Part shown: positions 1-64,000 of the stretch, in pieces | Position numbering within the stretch: position 1 is the stretch's first letter | How the letters are laid out: each line of letters starts with the position of its first letter | NCBI GenBank assembly: GCA_963971285.1 | Contig: OZ020255.1 | Coordinates: forward strand, 12,792,931-12,856,930 | DNA length: 64,000 nucleotides | DNA from: Astropecten irregularis | Lineage: Eukaryota; Echinodermata; Asteroidea; Paxillosida; Astropectinidae | Reading direction: 5' to 3' | Made by a program: the position numbers and the translations under genes | Notes under the pieces: generated by a model | Database searches by the model: none | What the model saw: only the letters and a program-made list of their open reading frames with translations | What the model was told of the DNA's origin: nothing

Positions 1-747
1 TTTAACGGTACGGAATGAAATTGGGACTGGGAGAGGCAAATTATGGGGAGTATAGGAGCTCCATGGTAGAGGTCGGACCGCATGCTGGTTTTTGGGTTAA
101 GTCCTCGCGAGGGACACTGCATGACAGGCCTAGGCCGCAGCTGCTGTGTGCATCCACTATTATGATGACTTCCACGGTTGTCATGGCAGCAAGCAAGGGA
201 TGTAGTCCCGTTGTCCTGCTTCCTCCCCCCCCCCCCACGTTCTCTCTCGATCTCTCAACGGTACACACCGGTATCGACTCCACCATACAATAGCCGACTA
301 AGCATCAACTGCCGGAGTCCAATCATGTTGCATGGTTTAATATTGATATTTGATGAGCGATGTTATATGACTGAGGATGTTACCAAGACGACATCGTCTG
401 CCAGCGGAGCTAGGAGGAAGAGGAGGAGGAGGAACACGGTTCCCGAGTCTATTGTTTTGAGGTCAGGGTATTCCACAGGGAGCATCCTCCTTGCTTTGTT
501 GTGTCTTTGTCTCAAGGACACTGAGCTGAATCTTTGCTAGAATCGCTTTCCCGTGCCCATGGGAGATCTATGGGAAGCGTGCGTTGCAAGAGGTAAACTG
601 AACAAACCACGATTTAGAATTATATTACAAACGAAAGATTTCTCAAGATAGTGTTATCACATGTGTCCCAACTGATAAAGCCTACAGATAATCACACGTG
701 GTAAAGGTGGTTTTGTAGTACAATTCCAAAAGTGCAAAGTACCCCCT

Positions 748-850
748 GGGGTCGATTTCACGAAGCCCTACGATTGATCGTAACTCTAGTTACGAAGGAT
801 AACCCATGGTTTCCTACGTAGGACTATATACAATGCATCATAAGTACTTT
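748..850 (-). mobile_element. Truncated foldback MITE, GGGGTCGATTTCAC-ended
   Basis: It starts with GGGGTCGATTTCACGAAG, followed by CCTACGAT/ATCGTAG palindromic words and CCTACGTAGG, and it stops without the second terminal repeat. The copies at 27540-27692 and 39684-39826 share the same end and internal words. No coding capacity. The transposon superfamily is not known to me. Confidence 0.6.
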
Positions 851-1869
851 TGATTTATCCTTATACCCAAAGTGTGTTTCCGAGCCTCCAATAAATGATT
901 TTTGACCTAAAACATTTCGTGAAACCTCGTACATTTTACTGTTCGAAATCCTTACGGGCTATAGTAGTATTTTTACTTCTATACCATGCATCCGTGTCGA
1001 CCGTACGTTACGGTACCGACAACTGGCGCAGTGAACTCCCAGCGACCCATGTGCACAACAGACCACGGCAGTCCCTAATGAACCAAGCATCGACTTCTAC
1101 ACCACCAAACTACCTACTATTATACCCCATTGAACAATATCTACCACACACACTACTCTCCAAATTTATGATCTGACCTACGAAAGGTTATAAGATATTT
1201 ATTCTTTATAACAAAGCTATGTATTTTTCCCGAAATGGCGAACAATGATAGTGAGGTTTTTTTTCCTTTATACACAAAGTAAGGTTGCCTTCCGTGAATA
1301 CACAAAACACCTTTTCATTGGTACTGTGACATGTGTAGCGAACAGGCATGGGTACACTAATTTTGCCCCCCTAATCGGCAACCAACGTTCACTTACAATC
1401 AGCGTTAGCGCGGCTTCGCTTGTCACAACGCCGAACAAACAGTATTTTTTACCCGGGCATTCACGCGTGTAGTCAAGCCCCTCGGGCAAAAAACCGAAAC
1501 GAAACCCAGTACTGTAGGCCTTTGGTATATGCCTACACCAACCTCGAACCAGTAGTCTAGTGCCACAAACAACATGTTTTCTATGGGGAACAATGCAAAT
1601 GGGGGAGATTTATCGATTTAATGCATAATTTTTGTCCATTTTTGTAACAACCCCTGCTCCAACAGTATTAATATGACTTGACTTGAGGTATTGCTCGAAG
1701 CGCATGTGGGATTGAATGGCTGTCGCAGTCAAATATTTCCAGAATAAATCTTCCTTTATTTGTGGAGAGGAGAGTTATGATTATGCCAGGAAAATGGGTT
1801 TTAATAAATCGCGTCATATTATATTCAGATGATTACTTCTGAAATCGTAGAGGTTGGCGTACAGTCGTC

Positions 1870-2450
1870 GACATTCCACAGAAGAAATATTGGCCTAGTT
1901 AGGTTGACATTCCACAGAAAGAATTTCACAAAAGCAATATTAGCTTATACTTGACAGTCCGCACTCCAGTGACTCCACATGAGTAATATTTGAGGCCAAT
2001 GAGTTGACACACCACAGAATATTTAGCTTAATTGATATTCCACAAAAGCAATATAAGTTCAGTTGATATTCCACAGAAGCAATGTTAGCTTAGTTGATAT
2101 TTCACACTTCGCTTATAGTTGATATTCCACAGAAAAAATTATTAGCTTATTTGATAACTTGATATTCCACAGAAGCAATATCTTAGTTGATGACTTGATA
2201 TTCCACAGAAGCAATATTAGCTTAGTAGTTGATATTCCACATAAGCAGTGTTAGCTTAGTTGATATCCACAGACGCAATGGGGCCTGTGATTAGCTTAGT
2301 TGATATTCTAGCAGCAATATATTAGTTGATATTCCATGGAAGGAAAAATAGGGCACCTATGGTGGACATTTCACTGAAGGAACATTAGCTTAGTTGATTC
2401 TCCAGGAGGAATATAAACCTAGTTGAATGACACTTGATATTCCACATAGG
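1870..2450. repeat. Minisatellite, about 30-35 bp unit
   Basis: About 17-20 diverged copies of a unit built on GTTGATATTCCACAGAAGC, with a linker like AATATTAGCTTA. Unit length varies through small gaps, and some copies lack the GATATT word. The array is AT-rich and non-coding. The most regular copies are between about 2030 and 2280, and both edges are degenerate. Confidence 0.85.
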
Positions 2451-3056
2451 AATAGTACAGTTACAATTTACATGCAGTATGTAGTCCTTATGACTACCCA
2501 ACCAACAACAAAAAACGTTCACAATCCAATAATTCATTGAGTCTAAACACAGACAGAAACACTTTAAATGTAGGGTCTGCAAAACACAACATTAGCGCAT
2601 CTACTTTAACGCGTATACGCCGCCAGCGGTCATTTGGTGGTAATCCGAGGCGATGGGTTTCATGAATTCGGTGCAAACTGATGAGGTGCCATGTTTGTTG
2701 CCATGTGAGCATCACGCGCCTCAGACAGAGATCATATTCTGACGCTGACTATAATATAACGGTTGCGACGACAACAAACAGATTGCAGTCACGTCTACGA
2801 AGCCAAACTTCTCACACCTCCTGTGTGTGAACCTGTGGAGAGCATTAATAGTGATTCTTAATGGCACATCCTTTAATCCAGTTTACCCCCTGACTCTCTT
2901 CAGAGTTTAGTCATCCGTCGCGCGCCATTTTGGAGGGCTGGAGGAATTTTGCTCATGAAAAAGGCGCGAAATTTGATTCATCTCAAAATATGTGACTAAG
3001 ATTTGATGCCAGAAGCTATGAACTTTAATATGTACAACCACCTGTAAACATTTGAG

Positions 3057-3124
3057 GAGAGTCGATTCTGAATAGTCTGGTGCCCAATCGATATGACGAG
3101 AGTCGATTCTGAATAGTCTGGTGC
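3057..3124. repeat. Two-copy tandem repeat, 41-bp period
   Basis: A 27-base word beginning GAGAGTCGATTCTGAATAG occurs at 3057 and again at 3098 with almost no change, which indicates a recent local duplication. Confidence 0.8.
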
Positions 3125-3675
3125 ATAATCGAATGGCTAAGCTGCGTAAATATCAAACGCTGGAGAACAACGCTACCCAGCTCCCAGTGTCTAGTCCCAC
3201 AAGACTCCCTTGAGCTTGATGAATGTATCAAAGCAAGAGCTTCGAGGTGAAATGAACTGGCGAATGGCTTTCAAATTTTCATATCCTTCGTTTAGTTTAA
3301 CGAAATGTTTTTCCATATAAGAACTCATTAGTTTAAGAGTAAGCGGTCAGCGCAAAACTACACGGTCTTATCCTTACAAATACTATGTAATAACTTCAAG
3401 AGTTATTCCTCGTAAAATACAACTGCTAATTCTCCTTAACAGAGTATTAGGCTTACTAAAACAAATAACATCTCGTTGCCTCGGTTCATTCCCAAAACGT
3501 TAATCCAGCTGAACTTGCAGTCATCTTCAAAGAGACCGATGTTGTACATACAATCATACAACAAGGAGGATAATCTGCAAACCTAACAACGCGATAACAA
3601 ACATCTTCTTTATCTATCGAGGGATTTTGTTTTTTTGATGTTTGGAAAAACACATATGCAGCAGCTGTCTTGTCT

Positions 3676-4015
3676 TATAGGATTGGTAACATATCCAAAC
3701 TGAAATGTTCACAAAATAACGTATAACTTTCAGGATGTGAAGATGGTGCTGGTACAAACATACCGTTAACATATTTCCCCCTGAAATGGTGTATTTATCC
3801 AAAAATTAGTCAAACAAAGACCGAAAACAGTTTTGATCTAGGGGTAAGATCAAAACCTTTTTTAATATTTTATCATTATAGAAAAATTGAGTCGGATTTT
3901 CGCTGTTTTCTCGTGACTCAGATGTCCGATTGAGCTCAAAATTGTCACATGTTTATTATCATCAAAGTATAAGTACTGTTCTGTGACCTTTAAAAATCAT
4001 GTATTATACCTTTAA
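3676..4015. mobile_element. TTAA-flanked MITE, GATTGGTA subfamily
   Basis: One end reads ATAGGATTGGTAACATA and the other TTATACCTTTAA. In the middle is the family's palindrome (TTTTGATCT..AGATCAAAA). Internal words shared with other copies include ACCGTTAACATATTT and TGTATTTATCCA. No coding capacity; about 340 bp. Confidence 0.7.
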
Positions 4016-5360
4016 GAACTGCGCTCGATGGATTTGTAAGATTGACAGGAGCGGGTTTAAGAAATGGGTCCAAATATCAGGAACTCCTTGAGTGTCGAAA
4101 TAAAACCATGGGCAGGGTTCAACATGTAATTAGATCATTGTCATAAGCCCACGGCCTTGAGGTTGTCAAAAAAAAATATATATTCTAATGCCGCTGAAAA
4201 GCAGCGGCTTGAATTTGATTGAAACACGGCTTGCGGTTTGCGAATGAGGGCTTAACAATAGACCCTGATTGTTCTTGAACTTCCTATAATTCCCTTCCAT
4301 ATCACTCGGAATAAATTTGCATAATATCTGGTCTTGAATCTTGATGCGGATAGAGAATTCTGTGGAAGCTTTTAAATCGGAAAAAAAGTCAAAGAAGAGG
4401 AAATGTCGCGACGACAACGAACGCAGTTCACCGGTGAAGGGGGGGGGGGGGTAGTTTCCCCCCACGAAAATCCCAGCGCCGTCTTCGCTCGCTCGCTCCC
4501 GGTCTTTGTGCCGAAATAGCGGCATTGTCTGCGGGTTATTCCGCTCGAGAGATCCGCTCAGTGTTCCCGTTCGTTAATAATATTCACCGCAGAATGAACA
4601 CACCAAACAAAAAAATTGGGAAAAGAGTTACAGTAAATTAGTATTCCAGAAAATAACGGTGGACGCCGTTGGGTTTTTTGTTCGATCAAATCCAAGGCCA
4701 CGACGACCACGCTCCGTTACTATAGCATGACTACTCACTCAGACGTTGAAGTGTATAATACATACATGTATACGTGTACAGTACATACATTATGATTCTG
4801 TATGTGTACATGCATACATTGTACGTCTACAGTACCACTACAAAAAATGTAGACAGTATTTTTAAACGACTATAGTGTACGGATTTCTCTGGACACATCA
4901 ACAGAACAAACGGCTGCGTGTGCGTACACAACACAACAAAATTAATATTCTTCTATAATATTTTGCATTCATTTAAAAAATGTGATGAAATATCCCGGAT
5001 CTTAATCTAAGCTTCCTGTTATACTTAATATTTTAGCTGCCCATCACTTTGTCCATAAAATTCGCCTGAAACGGGAAATAGACAAAGAACGCTGGCTCGA
5101 GGTTATAACAGAAAGCACAACACGTGTTGTAGCGATTTAACGATTCAAATAAAAGGCTATAGGCGTAAACCTTTGAACAATAAAAGTATCAAACAGTATT
5201 CAAAGCGATTTATGTTGATATTGCCTATAGGCTACCGGTATATACAATGAGTACATGTATATATTAACAAAAATACTGGTACACGGTGTAGGCCTTTTTC
5301 CTTTTTATTTCGAGCACAGTGCAAAATTAAGTCCACATTACTAGTACAACATGGTCTGCT

Positions 5361-5706
5361 TTAAAGGGTATAATACTGTACATGATTGGTAAAGGTCCCT
5401 CATACTTTGTCTAATCCAACATGTAGGCCTATAGGCTATACATGAACTGATAGGCCTACACCTGAGAAATAAAACGAAAAACCAACTCAATTTTTCTTAT
5501 AAAACATAATATGGTTTTGATCTTACCCCGAGATCAAAACTGTTTTCGGTCTTTGTTTTACTAATTTCTGGATGCATACACCATTTCAGGCTTAAATATT
5601 TTAACGGCGTGTTTCTACAAGCACCATTTTCATATCCTGAAAATTATACGTAAATCTGTGAACATTTCTGTTAGGGTAAGTTACCAATCCTGTAATGTAC
5701 CTTTAA
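5361..5706. mobile_element. TTAA-flanked MITE, GATTGGTA subfamily
   Basis: It begins TTAAAGGGTATAATACTGTA and ends with TGTAATGTACCTTTAA, so both ends carry TTAA. The central GATCTTACCCCGAGATC palindrome is intact, and the copy is close to full length. Confidence 0.8.
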
Positions 5707-6741
5707 TATGATCACCGTATAATTTATGGCCCCAAAATGGCTGGCGCGGCCAACCACCGTATATGAACTGAATGGTGGCTCCGCCAGCCTAATTACAACA
5801 CAAGTTTTTCGCATCGCAAATCCAAGCACCAGAGCTACCTTGACATTTTCACAATACACAGAAGGCACGTATCAGCCAGGATGAAAAAAATAGTAATTCT
5901 AATAATCTCTAGTGGATGACCATTACCATAATAATTCAGGTTTAAACGATGTTTTTTTTGTGGAAGATCGTTGGAGCGTTCATGATGATGGTGATTATGC
6001 TAATGATGTGGATATGCAAATTTTATTTGCAAAGTGACAAAGTCTGTCATTCTACATCTATCAGCAGCAGCTGCAGGAGCCATTTTCGATTTTAATCTGC
6101 CTGTCTTTTTTTTTCCTTTTCTTTTTTCCTTTTTTAAAATTTTAATTGGACGGGATATTGCGTTCCCGAGCTTTTTAACAGACTGGTGCCGACCAGTCGT
6201 CGCTTGACGTCTTGCTCGGGCACCATGCAGCCGGAGCCCAAGCCTTCTCCGTTCCTCGGCACCCTGCACGGGGGGAATTTCCGCGCCTCGACACGACTCG
6301 TTGCGCTACATATCGTAAAGACACTGAAATGATGGTGTGGCTGTCGAATGATAACAGTCTGTTGTTGGTAATACCATGGAGTAAGAAAGAGATATAAATA
6401 AAGGGATCGTCCAAACTTCCTCGGCTCTTTAACCAGACAGACGCTAGTGCTACGGATGGCAACTTTACTCGGTTTACTTCTTGGAGAGGGTTTAGTTCTT
6501 AGAAAAATAGGATGGGCACCAGCTCAACTGACGAAGTCATCTGATATGCCTTGGAATAAAACCAATTTGTTAGACTTAGAATAAATAGGACTTGAAGCTA
6601 TGCGTGTTTTAAGAAATACTAAAATAAGGTAGGCCTGAAATATAGGTTTGCGTACTGACTACTGACAGTGACACCATCATGTAATCTCTTCTGTGAGTGT
6701 GAGAGTGTGTGGTTCTGAGAAGAACCGGTGGTTTTAATTAT

Positions 6742-6784
6742 CTCTCGACGTTCCGAACAGTGTGCTCTGTTCGTCTTCAGGAGG
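6742..6784 (-). ncRNA. Hammerhead-ribozyme-like motif
   Basis: On the minus strand the order is CTGAAGA (matching the CUGANGA core), one extra base, a stem GAACAG/CTGTTC around a short loop, GGAACGTC, then CGAGAG. The C3-G8 core pair is preserved. Deviations from a working hammerhead are the extra base between A9 and stem II and GGAAC in place of GAAAC. Penelope-like elements are known to carry hammerheads in their terminal repeats. A similar motif in the same orientation lies 0.77 kb to the right. Confidence 0.4.
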
Positions 6785-7512
6785 GTGACTTAGAATAGGT
6801 TTGAATTTGTCTTTTTTTTTATATAACGGACACAGTGGTTGAGCACCAAATGAAACAGACAAAACTGTTTCAGTGTTTCAATAGAAAAATGCAGCGAGCA
6901 TCACGTCCAAATAACATGAAAACTATACCGACTCAGACGGCTACAACTGACCGTTCAGGCAGGAAGTCTAGACAAAAAAATGGCTTCTTGTTGAGGCTGG
7001 GAACAAAACAGCGACCGTGGAACAATGGAAGAATGCCAGCTTTAAGTTAACAACAACAGGTGAAGCTATACAATTATGAACAGGCTCCGAAACATACACA
7101 GAAAATATCAAAAGAACAGCCATTGGTTACAGTATAATAATACATTCCTTTCTTGTATTTACCCCCAAACTATAAAAAAGGACCGGAAACTGTTTAAAAG
7201 ACTGTCTGTCACATGTGTTTAATACAAGAGTGGTTTATGTATACTGGTCAGAGCCTTGGGGCAGGAGAAATGTGATAGGGGAAGGGACTTGCATGCAGCA
7301 TGGAGTTAGCATAGCTCCATGCATAGAGTTGCTACATGCATGCAGCAATGGCTGGGCGATTCTCTGGCATGGAATTTGGGAAGGAAAGGGGGAGGGTTAT
7401 CCCAGGGAGGGGTGGTTATCTAAAGCGAGATTAAGACAGATGTGTGCATACATCATTGAGTTAAGTAAGAGCTCTTTTTGGAAGAGTGTGTGTTTCTGAA
7501 AAAGAAGAACAA

Positions 7513-7554
7513 CTCAACGTTTCGGCCAGCGTGTCCTGACCGTCCTCAGAAGAG
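7513..7554 (-). ncRNA. Hammerhead-ribozyme-like motif
   Basis: On the minus strand: CTGAGGA, one extra C, stem GGTCAG/CTGGCC (one G-U pair), GAAAC, then GTT as a possible NUH cleavage triplet, followed by GAG, which can pair with the bases before the core. This is the copy closest to the hammerhead consensus in the window. The extra base before stem II is the main objection. Flanking words (GAGTGTGTG, TTCTGA, AAGAAC) are shared with the 6.7-kb copy. Confidence 0.45.
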
Positions 7555-10500
7555 AGAAAACAAGATAGTTATTTCATAGAGCTACAGACAGCTCTATGGT
7601 TATATAAACCAGAGAATTTGAAACGCTGGGCGTGGGTGGTGGTCTATACCTGAAAGCGAAGATAGTTCATCGCGGTGTCAAATTATTGAAAACACGATGC
7701 CACTAGTAAGTACTACCAAGTTCCATGATTGAAGAAACGTACAACAAAATATGGCCATGAGATATTAAAAAATGTCCAAGTTACACAAGGTGACGCCTAA
7801 TGGGGTCTAGGCCATGCATTTAAAAGGTAGACTGAAGGTAACCCATTCCGGAGGAAAGAGCAAGCCGGTTGCATCTCGTACATGCCTGTTCTCTAACGTA
7901 ATTTAGAGGGGAAATAATGGCAGTAGTAGGCCTACTACAGTACATTACATGTATAGCGAGGCGACTGCTGGCTTCAAAAAGTCAAGGCAGTCGCTTAAGT
8001 AAGTTAATTTTGATATGGCGTTTACGACCTCGGGCCCTAATAAATGTCTGTGCACCGCCTGATGGATTTACGACAAGTGGGTCTGTTTTGCACATTTACA
8101 AATCCGAATGCAACCTTGAGATCTATTAAAAAAATAGCTGGGATTGGGATGAAGCAAGTATACATAGAACTGGCTTATATAATGTGCGCAGTGCAGCATG
8201 CACATCGGTTGTTGTTGTTTGTTACCTGGCCAAAGCAATCGAATGATGACGACGATGAGGAAAAATAAATCACACATTTTGCAACTTTCAAACTCCAAAC
8301 AATTTCAACTGCATTGACAAACCACTCCATCATTGTTGCCTTCCATAAATATTATGATAATACTGCTGTTTGCAGTGAGTTGTCGTGAGGGTCTAGAATG
8401 ACATAAGCAAACACTGAAATGGACTTGTGAGACTCCATAAAACATAAAGAGACAGGGGGTTGCAACCGAGTTCTGTCAATGTTTTGTTTGTTCAACTTTG
8501 TGCTTCACTTGCGCCATTATACCAAAAAGAAATATATGGTTTTTAAGTTGGATCCAAAGATCAATTGTTTGTGTACACGCACTGGCCTGGCTCGGCGGTA
8601 ATGGTACAGCGTTTTGTAATAATAATATCTACAATACATGGTTTTTATTCCACTATTCTTTGGATTGTTTTGTTGGCGAGCAAGCAAGCTACCATGACAG
8701 CGGATGAAAGCAACCCGGACCCTCGTCTTCGCCGAGCCCATGGAGCGAAAGGCGGAAAATTGACACTCGTAAATGACACTAAACGGACTATCCATTTAGA
8801 GAAGGACTGCAGCTATTGAAATGAAATGGCGTGCAAACAATAATGATACGTGCATGGAATGGGCACCGTGGATCGGTGATAATAGCAGGCCTGGGATTTT
8901 CAACCCTTGACGGGGGCAAGGCCTCCATCTCGCTAGTACTGATCCACCTCAATTGGTAAAATCACACAAAATAAACTGCCAAGGGAATTTTTGAAAGGAC
9001 AATCAAGGTCTTACATCATCAGCCGAGTAGTTCTGCTGTCGTTTTCAGAAGGACTCTAACCCCCCAAAAAGTTAAAATTGCAAATAACAATGACGAAAAC
9101 AAAATCTGTTCCAAGAGGGAACTTTCCAAGTGAACCTGGAACCAATTACATGTGGATGATGGATGCACCAGAAAATATGTCATAAGTCATTAGGCCTACA
9201 TCATTCAAATTGGTGGGTCGTACTCGTGACATCATCACAACAAGTCAAAAACCTCATTAAATAAATTACCATATTTTCAAGAAGTTAATCATTCATATCG
9301 GTAGGCCTACATAATTATGTATACCATCAATTTTATTGTGGTGCCACATATCCTACCCTATTAAAATTTGCATAATTCAATCTGCAAGGGCCTTGGAAAT
9401 AGCACCAGATGATTTCGACAGTTACAACCGAAAACAAAAAATTAAACACAAATAGGAAAAATATGCAATATTTTCTCAAAATAAAAATTATTTTAATTCA
9501 ATTCTTGTTCAGGTTACGTTTTACAATAATTGTTTGGAAACTTGAGTAGATGACTGTGACAAATGATCTCTTCCACAAAAACACGACAGACAAAATTGGG
9601 CTCGAGAAAGGCCCGGGAAGCAATTTCTGTCCTGCAGAGGCCTACTTGGTAATTGGTAACATAGTTTCCAGCAACATTGTGAGAAAATGGGATGGATGCA
9701 GGCCGGGGTAAAATAGACGAATGGCCCACGAGAGGATGCCAACGTTTGGGGCTGGCAAAAGATTAGACCACTACTGGATATTTAAGACAAATGGCATCAA
9801 GGGAAAAACATCACAAGAGGAAATGAAAGATGACTTAGATCAGTAAGCCATCTCATTCCCAGAGTCATTGATCATTTTGAGGATTTTTAGATGAGGTATT
9901 TGACATTGAGAATCTTATCTCAACTCAAGGGAGCAATTATTTCATATGGTAGAGGGGGTCTGGTGATCATGGGACCAATGTAATGTGTTGGACGCAGTCA
10001 GCTAGTCAACTACTGTTCGATGGAGTGAGTTAGTGAGTTGAGGGATGGGCTCAGGCAGAAGGGACGGGGGCTTCCAAGATCATATGGGCCGAGGAACTCT
10101 GGTGTCCCAACCCTTCAATTTCATCAACAGCTATGATGACACGCAGCCACCTCCCGGAGTAAAACCATGCAGAAGAAGGAGAAAGGACTTGAAAGATGTC
10201 TCGAACAACAACAACAACATCGTCTGCCCATTCAGCAAATCTCAAAGTAAAACCAACAGGGATTGAGACTGAAGTGGACGGAAGAGAAAATAGCTGAAGA
10301 AAAGGAATCAATGCGCTTATAGGACCCCATTCTCCACTAGGGGGTCGCCGGCGGGCTTAAGCGCGCCCGTGGTTTACCCAGGTATAAGAAAGGAAAAGTC
10401 GATTAATTCGCTAAGCACTGTGTACTCTTCCAGTCATTGTACAACTACGAAGCTTCCTAGCTCCATGGAGCTTGTGTATAACATCAGAGAGGGCTGGTGG

Positions 10501-13078
10501 ATGGAAATGTAGGGGGGCTTCAGACGTATTACCCCTGTCAAGCAATCCCAAATGATGTATTGTTGTTGCCCACTTACAGCCGGGGCAAGGTGGCACCGGT
10601 GTGTCCTATGGGTCCTCTAGTATAGCATTATATTTAATACAGCAACGGAAAAGCCGAGGCAACGGAGCCAAGGGAGGGATGGGGAGAGGTATACGATGGA
10701 GACGGGGTCATATCTGGGTTTCGATCGGCGGGGTGATGTGGGTTGAGCACGGTTCACCCTTACACGTCGCTCGCTACATTTGTCTTCCTCCCAAGTCCCA
10801 AACACTAGACACATTATTATCAAGACGCTCTCCAGTTAAAGATCCAGTCCACAGTGAAATTCCTCAACCTAGCATTCCTCATACAAAATCAGAAAAACTG
10901 GTCTTCCCCTTCTACCTGAAAACAATGTCATGTTTTAAAAAACCACGAAGAGGACAAAACAATTTGAAATCACAAACTCAAAATTCCAAACCTGTTTGAT
11001 TCTCTTCCTTCCTCCATGATTTAAAGAACATCTTTTGCTTCAAACACAACAAAATACACTGCATCACCAACCACTTGTGTTACAAATTTCATTAAACACG
11101 AATTTTCGACTAAAAATAGGCCACAAACGAAATTCAAATGGAACGTCAGCACACAAGGGAACACTGCCAGCAGAAGGAGGTAGGCTAACATAAGATGAGA
11201 ACATAGAATTTACCGAAGGAAACCTGACCATCACATCAAATAAGAAAAATTGAAACCAGCGTAACCTTGCTGCTTGCTCGCGCAGTAATTGAGGCCTTCG
11301 CAACGCCCCGAGCCAAATAGAGTACCAGGTCGAGTATAATATTCAGACTTCGGGATTAAGAACAAGTATACAACCGTGTATCATCTATTCCGCTTCAATT
11401 CCTAGTATAACCCCGGGGACTTGGGGACCCCTTTGAAATGTATCCAGTGCAACTGTCATCAGCGTTTATTGCAATAGTAAATATTATGAAGTTTTCACAG
11501 AAGGGGGTCTGACCCGGCGGGTCGAGGCATCGTCATGCATTTGATACCACAAACTCAACCAAAAGTCCATTTTTTTCCTCTCAGTTGACTTGGTGCATTT
11601 TGTTAGTATGCTGCTCTTCGTAGTCGATTTGGGGGATATAATCAACAACTACGGAGTTGTTGATTTGGTTTTTGTCAAACTAGTTGATATAATTATCATT
11701 CGGTAAACAGTCGTCGATAATTTGCTCGCCCTTATTACGACTTGTTTTATCAGTGCTGGCAGTATTATTATTAAACTTGTTTTTTAGCAGATACACTTCA
11801 TAGCAACAACTGATCGCAATAGATGATTGAGTAACTATGATCGATGCGCAATGATCGTATAGATGGGCACGATTGTGAAGTGACTAACTGATAAGGCTTA
11901 GTTATATCAAAATGATGGGGTAATGTTAGTGTTACCCTTGCTGTATTTTGCGGACCTTTTCGGCGAGTTTTCTATTACTTTCTTCGATGGAGAAGCTTGA
12001 ATCATTGAATTAGAAAGTTGGATCACAAATCACGATCATCATATTTCTGATCATTGGGAAAAACTGTTAGTTGGGACGTAATTCGGCATAGTCCACACTC
12101 CACAGACACCATGTAAGTCGTCCTGCAAAAAGCACATGTTAGAGGCATGGGGGCAAGGCATGGCATGCGCCTCGCGTTGAGAGACGGCAAGTAGGAAGGA
12201 CGTTCCAGATTGGATAAAGCAGCACTTCCGGAACAATTTGATGCAATCGGCCAGTGGGAAACTAAGTCTGGCCGGTAGTCACTAACCATGCCATCACTCG
12301 GTCAGGGCTTGAAGCCCGACTTAATTTAATAATAATACTAGCCAGCTACCCAAACCATGGAGCTATAAAATGCCCAAACCAAGTTAAAATGACATATTTC
12401 TTTGTATTATAACAAATTTTAGGACAGGGTTACGGTCCCAGAACCCTTTTGCTGGCTATGCACAAAGTCTATGGATACTAATTGAAAGTATTTTTCTGAC
12501 AAAAATCCTAACATGTCTCTATACAATACCACATTCATGATTTGCTTTCTCCCCTGCAGTATATCTGTAGAACCTGACCATCATGATTATAACTGACTTT
12601 GTTTTTGAAGTTTGAGTTGATCGTCTGCAAAACTCTTTCCTTTAACTGAACAGTATTTTGTTGTATCAAGCAATGGGAATGACATAGAGCAATTACATTA
12701 TAACATTAGTTACGGTTGTTCGTGTGTAAATTGACTGGTTTTAGATTATTGAATCGACCGAACAGCAAAACAAGGCAGAATTTAGATGACTCGAGTTCGT
12801 ATCAACTGACCATTTTCGTTCCCCTCCACGTGGCCCTCGAAATGACCAGCTAATGAACAGTGCAGTGGTCATTCCAAGGGGGAATTGACACCATACCAGT
12901 GCTTGTGCCAAAACAATAAGCAAGTTGTTCTTCCACTTGCTACTTAAATCTCTCGTCAAATCAATCGCAGGTGAATATTAAAATTTATCGATTTGTGTTT
13001 GCCAGCCCCGGCTCGCTAGCTGGGAAGCCTGGGTAAATATTTTTTTTTGGAAAGGGGGAAAAGGAAGATTTCACTTAC

Positions 13079-13178
13079 CTAATGCTAGACGAGCAGTACC
13101 GGTGCCAGCAAGCACGATGAAGCAGGTGTAGATACACACGGTGTAGACCGCCCGTAGTCCACTCATATCCCGGCCCAT
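13079..13178 (-). CDS. First coding exon with hydrophobic leader; protein not identified
   Basis: The ATG at 13178 sits in a near-perfect Kozak context (GCCACCATGG). It opens 33 codons with a hydrophobic stretch (VYTVCIYTCFIVLAG, residues about 11-25) that suits a signal peptide or signal anchor. The frame ends at a strong donor, TTAG|GTAAGTG, in phase 1, as is common after leader exons. No second exon could be recognised to the left, so the product is unknown. On the plus strand a TATAAAG at about 13364 lies upstream of this exon but points the other way. A chance open frame is less likely because start context, leader and donor agree. Confidence 0.5.
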
Positions 13179-14944
13179 GGTGGCCCGTCTTTAGCTAGGT
13201 AAACAATTCCACGATTACTGTTGCAAAATTCCCCGATTACTCCGTCGGTGTAGGTTTTTCTTCACTTCTTTACAACAAACGCCGCTAGCACTTGCTCACA
13301 GACCGGGCGGACACGGCATGGGTGCCGCCGCTTGCCCTTTTTTTATCCGGATCTTTCCCCCTATAAAGCTGGCGTGTTAGATGACAGCACTGACTCAATG
13401 AACGATCCAGTGAAGAACTTTTGGCAGAGAACGAACAGCGAAATGTGATTCCATCCTCAGAAAGTAACGAAGCAGAGCCGGTAGTAGAAAGACCAAGTCA
13501 TCGCCGATTGTAGAACACAGAATGAGCATACAGGCTAGTCCGGTAGGTTAGGATACTCGGATTTCCCACAGCACTCAGGAGTAAATGACACTGCACATGT
13601 ATACAATAATAATAACACTGAATGAGTTGAGCTGGTTTAGTGCACGTACAATTGTCCCGCCGTGTACACCTCTACTTCGCCTTGTTCCCGTGCGGTATAT
13701 GACGTTTGTGTGTGTATTACATGCAAGCCATACATGCATGGGGCCGGGTAAAGCTAGCTAGCTTGTAACACACACTGTACATGTACAATAACGGTGAAGT
13801 GAACTGATGTACCAAAAAAAAAACTACAGTGATCCCCTCGTGTAAAGCCCCAGCTTCGTTTGTTATCAAGCGGCCGTGAGGTTTGTGTTTAGTGTGTCGT
13901 GCATCATGCATCATGTGTACCGAGCAATTTGAGCGGACTACGAAATGAGGTGGGCGGGGCGAGCGGACAGGCTGAGCGGTCGGTGGCAATTATCAGCCGG
14001 TGAATGCGGTGTGTGGCGCCGTACTGGCGCCACCGTAAAGCGGCGTAGCTCGGCGGCGTTACACCAACCAACTCGCTGATGCTGATACCATGGACTATAC
14101 GTTTTTTGCTGAAACCAAACGAACTAAGGTTATTAATAATATTATCATTATACCTTCTTTTATATCATGATACCTCTCAATATTTATCATTCTGGGCACA
14201 TCAAAAATGGATACAATAACTGCATCCTGCAGATTTGCAATTATAAATACGTGAATAGAAATAAAAATTATTTTGAAGCGGTGGTGAAATTTGTAAGACT
14301 AGAGCGCCGAACACTGACAGAACCAAATTGAGAATTAGACATGATGTCTCATACATAATTATAAGAAACGATAATTATTTACATACAGAGAAAATACATG
14401 AAAGCATACAAGAGTTGTCGAAGCTTAAGGTAAAATGATGTTAAATGTGAGCCAAACATGTTATAGGGGTCTACTAAGTTCATGTAATTCCGTACCATCC
14501 AACCTTCCTCTAGGTACCAACCAAGGACAAGGAATCTTTAAGAGATGGAAAAGATTCACGATTTAACGCTCTTTCTATGTCCAAGAAAGTGAGTTTTTCC
14601 AGACGAAAAATCCCTCCAATTATATGTAGCCCGAACTTGTAGTTTTAATGTCAATTTCACAGACTGAATTTTGTTTGAATTTCAGTGATTATACTGTATC
14701 TATTTTCGAATTCACTTGGAAACGATCGAAATTGGCATTAGTAGCCAGGTATGAGTCATCAAATTAGAACCAAAATATCCACTTTTCGTCCAGATCCTGG
14801 GAAAACGAGAATTACTTATTCGGCCAATCATGAAAAAAAAACGATGAAAACTGAAAAAGGAAATCCAGAGAAAAAACGAGAAGTAAAATATGAGAGAGGA
14901 AAATCAAGTGGTGCGACGCTAGGCTAGAGGCTAGATTTGGATAA

Positions 14945-15085
14945 CAAAAACAAAATACAAGTAACAAATTGCTGCAGACTGCTCATCAGCCAAAATAATG
15001 ACCTGAAATTTATAAAAATCCTTGGAGTTAGGAGTGCCTGACGCGTTTCAATCCTACCAAGATCTTTATCGAAGGCTTATAAAAA
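14945..15085 (-). repeat. Penelope-like element terminal-repeat fragment (solo)
   Basis: It matches, on the minus strand, the terminal sequence of the Penelope-like copy at 60.3-62.2 kb: GCTGATGAGCAGTCTGCAGC, the AGGTCATT word, CCTAACTCC and the hammerhead-like hairpin. No reverse transcriptase sequence adjoins it, so this is a solo terminal fragment. Confidence 0.7.
15035..15076 (-). ncRNA. Hammerhead-like motif in the solo Penelope terminal repeat
   Basis: On the minus strand: GCCT, TCGATAA, one extra A, stem II as an imperfect AGATC..GGATT hairpin, GAAACGCGTC, then AGGC closing stem I with GCCT. Core position 3 is U and position 8 is A, a possible replacement for the canonical C3-G8 pair. 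Position 4 is C, which is unfavourable. Confidence 0.35.
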
Positions 15086-15603
15086 ATACATAGCAAGATA
15101 ATAATGTTCATTGTTATCATACCGTGACGCCATGATGGGCAGATATCTAAGCTTATAATGAAATATAGCCCAGTTCCGTTGATCGGAGCCTACCTTCCCC
15201 CTTCCCCCTTTTTCCGCCACCCTCCACCCCCAAAAATATCTTCTTCCGTCTACGCACGACCACTAAAGCACACACACATATCAAATCTATTGTTGGTTTA
15301 GTGATTACAGCGATTAGCGTACCACTGCCATATACCCTATACAATACTATAGACGAGTTGGGTTCTCTTTTTTTTTTGTTCGGAATCTTTTGTTCGCGGC
15401 AAGTCACCAGAAATGACAGTGTCGCCGCCGCCAGTCCTGGCTTTTCTCAGACGGTGGTATACGGTGATTCATTTTATTCATAGAGCACAGGGGGATCACC
15501 GCAACCAATGAGGGACGCCCCCCCCCCCTCCCCACCCCCGTAGCTGATTCATGAATATTCATCGAGTGCGGTTTGAGTTGGATATCGCATAATACATGCA
15601 ATA

Positions 15604-15872
15604 TTAAAGGTAATATCATACTTTGTTTGTTGTCAAAGAAATGCAGATTCATGACCAAAAACACTACCTTTATAAGGTACTATCATACTTATGTATTTAA
15701 CCAGAAAAGAGTACAAATTTGATTTTTAAACCGTGGGCGTATTTCACTGTTTTCTCAAAAAGTGGGCGCCGTATGTGCCTGAAAATTTCACGGATGACTG
15801 TTACTGTATCTCCCTTGATTTTTTTTGTCCATAAAACTGTATTTCTTTGACAAAAAGTATGAAATTACCTTA
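15604..15872. mobile_element. Rearranged TTAA MITE, CATACTTTG subfamily
   Basis: The left end, TTAAAGGTAATATCATACTT, runs about 65 bp and is then interrupted at TTATAAGGTACTATCATAC by a second end. The right part ends AAGTATGAAATTACCTTAA. It looks like two overlapping or nested copies rather than one intact element. Confidence 0.65.
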
Positions 15873-16469
15873 AAAAACTGTGTATGTGGATACTGTTAGA
15901 GTACTCGTCGCAGTTTGTTACAAATCGGGCCATTAATGTAATAGAACCCCATCTAAGGGAAGAAATTGACAAAATTAAAGTGCTAAATATTGACCATAAA
16001 ATGGCCCTGAACTTCAATCACTGCAGAAACATTATCACTGTTGGGAGTGAGTAGGCCAGACCTATAGTCTAACATTTCACCAAATTTCCAATTATAGACG
16101 TTTTATACAGACCGTTGGCAACTTGTGAAGGAAACTTCTAATTAACTCGTGCAATGCGCTGCGGTCGGGGAAACGTTTTAATCTCCGCTGTGCTATATAA
16201 AATGCTAAAATCCTGAGTCGGTTATTCTCAAATAAAATACTGTGTTTCCAAGGAGGTGGCAGCCGTTCCAGTTTTCCAAAAAATCTGTTTCGCGGATTTC
16301 CGATCTCTCTAAATTTACCTAAGCAGAGTGAAAGAAAATACTTGCATCATACTGTAGTGCACGTCCCATTATTTTCCCATTCATCATTTCATGTCATTTG
16401 AAAGATCCAAAGACTGTTCCATTTATTAGGTTGGTAGGTCCAAGTTCTTCAAAGATTCAAAGTCTAGTA

Positions 16470-16833
16470 AATGTAAGTACAGGATAACCAAACAGAAATG
16501 TTCACAGATTTACTATAACTTTCAGTATATGACTATGGTGATGGTAGAAACATAGGCCCCCTACGGTTAAAATAATTCCGCCTGCCAATGGTGTATTTAT
16601 CCAGAAATTTGTAAAACAAAGACCGAAAATAGTTTCGATCTCGGAGTGAGATCAAAACTCCTGTGAATAGATTTGAAAATACCGTGAGCGTTTTTAACTG
16701 ATTTCTACAGTTTCCGATGATGACCGTGAGCTGACAATTTCACATGTTTGGTTTTATTCCATGATATGAATCAAATTATGAGCAGCCTGCAGGTGTTCTC
16801 ATCTGCTTTACCAACCATGCGTTATGCCTTTAA
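16470..16833. mobile_element. TTAA MITE copy
   Basis: Family words in order: AACCAAACAGAAATGTTCAC, GATGGTAGAAACATA, GGTGTATTTATCCAGAAAT, the palindrome GATCTCGGAGTGAGATC, then CATGCGTTATGCCTTTAA. The left end is degenerate. Confidence 0.7.
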
Positions 16834-17084
16834 TGTCTCTGTGTTTTCAATTTGGGAATTCTTGACAGTCGGGAAGCGGGTTGAGATTTTGACAAATTCA
16901 CTACAAAAATTGTCCCACTTGACTTGTTTTTTTGAGAGGTTAACGGTTTCAGGGAAATACTCAAGCTATTAATGCAAGACAGTACGATCTAAAAACTCAG
17001 TAGGCTGGCGTTACCACGGCTTTTAGTGAAATTTATCTCAAAATGAATATATAAAAATCCGACCTTTTGCAATTGAACTATTCA

Positions 17085-17123
17085 GCCTGTGAAAAAGATC
17101 CTGCTAGGATCGTAACGTCAGGC
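17085..17123 (+). ncRNA. Hammerhead-like motif, degenerate
   Basis: GCCT, GTGAAAA, extra A, stem GATCC/GGATC with a TGCTA loop, GTAACGTC, AGGC. The hairpin and stem I partners are kept, but the core has G at position 3, A at position 8 and GTAAC for GAAAC, so it is probably dead. Confidence 0.3.
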
Positions 17124-18055
17124 CCTCCTAAAATCCAAACATTAGTATTTTTAAACAGAATGCAAAAAGTTGCTGTCGTTATGTTTCGTTAGTCAAAAGT
17201 TGTCTACACGATTCAAAAATCGTAACTACCGACGTTCAACTTGGGATAAAGGTAACCATGTTGTACCTGTCTGTCGTTAGCTCTGATTGTCAAATACAAA
17301 TATTAACACGCTGTGCAAAAGATAAAGGATTTGCAAAGAGTTGAGGTTTCACGTCAAACTTTTGAGGAGTATCCCATCAAAGTGCAACTGAATATACCGC
17401 CCTCTCGTGTTGATTTCTCTGCTATCGCACGGCACCGTTTATACATCACAGGTTAAAAACCACTATTAAGCTTGGTCAGCATTATCCGAGACTGCCCATG
17501 AACTTCTTAAACAATTGTAGGGGAATGCATAGGTGATAATAATGGCCAATTACCAATACCAAGGTTATTCTCTTTTAATTTCATAAAAATGAACTTTCAT
17601 TGGAAATTCGTAAGTGACTTTGCACTTCTTATTTACCATTTCTTCTCCTTACTGAAAAGTACATGGATGTTAGATTTATTTATCACCCATGACACATCTT
17701 TAACCAGGTAACAAGTGCCAAAGTAACCTTAGCCATGGAGCAAATTTTAACGAGGAAATTACTAATGGTGCGAGGTTTGATGCATGTACAGCGAGGGGAC
17801 TAAACTAGCCTGGATTATCATCACGACGACAGTGGGTACCTAGAGTGTCAGTACGGGTATAGATAGCTGATCATTTTCACTAGTAGGAGAGGAACTGAAT
17901 CACAAACTCTGGGCATTTCTCGACATATCACTGGTATCCTCTCGTTTAATTGGATGGCTTGTGAACCGAAACCAGCTGTCCACCGGTATTAACTCACCGG
18001 GAAAAGGGGGAAGGAACGAAGGTTTTTCATCCTAACTGAAAGGTTAGGGCGGTAA

Positions 18056-18362
18056 ACTTATAGGTAATTTCATACTTTGTTTTTTGGCAAAGAAAATGCA
18101 GATTCATGGGCAAACATTTCAAGAAAGATACAACAACAGTCGTCTGTGAAATTTTCCAGCCCCATACGTTGCACAGTGCCCACGTTTAAGAAAAATAGTG
18201 AAAAACGCTGGATTAATATACAGCATTTCAGGCAGAAACATTTTAATGGTATGTTTTTAACGGTATGTTTCTACCATCACTATATTTATACCCTGTGTGT
18301 AATAGGTGAATCTGTGAAGATTTCTGTTTCGGTATGCTACCATAGTTATTACATTGATTTAT
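18056..18362. mobile_element. TTAA MITE, internally deleted
   Basis: It begins TTATAGGTAATTTCATACTT and ends GCTACCATAGTTATTACATT. The central GATC palindrome is missing, and the TACAGCATTTCAGGCAGAAA segment is present. Confidence 0.65.
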
Positions 18363-18599
18363 AAAGTGTATCTTGTATACTTGGCCGGCCAACTTTAACC
18401 CAATTTTGGAGTAAGAGGAACAACAGAAATGCGTCCATGGCTATCTTTAGTGACTCATAAAAGAAATTTGGCTTCTTCTCGGCTACCATAAACTTCCAAA
18501 TGAGGGTAGTTTTCAATACAATGGAATGCGCCTATGTTATTAAAATAACATTTAATTAATTTTATCACATTAATGTTAATGCTTGCATTGGAAATAGGC

Positions 18600-18974
18600 T
18601 TAAAGGTATAATGCATTATTGGTAAAGGTCTCAGAACAGCAAATAACACTTTGACTTATTCAACACATAGGCCTACATTAAAAAACACCTGTGAAAAATT
18701 AAGCTCAAATGGACATCTGAGTCACGAGAAAATAGCGAAAACAGACTCAGGTTTTCTTATAAAACATAAGTTGAGAATGGTTTTGATCTTACCCCGAGAT
18801 CAAAACTGTTTTCGGTATTTGTTTTAGTAATTTCTGGATAAAAACACCATTTCAGGCGTAAATATTTTAACGGTATGTTTCTACCAACACCATCTCCATA
18901 CCCAAATTTATACGTAAATCTGTGAACATAATTATCTGTTTGGGTATGTTACCAATCCTGTACTGTACCTTTAA
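18600..18974. mobile_element. Full-length TTAA MITE, GATTGGTA subfamily
   Basis: It is 375 bp, starting TTAAAGGTATAATGCATTAT and ending CTGTACTGTACCTTTAA. The central palindrome GATCTTACCCCGAGATC is at 18783-18799. It has a TTAA at each end and no coding capacity. Confidence 0.85.
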
Positions 18975-20429
18975 ATCGTGTGAATGCTTTGGCCTACGTT
19001 TCAAATCACGAGTTACACACACGTAGATGAACCACTAGAGTCAAGCTGGTATATGGTCATTTTTAATTTGTATCATAAGTTCTTAACTGCTCGCTGTGTA
19101 TGAAGGCATGGGCTTGATAATATAAATGGCCAGAAGTCATAAAAATCAAACGGTAGTCCAGTGTCGTAAAACACGATATAAAATGTTACAATTTGTATAC
19201 GCATTACACGCTTACACAAGTTACTAAACAAAAAGAGGCACCGTACATAAAATTCGTATTTAACCCAAGAATACAAAACCGGCAGGAAAAACATAAAAGT
19301 CGACTGAGTGGCTGGCAAAAGAGGAGAAAAAAATGGGATGTGCATAATAATTAATATTATTGCCATCTGGACGGCCTTTGTTCAGTCCGAGACCCTTCCC
19401 GTCTGAGCGGAGATTATTGATCACCGTCCGCCCGGCAAAGCCGCTGCACGACGGGGAGTAACGTGCTGTGTCGGCCCGGTCGGCTTCTCCCAACCCCGGA
19501 GATCAGTCAGTATGAGGGCCACACGATATTATATCATATTTTTATTTTCAACTCTCTCTGTTTTTTTTTCTTCTTCTCTTTAATAATCAGCTGTCGAACC
19601 TGGTGGTCTGGACATATAGGCGTTTCCTGTCGTATATCAGTATGTTCGCCAGCTGGTCTTTAGGCCACAAGACAGGAAATTAAAAACAAAACGGGCTGGG
19701 TCTGGTTGCTGGTTGGACTCATGGGGAAAATATTATAATACAGGCAGCACAAGGATGAATATGGTATGGTATTATATAATACAATTGAAAAGGGGATTTG
19801 TGCTTACGAAACGTCCACTTATTTATCAATTTGGTTTTTTATTAGATGATTGTGAAAGCTACACCTACAGGAGAAATTAACGGACTCAAATAAAATGCTA
19901 CAAACGGATGGGAGAAATAGAACTGCTCCACTGATTTTACGCCAAGCTCTAGCAAAATCGTGTTCACTTTTAGGTCCATGTTACAACTTACATGAGGCAA
20001 TTTACAGGAAGAAATAACAGTCGTCTTTTATCTTTATAATTTTAAAGGGAATAGTGCGAAACTACAATAAAAGGGACATTTTTGTTCTACCAGAACTGTC
20101 CTTGTGCATGTGGTGTACTTGGTTGCCTCCAAGTCGCCTGTACAAATTGCTTCCTGTGACATGGCCTTCAAAATTGATAATCAAGGTGATTAACGATGAA
20201 ATGCACACGGCCTCCCGTGAAAATAAAATGAATGAAACTCTTTTTATTTTGTTTGATAAAGAAATCAATTCTCGGTGTAGCATCGCGGTTGGTTTCTTCT
20301 GTACCAGGGTTCATTAAATCTATGGAAAGAATCGAAATTAAACGGGTCATCGATTCTGCTTTTTGTTTTTATAAGGCCCTTTTAATTAAAGTCTGCGCAG
20401 GCAAGGAAATATTACGAGGTCAATTACTG

Positions 20430-20432
20430 CAA

Positions 20433-20465
<33 letters not shown>

Positions 20466-20515
20466 CTTCTTCTTCTCTTTCTTCTTATGATGTCGTTGTT
20501 GCTCTTTTGTTGTTA
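20430..20515 (+). repeat. TTG/TTC trinucleotide microsatellite
   Basis: An interrupted (GTT)n run passes into (CTT)n and back to GTT. It is non-coding in context. Confidence 0.85.
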
Positions 20516-20715
20516 ATTTTATGCGCAAGGAAGATTTTGGTAAAGGCGCTAGCAGTTAGTCACAAGCAATAATATACTCTTCTAAAATTGAAGAGAAAAA
20601 AAACCTTCGCAATTGTAATGTGACATAGACAAATGAAAGGAAAGGTGCAGGCAGGTGCTCACCTATCCGGAGATTCATCATTAATTTACAGCGTTTTTGG
20701 TATCTTGGCACTAGT

Positions 20716-20765
20716 TAGTTAATTAATCGATTGATTGATTGATTGATTAATTAATTAATTAATTA
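20716..20765 (+). repeat. GATT/AATT tetranucleotide microsatellite
   Basis: Runs of TTAA, then four GATT units, then five AATT units, followed by unique sequence. Confidence 0.85.
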
Positions 20766-22049
20766 CAAATGCCTCGCAATCATACTGTCCTTAGTTTCAA
20801 CGAACGCACCCCAAGTGTTACATACCGTTGGAAACCTCTTTTTCGGGGCATTTTAATGGAGGATAATAAAATTTCGAAGCATTTTTTGAAAAGTTTCACA
20901 TATTTTGTGGTGTCAGGTTGCGAGGGGGTCATCACGCCGTTCACTGTCACCCTGGCTCGGCCGGGCACCGTGTCGCGTCACGGTCAACCACCGTGGCACC
21001 GGTACGATATGCCGTGGGACTGCCTCACGTGCCGATAACGCAGACACGTTATGCTCGCCACTAACATCCCAACGAACCGACGAGGCAACAAATACCAGAT
21101 TAGCAGCGCCAGAAATTAAATCTCCCGGCGCCATATAAACACCGGAGTAAACAAATGTTTGTTGGTTTTTAGTTATATCCGAAGATAACATAATCTCTTC
21201 ATTTTTTCGAACGCTGATAATAGATTAAAACGATAACGCGGTCTATAATTGCACATTGTGATACCAACCTGCCTGTCACAGCACCGTGTACAAAATGGGA
21301 ATTCGCGTCCATGCAATGAAACAAAAATGAACAAACATTGAACTGGTAAATATACCCGTTGAAACCTAGGAGAAATGAAAAGCGACGAAATGGCAGGAGA
21401 CCACTGAAAGATCTGCCAATTCCCTTAAAAATACCGAGGGAATTCCCTCCTTCTTGCTATGAACGGTTGGCCAGTATACCCATTCCAGGGCGCCGATATT
21501 TTGTTATCATAAACTGGGGACCCAAGTCGTCCAGGGCCGGCCTATAGCCTGTTTGCGATATTAAACCATGTAATCCATTCTACACGAAGCTGGATTACAG
21601 TAATTACAATCGATAATGGCAAGTATTGCCCTCAAATAGGCCTATATCATCTTACCTCGTAATTAAAAAAAATGATCGAAATTCTGCCTGGATGTAGGAA
21701 TTTGGTCTGAGGGCGCTATTTCTTATTTCTTTAAATGAGAAAGGAGACATTCTGTTTCAAATGCAAATTCCAGAGGGTTGTTTGCGACGGAAAATCAAAA
21801 TGGCGAGCATTTATTGAAAATCCATCAAAGAACACGGATTCAAAACATGGATTCTCAGTGTAAATTCAGTGCAAGTATGTCAAGGTATTTCATTGGAAAC
21901 CAAATTGTTTTAGACGTCTTTCTCTCACTTTGGGCAACGGAAATTCCTTCCCCATTTTTCTGCCATCGCTCAAACCACTTTCCTTTACTGGGCAATACAG
22001 AGTCATTTTTTAAATAAATAAATCTAAATAGCTAAATTAATTTTAGGGG

Positions 22050-22290
22050 TCACGGGGTCATGAAAATAGTGTTTAAAATCATAACGGAAAAACTCGTAAT
22101 CACGGGGAAGTCAGCTATCGTGGAAAGGTCGCAATCACGGAAAACATACTCACGGCAAGCTGCCTAACAAAAACACGGTCATCACGAAAAAGAAACAAAA
22201 ATAATTACGGAAAAACCAAAACATTTATATCTCAATCACGAAAAAAAAATATATTATCACGGAAAATATGATTCATCACGGAAATAACCT
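22050..22290 (+). repeat. Dispersed ATCACGGAAA-type repeat field
   Basis: Close variants of ATCACGGAAAA (ATAACGGAAAAA, ATCACGAAAAA, ATTACGGAAAAA and others) recur at least eight times in 240 bp with irregular spacing, all on the same strand. It resembles a decayed short-unit tandem array. Confidence 0.65.
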
Positions 22291-23454
22291 CACTTTTGTT
22301 ATGAGTAGTTTCTGTAAACATCTGCCGCACAGATGAAGACGAAACGACACGGGGCGCAGCAACATAATGTCGACTAACGATAGACCTGGGCAAATGAACA
22401 TTTTACCCGTCAATACAGGTTTGCTTCAGATGTTCAGGTTGATTCATCCCAACCAAAAAAATGAAAAATAATGAAGACCTCTATCGATCATTAGTCAAAA
22501 AGTAACTAATGGCGGTAATTGATACCGCTTGGAGTCGAGCTGTGTCCAGGTGCTCCATCCCGAAGCCCCTTCGCGATACCATGCCGCCGTAAATTGCTTG
22601 TCATCGTTTCTTATTTAGGTTAACCGGTCAAAAATCTGTACTAAGTAAGCAATCGAAGGGCTATAAAAAGCATGAGATCAAAGCGCCAGGGAGAGAAGGT
22701 TTTTAAGAAGAAAAATGGAACACGGGGAGCTGAGACTCTGAGAGTGAAGACAAAATATGACTGGGAATGATTTAAGCGGTATAGTATCGGATGTAAGCTT
22801 TCCGACAGAATAATCCCCGCTTGATTGCGTTTCCTCGGGGTGCACTCTTACAGAACATCGCAGAGGGAGCATGGTTCGAATCAAAGAAATTATCCTGGAT
22901 TTTTATTTATTAAAGAGAGCCGTCTGCAATAATTCTTCATCAAATTGGCTTCGAATCTTTCCAAAATGGATGCCGAGCTTTCAGCTTTAAAAAGTGTTTT
23001 TTGTGATCTTATAGCTTCAAATGCTCGGCAGTATGATATTCATCTTATAAAATGCAACAGCAGAGACCAAGAAATCAAAATGCATATCCCGTTTTTACTG
23101 GAACGCCGGCCGGTGACGGTGTATTCACCATGCTCGCTTTACTGCAAAGATGTCATCTATAATTGGAGATTTTGTGATTATTATTTCTTTTTTTGAAAGC
23201 ACAGTGCAGAATTGGTAATGACAAAACAAGATTAATCCGTTCCGGCATGAAAGCTTAGTGTTGACGAAGTTAAATTTTCTATCAATCTTCCTGTCATATT
23301 ATTCCCTCTGCAAAGCAGCTGCTGTCATGATCGAGAAAAAAGTACATCTTCATACCTCAAAAAACGCATTACAGATTAACCTACAAAAAATATAAACCGT
23401 AATTATATCTTGCAAAATCGAACATTGATCTTAATGGATGTTTTAAGGTTGGGT

Positions 23455-23720
23455 TTAAAGGTAGTATCATACTTTGGTAAGGTTGATAGAACAGCTGAGG
23501 TCTGTTCATAATTCGATTTGTCATGGAATTAAAACAAACCTGTGAAATTTTCAGCTCAATTGGTCATTGGAAACAGTAGAAAACCGTTGCAATTGTTATG
23601 CGAAATTGTGAGGTTATTGTTATTGTGAGGTTTTGATCTCGGAGATCAAAACAATTTTCGGTGTTTAGTTTTACTCATTTCTGGGATTGTGTAAATACAG
23701 CATTTCAAAATTGTAACTAA
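23455..23720. mobile_element. TTAA MITE, partial
   Basis: Begins TTAAAGGTAGTATCATACTT and includes the palindrome GATCTCGGAGATC. It breaks off after TACAGCATTTCA. A second partial copy follows at once. Confidence 0.7.
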
Positions 23721-23799
23721 TAGTAATATTGTTCGAGATCCAATATTACCACTTTGTTACTATAGAAAAGAAAGTATATCATGTTCATTGTACTGCTGC

Positions 23800-24110
23800 T
23801 CCACTGCAGTGTAAGACACAGTCATCTGTGAAATTTCAAGTCCCCTATACGGTGCCCACCTTTTGAGAAAACAGTGAAAAACTCTCACCGTCGGTATTTT
23901 AAAAACTATTCACAGGAGTTTTGATCTTCCTGAGATGAAAAAAAAAAATTGTTTTACTTTTTGTCTGGATAAATACAGCATTTTAAGCAGAAACATTGTA
24001 ACAGTATGTTTCAACCATCTCCATCTTTATACCCTGTAATTAAGTTATAGGTAAATCTGTGAAGATTTCTGTTTCGGTATGCTATACCAAAGGATGACAG
24101 TATACCGTAA
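23800..24110. mobile_element. TTAA MITE, partial
   Basis: Starts within the family near AGACACAGTCATCTGTGAAA and ends with TACCAAAGGATGACAGTATA, a mutated terminal repeat. The central palindrome is decayed (GATCTTCCTGAGAT). Confidence 0.65.
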
Positions 24111-25338
24111 CGAAGTTGGGGTGATGGGATTGGTGTAGCACTTCCATTGAAGGCATCAACCCCATAATTTGCTTCTTCATGACAACGAACCACGAGGAGA
24201 AGGTATCAGAGACTTCAAAAAAAAAGTTCCAGGGTATCTATCGAATTAACCCGAGGCTAACTTGATTGCTCCTTACAAGAAGTGTTCCCTCTTGGGACTA
24301 ATAGCATATTTTTTCGAAGTACAATTTATTTTTCCGGACTTTAATACCCTGACTCTGCACCGAATGGAGATCCGTGGCGCCCGCTGGGCTGGCGGTGGTA
24401 GAGCGTTGAACCCCGGCGGTGTGTGTGAGGCAGAGAGAGGCCGGGGTTGAGGCATGGCACGGGCTTCTCTTTCGGCAGAGGGAAGCAAAGGATCGGGATG
24501 TTTCTCCAGTAAGCCTCAGGATTGACTTTAGAGACCGTGCGTTTCCGATGCTGAACCCGCAACTGACAAGACAAGACACCCATCGCGCCCAACACGCCAA
24601 ACTCCAGAGACTTATATCATCATACATGAATGCAAGTGCGAAAGAGATGAATGGGTGCATCGTCCCAAAACTCACAACTGATTGATCGTCCTCAGCAGAT
24701 TAAGTCCAGGATGTTCCAATCGGCAGAAGTGTCGAAACGAACCCTCCCCCTCAGGAAGTACCTGATACTCCTCTCCCACAAGATGTCATCAATATAAAAG
24801 CAGAGTGTAATGTAACCATCACTCAGACGAATCATTACACATGATTGTTATCTGCCGAGGAGGAAACGTCTTGCCCATGCGTAATAGTCACGTGGACGGA
24901 GACGATAAAATCCACCGGGGGTCACCGAAAGGGGGCGCCCGATGATTCAAGGTCATCAATCACACGGGAAGGGGAAGCGTTCGTTCGTCTTCGACTCAAA
25001 CATTGCCCAAAAACATGTGGCCGATATTTTCATGATTGATGCACCTTCTTACAAGATACTTCTTCTAATGCTGCGTAGGATTACATCATTAGAAGCTGAA
25101 CCGACACAAAACTGTGACCTCAACTTGAGTAATAGTCATTTTGAAGCAAGGTTTGTTTGCAAAGGAAAAGAGAGAGAAAGGTACAGGCAAAATACTGAAT
25201 CCAACAATGTAGACTAAAGTGACATGTACCTGTTTCTTGAGAGGGACAGTACATGGCATTACTGGAAATACAATTGAATAAATTGTAAACAGCGCCCTCT
25301 CGTGACAGCGACTTCTCTTTTTTGTCCGATGTCAAAAT

Positions 25339-25438
25339 ACACGGGTTTACACCTTGGCGGCCATCTTAGATTTTGATCGCAACTTCAAAACGAGGCACTT
25401 CCACCCATGCGCACTTTTCGAAGTGTAAACCCGTGTAT
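25339..25438. mobile_element. Small MITE with 16-bp inverted ends
   Basis: ACACGGGTTTACACCTT at the left is mirrored by AAGTGTAAACCCGTGT at the right, with about 65 bp of unique sequence between. No coding capacity and no clear target duplication. Confidence 0.6.
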
Positions 25439-26295
25439 GTCAAAATATCACAATAATCCATTACTTTTTTGCGGTTGAATATTATAAGCCCTATCGGAAT
25501 TGATTTGATTGCACTTAATGTGTAGGTTAACTTCATTACAAGTGAATTCGTAATCCATGGGATGAATCCAAAATGGCGTCCGGTAGAGGTACAGCGCCCC
25601 TACGAAACCACATTGAGACCAGTTCACCAGGCTGCTATACAGGACCTGTGACTTCAAAATAATGATCGCCCACCGCAGTTGACATCGCGCTTTTCAAAGA
25701 GTCATCGTTCCCCGATGGTTTAATGGAGTACATTGCTGAATCACACACATTAATGGATGAATGTTGAACTTCCCTCTCCGATCATCATCAGAAGGAAAGA
25801 AAAAAACACCAGTTCTAGCTTAAGATAGTTTTACCGATGTTTCAATTGCATCCGCAGCGGGTAATTCAAAAGGGAAATGTTTGATTAAGTAACATTCAGG
25901 ACATCGCAGCTGGCTCAGCTTAGCGACTGGGGACCCTGACCTAGCGACCCCCGTCGATATGTCTCATCTTCCCGTTCGTGCTGCTAGATGCTTGCTCCGT
26001 CCAAGACCGTACGGGTGAAGAATGGAAGGTTTCATGGCTTGAAAGTGATGGATGACACGGTACGAGCAGGGGTGGATATTGAGAGGGAGTCCCACGGGCC
26101 ACCGTAGCCCGAGGCAGGGAATGTTCCCCTTTTTCATCTTCTTCAGAAGTTTAGCTCATTTTGTTTTTTTATCTTTGGGCGTGCTGGTTTTACGTCAGGC
26201 CTGGATTACCCTAAACCAAAGACACGTGAGTTTTATGGTCAACATGGGAACGAGGCATAATCACTAAAAGCTTGTGGGTAAAAGATAAAAACTAT

Positions 26296-27226
26296 GGGCC
26301 GTATTCACGAAAGGTGTTTTTCTTCTACACGCGTCTAACTTTCCTAAACGGGTGATCATCTTATGCGTTTAGTTAGTCATCAATTCTAGAAGGGTGTCTA
26401 TGCAGACGCCGTTTATCTTTTAGTCACTAGTGTCTAGTGAACAAAAGAAAATTTTAGACGTGCCAGGGGGGTTGTTTAAGCCCTGTTTTACCTATATGTA
26501 CTTGATGATGTCGCAGTGCCGTTAATTTGGAGCTTGCACTGAAGACATTTGAGCCTCTGATTCTCCTCCGCATTAGTGTTTTCTTTAGCTCTCCCTAATC
26601 TTCCTTTAGCCGGCCCTGTATTCGGCTACGGCCTTCATTTTCATTCCTCGCCACAATTCCTTTAGTTGCTTTTATTTTTTGTTAATTTCTCTTCGATCGG
26701 TGAAAGTGTCTTTAATGTCACTTAATTTCATTTCGTTCCAGGATGTTTGTTTCTTTCTGTTAGTGTCTGTATCACATTTTCTTGTCCCCAACCCTGGCCT
26801 TTTGTCTTCTGATAAGCTGAATGAGGCCCATTCACTGATCACATGTGAAATGTTGTACTCCTATTTTCGCTTTTTATCCGACTTGTTTAATGTGCAAAAT
26901 TGACATGCGTGCGCTTTCACCCCTGCCCCCCCCCCCCCCCCCCCGCCCCAGAATCTTGTCCAGGGAAAGGTTACGCAACGGCGCGGACGACCGTAACAAA
27001 GGAACCTGGGTCATTACGATTGCTGCTATTGTATTATCACCACTTAAACACAGCTTACGAGACAAACTGCACGCGTGTAGCTAAACGGTTGCAAAACACC
27101 CGTCGTGAAATTGGAAAAACAAATGCGTTTAGCTGTCCGCGTGCAAAGTGTGTTTAGACACTATTTAGGATGTAAACAGTGATTAGTAAAACGGAAGAAA
27201 AACACCTTTCATGAATTCGGCCCTAG
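26296..27226. mobile_element. 0.93-kb non-autonomous element with about 30-bp inverted ends
   Basis: The left end GGGCCGTATTCACGAAAGGT is mirrored by ACCTTTCATGAATTCGGCCC at the right, and the match continues inward through GTTTTTCTTC/GAAGAAAAAC. Subterminal words (GTTTAGTTAG, AAACGG) also recur in inverted form near the right end. No long open frame; it contains a run of about 19 C at 26928-26946. Inferred to be a DNA transposon relic or large MITE. Confidence 0.65.
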
Positions 27227-27539
27227 ATCTTCATTAAAAGCGCAGTAACCACTTCTTCTTGTCAAAGAGAGCACGTGATCGTGGAAATGGCTCTGCAAAA
27301 AAGCAAATCCAAAGTGTTTATCTTCAATTACGAATGACATGAAAACCAGTGAGGGGCACCAGTCACCTTCTACAATGACCTGTTACGAAGTAACCCTCGC
27401 TGGTCCCTGTCATTCTGCTTTATCAATGACCCGGTATGTAAATTTAGCTGGTCCTCTTAACTTTTTCTGTACAATAAAGACTTGTTTCAACTAAGTAAGT
27501 TTGACTGGTCCTCTCGACGCTGTAATGACGAAGACCAGA

Positions 27540-27692
27540 GGTCGATTTGATTTCACCAAAGCCATCGTAACTTACTAATCAATCGTAGGACATGTGATGC
27601 ATTTATAATACATCCCTACGTAGGATAAGTAGGATACGTACGATGAGTTATCCGAGTTACGAACGATCGTAGGGCTTCGTGAAATCGACCCC
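27540..27692. mobile_element. Foldback MITE, GGGGTCGATTTCAC family
   Basis: Ends GAGGTCGATTTGATTTCACC and CGTGAAATCGACCCC, with several internal complementary words (AATCGTAGG / CGATCGTAGGG, CCTACGTAGG). It could fold along much of its length. Its right edge is the target of the hAT-like insertion that follows. Confidence 0.75.
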
Positions 27693-27696
27693 TGTT

Positions 27697-27900
27697 CAGT
27701 GGCGTCGCCAAGGGGGGGGGGGGCCAGGGGGGGCACGTGCCCCCCCTGGAAAACCTCGTGCCCCCCCCCCCCCGCGTGCCCCCCCATTTGAGATTTGGGT
27801 TGGTGAAAAAAATATAATATATATTATTGTAGTGCCCCCCCAACAATTGCTAGTGCCCCCCTTGTGCCTCCCCAAACTCAAAAGTCTGGTGACGCCACTG
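27697..27900. mobile_element. hAT-like MITE with 8-bp target duplication
   Basis: The ends are CAGTGGCGTCGCCA and TGGTGACGCCACTG. They are flanked by a perfect 8-base direct repeat, CCCCTGTT, at 27689-27696 and 27901-27908. An 8-bp duplication is the hAT hallmark. The interior is extremely G/C-tract rich and holds a perfect 26-bp palindrome centred on CACGTG at 27724-27749. No coding capacity. Confidence 0.8.
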
Positions 27901-29899
27901 CCCCTGTTACTAACAAAGTGAATTTCGACTATAGCTTCTAAATGCAGGGCTCTCGAATAAAACAGTAATTTCAAGGATAAAATACACGGAAATATGTAGT
28001 CTATACTACACCGACTTCACAAATGTTGTTAAGACTGAAACAATTTTTGGACCCTCGATCATCTATCTCTACCTTTAAACTAGTCAAAAGAGGACATAAG
28101 TTGAGCAGATTTACCAGGGAATTTTCCCCTTTTTTCTAAAGACAGCATGGAACTCGTAACTAGTACAGCCGGCTATTCTCGCTGTCACACCGTGTAATGA
28201 ACAGGATCCGTTGTCAGTCAGAATCACGAATTCCAGACACCACGGCCAATTAAGGAAAAATAACATGAGCTGGAAAACCATTGCAGTCATTCTCCCCTTT
28301 TCTTGTGACTGCGTCGTATTCCCACAGCCTGGCTTTTTCGCTCCATATTCGAGATATAGGAGTAAGCACGTATCACATTCTCAATTACGATTTGGGCCCA
28401 ATTACCAAGACACTTATCCATCAAACCGATGACGTTTTGTTTTGATCCATGCTGCATGCCTGAGTCAAGACAGACAACGCCTGTGCTAATTTAAGTAACT
28501 ATATAGGTATCGCTGTGCATGTGCTGTATAAACGATACGGCACAGTCGCCAAGTTCATTAACAGCTAATATGCAAGAAAAACATCTCTGTTCAAATTGCC
28601 ATATCAAATTTGTTTTTCTCACTAGGCCTGTTTTAACTGTGTTATGGTCCTTACCCTTTTTTTTATTTTTTTTTTTTAGAATTCTACGGCACAATGTGAT
28701 ACATTTCGCTGCATGGATGTGAATGGGCGTCTTAAGTTCGTTTAGCTTCTGACCGGGAGTCGACACCGGTCAACCCCGTCCTCACCCTCTCACTTGTTTT
28801 GTGCAGAATACACGACCATTCCCAAATCAGGGCTGCCCATGTCACAAAACGGTGCGTTATTTTATTCAAAAAGACGGGAGTCAAATATAGGATTACGGGC
28901 TCGGGCAGAAATAACAAAATCGACAAGAAAAACCCAGATTTTGTTTACATTCTAAACAAAAAGCTACCCGTGGAAGCTAAACGAACGCACACATAATTCG
29001 CGAGGGACGTCAGTCGCTAGGTGTCGCTGTCTTGGCCCTCTATATACTCCCATCGAAGCCACATTTTGCGTGGACTTCGACCATACCAGACTCGCGAGAC
29101 CGACATCAAGACAAGCTCTTTATGTTTGCCTCATGTTTCAACTTTCAAAGAAGAAGATATATCACTCCATACGTCCAACACTCAGAAAGCCACTTTCTCA
29201 GAATCGCAAAATAATAAGACAAGATCCCATGTATATGTGGGAACTGGAGGTCAATTTGGAGGAGTCTGGGAGAATAATAATTACAGGCCTAGTAGTGCCA
29301 TCCACATCACCCCCTGTCAACCTCCCTTCGCCCGGGGCTCCCCCCTGGAAGGTAACTTTCGCGGCCTTAAGGCTGATCCCGGGAAAAACTGACATAACAC
29401 GGCAGGTCTCACGGTTGTTAATACCTTTAAAGTAAACTATCTTGTCAGCGAAACGTGTATCCCCTGTCCCAATAATTCAGTTTGGATGTTCGTTATCAAC
29501 TATTCCGATTTTTCTCTTACGCTCTTTTTTTTAATCCACAATGATGAGGCGATGAGTGACAACCGGGAGTGATAAAGTTATTGGGTTTGAGGAGGGGAAA
29601 AAGTACGGGGCGAGCGGGAAGGGAGGAGGTAGACTTGACGGGTGGTTGTGAGGGGGAGGACCAGGGCTAGAGGAGGCCCTCCTCTAGGCTGGGCAGGCGT
29701 GGTACGCTGCATGCAGGGTATAGCCAAAAAAATTAACTGACCATAAGTGACCAATCGGCAAACTTGACTAGAAGCCATCATTGCCAACCAGGGATGGATT
29801 TCGCCAAAAACTCAGATTTGATGAGTTGTCAGTATCACCATACTGATTTGCATTGTGACATCACACGTTGCTTAGCAATTATTAGGATTGATTCACATT

Positions 29900-29935
29900 T
29901 AAGATCAATCTTAGTGCTTCATGAAATTGGCCCCT
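29900..29935. repeat. End fragment of a GGGGCCAATTTCAT MITE
   Basis: AGTGCTTCATGAAATTGGCC followed by CCTGG matches one terminus of the MITE copies at 51976-52202 and 58731-58943. Only this end is preserved. Confidence 0.45.
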
Positions 29936-30081
29936 GGCCCACAAACCTCTGCAAGTGAAGTCCTTCAAAAGGGGGCCATCTCAGCAGCTGCGTTCTACCA
30001 TGTAGCTCTATGGTTCAACTGAACGAGTTGGAGAGACCCCATTGGACCAAGCCTGCTGCCATTTCTACGTACATTTTCCTA

Positions 30082-30178
30082 GAAGGCCATTTCTTTTTGT
30101 ACGTTATATAGAAGGTCCGCCATCTTTGGTCCAGTCCTTCGTGTACGTCTGTATGGAAGGTCCGCCATCTTTGGTCCA
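30082..30178. repeat. About 45-bp tandem repeat
   Basis: A 23-base word starting GAAGGTCCGCCATCTTTGGT occurs at 30111 and 30156 unchanged, with a third, diverged copy from about 30082 (GAAGGCCATTTC). Confidence 0.7.
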
Positions 30179-31055
30179 CTGCTTTCATATATCATGAGCC
30201 ATCTGCATGCCACAGAACGGAGTTTTTTCAATCACTGTTCGGTGTGAGCAATCCATCAACAAGCAGGGCGAGTCAAGCCTGGAAGGTAACAATCTGGAAG
30301 GTAAATCGCCGAAGTGGTAACAGCGCCCTCTGTTGAGCGTTCCCTCAGATAAAAGTTGTTGTATGGTTGTGTATTTTGTTTTTCCTATTTTACCATACAA
30401 GAATTCGAAGACGCATAGCGATTCAAATAAGTTTGAAAAAAGAGGAAATTTAATACATTGTTTCTTCTACAAAAGTCACATAATGATATAAATTGAGTGC
30501 AGAAAGTTTGGACAACAATTTCCGCAGAGATAAGAGGCTCAATTGACGGTATACCGTCCGTTTTGGCAAGGGACAACATTGTCGAAAAAGTTCGGTAATC
30601 TATAAAGCACTCTCCAAATTGGGTTACATAAACAGTTAGCAAATGGGTTTTGTTGTATTTAGTCATAAGTATTCAGTGTAAAAACAATCAAAGAAGGGCG
30701 CACTTCATTGAACAAGAGGGCGCTTTATAAAAATGGCCGCCGAACACCACCGGCTGCAAAAAATCGCTTTACCGAACGACCGCTATACCGAAGAAATTGT
30801 TTGCATCCCGCGGTGATCGTTATATTGGTGTTCCACCAGTTTTTCTAGTGCTTTTGTAACCGTAGTTTCAATTTACCCGAAGTTGTTTAATGACATAATT
30901 TAAAAATACTAGACAAGTATGGTTTAAAAGATGTTCTGATCGGCACACGATCGCGAAGCCATTATGGAACAACTCGACTCGAGTCCACACTTTGAATAAT
31001 AATAAAGATTAAACGTGAGCAAACCGCAGACTACCAGGCGAAAAAACAGCTACCA

Positions 31056-31396
31056 TCAGACAGGAACACTACTGAAAAACTTCTCTCTGATATACGGGTC
31101 GCCCGTGCTGTAGAACCGGCCCCTGCCGCACTGGGCGGCCGCGGTGCCGGGCAATCCGGCAGAGTTCGCCATCATGGCACGGGCGCCGAATTCGCCAGTT
31201 CTGCGTCGCCGTCGCGCCTGGCGCACCACCAGGGCGACGAGGACGAGTAGGACCAGGAAAAGACACAAGGTGACGGCCGGGAGGACGATGATGAAGAACG
31301 GGTGCTGAACGGACGTCGCCTCGGCGAGTGGCCCGTCGGATTTCTCGGCTGGTTGGTTGACGGTGCGGTGGGGACGAGCGTCAAGTTGAAAGACTG
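31056..31396 (-). CDS. BAMBI-like: BAMBI-like exon 4: membrane helix and short tail
   Basis: The acceptor is either TTTTGCTATAG|CAG or, three bases on, the CAG itself; both keep phase 1. It encodes a linker, a 25-residue Leu/Val helix beginning FFIIVLPAV, RQARRRRR and a short cytoplasmic tail ending FFSSVPV before TGA. The last three residues (VPV) could serve as a class II PDZ ligand, which is inference only. Confidence 0.8.
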
Positions 31397-34300
31397 CTAT
31401 AGCAAAAGAGGAAAAAAACAGCAATGGCTAAATTCTTCAAAGACTCTTCAAATCATCCCCCTCTCCATAACTTGGCCCAGTTTCACGTCCTTCCTTAAGA
31501 CACGGACCACTGCTTTGCAATAACATACAATTCTCAGCTAGGTGTAAAGCGTAATTAATCATTGCGTGTATGAGGAATTTCATCTTGTATATATACACTG
31601 CATGCGCTTTTCGCATACCTCAGCGTTCGAGTCTAATCGAAAAAGCGCGGAATTTCTGCTCAGACACTGTTCACAGGGTCAGAGTAGAGCAGTTTTGCTT
31701 TCTTTCAAAAATAAAGATTTATTTATTTCTCGAATTTGGGTCGAAATATGTCATGCTTGCGTCAAAAAATACAACAGTCCCTCCATAAACTTTACCTTGG
31801 GCCGTTGTGCTCTGAAGGTGTTTCCTGGGCCACGTTGGTGCTGTGACTGTTATACCAATGTCAGCGTTGCACATGGACTCCTTGCAGCACCGGAGATGGG
31901 GCCAGGGAGTAACGGGGACAAACGGCCGCCTGCACGGGGTGAAAACAAACGGAACTCGCTATAAGAACTTTCACATTCGCGGACTTTTGGTTGTGACAGT
32001 AAAGAAAAACGAGCGAACAAAAGAAACAGTTTAATATTTATTCCCTTCCCACCGCTTCCTCAAACGCTGTCAAAATTTAATAATTTGGTACACAAGACTA
32101 TTAAAGGTATAATACAGGATTGGTAAAGAGCACTCACACTCTATCCGTAATCAAACATGTACATGGAATACTAAACTTGTGAAATTTTGAGCTCAGTCGG
32201 ACATCTGAGTCGCGAGAAAACAGCCAAAACCCGACATTTTCGGTCTTTGTTTTACTAATGTCTGGATAAATACACCATTCCAGGCGGAAATATTTTACAG
32301 TATGTTTCTATCAGCGCCATCTTCATACCCTGAACGTAATACGTAAATTAGTGAACATTTCTATTTGGGTATATTTTACCAATCATGTACTGTAATATTA
32401 TTTAACGTTACCAAGCACGTCGTGCTTGATATCGTACTCTGTGGATGAAACACACACCAAGGCGTAATATACCTGTTTTCACACAGCAGCGGCGTTTTGT
32501 CGTCGATGCAGCCTCGCGTAACGGGCGAACTGCCGTCACGCCGGTCCAGGTACTGCGTGTAACATGATGTCACAGCAGTACATGTTACGCGCCCCGTTTC
32601 GTTACAGGCCGGTGTGCTGCAAGCGCAGATGAGTTGACCTGGAAAGACATGAAATACAAACAACTGATGAAATGTTGTGCTATGTGTATTTATGATAGAA
32701 TGTTAACGTTAACTTCAATATTTTGTGCAAATGGAAAAGGTCAACACTAAACATACATAACTGTAATTCAACTACACATTTATCAAACTGGAGTTGTTGG
32801 TCTTTCCCTGGTTAATTAAACTCCTAATTCTTTCAGTGATTGAGAACAAAGAGATACATTTTCCAAAAATAAAAGGGGATTTTTACATGGATCTTGAGAC
32901 AAAAATATCAAACCTATACACAATGTTAAGTGCGATTTCAAGATTGCATATGGACGACATAATATCAAATATCACGTTGTCCCGTTTTAGGACAAGTGAC
33001 GTTAAAAACAAATACATTCGACTGCTAACATAACAAGGCAAAGAAACATAATTATTAAATCTTCATTGACACCCCGACCTCAAAATCCATTAAAGATGAT
33101 AGACATGCAGTTAATTACAAAATATTACATAAAAAAGCCCTATACCCATTCAATTACAATCACATTAAAAACGAGTCCGTCGAAATAAATTAAAGTGCTT
33201 TTATCAAGAGTTCATGACATTCAGAAACCTATAGTCCCTATAACTTGTTTTGTAGACCAATCACGGAGACAGTCTTTTGACTCCACCGGATTATAATTTG
33301 TAATCCTCTTGCCCAAGCACGGTAAATTGTGCAAGATTTGAATGAATGTTTCGGAGGAAAATACAGGATTTCTGATTAAACACGTAGATGAGTATGGGTG
33401 TTATCCCCTGAGAAGGCTGAGATCCACTACAAAACACTGGGAAAGATTTGAAGCTTTGCATAGTGACAATTGGTATATGTGGATCGGTTCGCGGAAACAC
33501 CATCGTTCGTACTTTAATTCGTACTTCTTATTTCGTTCGCATTTCTTCGTATTAAGTCTCAACGTTTCGACTAGCCTGCTCTAGTCATCACCAGGAGATG
33601 GGAGCTAGACGATGACAAAGCAGGCAACTCGAAACGTTGAGACCTTACGAGAAGTGCGAACGAAATAAGAAGTGCGAAAGTACGAACGATTCTTACACGG
33701 CGTTTCCGCAAACCGATCCACATACAAAACACCGATGCCCTTTTCGGCGTCGCCAACAAATTACACAGGAGTATTCTCTATAAGCCAATTAAAACCAAAA
33801 AATAATATGAACGGTTGAACAAAATTGTTACAGCTTGGACCGCACGTGGTGTTTCACGGACACCGTTCACGGACAGAAATCACCAGCGAGGCTTAATCCA
33901 CGGACGAATTGGCAGGGTCGAGGTCACACCAAATTAATTTCCAAATCGATCCCCATAATAAAAAAACAGAGACAAATACAGACACCAATGCTGAGTAATA
34001 ATTCAAGCCGATGGCCCTTCCAAAACAAAAATGTCAAAAGAGATTTTCCCGGAGTCTGCAGACGAGAGCATCAAGCAATTTACATCAAGATGCAATTTGG
34101 GGGAGAGGTTTGGTATAGGACAGTGATACCGTGGCTCGCCAAGGAGATGCATCCTCTTCAGCCGCGCGGCGCTTGGTGTGGGTTGTTTTTTGTGACAATT
34201 ATTTCTCAATTTAGACTCGGTTGTGACTCATCCCCTTAAATAATTATGAGAATGCTGCATGCGACTGATATCAAGATGCTGGACCAGTTCGCCTTATTAT

Positions 34301-37300
34301 ACGCGATGCTACGACCTCCTGCGAGGTCTTAATGAAGTTGCAACCGTCTCAGGCTCCACTCTTCAGTACCTCCCATCAAATAATACACGAACTGAGAGAT
34401 TTCTCCATTCTTTGATGCATTTCAGTCCATAACTACGAGGTTTTGGATACAATGAGATGGATTTTTACCAGTCCACCGAACAAATCCCGCCGTGGATTTT
34501 TTATTCCCGCATGGCCAGGCCGCGGTGGCGTCAACCGGTTGGAAGCTAAAGACTTGTTCGGAGGGTTTCACGATTAACAGTCTGCACAAAAAAAAATCCA
34601 ATCGTATTAACCTCGTTAATACACTCATCAAAATCGATGCTGAAAGCAGCGAGAAGCCTTATACACGTCCAAAGCACTCAACCAGGCTTTTTTGAATGAT
34701 GACAGCTAGACATATTTTGCAGCAAAATGACAAAAGACTGAGTGGTCTGCAGAAAACCCTCTTAAGATACTGACTAGACTTATATGTATTCATTTTTTCT
34801 TTAAATGGACGTCCATGAGTAAAAAACGCATATACAACGCTCAGAGTCTGCACATAAATAGGAGACCGTTATCAACGATCAATTTCTGACTGTACGACAT
34901 TTGGAGCAATTACTGCACGGATTAAAGATGTGATGTCGATGAAATTGGATTTAGTGGAGCTTATGAATTTACTAGACATCAAATATTGGGATATTAAGTC
35001 ACAATTTTCTAAAGAATGGAGATAAAAGCGATATTTAGATGTAGAAAAGCTATTTGGTTTAAAATTGATTCTGCATTGTGACCTGTTAGCAATATCTCAC
35101 AAAGATGTGGTGCCGATTTTGAAATAGAAGAGCTTTTTTATTTACTAGACATTGGAGATTGAGATATTAAGGAACAATTTTTCTAATTAGAATAATGATG
35201 ACTTAAGCATAAAGATGCTGATAGCGAAATTAAGATATAGAAAGCTATTTGGTATGAAACTAAACATGCATTGTAGTATGTTGTTAACATTAAATGGAAT
35301 TACATGTACTTACTGCATGTGGAGTGAAGATTAGTGTCGATGACATTTAAAACTTCTTTAAAGATTAATGACGCACTGGGAACTGCTTACTATTAACGAA
35401 TAAAGATACAATGCAGGTGACATTTTGTACCCTAAAGAGATTAAAGAAATATATTGGGTATGTTTTTGGGGTATGTTTTTTGGTTTAGGAACATTTCGTT
35501 TTACTGTGGATTCAAAAGTATCATTATCAATACCTTTTAATTTTGCAAATGAAACATAAATGTATATTAGCATGCTTTAATAACCGAAGCTGGGGTGAAC
35601 ATTTTGTTTGGGTATAAATGATCAATTAGTTATTTTGGACGTCATAACAAAAATCAAAAAAATTTCCTCAAACTCTGTCGATGCTCTATGCGAAATTTGA
35701 ATTTAACACAAGCTTGAACCGTTATTGATTATGGGCATTTAAATTACGGTATTGGGTCCTAATCATTCACAAACTAACGTGGTCTTCCATCGGGGCCCTG
35801 GGCGTTAAATCATTATGGCCGCACTATAACGAGAATGAATTTAAAACTAGTTAATTATGGCAGGATGGCTCAGAAAACTGTTGGTAGAGCACCTGTACGG
35901 TATTCAGAAGGTCGCCAGTTCGAATGCCGCTCCAGTCAATTTTTCTTAGTTCACCTTTCAATGACAAATCATGCAAATAGGAAATGCAATCACATTAAAT
36001 TGATTGAAAGTGAAAAAAAAACATGGCCAATCATTTTGAAATAAAATGAGAATAAACTAAACCAAGGTGCTTTGAGGTAAAATGGTATAAAGTTCAACCA
36101 AACGGTAACAATCATTACATTGGTTTGTTTTCTGTCACAGTGCATGCATAGAGATGTCAAAGCTGACAGCAAGCCATGAACTTGGACCACCGAACCGCGG
36201 CGCTTTCCCCAGTACCCAAAAATAAACCCGAGGCCCAACCTTGATGAGAATGACTGGGATAACTAGCATGGAGGGAGGGCTACTGATCGCCGCCGGACCC
36301 AAACCCGCCGCACTCAATAACAGTGTCAGAGTATAGTATACGCGAATAACTAACGTTCATGTACAGTACCTGCCTGCTGGGTGACAAGGCAGCGAGATTA
36401 AAGGTACTATCATACTTTGGTAGTATATACCCAAACAGAAATCTTCACAGATTTACATAATTATAACTAATAGGGTATAAAGATAGTGATGGTAGAAACA
36501 TACCGTTAAACGTTTTCTGCCTGAAATGTTGTATTCATCCAGAAAAGTGTAAAACAAATTGACCAAAAATCAATATTTTGAGCTTTGAAGATTAAAATCC
36601 TGTGAAAAGATTTCAAAAAATACCGTGAGCGTTTTCACCGTACTGGGACTGGAAATTTCACAGATGACTGTTACTGTATCTTTCGTGATTATTGTGCCCA
36701 TGACTCTCCATTTGACAAAAACATTTAAAGGAAATTAAAGGTTAATGCACCGTCATAATTATGCGTCTTATATACTGATACACAGGTTGTGTATAAAATA
36801 ATTGGACGGCATGGGTACTATAGAACTGTACAAGTGGGATCAAATATGGACGTTTATTGTGTGCTTAGTAATGAAGGTCATTAAATGACTTTAATATGAA
36901 GTGATATTATAAGCGGCCAAAGCGAGACCCTCTAATGTCGAAAACCGCCCTCTGTTGTTTCAAAGGTGGCAATTATGAGAAGGGTTGATATCAAATTATG
37001 GCGGTCTACATTCAAACTGATATGATCGGCTTGTATAGGGCAACATTTTGTTTTCTTTCATCTTTAATCATCAAATAACCACAAGGGAAACTGCCGACTG
37101 AAATTAAAGTCATTGAAAAGTGAACAAAGAAAATTTACTGGAGCGGGATTAGAACCGGCGACCTCCTGAATACCGTACATGCGCTCTACGTTGGTGGTGT
37201 CCCAAATAGTCAATTATCTTTGTTCTTTTGGCAGTCAGAAGCCAAAGAGGATACGGCTTTTAATCTTTGTAAGATTCTGCCGTATCTAGCGCCCTCTACA

Positions 37301-40300
37301 GTTACACCCCAATCACATGGGAGCACTTTTTACTTTGCTCCACAATGCATTGCTGCGAAAACTACACACTTCTGCTCAATCTGCGAAAAGCCATCTGACC
37401 ATAAGCACACAATCTCGATGCTGTGTCATTCCGATATGAAACCTTACCGTCCCTTTAAAACCTGGACGCACTTTTTCCCTCGGGCACGCGTGCTGTGAAC
37501 GCGCGCCATGACGCTATTAATTTCCCCAATAGTTGGCTCGAACTTGAAGAAAAGTACGACCATACGAACTCCATTAGGGCCTACACAGACCAAACTCGAA
37601 CACAGTCAAACCGCATAGAATGTTACACAGATGGACCATGGACCAACACCGCGGTGGTTCGGGCAAATTATCTCAACTAAACAATATGGTTCGAATTATA
37701 TCATGATTTGTGTTGGCTGGCATTTTTAATAATCATATCAGTAATTGGTCCTTGTTTGTTCTTTCTCGGATCAATCCATCGCTGGGTGGTTTTATACAAA
37801 GTTGGAGTGTTTCTCATTGGTTTCGCAGCTATTACACACGTGATTGGGGAAGGACGAACTGTAACCATCTCAATTTGTCTATAAACAGACATCATACATG
37901 AGTTAACACACCTGCAAAAATTATATAGCTTAATCTGTCAATCGTGTCGTCACGGTGAGAAATAGTGAACATGTTCTATTCTTTTACAGCAATTTTGCGA
38001 GCAATTGTGTGCTCCGAGACATTGAATAATTTTGGTACTAATGTAAATTTGGTTATAATGTCTCAAAAGGTACATTTTTCTGACCAGAACATTTCCTGCA
38101 GAAGGTTTCAATAGTACATGAAATTGGTCAAAGTTAGGAGGGACCTGGCGTTTTTCAGGTCATTATTTGAGTTGATCGGAGCAGTTTGCAGTAGTAAAAT
38201 TAAATGGATAAAACTGCATCTTGAGGATATATCGTATTACCACACATAATTATGTAGCCAGATCTATACCTACAGGCGGTGCGTCGTGTAAGGCCACGTC
38301 GTATTTCCGACTATTAAAAATGGCAAGACGTCACCAGCTGTTATATCAAGCCTGTTTAACAAGACCACTAAGCAAACTCCCCAGACCTGCTCCAAATTTC
38401 TATAAACAGAGGAAGGTGGCAACGGAGGTTCAAGAGAGAGAGAGAGAGAGAGTCTTCAGCTCAATTCAGGGAAAACTGATCCCCAATGTATGGACATTTC
38501 CATCCATTTCTGATTGTGGCAAGTTCCGAGCTGACTGACCCTCCTATAACCCGGCGTCCGGTTCGCCCTTTTGGTACCGGCGACACACGGCATGGTAACC
38601 CGTTGCGAGCGGTCAGCTAGCCACGGTAAATGACACAAAGCTACCCTACAGCGTACGCGGTCTACTATAGTTCTGCAACGTTCAGACGAAATATCGGCAG
38701 GCCATATGGTTATAGGCCTACATCATGCATAGAGAAACAAACCACAGCATGCACCCATTGAAACTGATGCACTCATACTCAAAATAGGCCTACATGCAGC
38801 TCAAATTTTTTACCAGCAGACAACAATATTTTTCTCTTCCGAGCTGGAAGCTCGATGGTTGGGGGAATGTTGACCGGAGCTCCCCCATCACCTCGGCGAG
38901 ACAAACCGGGCCAACCAGCACCCAAACACAAGACAGAAACACGCTAGCAAACATTTTCCTATACAAATTGGCTGTATAACTTTCCCGTACTCTTTAACCC
39001 TTGAATCTTTCTTCGGCCGTCCAAGTGTTTTCCAGAAAAATATTTGAAAAATGAGTACCACTTGCCTTCGTATTTATTCTCACAGACTTCTCCATTTCTT
39101 TTTTTTTGTTTCAGCAAAACGTAAAGTGTATATCAACACGCCACTTAGACTTGTTATGAAGAGGAAGAAACAGAGAGAGAATCTGGCAGACGTATAATAC
39201 TCCTTCTCTTAACGATCAGAATGCCAGGTATTTGTTTGAATTGGCGGGCTGAGTATAGAAGAAATTTGCCACTTCATGATGGCAGGGACCGAAGAACGTA
39301 AACACTCCGTCTTCACAGCGGGGGCCAAGGGGGGCTCCAGAGCCACCGTTTACTGGGGGGTCCCATGGATGAAGGGTGCTTGTGTTATCATTACTTTACG
39401 GTCTTCTAACTTCTCTATAAACAGCGCTACTGAAATGATTCTAAACAAAGTGTCCTGCTGCAATTGCCGGCCGTAGATCTCTCTTTTTTCTCTCTTAAAA
39501 CACAGAACGATTGTGCAACGAATTTCTGTCTCTCAAACTTTCCGGATCCATCTTTTGGTACAAATCATTCGCGGAGGCAGGCTCTGGTTTGTAAAAATGC
39601 AAACTTGACAAGAAAGAGGAAAAGCCATGTAATATTATTTTGTTTCAAAAGGTTCTTATGTCCAAGACGTATTGCCCTGGTCAAGGGGTCAATTTCACCA
39701 AACTCATCGTAACCCTGCTATCAATCGTAGGACTTATGATGCATTGCAGCCCTACGTAGGATACGATGAGTTATCCTTCGTAACTCGAGTTACGTTCGGT
39801 CGTAGAGCTTCGTGGAATCGACCCCAGGGCGATCAATATTAATGTGGGGAATTGCCTCGATATGAGAGGGGCCATACCACAATGTATATGCGACCGCGCA
39901 CTACACTGATGGGTTGCACAAACTGCAGTTTTCTTGGTTTTTTTTTATGGTCAGATTTTGGGACTGTTGTTATAGGGCGTTTACGAAACGGAGGCCCAGG
40001 CTCAGGCTCAGGCTCCAGCACTGATATCCATATGCTGAAAATGATAGGTTGTGGTTTTTCACTGAAGCTGAAGCTCTGTTTTCCTTTTCAAACCAGAGAA
40101 TCTACTTCTATTTTGAGACCAGTTATTTCAGAATGGATTCACGAAATGGAGCCCGGAGCCCGAGACGGAGCCTGAGCCTCGGTTTCGTAAACGCCCGAAG
40201 TCTTACACGTCAGCCAATAAGTAAATCAGGCTTCAAAAAGTTCCAAATAGTTTATAACACCGCAATTACTACTGCCCTCTGCTATAATTCTAGACAAAAT

Positions 40301-43300
40301 TACTTTTTGTTTAACCAATCAAGACGCTGGTTTTGAATCTATTGCTGGTAAAAAGGCAAATAGCACATAGCGACTACTCACTCTGTCCAGTGAGGGCGGG
40401 CTTCAACAATGATAAACCAGGAATACCATAATCGTCATACCAGACTGATCATTCAATCGATCAACCAAACAAACATTGACAGAACTGAAGTTTCTTCAAA
40501 CATCCCCACTTGAATTGGATACATAACTCGCCAAGTGCCTGACAAACAAAACGACAACAAAACCCGTCTCTGGACTCGATTACAACACTGCCTGCATTCT
40601 GTGGGAACGGAAGGCTGGCAAAGAGGCGCCAAAACTTATCGCAATTTCTTTTTCAAAAAAATATAGTGCGTCTGGAACGGAGACCACTTGGCTGCCGCCT
40701 GACAAGGGGGAACGGCGGCTTATACGACGACAGCAAGAACCAGGGCGACGCTGACTAAGTCCCATGGATTTTATCACAGGTCTCGGGTCTCTATCTCAAA
40801 GTTGCTCTCCAAAGGTCTATTGGATTTTAATAGTAAATTTATATTTTAATATCAATATACACACACAAAGTAAGCCCTAAAGATAGCTTCGTCTGAAACT
40901 ATAATACCAGGCTCAACAGTGTAAGGGACAGCGATATATTTGTGTCACCGACCGAAGTTCGTGCAGCGTACATTATACGGATTGTTTTATTTCAGCATGG
41001 GCCTACAATACAATTCGATTCAAAATCCAAGTTCGTCTTACATTGACACAATGCAAGATTGGATAAGCTTTTGTTTTCCATGAGTCTAAGTGGATGAAAT
41101 AGTAACGTCAATATACATTAAAACTTGAAGTATACTTCATTCGGTCAACGAGTTTGGCATGCTTAAAGGCATTGCATACGTTTGGTAATGACTCTGAAAA
41201 TGTATGGCAATAAAAACTTACTTGGTGAGAACTACAGCTGCTTTGGATAGTATAACGCATATTGAGAAACGTTCAATTCGAAGTACCGCGGTTATGGAAA
41301 ACTATGTCACTTTTTATCTCCAAAAATTATGAATCTGAGAAGCGTTATGGCCGTAACGCTTCTCAGCTATTGATTAACTGTTATCTGGCGTGAAATAACC
41401 GCTCTAGTTTGTCGCCAAAATCTCACAAACGCTACCACCTTTTGAATTGAAACTTTCACAGGTTAGTTTTATGGTATATATATACAATTATATTGGTTTG
41501 AAACAAACAATAGGCTCAAATTACCAAACGTATGCAATCCCTTTAAAGTTACAGTACAGCATTGGTAACAAACCAAAACAGAGATGTTTACATAATTATA
41601 AGATGGACCTGGTACAAACATAACGTTAAAATGTTTCTGTCCGAAATGCTGTATTTATCAAGAAAAGAGTCAAACAAAAGACCGAAAACTGTTTTGATCT
41701 TCGAGATCAAAACCACACAATTACAATAAAACCTCACAATTTCGCGTAACAATTGCAACAGTTTTTTTGCTGTTTTCTACTGTTTCCAATGATCAATTGA
41801 GCTAAACATTTCACAGGTTTGGTTTTATTCCTTGACAGATCAAATTATGATCAGACCACAGCTGTTATGACACCTTTACCAATCGTGTACTATAACTTTA
41901 ACCCGATTCTTTTTCCCTTATTTTTTTTTATTTCTCCAGAAAAGCAAACAAGCAATGAAACAAACAAACAAAACTAGAGCATCTCAGCTGGATAACATTC
42001 TCCTATGGAAAGTTGATAGGATGATGAGCGCTCAATCCCGGCCAGTTACCGACTCATAATCGCGATCATTATGTGAGGAATGTTGTGTTGGGGAAATTGC
42101 CGTCGACTGGACGGCAAGACATCTTATACTGCGCATCGTAGGTCTATAATAAGAAGAAGCTATGTAGTCCTGTAATACATTTTCTGCAGCGTCAGATGCA
42201 GACGACGAGCATTGAATGCTGTTAAATTGCAAGAGATTTTGTTTTGCCCATTAAAGGTAACATCATACTTTGGTTTTTGTCTAAGAAATGCTGATTCATG
42301 AGCAAAAATATCAGGAAAGATACAGAAACAGTAACACTCGATCTGTGAAATTCCCACTCCCATAATTAAGGTGCACACTCTTTGAAAAAACGTTGAAAAA
42401 CGCCCACGATATATATAAAAAATATGTTCATTGTTATTTTTGATCTTTTAAAGGTCAAAATTGTTTTTGGTCATTGGCGTTTCTATTTTCTATGATAAAT
42501 TCAGCATTTGAGGCAGAAAGAAGCTAATGAACCGTATGCTTTTACCGTCACCATCTTTATACCAAGTTATAGGTAAATCTGTGGAGATTTCTGTTTCCGT
42601 ATGCTACCAAAGTATGATACTACCTTTAAAGTACCGGAGTTGGTTTGATAGTTAGGGTGAATTCAAAGTCCAGTTCGGCGACTCTTCTCTCGCGGATTCT
42701 CAGGTTAATAATTCATCCACAATATCTCTCCGTTATTTTCTTTGTTCAGTGATCATGTATAGATAGATACAATAATCTAATAATGTTTTTATAATCAAAT
42801 TGGTTACCGATCTAGGTGCACAGCACTCCAAAGTCTAGTCACTTTTGTCAGTTTTCCGATATTACTGAAAAAGTTCATTTGAAACCCCGGCAATATTTAC
42901 TTCGTAAGTATAAAAAATCAGCAGTCTACGATATAGGCCTAAACTTGTCGCCAAGTGTTGTCAAAGTTTTATGAAATAGAGTCTAGGCAAGCGACGCCAA
43001 AAATGCTAGGGAGGTTTTTTTTTCTCGTTTTTAGTTTTTGAGAGAAACGTCTGTAAGTCTCGCGGCGGTGGGACCGGAAGATGTGCACGGCGCAATATGC
43101 AGGACGGTCGAGAGGGAGTACGAGAAAATCGTGCTGCTTGCGTGGTGTGTGGCGCTTCCTCCAGCGAGACTATGATGACAGTGCAGATTAATCACTCTCT
43201 CGGTTGAGCTTATAGATGCAGGCAGACTCGAGAAAAACCAGTCCCAGCGATCAAGACCGCCATTTTAAACAAAGAAAATTTCAGCCAGAAATCAAAATGA

Positions 43301-45208
43301 AATTCTCGGCGAGTCTGTAAACATGCACAGGCAGTTGCAACTTGAGAAATCAAATCTTCAATATAAAATGCTAGCTGTCGAAAACTCATTTGGACTAAAA
43401 ACAGCCGAAACTCGCCCCCTAAAAAAAGACAATTTATTAAAAGACGCTTAATGCTTTTCAACTGATTTCCCCATCGTCATGCTGTACATTTTATATCTTC
43501 AAGACTACCTGAGGTTAAAGTGGAAAGGGAAAAGTCTGTGGAAATACGACGCATGCAGCTTTTAAAAAAGGAAAACCGATTGATTCTTAGAAAAAGACGT
43601 TTAAAAAACGTGTTTTGGAATTCATACCGAGTGTGATCCCAAACGCATTCGTCTGACAGACAAGTTGGTGCGTAACAACCGGAGTGTCCTGTTTAAATGT
43701 CTGGTTCTTTATACGGAACCTGTTTTTTTTTTCAGGACATGGTTCTTCTCAGAAAACCCGGTTCTCTTCAGAACTCGTTTCCCCAGAACCTCTTACTGAA
43801 AACACTTATAACCTTTTCGTTTCGTTTGCGGGGTTACTCCAAGCGTGACTTACCCAAGTTCCCATTAAAAATGCATAAATTATTCTGCCTTAATATTTCA
43901 AACCCGAAATAAAGAGTATGGGTGATTATGGATTCAGGATGTTCAAGGTTGGGGTGGGGTTAGGGTGAGGGGGTTATATTGGGTTCCTGAAGCGTTCGCA
44001 GCTAGCAATGGGCCTTCATATAACGGGGAATAGAAGTCTTCTCCCTGCATGAACGATCCGGTGCTGTTAACCCTCGCGACGGGTGCTCAACAGAACCGTG
44101 ATGGCCGATTGTTTCCGATCCTGAAGCTCATTATATAATGATGCTGAACTTGACAGAGACTCAAGCAAGTCTCAAGACTATCTCACGGTATAATACCTGG
44201 CAGAGGGTTAATCACGGTCATGGGTATACCTGGGTCTGCCGAGGCGACCGTGCACCGTAGCTACCCGGGGGAGCCGGGTTATCATAAACTCACGTCCTAG
44301 GGAATCGGGGAACAATATCAAAATGCTATCATTTCGCTTCAGTGGTACAGTCTTTCTTTTGGCTGCAGTAAGAACTTGACATCACATAGAGCAAGTACAA
44401 ACTGCAAGCACTGCAGAGATAGTATACAACCTTCGCACGACTACCAGAGACAACAGAGAGCCATGTTGGTGAAGTTACCGTTTCAATGTTGGGATTAATT
44501 GAATCTACTAGGCCAATGGGGTGGGCAAAATGAAAATGAACAAAATTAATTGTACAAAAACTGTAAGTGTTACGTATAAGCCTATATGGAGCCCGTGGTT
44601 TCACGAAGAATTTCATAACGTAGGCCTATATCAAATGGGAACTGCCACTCCAACAGACGATGTTGGTGAGATTCGAACCAGTGACCATCTGACACTAAGC
44701 CAGGCAGTCTGGCAAAGGCAGTGGCGTAACTAGGGTCACATTTCTGAAGGGGCTCACATGCAGGGCGAGGGTGCACCAGTGTTTCAAGGGGAGGGGGCAC
44801 TGGAGTCAATTATAGCATGGAGGAAGGAAATGATAGCATGATTACAATCAGCTTCAAAGGTGGTTCTTCAAAATTTAAGATTCCAATTGGGGGCACAGGG
44901 GGCAGCCATGCACGTCATGTTGGGGTGGGGTAGGGGAGCACGTGCACTCCATAGTTACGCCACTGCTTAAAGGGACTGTATGTCTTTAACTCAGAATAAA
45001 TACATGTCCTTTAAGTAGGCCTGACTTTGTCACTATTATATAGTTGGTGACAACCAGAGAGATATAGAACATTAATTAACCTATAGATATATCTACTGCA
45101 TGTATTGACCAGCAGACTATGCTTACCGTGAACTTTGAGCGTTTTCAGCTCCAGGATCAAGGCCAGTAGGACGCAGAGACCGAGAGAGCCCAACTGCAAG
45201 AAGGCCAT
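31056..45208 (-). CDS. BAMBI-like: BAMBI-like TGF-beta/BMP pseudoreceptor, four exons
   Basis: Deduced join on the minus strand: 45208-45127, 32638-32473, 31929-31796, 31396-31056. All phases agree (1, 2, 1) and give 240 residues; vertebrate BAMBI has about 260. Order: signal peptide (1-27), a ten-cysteine activin-receptor-type ectodomain (about 30-105; CAC, SCY, SP-T-GC-D, CC....C-N finish), a linker, one membrane helix (about 161-185), a basic stop-transfer RQARRRRR and a tail of about 50 residues with no kinase or GS box. BAMBI is known to act as a decoy that blocks TGF-beta, activin and BMP type I receptor signalling. The cysteine spacing and missing kinase fit BAMBI better than a true receptor; another kinase-less three-finger receptor is the alternative. 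Intron 1 is 12.5 kb and packed with repeats. Confidence 0.8.
31796..31929 (-). CDS. BAMBI-like: BAMBI-like exon 3: end of ectodomain and linker
   Basis: Acceptor CCCCGTGCAG|G and donor CCCAAG|GTAAAG, 134 nt, phase 2 to 1. It encodes RCCKESMCNAD, the terminal CC....CN signature of activin-receptor ectodomains, followed by a Thr/Pro/Gln linker. Confidence 0.8.
32101..32405. mobile_element. TTAA MITE in BAMBI-like intron 2
   Basis: Begins TTAAAGGTATAATACAGGAT and ends ACCAATCATGTACTGTAATA then TTTAA. It lacks the central GATC palindrome. It is only about 70 bp from exon 2. Confidence 0.75.
32473..32638 (-). CDS. BAMBI-like: BAMBI-like exon 2: first part of the ectodomain
   Basis: Acceptor TCTTTCCAG|GT and donor AACAG|GTATAT, 166 nt, phase 1 to 2. 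It encodes seven of the ten ectodomain cysteines, an N-glycosylation site (NET) and the stretch CYTQYLD...SPVTRGC, which is the most BAMBI-like part of the protein. Confidence 0.85.
33559..33598 (-). ncRNA. Hammerhead-like motif, left arm of the palindrome
   Basis: On the minus strand: GGTGATGA, stem CTAG/CTAG (extendable to GACTAG/CTAGTC) around AGCAGG, TCGAAACGTTGAG. UGAUGA and GAAAC are intact. Position 3 is G, so the C3-G8 pair is lost. Confidence 0.35.
33608..33643 (+). ncRNA. Hammerhead-like motif, right arm of the palindrome
   Basis: GACGATGACAAAGCAGG, a weak stem, then CTCGAAACGTTGAGAC. GAAAC and the GTT cleavage-site candidate are kept; the core is degraded at positions 3 and 4. Confidence 0.3.
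34924..35340. repeat. Diverged tandem repeat, about 175-195 bp unit
   Basis: Two clear units and the start of a third share words in the same order: AAAGATGTG..TCGAT, TTTACTAGACAT, GATATTAAG, ACAATTTTTCTAA, GAAAGCTATTTGGT and GCATTGTG. Very AT-rich and non-coding. Confidence 0.65.
35860..35990 (+). mobile_element. tRNA-derived SINE
   Basis: A box A-like GATGGCTCAG, a 7-base insert, TTGGTAGAGC, then box B CAGTTCGAATGCC, and a tail TCAATTTTTCTTAGTTCACC. The tail matches the copy at 37110-37225. The insert in the D-arm region shows it is not a working tRNA. Confidence 0.75.
36398..36742. mobile_element. TTAA MITE, CATACTTTGG subfamily
   Basis: Begins TTAAAGGTACTATCATACTT and carries CAGAAATCTTCACAGATTTA, GATGGTAGAAACATACCGTT and GACTGTTACTGTATCTTTC. 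The right end is blurred by repeated TTTAAAGG words. Confidence 0.75.
37110..37225 (-). mobile_element. tRNA-derived SINE
   Basis: On the minus strand: head GAACAAAGATAATTGACTAT, then TAGAGCGCATGTACGGTATT, box B GGTTCTAATCCCGC, and a tail CAGTAAATTTTCTTTGTTCA. The head is identical to that of the SINE at 62935-63066. Confidence 0.75.
38110..38195. repeat. Rearranged Penelope terminal fragment
   Basis: It contains GTTAGGAGGGACCTGGCG in one orientation, followed directly by CAGGTCATT and GAGCAGTTTGCAGTAG in the other. The two halves match opposite strands of the terminal repeat at 62.0-62.1 kb, so it is an inverted fusion. Confidence 0.55.
38433..38451 (+). repeat. AG dinucleotide run
   Basis: About nine AG units in a row. 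Confidence 0.9.
39684..39826. mobile_element. Foldback MITE, GGGGTCGATTTCAC family
   Basis: Ends GGGGTCAATTTCACCAAA and CTTCGTGGAATCGACCCC, with the family words ATCAATCGTAGGAC, GATGCATT, CCCTACGTAGGATACG and CTCGAGTTACG. 143 bp, non-coding. Confidence 0.8.
39975..40196. mobile_element. MITE with GTTTACGAAACGGAGGC ends
   Basis: GGGCGTTTACGAAACGGAGG at the left is mirrored by CTCGGTTTCGTAAACGCCC at the right, each next to CAGGCTCAGG-type repeats. A second copy lies at 59730-59945. About 222 bp, non-coding. Confidence 0.8.
41163..41546. mobile_element. Second TTAA MITE family with central hairpin
   Basis: Ends TTAAAGGCATTGCATACGTT and ACGTATGCAATCCCTTTAA, about 384 bp. A central palindrome at 41335-41366 (CTGAGAAGCGTTA / TAACGCTTCTCAG) is perfect around a 6-base loop. 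The right TTAA is also the left TTAA of the next element. Confidence 0.85.
41543..41901. mobile_element. TTAA MITE, GATTGGTA subfamily
   Basis: Begins TTAAAGTTACAGTACAGCAT and ends CCAATCGTGTACTATAACTT then TAA. The central palindrome GATCTTCGAGATC is present. It abuts the element at 41163-41546 through one shared TTAA. Confidence 0.85.
42251..42629. mobile_element. Full-length TTAA MITE, CATACTTTGG subfamily
   Basis: 379 bp, TTAA at both ends. TTAAAGGTAACATCATACTT mirrors AAGTATGATACTACCTTTAA. The interior carries GATTCATGAGCAAAAATATC and TATAGGTAAATCTGTGGAGA. It is a good reference copy for the subfamily. Confidence 0.9.
44630..44717 (-). mobile_element. tRNA-derived SINE fragment
   Basis: On the minus strand, CTGGCTTAGTGTCAGATGG is followed by box B TGGTTCGAATCTCACC. 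It is different from the family at 35.9, 37.1 and 62.9 kb. Confidence 0.6.
44719..44965. mobile_element. MITE with CAGTGGCGTAAC ends (hAT-like)
   Basis: CAGTGGCGTAACTA at the left and TAGTTACGCCACTG at the right are perfect inverted ends. The flanking octamers GGCAAAGG and CTTAAAGG match at five of eight positions, so the target duplication is decayed or absent. The interior is G-rich and non-coding. Confidence 0.75.
45127..45208 (-). CDS. BAMBI-like: BAMBI-like exon 1: signal peptide
   Basis: ATG at 45208, then 27 codons rich in Leu/Val (LGSLGLCVLLALILEL), a classical signal peptide. It ends GTTCACG|GTAAGC in phase 1. The next exon supplies the two bases that complete Gly28. The 5' untranslated part was not delimited. 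Confidence 0.75.
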
Positions 45209-47745
45209 CGTCCTCTCCAGGTTCTATCAAGACCCTGTTGCCACGTGCTCGGCAATGTTTACAGGAATATCAAGTCGACTAGATGGAACTACTGTACTGA
45301 CACGTACAGTACACACTCGTAGCTTCTGTTATTGCTGCAGGTAGGTATACTTTAGTTCCGATCGTGTGTGTGCATTGTCAACACGGAGATCGCTTCTGCG
45401 TTATTGGTACACAAAATGACTGAGCTTCCGGTAGTAATAGGTTTGTCTGAATCCGACGGTTACCGAAAAGAAATCTCCGGGCCTACCGGAACTGGATGGT
45501 GGTGAGCATGCTGGCCAGACCCTGCCAGGATTCGGCGGATGATGTGCACGGACGGAAGCTAGCTAGGGGAGGCTCACACTGCGGGTTCCAAATAGCACAT
45601 CTGCCATGCATGTGTGCTCGTTGACAAACCACGAAACTAAAGCTATGATCAGACCCAGTCCTAGCCTAGACACTGCACCGATATCACAACCTTCTGTCTA
45701 CCACAGCTAGCTCGCCCTCACAGCATGGACCGATTGGACCCGCACTCGCCGCGGTTTGAAGTCCAACTTCATTCACTCGGTCGGTAAAAAATAAATGAGC
45801 AATCTGTATTTCATATAGAATACAGCACGCGGTCTGGACCAGACCATCAGTCCAAAAACAACAGTGCCGTCATCATGAATAATTTATCCTTCCAAAACGG
45901 AACGTCACTGATGTCAAATAATTCCAGTGGTGGGTGAATATCGCTGTTTGTTTTCACAAATAGCTCTCTAAAGCCATCATACTTCAATGTAGATGCAGTA
46001 TGTATATGCTGCGTATGGTTTGACTGCAGCTAGCATTATTATTAGTCGTGTATGGTCTTCTACATGTATTTTGTTCTTCGGTATACTGTGGTGATGGTGC
46101 ATAATGTCAGTGATACACAAGGAATGCGGACGCCAGTTGCTTTGCAGGCTCCGGAGTGTATGTATAATGCCAGCGAGGCAGCGGCAAGAGCGCTCCCGGC
46201 CGGCGGGCTCCGACGACCCTGCGTCCCGTCGCGTTTGGGACGGCAACATTCTTCGTTCTTTCCTTTTTATTTTTTCCTCCATTCCCTAACGTTCCATGGG
46301 AAGCGAGCAGCAGAGAATGACTACGCCGAATTTTTTTTTATCACAATCGGCAGGATAATTGGATTGGTGTATACTAGTGCCTATCTTAGGTTGTAATTTG
46401 ACGGTTTGGATGGGAAAAGTTACAATTAGGAAGATGGAATAGGTACCAATGACTCTGGATTGATAATACAGTAGGGCCTATATAATATTAAGATCGATTA
46501 ATCGATTAATGATAATCGTCAGTCGATTAGTCGATTAGTCAACTGTTATAATCTCATGGAACCTAAAGGTACTTAGGAAACCAAAACAGAAATGTTCACA
46601 GATTAACTTACTTATATGGGTATCAAGATGGACCTGGTACAACCATATACCGTAAAAAAGACCTCACAATTACAATTACCTTATAATATTTTGCGTAATA
46701 ATTGCAACAGTTTTCGCTGTTTTCTGCTGTTTCCAATGATCAATAATGAGCTGAAAATTTCACAGATTTGTATTTATTCCATGACAAATCAAACTATGAA
46801 CAGACCGTAGCTGCCTTATTGTATCAACTTTACCAAAGTATGATAGTACTACCTTTAAGCGAATAAAAAATGCAAGGGCCTATTACATTCAACGGACCCC
46901 GCCAAACAACCTATACCAACCAATTTGTAATAATGAGAGCACTGCACTACGCATCCGTGGAATGCACGAGGAGGCGGATGCCAGACTCAATTACGCTGTT
47001 TAATGGTTACCCCGTCGAACAAACGAGAAATGTATTATACATTGGATACTACTGTTAGTGTTTGCAATATGATTCATTTGTAAAGATAGACATGCATGGC
47101 CTACATTGTTTCAATAACTGAAGGATAATTGTCATATTTTTGCTCGTTAATGTTTGAAGGAAGAAAACAAACAGACACTGTGGACCACCCCCCATGACTG
47201 AAGGGGAACCCCCCCCCCCCCTCCCCCTCCAATCTCCTAAAAGACAGATTCACAGTATGTAGCGCGCTGTGCACATTACATGTTCAAGCGTCGTTTATGA
47301 ATTTGCCAACCGAATAACCGAAATCGAAATTTTCAAAATAGGCCCTTCCTTTTCTCGACGATATTATACGATGAAAAGCTTGCATATGAACAAGGCCAAA
47401 ATATTTTCGACGATCCTTTGCAAGGCTAGTGTTTTTTTTTTTCTAAAAAGCACAGACAATCTTTAGGTTGGTGACAAGTACGAGCGTTTTTGTTTTTCAA
47501 ACAATATAATTTCCACTCTTTTTGAAGACTTTGTTGCTGTTTATAGAAAGGTACATCATCGGTCACGATGGTTGTCGAGAAGAGAATAATGTATTCCACT
47601 CATCTACCGGTAGTTTTCAAAAAGGATGTCATACAATTAACCAAATGTCCTCAAAATCGGCGTAAACTTTTCAGTGTTTTACTGTTTGGTAGGGTAACAG
47701 GGAATCGGGTCTTTTGAAGCAATATAAGACTAATACAGAACTTAC
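45209..47745. other. Upstream region of the BAMBI-like gene
   Basis: No recognised exon. It should contain the BAMBI-like promoter just above 45208, but no clear core element was seen. A TTAA MITE lies at 46563-46858, ATCGATTAATCGATTA words at 46490-46530 and a C run near 47205. A GC-rich patch at 46130-46260 is open in two frames without a domain. Confidence 0.4.
46563..46858. mobile_element. TTAA MITE, CATACTTTGG subfamily
   Basis: The right end ACCAAAGTATGATAGTACTA then CCTTTAA is clear; the left end (CTAAAGGTACTTAGGAAACC) is degenerate. The central palindrome is lost. Confidence 0.7.
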
Positions 47746-47896
47746 CGCATAGCTGATCATGATGTGGTGACTAGGTGTAATCTCGAAGCAGGTGCTTCCG
47801 TAATGTACTATAAGTTCCGGCCAACCAGGGAGGCGACCCCGGAATCCGTACGCCCTTTGCCTCACGCACCTCTTGCCTTTCTGTAAAACAAGCTCA
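47746..47896 (-). CDS. Orphan internal exon, cysteine-containing, possibly CUB-like
   Basis: On the minus strand one frame stays open through CSVPENELVLQKG, KRCVRQRAYGFRGRLPG and GSTCFEITPSHHIMISYA, and ends TATGCG|GTAAGTTC, a strong donor. Possible acceptors are TTGACTGCAG at about 47896 or TGTTTTACAG at 47881; the first leaves a longer open segment. The pattern C..I......I.I near the end is what CUB domains show, but the exon is too short to be sure. No partner exon was found between 45.2 and 52.8 kb, so the gene is unresolved. Confidence 0.45.
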
Positions 47897-48404
47897 TTCT
47901 CTGGGACGCTGCAGTCAACAGGCTGTGATCTCGTGAAGATCGCTCAGGGGAATAGATCCTTTCCTGCATCCTATACCGAGCAGCTATACCGATGAAGCTC
48001 GACCCAGAATCTCACCGGAATTTTGCCGGAATGGCAACCGACGGGTCTCGGTGTGATGTTGCAACTCCTAAGGATTTAGAAGAAAGAAGTATCCAACTTT
48101 ATTTCAATGGGATGTTGGACAGGACTTGGCAACAACACGTGAAGATTGGCTAAAACACCATGCTAAATATTTGCCCTTCACTTCACGTTCCGGTACAGTC
48201 TACACGTGGTACCCAAGAACCATAGTGTGGGAAGCAGAATGTTAGCAATGGTACCAAATTACGAGATTTGAACACAAAGGAAAATACCAGGCAATTTCTT
48301 CAATGGACATGAATTGAACCTCAATATGTACTGCCTAATGATGTACATGTACTACTATGCACATCATAGATTGTATGGGTTTGATTGGTGTCAAAACGGT
48401 AGAG

Positions 48405-48500
48405 ATGAACAAGGGGAATGGCCAAGCTGTGTAAAACATCCGCAGTTGCAAGCGGGAAGACCAAGGTTCGAATCTCACCCAGCATACCCACTGGTATACA
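48405..48500 (+). mobile_element. tRNA-derived SINE
   Basis: GAATGGCCAAGC (box A-like) is followed by a long variable region and box B AAGGTTCGAATCTCACCC, as in SINEs from class II-like tRNAs. It is unrelated to the other SINEs outside box B. Confidence 0.55.
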
Positions 48501-48566
48501 CCACAAGTAAAATTGCATTCGAACCATCTCTTCAAACTATAGTGCTTCGGGAAGGCCTAATTCATT

Positions 48567-48592
48567 TGTTGGTTGGTTGGTTGGTTGGTTGG
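48567..48592 (+). repeat. GGTT tetranucleotide microsatellite
   Basis: Six to seven perfect TTGG units. Confidence 0.9.
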
Positions 48593-51500
48593 TTCAGTAA
48601 TTTTGTTCATGATTGTTTTGCTGTACCTAAGGAATCTATCATTTCTAGGACACATGCACTAAGAAGACTTGGGGTGTTATAGACACATTCCTAGAGGTTT
48701 GGGTCCAAACTCAGAATCTGTGAGTCATTATGACTGACTGAACTGGAAAATAGCTAAATGAAGGACTACTCCACCAAATTTCTTCCAACTGCGAAGACCA
48801 CAAACATGAATTTCGTTTCCATTAAAAATGAACCCAACCCGTTACTAAAAATTTAAGGAAGGAAGCGATATTACGGACTGAAACATTTGTTGAAAGGTGG
48901 AGCATCACTTGAACCGGATGACTTAACTGGAGCCAGGGCAGCTGTTAAGCTCATTGTGCTGTCCCGGGTTACTTCCTTCGTAAACTATTAATGTCTGCAG
49001 TCTTTTTTACAGCTTAAACCAATCTCTGATGCTTTAAACATCGGCTATAAACTTGGACCCGAACGTGTCATTAACCGCGGCAACGCATGCAGGCTTGAAC
49101 AAGGCCGTCTCTCAGCGCTTATTGTCTGCTAAAACATCTGCTGAAACTCGTAACTCGTCCGACCAAATCAAGACACCCCCCTATCACAACCCCCCCTCCC
49201 ACCTTTCGAGCAAAACATCGCGGCCTAAGGGAAGACATTTCAATTTTTTTTTCCCGAGGTAGAAGTAAATTTGAGACATCCCATGCACCATTATGGAGAG
49301 AGGCAAAAAAGGTCGACTACACTGGCCCGAAGGAGGGAAACCTGGTCCCGTGGGGTTCTTCTACCAGTTCACTCCGTGTGAGGACTAGCAGCAGGCTAGA
49401 GGGGTTGATGGGCCCCCCGGATCCCACGGGTGACCGTCTTGATGATGGAGTAGGTGTCGCCCTATCAACCCCGGAGACCGGTGACACTGATGGAATGCCA
49501 CACGCAGGACGCTCTCGTTGAAACGTGTATGCATGGATGGTGCGTGACGGTCGATAGGCGTGCATGATCAAGACTTTTTAAGGGGGTTATAGATGGCCGG
49601 GAAGGGGGGTTAGGCAGGGGGGATATAATACATGACTCATGTCATTTCTGAACGGTTTAGTATAGTGAGGCCATAGGCATATCTAGGTCACCTTGACAGG
49701 GCGAGTGATTAATGTGCGAATTAAAAATCAGACTTACAGAGTAATTATGTACTTACTTCAACGAACCTATCTCTATTGGATGGTGCGTCAGGTTTCAATC
49801 AAATAGGTTGTGCGTGTGATGGACAGTTGGACACCACACTGTTCTCGAAGTCGAGGCAAGGATTTAGACTTCATGCGTTCTGAGTATTACAGTTTGTGGT
49901 ACTTTTTGCTTTTGTTTTGTCATAACTGGCTACTTTAAAAATGTAGTTAGCAACCCTCTATCTCACTTGACGTTCAGGGGGTTTCTGAAATAGATGATCA
50001 CCGCCTGGCTGCCTCTGTCAAACAGATTGCAGCGTCAGGTCGTGTAAGGAAAGGACTTGTTTAATAGACACGTCCCATTAGGCAGGAGATGGTCGCCTCA
50101 TTGCCGATGGATTAGAACGTGGTGGTGGTAATGATCGGGGGAGCTCGCCAGCTCGGAGTTGCGGAACGATGTTACCGTGGCCTAGTATGCTCCTTTGCTG
50201 GGGCGAGGCTGGGCTGGGCCCATGCACGCTGCTGTCCGGCATCGGTACGGGGAACTCACAGCTCCAATTACCGCTCTCGACCGTCATCGTCATAGATCGA
50301 TGGAATACCGACGCCATTCCCTAGAGGAAATGGGTGGAATAGAACCCTCGCTGGGGCCAATGGCTGGTCCGTAGTCCACGTCCTGTTTCAACATTTCTCC
50401 CGGACTCGCATAGGACATGCAAGATCTTGAATCAAATACATGTACCGAGAATCCGTACGCAAAACCCCTGCAATTGGTGTTAATACTCACAAGAGAACAC
50501 CACAGCATTTGGGGTTAAACTTCTAGTTCACGTCACATTGTTTCAGATCCTAAACAGGAGATGGAGGAGACTGTTATATGGATTGAAATTATCTGGATCC
50601 GTAGAATTGGAGAGGACTATTTTCAGGGTTAAGATTTCATGCCAGTGTGCGCGCTCTATTGATGGACTAATATGATAGGCCGAGGTTGCAATAGAAAACA
50701 ATTTACTTGACTACAAAACAAGTGTTGCATGCGAAGTAGCGGAAGCCATTACCTGTGATGAATATAGTTCTATTAAAACAAGCACAGGCAGATTAATAAT
50801 CTTGTTCACGCTGATCACAGATTACAACCAGTATGCAGTTACAAGATTAAATGTTTAAATTCACGTTTCTGTAGAACTACAAATGATGACCATGCTTTCA
50901 GCCCGCCTCCTTCAGGCGGTATTTCCTCCAAGGCCGTTGAGGGCGGTATGACACTTGACTGGTTGGTTGCAACTTGAGGCGTTTTGTTTTCACAGTGCAG
51001 AGATGTTGATGCAAATATTGTAACATGACGGTCTACACTGCAATCGAACTTGCACAAGGAACTGTAACTTTGATTCAGTACGCTAGACATATCCGACACT
51101 CGTAGCAGTTAATTATTGTAAGTCATTCGCTCTCACGATGATTCGGGAACTACTGACTTTCCACCCTTTACACGTACAGTGTGTAATTATTTACCCCACA
51201 CCTCAGGCAGTCTACTAAATCTGCGATATCGTTTCTCTTCCACCAGTGTTCTGTTATATAATGAGTATTAAACTTTCCTGCTCAAAACAAACATTTGGCC
51301 AGTCATCGTGCCAAAGTTGTCAAGACCCTTGTTTACAGCAGTGTGTCTACCGCCCTCTGCCGGCGATTCAACGAATGATACAAAACGACCATCGCCTGTC
51401 AAAACAATAATGATCACGATGGGTCCATGGTCCAATGCTGGCGTGCCTGGCATACAGACCATCTAATTTAAACATCGTTGCCTCCCTTGCTAATGACAGG

Positions 51501-51975
51501 TATTAATTCGAATCACGCTTGCTTCGTGTGCCTCCGATTTCTCCTGCCGTGGTAACATTATAAGTCTAATAATGATTAGCTCTTGCCAACCATCTGAGAA
51601 GTCCTTTTTTATATTATACTTAGCGGTCATCGTTGACCATTTGAAATTGTTTGGTTAAAAATTACTTAGTGCTGGCATTGCCCACTCTAAGTTTGGTCAA
51701 CAAAGAACGAATGGAGTAAATCCTACTTGAAATAAGATACGTTTACGTAAACATTGTTAGATGCGCAAATTCGTCTTATGGTTTTAAAGGCGGTCACTTT
51801 TTATTGCAGAGTACATTGAATTAATAGTACATGTATGTGTGCACTTTTTATGTGGGAAAATAAACTCTTAAATTGTTGACTCCCAAACAAGTGGGAAAAG
51901 GGAGGAATTTCTTGCTTCGAAATGTTCAATCCAAGACTTGCGCTGATCGACTCAGAGAAAAGGTTACAGTTTACA

Positions 51976-52202
51976 GGGGCCAATTTCATAAAACTGTTAA
52001 GCACAACAATTTGCTTAGCATGACATTTCTGTCTTTATAAAAACAGGGTTAACAATCAAATTTCCACGTGTTGTGTATCACTTGTGATTGTTCTTTGGCT
52101 GTTGTTCGCTGACCATGAATATCAAATGGAATTTTCAATGGTGGTTTGTTTCATTGGGCGAGACATTTTTGTACTTAACAGTTTTATGAAATTGGCCCCT
52201 GG
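51976..52202. mobile_element. MITE with GGGGCCAATTTCATAAAACT ends
   Basis: The left end GGGGCCAATTTCATAAAACT continues to GTTAAGCACAA. The right end is its inverted copy, TACTTAACAGTTTTATGAAA then TTGGCCCC. 227 bp; a second copy in the opposite orientation is at 58731-58943. Confidence 0.8.
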
Positions 52203-52245
52203 GCGTAAAGTGGTCAATTATGAAAAGTCCTGTATAAATTTGGTA

Positions 52246-52616
52246 TTAAAGGTACTATCATACTTTGGTATTAATACACCGAAATAGAAATCTTCACATA
52301 TTTACTCATAACTAATACAGGTACATTATAAATTTGGCGGTGGTATAAGCATGCAGTTAATTTTTTTTATGAAATGCTGTATTTGTCCAGAACATAAAGA
52401 GTAAAACCAATTGACCAAAACAATTTGGATCTCAGGAAGATCAAAACTCCTGTGAATAGATTAAAAAAAAAAAACCTTGAGCATTTTCCCGACTAGGCCT
52501 ATATTCTTAAAAGTGGCCACCGTATGGCACTGGAAATTTCACAGATGACTGTCACTGTATCTTTCTTGATTTGCCCATGAATCTACATTTCCATGACAAA
52601 AGAGCATGAAATAAAA
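52246..52616. mobile_element. TTAA MITE, CATACTTTGG subfamily
   Basis: Begins TTAAAGGTACTATCATACTT and carries AGAAATCTTCACATATTTAC, GATCTCAGGAAGATC and ATGACTGTCACTGTATCTTT. The right end fades at GAGCATGAAATAAAA. Confidence 0.75.
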
Positions 52617-52890
52617 GAAAAATGTGTTTGTTCGTTCGTTTGTGTTTTAAGTTTTAAAATAATAATAAAGAGAATACCAAATTGATGCTTCACTCACAGG
52701 TCTACACTAGATTGAGCTGGTAAGTGTATTTACCTGGCAGTTTGAAGGGAACACCGAGTTAACATTAAAATGAATCCGTGTGGCTGAATATGAGTTTCGT
52801 TGTTCCCAAAGCATATGCGAATGCACACTGACCAATGGTTAGGGCCTATTATGCTATTTCCTGAAACTTAAGATTAAAATGTAATTTTCA

Positions 52891-53982
52891 TCACCTAGTG
52901 GATGTGATGGAATGGCTATGGTGTGGGGATATCATTTGGCATCTGCAGCGGAACATGTGGCCGAATGCCTCTTTGAAGTCCGGGTGAGACGTGGCGTACA
53001 GGATGGGGTTGACGCAGGCATTGAGGAACACGAAGGCTGCCGCGTAAGGCGTCATCCGAATGCTCCAGTCGTACCCCAGTGGGATCACCGCCAAGGTGTA
53101 GGGCGTCAGGCAGACCACGTAGGCCAGGACGATGTAGACCAGGTTCTTGGTAACTGCCACCTGCCTCCTCCAGAGCTTCTTGCGAGTCGTCGTGGCGTAG
53201 TCAGCCGACGATGACCCAGCCGCGGTCACCGCAGCGGAGACGCTCCTAGCGTCGCGCTGTGCCATCCCTCGGGAGGTCTTGAGCACGTACCGGAAAATCA
53301 GCGAGTAGCAGACGGCGATGATGACAAGGTTCAGTAGGTAAATCGCCCCGGCAATGATGTTCAGGAGGTAAGAATGTGGGTTCTTCTTCACCCAGCTGCA
53401 GGTGCTGTACAGAGGTTCGTATCCCAGCTCCCCGACTCCCAATAACGGCGGCATCATCACGACGCCAATCGGTACCGCCCAGGAGAAGATGACCATGCAG
53501 GCGATGGTTCGACGGTTGTAGATGCGGTGGGTGGTGGTTCTGGATTTGGTTATCCCAACGTACCTGTTGACCGCTATGAGGGCTAGATTGGTGACGCTGC
53601 AGAAGGTGCTGCACAGGGTGAAGACGCTGGTAGCCCAGCAGAGCCAGTAGGAGTCCGGGAGTGGCCAGCCGTCCTCACCGAGCACCGCCAGGCCCTCCCA
53701 GGGCAGGAAGGCGCAGGCCAGCAGGTCGCTGACGCTCAAGTTCACCACGAAGACGTTTGTGACGGTGCGGAGTTTCTTGGACAGCGGTACGGCAGCGATG
53801 ACCGCCGTGTTGCCCGCAGTGCCGACACAGGATATGGCAAACAACACCGCCGCCAGTACCTGCCTCTGGTAGCGAAACCTGTAAACCTGAAACAATTCCT
53901 CGGAAATGTAAGTCGTCTCTTCCTCAGCGAAGGTCACGTTCAATTTAACTGTGGAGTTCTCCATGTCAAAATCAGAGTCCAT
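52891..53982 (-). CDS. Class A (rhodopsin-like) G-protein-coupled receptor, orphan
   Basis: A 363-residue intronless frame with seven membrane helices. N-glycosylation sites at N9 and N15. TM1 42-65 with the GN motif (N58); TM2 76-99 with NLSVSD (D86); C115 and C195, the expected TM3-ECL2 disulfide; NRY at 139-141 in place of DRY; TM4 with W168; TM5 about 205-235; a 40-residue third loop with Ser/Ala runs; TM6 with CLTPY (291-295), lacking the usual CWxP tryptophan; NPILY at 325-329; C346/C348, possible palmitoylation. NRY and this TM6 are seen in the melatonin-receptor/GPR84/Tre1-like group, which I favour, but the ligand cannot be told. It sits at the plasma membrane. The first ATG gives a full N-terminus. 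GC content is much higher than in the flanks. Confidence 0.93.
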   Translation of the reverse strand: MDSDFDMENSTVKLNVTFAEEETTYISEELFQVYRFRYQRQVLAAVLFAISCVGTAGNTAVIAAVPLSKKLRTVTNVFVVNLSVSDLLACAFLPWEGLAVLGEDGWPLPDSYWLCWATSVFTLCSTFCSVTNLALIAVNRYVGITKSRTTTHRIYNRRTIACMVIFSWAVPIGVVMMPPLLGVGELGYEPLYSTCSWVKKNPHSYLLNIIAGAIYLLNLVIIAVCYSLIFRYVLKTSRGMAQRDARSVSAAVTAAGSSSADYATTTRKKLWRRQVAVTKNLVYIVLAYVVCLTPYTLAVIPLGYDWSIRMTPYAAAFVFLNACVNPILYATSHPDFKEAFGHMFRCRCQMISPHHSHSITSTR

Positions 53983-54346
53983 ACTGTCTACATACCGACA
54001 AGCAAAGCGACGTCAGGGTGAATGTTAAATTGTCAATCGTATAGATTCTCCATTGTCATGATAAAACTTCAGTCCGATGGAGTGGCGAAACTAGAAACAG
54101 GTAAACAACCGTTTTTAGAACCAAATGGAATGTTGGATTCGTCAATCACTCAGGTTAAAGTAATTTAGCCTCAGCATCCTTTAGTTAAACAACAACAATC
54201 CTTCCGTTTCTCCTTCAACCGAGTAACATCACTCCATCCCATCAATTGCTACTTGGCCGAGAATAATACCGGCAGATGCCATGCAGCGAATGAAGACTGA
54301 ATGAGTTATAGGCCAGATTCTTCACAGGATTAAAATGACGTTGCTT

Positions 54347-54685
54347 TCATGTATTAAGGCTTAGCTCCAGTAGAGACAGTTTCAGTGTCACCAAAGAATG
54401 TCTGACCTTCGGCGCATGATGAGAGTATTTGGCGGGAGAACGCAGGCGTATAATCGTCTCGAGTGGGATGACTGAATTGGCTACCTCGTTTTTCACGACG
54501 GTTACAGCATAAACTGACTGCACCGCTCGAATGTCAAGAGACGGTTCGTAAAAAACGACAGAGTCCGAAAGGTCACCGCTGACACACAGACCAAACAAAT
54601 CTTCCGTACGCCCAGCCTTACCCTGACCGCCGCGACTCGCACGAAATTGACCGAAAGCTAATGCATCACGTTTGTGGCCAAACAA
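54347..54685 (-). CDS. Unrecognised 112-codon open frame
   Basis: An open frame of 112 codons, GC-richer than its surroundings, with no membrane segment or motif that I recognise. Its middle (SGDLSDSVVFYEPSLDIRAV) looks protein-like in composition. It could be an exon, part of an old transposon, or chance. Confidence 0.2.
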   Translation of the reverse strand: MFGHKRDALAFGQFRASRGGQGKAGRTEDLFGLCVSGDLSDSVVFYEPSLDIRAVQSVYAVTVVKNEVANSVIPLETIIRLRSPAKYSHHAPKVRHSLVTLKLSLLELSLNT

Positions 54686-55783
54686 AATTAAACAAGGTAC
54701 CGGTAATTCACAATTGATGGTTTACTTCAAGAGTGCAATGTGATTTTGTTTTCCAAAATTCTATTACGAGATTTTATTTAATATCTAAATCACGACTTAA
54801 TTTCCTAGTAGGTATTTTGAAAATTGTGATGCGATTATCGCAAGTAATAATTCTACACATGTAATGTCCTCTATATGCCTCCGTACATGTGGGAATCCCG
54901 AAGAAACTTCTTATTTAACATGGAAAGGTTTGTTGGGGTCATAAAATGTTTTTGTTTATTTTTAAATAATCCTCGTCTTCATCCTTCAATTAAGTTACAT
55001 GAACTTTGTGTCAAAAATGTTATCAATGAATGAGAATTTTGCTATGATGCCCACTGTCGGAAATATGAGCTTGTCACATAGCTAAATGTACTCCTTGATC
55101 ACAAACTTAAAAGTTAGATTCCTTCGTATTTTTAGTTAATTGAAACATTACACAAGTATTCAAAATTAAAACAGACAATTACCAATTAAAATGATCACTG
55201 CATTGAAAGGTTTCTACTTCGATCGGGGTCACCCTGGGGGTCATCTAAAAATGGAAGGAAATGATCATGATGCCTCAGCTGTGAACTCTCAGTTTTCGTC
55301 CCGAAGTTATAGAAGCATTTTCGAACTTATTTCACTTGCCTTCACTCTGGTTGCAGATCGCCAAAATATCCCGGGAAATGTCCATATTTTGGCTCGCAGC
55401 TACAGCCATGTCCTGCCCAGTCCAGTGGCTATCAAAGCTCGCCGACCAAGGGTATAGCTCCACGGCCTGACCAAGGCAAAATCTCCATGCATAGGGGTTT
55501 AAATTTTTGCTGCGAGCAAGGCGTGTCTGCGTAAGGCACGCATCAGTAATTAGTTCTCTCATTTGCAACTCGTTGTGTATTTCCTATATCCTCGTCTAGT
55601 GTCTATCTTATACATTCTTGACCGCCAAAGCTAGTTTTGTATGCATCCTCGTTACTTGAACATTCCTGAATACCAAACCAGCAACTCTCCTTACACTGCG
55701 AACTATAGGACTACTGAGGTATTGTCCGCATTGTAACATAGTGTCAGGAATATCGACAGCTAGTATAAGGACGGAATTAGGGC

Positions 55784-56332
55784 TCAAAATGGATGGCATA
55801 CAATAAATAGAAAAAAAGGCTCCCTCAAGATCGCATCGACATCATTCAATGCATGTTTGAATCTTACAACCGTGCAACCGTTACAATTGTGCAACTTGGA
55901 CTTAACAAAAACGAGGAAATTCCAATCTTTCCCATACTTTGTACAGTGTTTTTCACTTTTCAATGGCATAAGAGTGAAGTGAAAAAAAAGGGAAACAGCT
56001 GATCCGAGGAAAAGTTGGGTGCCTGCAATGATTCTTGTTACAAAACATTTTTGTTTATAGTCTAGATTCTGGACGAACGTAGGCCAATTGCGACCATGCA
56101 GAGCGACCTCTTCTTTTTTGCAATTTTTATAGCTATAATGGAAAGTGAAATATGCTGTAACAGTTCGTTTGATTTTCTGTCCATGAAATGAATTGACGCT
56201 ATTTTTGAAAGTTGACGAAACACACATTCGGTAAAAATTTGTAGTTATCTGGTTCAGTTGGCAAGGCAAAGAAAATTCGAGCTGTGGCGTAATGACAAAT
56301 GATAGACGTGTTAATAAACGACAAACTCCCAA
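55784..56332 (-). CDS. Unrecognised 182-codon open frame
   Basis: 182 codons without a stop in AT-rich DNA, longer than expected by chance for this composition. The translation is rich in Phe, Cys and Lys, with no domain, no clear signal peptide and no splice sites of note. It may be an old repeat or chance; it has no conserved motif that would argue for a gene. Confidence 0.2.
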   Translation of the reverse strand: MGVCRLLTRLSFVITPQLEFSLPCQLNQITTNFYRMCVSSTFKNSVNSFHGQKIKRTVTAYFTFHYSYKNCKKEEVALHGRNWPTFVQNLDYKQKCFVTRIIAGTQLFLGSAVSLFFHFTLMPLKSEKHCTKYGKDWNFLVFVKSKLHNCNGCTVVRFKHALNDVDAILREPFFLFIVCHPF

Positions 56333-58588
56333 AAGTTAACTTTTGCAATGATTCTTTTATTAAATTAATCCAATTAAATTATTTATTGTAATAAACGTGG
56401 ATTATACCACCATATATACTACAGGGAATGGTTATATAAGTTATGTTTTCGACAGATGGCAAATGAACATAACCGATAAATGTTTACTACTGGTGTGTCA
56501 TCTTGTAAACTTTTTAATTCATTAAAATGTGTCTTTGCAAAACAAACCCCATCTAATCAATCAGTTTTTTTCTGGAGGAAATAATTTGTTCTCGCACCAG
56601 AGTACAGTCGCGGAACACAAGCTGTGTGCATATCCACTTGACAAAATCCATAACAGAAATGGCATTGGCCTACAAAATATGTCTATCTTGTAATAGGCCT
56701 AATAGAAAATTGCATAAGCACTAAGGTTTATAGAATATGTATTATTGGCTGTTGTGCACTGTGTGATTGGCTAAGTGATAACGCATGTATAAAATCGTTG
56801 AATCTCCGGGCTGCAGACTTCGGCTTGGGCTACTGCTTCGAGTCCCCTCCGCCCTTTTTAAAGTAATGGATACTAAATAATTATAGGCTTTGGAGCCCAC
56901 GGTTTCTATACGTGGATATTCTGAAATCTGATCCTGACGACATAATATTGAGTTTTTAAACTTCAAAGAAAAAAAACCACTACCTGTATTTTGAACGATT
57001 TGGTGACCAAGACTTTACTTTGACCCGGAGAGTAAATATTTGAGAAACCATCTCAATTTTTGTGGGTCAAGTTTGTCTTTCCAGTATTAAATGTCTGCTG
57101 ATTCAGCTTGCATTGAAAAGGCAACCATTTCTCAAAGAGGCTACGTACATAGTGTTTATGTCGGTTTCAAACTGCAAAATAACTCACGCCATTTGGTTTT
57201 GTGTTGTACGTCTTCAAAAAATATCAAAATATGAGATTCATTGTAAAACCGGCATACACGTTGTCTAGTGCTTGTATTCATATTCGCAGATATTCCTGTT
57301 TTGACTTTACAAATAAATGCAGCGCTGTTAATGATAAGAGCTTTCTTAGCTTCGAGTTCTGATTGGGTCATCACGCTTCCATTCTTCAGTAATTCGGACA
57401 CGGATAAAATAACATTCCATTGAATATAATTTTGTTATTGCGCTAAAATTCAACCCAGTTCTGTGTTTATTTCTCTACACGCGCTTCCCAAAACCTAGTT
57501 GTTGGTCCATGTGTCCTCATTTAGGTGAGCCAATGGCACTCGTCACACAAATAGAAATTCAAGTAGGCCAAATAAATGCTTTTTTGAAAACAATCTGTGT
57601 CTCAATAAACATGGAAAGCTTTTCTATAGGCCACTTACAATTATATCACGATTCATAGCAATTGCTTCAATTCACTACTAGTTGGACTTTGGTATAAGTG
57701 TCCAGGGTATGATAAATAGGCAAGGACCATGCAGGGAGATTGTTTTTCGAACGTGTTCGGTCGTTTCCGTACCTGGAAGAACAAACTAATCAAATTTGTA
57801 TTCCGGTAATTTTCATCAAGTAACAAAATGGGGTCGGTGTAAATGTGGGGTTTTTTTTTTGGTCAAGGCTTATTAATCACTTAGGTTTGTTGTGCTGCTG
57901 TATAGAAACTGTGTCACTACTACAAAGGAATGATGAATTAAATTCGATGATGTCTTTTTTGACTAGAAACTACAAAATGGGTGTGCGTTCCCAGTGCCTT
58001 TCATTTTTGGAATGACTCATCTTTGCTCTGATGTATGAACAGCATTTTCTCACATAAGTAGGAAATAGCACTTGAACTCAAAGGAACAGTACACTTTTGG
58101 TGCTTGTTCTTCTTTCAACAAGAGCATTTCAATCCATACCTTTTGTTTTTTAAACTAACCTTAGCAAATGTCATCGAAAATTGCTCTATGTCACGATTTT
58201 CAGAAAACTACAAAATGTTTTTATATAGACTTTATGCATATTTCTATCGTGTTTTATTCAATTTCAATTTCTGCAACCTGAATTTGTTTTTTCAATATGA
58301 CTGGTTTTCTAAGGAAAGTATTTCACAGACTTATATGAGTAACTTAAGAGCGGATTTTCTAGATGGTAAGGACATTTAAATCTAATATAATCTACAAATC
58401 TAGTCATTATGTAAACATTATGTTTCTCATTGTCTTCAGGTCGGTCCAATGGGTTTGTGCCATGAATATCTGATCAGTCTTTACTTGTTGCTCTGTCCAA
58501 ACTCAGGCCTACTGGTTCCAGCTGCTGCAGATTGTAAGGAGATAAAACAGAATAACAAAGGAAGAATGAACATTTCTTTATGTTAAAA

Positions 58589-58700
58589 CCTGTGTGAGAA
58601 AGATTCTCCTATAGGGTTGAAACGTCAGGCTTTCCTAACTCTGAGCATTGTGAATTTTGGGTCATATTCTCATTGGTGAGCAGCTTACAGCAGTATGAAC
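58589..58700 (+). repeat. Penelope terminal fragment with degenerate hammerhead-like motif
   Basis: GTGAGAA, extra A, GATTCTCC..AGGGTT hairpin, GAAACGTC, AGGC, then TTTCCTAACTCTGAGCATT, GGTCATATTCTC and GGTGAGCAGCTTACAGCAG. The order and spacing match the terminal repeat at 62.01-62.12 kb. Core positions 3 and 8 are G and A, so activity is doubtful. Confidence 0.6.
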
Positions 58701-58730
58701 TACATGGATGTATAAGTTGGAGTTGGAGTT

Positions 58731-58943
58731 GTTAAGCACAAAAAAACTGCTTAGCACAAAATGTCTTGCTCAATAAAACAAACCACCATTTGATATTCAT
58801 GGTCAGCGAATACTAGCCAAAGAACAATCACGAGTGATACACAACACCTGAAAATTTGGCTTTTATTCTGTTTCATTATAGTACGACAGACATTTCCTGG
58901 TTAGCAAATTTTTGTGCTAACAAGGCTATGAAATTCGCCCCGG
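58731..58943. mobile_element. MITE, GGGGCCAATTTCAT family
   Basis: TTGTTAAGCACAAAAAAACT at the left, CTATGAAATTCGCCCC at the right, and the internal words ATTTGATATTCATGGTCAGC and GTGATACACAACACCTG match the copy at 51976-52202 on the opposite strand. Confidence 0.75.
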
Positions 58944-59170
58944 TTCACAAACGCCACAAGTTAACTTTGTTATCATTACAAAATGATTACTGGTTTACAA
59001 GGCTTCTTTTTAAGCAATCAAGTATTAAACTGTTGGATGAATTGTTGAGTTGTTTGTTGTTAATTGTTTGTTGGTTGTTGTTTGTGATTGAGTACTACAT
59101 GTATATGAGAGAGTAGTACTAGTTTTGAGAGCCAGGTGTATAGATTCTGAATATCTATGACAGGAATCAG

Positions 59171-59493
59171 TTAATTCAAGTATGCTAAGGTTTTGGGAGT
59201 GTCAACCGTACCTTCGTTGGAGCAGACTGCCTCTCTACACCGGCACTGACCGATGACGGCCAGAGGGGCCTGGGTGGTGCTACCATCCGGGCAGGTCAGG
59301 GTAATCAGCTCCAGGGACTCTACCACACCACGGCAGCAGCTACAGTCCTGCTGCATGTAGGGTTCCATCAGGATGATGTGAGACCTGGAACGGCAGTGAC
59401 CATCGCAGGAGGAGACATTGACGCCGTGGGCTATGCAGCCTTGCTCGTTGGTCACTGTGCGAGTCTCATGGATCAAGCTACAAGCTTCTGGCT
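59171..59493 (-). CDS. SSPO-like: SCO-spondin-like last exon: C-terminal cystine knot
   Basis: Acceptor CGTATATCAG|AG, preceded by a tract of about 13 T; phase 1; stop TAA at 59171-59173. It encodes a cystine knot of about 95 residues (ACSLIHE, GCIAHGVN, CDGHC, CSCCRG, LTCPDG, CRCREAVC), the dimerisation module at the C-terminus of SCO-spondin, mucins and von Willebrand factor. A short non-conserved tail follows. A donor-like GTACGG just after the knot is the alternative end. Confidence 0.88.
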
Positions 59494-62400
59494 CTGATAT
59501 ACGTAAAAAAAAAAAAAAGATTGTACATATGAGGGAAAACAACACTCTATGAGTATTCAAAGTCAACATAATCTGTTGTAAATTAGCATGTATGTATCTC
59601 CCTGTTCAAGGAGCAGATTGACTTCATACTCATGTGAAGAACAGCAAATGTGCAGCATCAAGTATGTGGTGCAAGCCCATTGATGTATAAACAGAGGGAC
59701 ACTGTCACAAATCTTGCCCCAAACATAGGGGGTTTACGAAATGGAGGCTCAGGTTCAGGCTCCAGCTCCATTTCATGAATCTATTCTAAAATAACAGGTA
59801 TCAAAATAGAGGCATTTAACTGCAGTTCAGAAGTAGATCCTATGGTTTGAAAAAGAAAACAGAGCTTCAGCTTAACCATAACCTATATTTTCAGCATAGG
59901 GATGACAGAACCGGAGCCTGAGCCTCCGTTTCGTAAACACCCCTAGTGGAATGAAAAGCAGCTGAATATAAAGATGGAGCCAAAGTAGATGCTTTGAGGC
60001 AAAGGCTTTTTGCTTGACTGTCCCTAGATCTCATACCTGATACTCTGCGACACACTGGACAGCAGTCACCCTCCTCAAAGACTGGTGCATACCCCTGGGA
60101 CAAAGACAATGAACCATTAGAAATCATAAGACAAAGGCTTGAAGGAAAATATAATATGTAATTATTCCATACAAATTGCAGATTTCTTATTATATATTTG
60201 TGAGCTATTCCAAAAAATTGTCCCATTATCTGCTTCTTTGTGGAACTGCCTGGTGCATGTCTGGTCCATGTTTCACTTCAACCTATAAACTATACAAGTA
60301 ATAAACTGCTGCAAACTGCTCATCAGCCAAAATATTGACCTAAAATGTATAAAATAGTTGGAGTTAGGAGGGCCTAACACATTTAAATCCAGGAGTGGAC
60401 ATACCACACCTCCCATCCGTGATCTTGAATCTCTCATGAAACTTGTACTAACTAAAAATAACTTCTCCTTCATGGATAAACACTATCTACAGGTACATGG
60501 CACAGCAATGGGAACCCGCATGGCCCCCTCCTTTGCATGCATCTTCATGTCAGAACTAGAAGAGCGCATGCTAGCCTCAGCACCTTGCCGCCCCTGGATC
60601 TGGTGGAGGTACATTGATGATGTATTCTTTATCTGGACCAGTGATGAGAATAGCTTAGGTTCTTTCATTAACCACATGAATTCTTTCCACAGGACTATCA
60701 AATTCACAGCAGAAGTCTCTCACCATGAGGCCCACTTCCTTGATGTCACCATCCGAAAGGAAGAGGACACACTAATCACTGACCTGTATTCTAAGCCCAC
60801 AGATACCCACCAGTACCTCCATGCCACCAGCTGCCACCCCAAGCACTGTAAGACTGGTATAGCATATAGTCAGGCCCTCAGACTCAGACGAATCTGTTCT
60901 AATGACTCCGATTTCTCCAAACACACACAGGAACTGAAGAAACACCTAGTTGCAAGAGGCCACAGCTCTCGCAGGGTGCGGAGTGCCATTGAGAGAACTC
61001 GTGCTCTTCCCAGAGCGGCAGTTCTCCAAGAGAAAGCCCCCAGCGATGATTCTTGTACTAATAACAAAGTTGCTCTTGTGACTACTTTCCATCCCTCTCT
61101 TCCCCCATTACGCAGAATCACTAATGATAACCATCACATTCTTCACACTTCAGACCGTCTCCTCAGGGCTATCCCAGAAAAGCCCATCTTGGCCTACAGA
61201 CGTCCCCGCAACCTCCGCGACTTGATTGTCAGGGCTGAGGTCCCACCCACTAATAATGTCTCTTCCCCAATCCAGCATGGCACATTCAAATGTAACTCTA
61301 GATGCGTAGTCTGCCAGCACCATATCCATGAGTCTGATTCTTTCACAGGCAATGGCTCCACCCATAAGACCAAAGGGAATATTACCTGCACTACATCTAA
61401 TGTCATTTATCTCATTTCTTGCAGGGTATGTAACATACAGTACGTGGGTGAAACCAAAAACACCCTCTAGAAACGTTTCTATGGTCACCGGTCTACAGTA
61501 AAAACTCAGAAACTGGACACCCCAGTGGGTTTTCACTTCAATCTCCCTAACCATACAATTTCTGATATGATCTTGCAGGGCATTGAATCACTTGGCCACC
61601 GCAGGGACTTGGTCCGGCAGAGCAGAAAGAAAGTTTGGATTAAGAAATTACGCACTATTCAGCCGAACGGACTAAACCTCCAGGAAGGCAATGACTAATA
61701 TTCTTCTCCTTTTCATTCATCCACAGGTACTCTCTAATCCCTCCTGATTTTTGTATTCCTCTCCTCCCTCTTGCCCATCTTGATCTCCAATCCTCTAATT
61801 AACTCCTTTGTTAATCCCCCACCCCCAGCACCACACTTTCCAACCCCTTTTGTAGTCTGTTACCTTTGATCTTGCCTACCGGACCCCCACCCTTTGTCTG
61901 ACCTATCTTACCCACCCTGACTCTCATACCACCCCTTCCCTTTGTCCATATCCTCTGATCCATTTTATGTATGCTTCCTTCACTTGCATGTTTGTGTTTT
62001 TTTGTCATATAGCCTTTGAGAAAGATCCTGCTAGGATCGAAACGCGTCAGGCCCTCCTAACTTTAAGCATTTGATATATTTCAGGTCATTTTGGCTGATG
62101 AGCAGTTTGCAGCAGTTTATTACTTGTATTGACATTTAAATCCTAGCAGGATCTTTATTTAGCCTTTGATAAAGATCCTGCTAGGATCAAAATGCATCAA
62201 GCCCTCCTAACTCGAACCTATAATCCAGACAGTTTCAAGAAAAATGTCAATTCCTATATTTTTTGCAACCCTGAATTTCTGCAGCTTCTTACCTAGATTG
62301 GCAATAAGCCTTGTTAGGGGCAAACATGCATTATACAAAATAAGAACTGTCATGTTGACACTGGTTTGGAAGGGTTGGTTGCTATTTGGAGCGCCCTCAT

Positions 62401-63771
62401 GAGGCAAATTAGAGGAAACTCAAGGACGTGTAATTATTTGGTTGACTTACAGCTGGGCAGTTGACCCGCTCGCACTCGGTCTTGCACACGGTTTCTCCGT
62501 TGACGCAGGCGCAGACCGCGCATCCGTCCTCCGCCGTCCAGACTTCTCTGTATGCTCGCATCGCGCCCTGCTCATCAAGGCACTCGCATTCCCCGGGCAG
62601 GACGCAGTGTTCGTCGCTGTCGCGGTAGTAGCCAGCCAGGCAGGCACAGGATTCCTCAGGGGACTCCGTGCAGCTGCTGGGGACAGGCATCGGGGCGGTA
62701 CCCAGACTGGAGCTGTGTAAGTTGGAACAGGTTGCAGAGCAGTTGCTGGCTTGGGAGCTCCAGACTTCATTGTCACCACACGCTGCGAGAAATTTCAAGT
62801 ACACAGTATGCTTTACAAATCATTGACAATATGCTATAGTGAATGGCTTGTACATTTTGGCTATTGCCAATCAATCTAACACATATTAGTACTGCCTACA
62901 TCAATGAAGCCACTGGTGGAAAGTTTGCTTACAAAATGAAATTCTGAAAAATTGACTAAAGCGGGATTCGAACAAGCGAGATCCCGAACACCATACCGGA
63001 GCTCTTAACAACTGAGTCACCCAGCCAAATGTTAGTGTGCCTCGTAATAGTCAATTATCTTTGTTCATTTACAATTTTACATTAATGCACAGACTCTTAC
63101 CAATTTCTTTCATAATAAAGGTCCAATTTCACACAAAAAAAACTTAAATCTGGGAGAAAAAAGCCAGCCAGCCATCATCTTTAAAACGAAAGAACTCTAG
63201 CTTTGAACTCACGGCAGTCCAGCAGGTTACAAGCTGCATATTCTACATCTTCTCCTTCACACTGCATACCACCATAGGCTGCCTGGGGATTATTAGGGAA
63301 ACGCTGTCGGTACTTGCCGCCGTCAGCACGTCCACAGGTCGCTGTGCATTCTGACCACTCTGACCACTCGCTCCAGCCACAGTCCACTGCAAATTGACCA
63401 CATTATCTTTAAAACATAATACTGAAACATAAACCTGCTTAAACACCTGTTAGTTGAGAAAGTCAAGCCTTTTGACAAATAATGGCAACAACATGGCACC
63501 AACATTTCTTGTAACTTCTTGTAACCGTGAATATTTAAAAAAATCTTGGCAAGAAAAATAATCAGCTTGCCAAACTAACGCCAATATCAAAATGGCCTGC
63601 TCCATAATCTACCTATTGGCTGTGTGGCAGACTTTACAGTCCCCATGCACTCCAATGCAGCCTTCACAAAAATATCCAATTATAGTAATGATCATAGGTG
63701 GAACCAAAATGATAACAAACGCACCCTTGCAATCTAGATCAGTACAGCTGAAGGAACCACTCACACAGGTA
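59171..63771 (-). CDS. SSPO-like: SCO-spondin-like secreted glycoprotein, C-terminal five exons
   Basis: Deduced join on the minus strand: 63771-63725, 63386-63213, 62782-62451, 60094-60037, 59493-59171. The phases agree at every junction (1, 1, 0, 1). Order: end of a VWC/TIL-type module (CVSGSFSC, DLDC), a thrombospondin type 1 repeat (CGWSEWSEWSEC), a TIL domain followed by the first half of a VWC domain, the VWC end (GDCCPVC) and a C-terminal cystine knot (CDGHC..CSCC..CRC). TSP1, TIL, VWC and CTCK together at the C-terminus are characteristic of SCO-spondin, the giant secreted protein of Reissner's fibre, which is known in vertebrates and reported in some invertebrate deuterostomes. A mucin- or von Willebrand-like protein would not normally carry the WSEWSEW TSP1 repeat. 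The gene continues beyond 64000. Confidence 0.8.
59730..59945. mobile_element. MITE with GTTTACGAAACGGAGGC ends
   Basis: GGGGGTTTACGAAATGGAGG and GAGCCTCCGTTTCGTAAACA are inverted ends, matching 39975-40196. It lies in the last intron of the SCO-spondin-like gene. Confidence 0.8.
60037..60094 (-). CDS. SSPO-like: SCO-spondin-like VWC end exon
   Basis: Acceptor TTTGTCCCAG|G and donor TATCAG|GTATGA, 58 nt, phase 0 to 1. NCPA of the previous exon joins GYAPVFEEGDCCPVC, the VWC terminal signature. It is separated from the previous exon by a 2.36-kb intron that contains the Penelope-like element. Confidence 0.85.
60358..61698 (+). CDS. Penelope-like reverse transcriptase (C-terminal part) with GIY-YIG endonuclease
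   Basis: The open frame of 370 codons starts inside the RT; the true N-terminus, including the first catalytic aspartate motif, is missing. Visible are GTAMGTRMAPSFACIFMSEL (about 48-67), the catalytic box YIDD (85-88), HFLDVTIRK, the family-typical SKPTDTHQYLHATSCHP stretch, a CNSRCVVC zinc-binding linker and VIYLISC..C..QYVGET, the start of a GIY-YIG endonuclease. The endonuclease homology continues past a break to about 61698. The RT groups with the Penelope/telomerase branch rather than LINEs. Not functional as found. Confidence 0.88.
62012..62052 (+). ncRNA. Hammerhead-like motif in the Penelope terminal repeat
   Basis: GCCT, TTGAGAA, one extra A, perfect stem GATCC/GGATC with TGCTA loop, GAAACGCGTC, AGGC. 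Stem I closes as GCCT with AGGC, stem III as AC..GU around GC (or ACGCGT between two molecules), and cleavage would follow GTC. Core positions 3 and 8 are U and A instead of C and G. The extra A before stem II and the A8 change make activity uncertain. Confidence 0.5.
62140..62187. repeat. Perfect 19-bp-arm palindrome at the Penelope end
   Basis: The left arm ATCCTAGCAGGATCTTTAT is mirrored exactly by ATAAAGATCCTGCTAGGAT, with 10 bases between. Both arms are stem II sequences of the terminal repeat, so two repeat ends meet here head to head. Confidence 0.85.
62162..62202 (+). ncRNA. Hammerhead-like motif, second copy at the Penelope end
   Basis: GCCT, TTGATAA, extra A, GATCC/GGATC hairpin, AAAATGCATC, AAGC. 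It again has U3/A8. GAAAC has decayed to AAAAT, so it is probably inactive. Confidence 0.35.
62451..62782 (-). CDS. SSPO-like: SCO-spondin-like TIL plus VWC exon
   Basis: Acceptor TTCTCGCAG|CG and donor CCAGCT|GTAAGT, 332 nt. CGDNEVWSS opens a TIL (trypsin-inhibitor-like) domain of about ten cysteines that closes at CVLPGECEC. VWTAEDGCAVCACVNGETVC then begins a VWC domain that is completed by the next exon. Confidence 0.88.
62935..63066 (-). mobile_element. tRNA-derived SINE in a SCO-spondin-like intron
   Basis: On the minus strand: head GAACAAAGATAATTGACTAT, then TTGGCTGGGTGACTCAGTTG (box A region), CTTGTTCGAATCCCGC (box B) and TAGTCAATTTTTC. Same family as 37110-37225. Confidence 0.8.
63213..63386 (-). 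CDS. SSPO-like: SCO-spondin-like TSP1 exon
   Basis: Acceptor ATTTGCAG|TG and donor TGCC|GTGAGT, 174 nt, symmetric phase 1-1 as expected of a shuffled module. WSEWSEWSEC is the C-mannosylation and heparin-binding signature; the six TSP1 cysteines are all present (CTATCG, MQC, AACNLLDC). Confidence 0.88.
63725..63771 (-). CDS. SSPO-like: SCO-spondin-like short exon
   Basis: Acceptor TTTTAACAG|T and donor CAAGG|GTGCGT, 47 nt, phase 2 to 1. It encodes TCVSGSFSCTDLDCK, which joins in frame to VDCGWSEWSEW of the next exon, the usual lead-in to a TSP1 repeat. The donor is not a strong consensus. Confidence 0.6.
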
Positions 63772-63890
63772 CTGTTAAAAGAAAAAGAAAAGTGGTCCGA
63801 TTATAAACTTAATTCGGGCATTTTCTCAATTCAACTTTTTGATCAATCGTACATTATGAATATTGAAACCAAATAGCTAGGTTACTTGGT

Positions 63891-64000
63891 TTAAAGGTAA
63901 TATCATACTTTGGTTTTTGTGAAAGAAATGCAGCTTTATTGGCAGCAATATCAACCCAAAAAACAAAACAAAAATTAATATCTTTTCACCGTTAATTTTG
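63891..64000. mobile_element. TTAA MITE, cut by the window edge
   Basis: Begins TTAAAGGTAATATCATACTT, followed by GGTTTTTGTGAAAGAAATGC as in the copy at 42251. The rest lies outside the window. Confidence 0.75.

Follow-up and report, generated by a model that had tools for sequence, protein, structure and literature searches.

Minimal type I hammerhead ribozymes of Penelope-like elements (PLEs) were reportedly described by Cervera and De la Pena in 2014, and Lunse et al. in 2017 are said to have observed dimer cleavage by minimal PLE hammerheads. Work on minimal type I PLE hammerheads by Cervera and De la Pena and by Lunse is cited in PMC6155905, PMC7761336 and PMC10085705. PLEs with minimal hammerheads that lack helix III in their pLTRs are reported in the first two of these sources, and minimal type I hammerheads of PLEs are also reported in PMC11167929. 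As described there, they resemble the family presented here in lying at the pLTR, having a reduced stem III and occurring in tandem. The Poseidon PLE PAc of Anolis carolinensis has a hammerhead at the pLTR-ORF junction, a tail, a GIY-YIG domain and a reverse transcriptase (RT), like the element below, but its ribozyme has C3-G8, unlike the family in our window (PMC11167929). According to the same source, RT starts 111-118 bp into the PAc ORF, well beyond the ribozyme cut at 26 bp into the ORF. It also reports a match between the PLE tail and Anolis RT start sites, and that endonuclease recognition by the Penelope element of Drosophila virilis required the tail. Ribozyme mutants of the Anolis element are reported to insert in vitro all the same. 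The arrangement of PLE frame, inverted pLTR, tail and target-site duplication (TSD) that we see at 60289-62214 is described for Penelope elements in PMC3846280; this paper, which covers Pen2a and its Penelope relatives in Adineta vaga, does not contain the words ribozyme or HHR. A change from C3-G8 to U3-A8, as in the window family, was reported as covariation in several natural hammerheads by Perreault et al. 2011, who remark that ribozymes covarying at positions 3 and 8 are active in vitro (PMC3088659). When double mutants of a type III hammerhead were later screened, exchanging C-G for G-C was reportedly the only change at 3-8 that rescued.

The window, meaning the whole stretch analysed, is 64,000 nucleotides of Astropecten irregularis DNA. 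A first-pass annotation had proposed five hammerhead-like motifs in it, and all five are present with a hammerhead layout:

15036-15077, minus strand: motif 15035, with U3, A8, U4C and loop CGCG
17084-17123, plus strand: motif 17085, with G3, A8, A13U and loop CG
58587-58630, plus strand: motif 58589, with G3, A8, two extra bases 5' of position 3, a seven-base loop II and loop CG
62011-62052, plus strand: motif 62012, with U3, A8, the extra A, A15.1 and U16.1 bridged by loop CGCG, and a predicted cut after 62048
62161-62202, plus strand: motif 62162, with U3, A8, G12A, loop TGCA and a C-A mismatch in stem I, placed within the element's 3' tail

Stems I and II surround the core as in a minimal type I hammerhead. 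All five pairs of stem II are intact in every copy, and stem I has 4/4 pairs in three copies and 3/4 in two (62162 and 58589). As annotated, A8 and one extra base before stem II, an A, occur in all five motifs, and alignment confirmed U at position 3 in three (15035, 62012, 62162) and G in two (17085, 58589). Judged by the descriptions of known minimal PLE hammerheads, the window family would differ from them in A8 (5/5) and in U3-A8 (three copies). Position 3 also follows loop length, U3 being found with CGCG or TGCA and G3 with CG, a correlation that the annotation did not contain.

The minimal type I core CUGANGA ... GAAA ... UH is not matched by 62012 (UUGAGAA+A ... GAAA ... UC), which differs from the consensus at two sites, as a pair, and is standard at all remaining core positions. 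The other four copies deviate further, with other core lesions, so that 62012 is the sole copy without any. The copies show five stem II substitutions, two of which fall at a CpG, and every one retains G-U pairing. TGCA in place of CGCG at 62162 was not counted as a compensatory change because two CpG decays yield the same result. In energy folding, 62012, 15035 and 17085 form the proposed stems I and II, and 62012 and 15035 gain two further pairs within the core; 62162 adopted the proposed form partly and 58589 folded otherwise. The two-strand form predicted by energy folding pairs via the stem II hairpins, not via stem III alone.

The motifs are homologous beyond chance. In ungapped comparison, 62162 and 15035 each share 37/42 positions with the 62012 42-mer and 17085 shares 32/42, and the maximum in 40 Markov resamples was 26. 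Motif 58589 matches at 25 positions only when ungapped and was absent from the blastn output at E 0.1; aligned with gaps to the pLTR it scores 100, compared with 35 for the best of 1000 resamples. A strict hammerhead descriptor allowing any base at positions 3 and 8 found 62012 alone on the two window strands and gave one match in total in 60 resamples. Rfam produced no hammerhead match in the window at E 1, and none to 62012 at E 10 with 60200-62300 or 61980-62080 as the query. Even the canonical copy of a control PLE (see below) reaches just 16.7 bits with the Rfam hammerhead models, against a cutoff of 52. Sub-threshold Rfam matches in the window to microRNAs and CRISPR repeats were taken as plain hairpin matches.

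Motifs 62012 and 62162 belong to a PLE insertion, whose frame the first-pass annotation had not mentioned:

60280-60288, no strand: left copy of the 9-bp TSD, AACCTATAA, from flank comparison
60289-62214, plus strand: 5'-truncated PLE insertion with TSD, inverted pLTR piece, RT/endonuclease (EN) frame, pLTR and tail
60292-60390, minus strand: inverted piece of pLTR at the 5' end of the element, including the 3' half of a ribozyme motif
60448-61467, plus strand: C-terminal part of the RT and start of the GIY-YIG domain
61471-61695, plus strand: remainder of the GIY-YIG endonuclease past the stop
62011-62129, plus strand: 3' pLTR, which starts with motif 62012 and ends ACTTGTAT
62130-62158, minus strand: inverted partial motif, the left palindrome arm with 62162
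62215-62223, no strand: right copy of the TSD, AACCTATAA, from flank comparison

In a control with flanks of equal lengths, a common 9-mer occurred in 28 of 20000 random pairs. The 60448-61467 frame, interrupted by an in-frame TAG at 61468-61470, is identical to a full-length PLE frame at 109/346 aligned positions (E 3e-52), and 61471-61695 shares 24/73 positions with the EN end of that PLE (E 2e-8). Pfam matched 60448-61467 to RVT_1 (E 1.4e-4, under the curated cutoff) and to GIY-YIG (E 0.046, below cutoff); 61471-61695 gave an unrelated match only (E 0.25). Despite one stop and the 5' truncation, the element has the PLE-type RT and C-terminal GIY-YIG of an EN-containing PLE, at 32-33% identity to the full-length PLE, and it has the 9-bp TSD, the 3' tail and pLTRs, including a partial inverted copy at its 5' end. 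The inverted piece at 60292-60390 is 100% identical over 42 nt to 62088-62129, and 78% for 60336-60390. On the minus strand, 14954-15077 and 60292-60375 are 85% and 88% identical to the 3' pLTR, respectively. The half copy at 62130-62158 starts no more than one base away from the predicted cut; this start is suggestive at best of a cut-site signature, at roughly 2-3 in 40 by our estimate. It also reads A8, which, with A8 in the five full copies, bears out the annotation's view that the master copy already had this base. The 3' tail (about 62159-62214) carries motif 62162, and the insertion ends 16 nt beyond its predicted cut.

Other fragments of the family are scattered through the window:

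14954-15077, minus strand: solo pLTR fragment with motif 15035, from homology
17084-17129, plus strand: tail fragment with motif 17085, from homology
38153-38209, plus strand: pLTR remnant without a full motif, local score 52
58587-58710, plus strand: most diverged pLTR fragment, with motif 58589, from gapped alignment

No common flank of at least 6 was found for 14954-15077. The homology of the 17085 fragment stops near CCTCCT, like the 62162 tail, about 10 nt past the predicted cut. Given these ends, the template RNAs of 62162 and 17085 were probably not cut at that copy. AAAATCC flanks the 17085 fragment at 17054-17060 and 17130-17136 and may be a weak case of duplication; a 7-mer is common to such flanks in 1365 of 20000 random pairs. 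The score of 52 for the remnant is above 35, the ceiling of resamples for another target. Directly before it, about 38132-38150 resembles an inverted motif end. This remnant (near 38132-38209) and the half copies at 60292-60390 and 62130-62158 were absent from the first-pass annotation.

An outside control PLE with an open 765-aa RT-EN frame was found at two places on LJHE01000041.1, a contig deposited as Epulopiscium that is presumably host-fish DNA. Its hammerhead has C3-G8, the extra A, a 5-bp stem II, a 5-base loop and the two-base loop CG. It is like the window family in the extra A after A9, the 5-bp stem II with 5-base loop, GAAACG and the RT-EN frame, and the core letters outside the hairpin (UGA, AA, GAAACG) are common to both. 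In contrast to the window family, it has C3-G8, the cut site GUU and, in folding, a stem I lengthened by an outer helix; the two RT-EN sequences are just 32% identical over the aligned part. Since this C3-G8 ribozyme has the extra base too, that base is not special to the window family.

Searches of contigs for further relatives gave little. A pattern with 21 fixed bases had 0 matches in viral contigs and 0 in genome contigs. A looser pattern had 0 matches in viral contigs and 10 loci in genome contigs, two of which, on the same contig, are the control PLE. Seven others fail the stem test, and one (L009) passes it and lies antisense within an 809-aa bacterial frame, so it was taken as chance. 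A search of the genome of locus L008 returned only the two places of the control PLE. A PLE protein and a PLE alignment gave 2 and 229 pattern stretches in viral contigs, 0 of them confirmed. Two gap patterns each hit at least 120 loci in viral contigs, and among the 240 matches listed none passes the full stem test; these results are uninformative on the frequency of U3-A8.

The control PLE and all window copies except 58589 were aligned to assess covariation. In this set of five, standard pairs fill 48 of the 50 cells, and 4 of 10 pairs, namely 3-8 plus three in the stems, differ from the control PLE on both sides. In 500 shuffles, which ignore kinship, none reached the standard-pair count, the double-change count or the covariation score, and 78 reached the number of pair types. 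The double changes rest on one outside sequence, so each counts as one event. Position 3-8 is unpaired in 17085, which was included, and with 58589 there would be a further unpaired 3-8 and a mismatch in stem I. Paired changes at 3-8 and in the stems, which the annotation had raised, are seen, all of them against a single sequence. Its proposal that U3-A8 stands in for C3-G8 is plausible, as both sides change relative to one canonical PLE.

Layout, stems and PLE association support a hammerhead-type family, as first annotated. We conclude that the five motifs are very probably minimal type I hammerhead sequences of one PLE family, with ancestral A8, U3-A8 in one subfamily, possible dimer cutting and later decay. 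Homology, layout, association with a PLE, A8 in every full copy and an extra A common to one canonical PLE hammerhead are direct observations. The motifs sit at the 5' edge of the pLTR and in the 3' tail of the family, and their RNA would fold into stem I (GCCU/AGGC), stem II (GAUCC/GGAUC) and a stem III of just ACGCGU or ACGU. Since both are palindromes, two motifs could pair at stem III. Paired motifs may then cut as a dimer after GUC, the mode reported for the PLE hammerhead class, and free unit-length RNA. Judged from the sequence, U3-A8 may cut, and cleavage may matter for transposition. The family ancestor would have had A8, with U3-A8 a compensated replacement of C3-G8 in the four-base-loop subfamily; the copies would have decayed post-insertion, and 62012 alone retains an otherwise standard core. 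Because 3-8 changes on both sides against the C3-G8 control, U3-A8 looks like a compensated ancestral change within one subfamily.

A stronger version, in which the master ribozyme combined a fixed, selected U3-A8 with the extra A and a greatly shortened stem III and still cuts as a dimer, with a G3-A8 sister subfamily that lost the pair, strikes us as doubtful. If true, a natural double substitution affecting the general-acid nucleotide would have stayed active along a retroelement lineage. The ribozyme stretch shows no detectable excess conservation over the rest of the pLTR (5/42 vs 8/76, p 1.00; 6/40 vs 21/74, p 0.17; 9/40 vs 22/77, p 0.52), and with lesions in 4/5 copies, the selection suggested by the annotation finds no support. 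The annotation had offered a selected variant or decay; these options do not exclude each other, and the best fit is an ancestral variant that later decayed.

The closest rival is that the ribozyme was dead on arrival: the master was already inactive through A8, U3 was a chance second change, and the sequence was retained via the common source only. This agrees with the preferred reading on PLE and hammerhead descent, activity being the only difference, and we regard it as a serious contender, if somewhat less than probable. A8 in all copies, G3-A8 in 2/5, the further lesions in 4/5, the lack of detectable excess conservation and the type III screen, in which the reported rescue was by the G-C swap only, all favor an inactive master. 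However, the only two changed core sites of 62012 pair together and still pair, for which chance is about 1 in 200 (1/66 x 3/9; post hoc), and the 5/5 stem II substitutions preserve G-U pairing, though two are at a CpG.

Alternatively, the hairpin could be retained in pLTR and tail for protein recognition, as an RT start or endonuclease site, rather than for self-cleavage. The role of the PLE tail in the Anolis RT start and in Drosophila virilis endonuclease recognition (PMC11167929) fits this, as do an insertion end 16 nt and another copy's homology end about 10 nt past the predicted cut. We nevertheless consider it unlikely: the reported Anolis RT start is 111-118 bp into the ORF and the ribozyme cut at 26 bp (PMC11167929), and a plain hairpin would not need the UGA, AA and GAAACG shared with a distant PLE. 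Far less probable is a non-autonomous animal retrozyme, with 62012 and 62162 flanking a circularising unit. With a spacing of 150 bp, these tandem motifs just reach the 150-450 bp reported for metazoan retrozyme repeats (PMC7229834), but an RT/GIY-YIG frame lies upstream within the same insertion, where a retrozyme would have tandem non-coding units without RT. The second motif also closes the insertion at the TSD, and the two motifs are separated by an inverted piece. Chance hairpins are refuted: the motif is short, and 58589 alone is within chance ungapped, but the homology of 15035 and 58589 runs on through the pLTR, and the descriptor scan, Markov resamples and gapped-alignment resamples all oppose this explanation.

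These findings are mostly expected, as the PLE-borne hammerhead motif is known and U-A for C-G was previously reported in other hammerheads. A family that kept transposing with an altered 3-8 pair offers a natural test of the role of PLE hammerheads. Should U3-A8 cut as a tandem, the compensation would suggest selection on the ribozyme. If it does not cut, the element would have spread without a ribozyme, matching the in vitro insertion result in Anolis.

The five hammerhead-like motifs in the window (15035, on the minus strand, and 17085, 58589, 62012 and 62162, on the plus strand) were read directly and then set in one common register. The first-pass annotation was right that A replaces the canonical G at core position 8 in every copy, and its account of position 3 also holds, with three copies (15035, 62012, 62162) carrying U there and the other two (17085, 58589) carrying G. 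All five pairs of stem II are intact in all five motifs, and its five one-sided changes (two in 15035, three in 58589) each keep a G-U pair. In place of stem III, 62012 and 15035 have the loop CGCG, 62162 has TGCA, and both 17085 and 58589 have CG. U3 is associated with the four-base loop and G3 with the two-base loop; loop length and position 3 point, from five copies, to two subfamilies. Ungapped identity was 37 of 42 for 62162 and 15035 and 32 for 17085, with a maximum of 26 in 40 resamples. Only 25 was reached by 58589, which was absent from the blastn matches; its gapped alignment scored 100, compared to a maximum of 35 in 1000 resamples. Chance is excluded as the source of the likeness among the motifs.

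As judged from sequence, the motifs are putative ribozymes of the known hammerhead system of Penelope-like elements (PLEs), whose terminal repeats (pLTRs) and coding frame lie in the window as follows.

15035, minus: motif in a solo pLTR
17085, plus: motif in a tail with little besides
38153-38209, plus: pLTR remnant
58589, plus: motif in the most diverged pLTR
60292-60390: inverted pLTR piece, outer end complementary to the 3' pLTR at 42 of 42 positions
Left of 61468, with a stop there: PLE frame, 32% identical to a full-length PLE polyprotein (E 3e-52)
Beyond the stop at 61468, before the 3' pLTR: remaining endonuclease part
62011-62129: 3' pLTR, with motif 62012 at its head
62130-62158: inverted partial motif between the 3' pLTR and motif 62162
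62162, plus: motif at the right end of the insertion, predicted cut 16 nt before the insertion end

The insertion at 60289-62214 is bordered on both sides by AACCTATAA; a 9-mer common to both flanks occurred in 28 of 20,000 random flank pairs. The description of a Penelope element of Adineta vaga includes a pLTR in inverted orientation, a tail, a 9-bp target-site duplication (TSD) and palindromes at inverted junctions (PMC3846280). Pfam matches of the PLE frame to RVT_1 (E 1.4e-4) and GIY-YIG (E 0.046) were both below the curated cutoffs, and no PDB chain matched it at E 0.001. The start of the inverted partial motif at 62130-62158 lies no more than one base from the predicted hammerhead cut site, which would fit copying from the end of a cleaved RNA, and a short palindrome from self-priming would look alike. 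At about 38132-38150, before the pLTR remnant, the sequence resembles an inverted motif end, another head-to-head junction.

Either side of the insertion are minus-strand frames with cystine-knot/DAN-like and TIL domains (59174-59605 and 62412-62819), which may be exons of a single cysteine-rich secreted protein that has the PLE in an intron. Elsewhere, the minus strand holds a 373-aa open frame of a rhodopsin-type GPCR (52894-54012; 7tm_1, E 1.1e-37), an 84-nt hairpin (33558-33641) scoring 31.4 bits with a microRNA model, below the cutoff of 77, and a histone 3' stem-loop-like hairpin (6686-6731; 30.7 bits, cutoff 34). Several dispersed repeat families occur in both orientations, e.g. 3675-3862 with 5508-5695 and 23961-24102 with 36405-36546.

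Beyond the 3-8 pair, only 62012 has an otherwise standard core. There is a C at position 4 in 15035; 62162 has an A at position 12 and one mismatched stem I pair (C-A), and 17085 a U at position 13 with G3-A8 unpaired. In 58589, G3-A8 is also unpaired, two bases are added before position 3, loop II is longer and stem I has an A-C mismatch. Read off the sequence, G12A, the C11.1 changes and CGCG to TGCA are all at CpG sites and look like ordinary decay. CpG decay gives no obvious origin for the changes at positions 3 and 8, since no copy has a C at position 7 preceding A8, and the base after position 3 is T or C.

A pattern search allowing C or U at position 3 and G or A at position 8 found ten loci in 84,980 prokaryote genomes, two of them on one contig, LJHE01000041.1, deposited as Epulopiscium, an inhabitant of surgeonfish. 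This contig (loci L007, L008, L011 and L012) carries a tandem PLE with canonical hammerheads and two open 765-aa frames for reverse transcriptase and GIY-YIG endonuclease (RT-EN); because of the tandem PLE with open RT-EN frames, it is presumably DNA of the fish host, i.e. host contamination. Its motif, TTGCGC CTGATGA A GACCC CTAAA GGGTC GAAA CG TT GCGC (our spacing), has the same additional A and short stem III as the window motifs but canonical C3-G8. The additional A between A9 and stem II, listed earlier as a shared feature, is indeed present in all five window motifs but is no mark of their family, since this distant PLE has it. A viroid hammerhead is also known with an additional A at the same place.

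Covariation was assessed with four window copies and this outside PLE; 58589, whose indels spoil the register, was omitted; with it, the alignment would contain a further unpaired 3-8 and a mismatch in stem I. Standard pairs fill 48 of 50 cells, and both sides are altered in four of ten pairs, namely two stem I pairs, one stem II pair and the 3-8 pair (n = 5 sequences). None of 500 shuffles matched the paired cells, both-sided pairs or covariation score, and 78 matched the number of pair types; the shuffles ignore kinship, and with a single outside sequence each double change is one event. In 62012, the two of 12 core sites off consensus are the two pairing sites, still paired (chance about 1 in 200, post hoc).

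Differences in the ribozyme stretch compared to the remaining pLTR were 5/42 and 8/76 for 62012-15035 (Fisher p 1.00), 6/40 and 21/74 for 62012-58589 (p 0.17), and 9/40 and 22/77 for 15035-58589 (p 0.52). These three copy pairs, the only ones sufficiently long, gave no sign of additional constraint on the ribozyme stretch. Of the earlier proposal of a selected variant or the decay of a common ancestor, the ancestral part probably holds, with A8 the likely ancestral state, and selection finds no support in these pairs.

Two motifs in the element RNA would pair via palindromic ACGCGU or ACGU into a two-motif hammerhead, which would cut after GUC; the available text on the PLE class describes such a palindrome-paired form cutting after GUC (PMC7761336). 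Energy folding, with the core outside the model, found stems I and II for 62012, 15035 and 17085 and folded 58589 otherwise; two strands paired mainly via the stem II hairpins. Homology of 17085 is lost about 10 nt beyond its own predicted cut, with a weak 7-bp flank repeat (1365 of 20,000 random pairs). With the insertion end 16 nt past the predicted cut of 62162 and the end of homology about 10 nt past that of 17085, these templates were probably uncut at that copy. This agrees in kind with the Poseidon PLE of Anolis carolinensis, whose main substrate is unprocessed RNA. Ribozyme mutants of the Anolis element left insertion unaffected, and its cleavage was seen only together with the element's protein (PMC11167929).

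The core swap has precedent: several natural hammerheads are reported with U3-A8 in place of C3-G8, along with the remark that ribozymes covarying at 3 and 8 showed activity in vitro (PMC3088659). A double-mutant screen of a type III hammerhead rescued only the change from C-G to G-C at 3-8, and in the Anolis PLE a C3G/G8C swap partly restored cleavage (PMC11167929). Among the hammerhead papers listed by a text search for the pair, which covered work other than the primary PLE-hammerhead papers, the spelling U3-A8 did not occur. Our reading of the window copies is an ancestor with A8, a four-base subfamily in which U3-A8 would be a compensated change, and genomic copies that then decayed.
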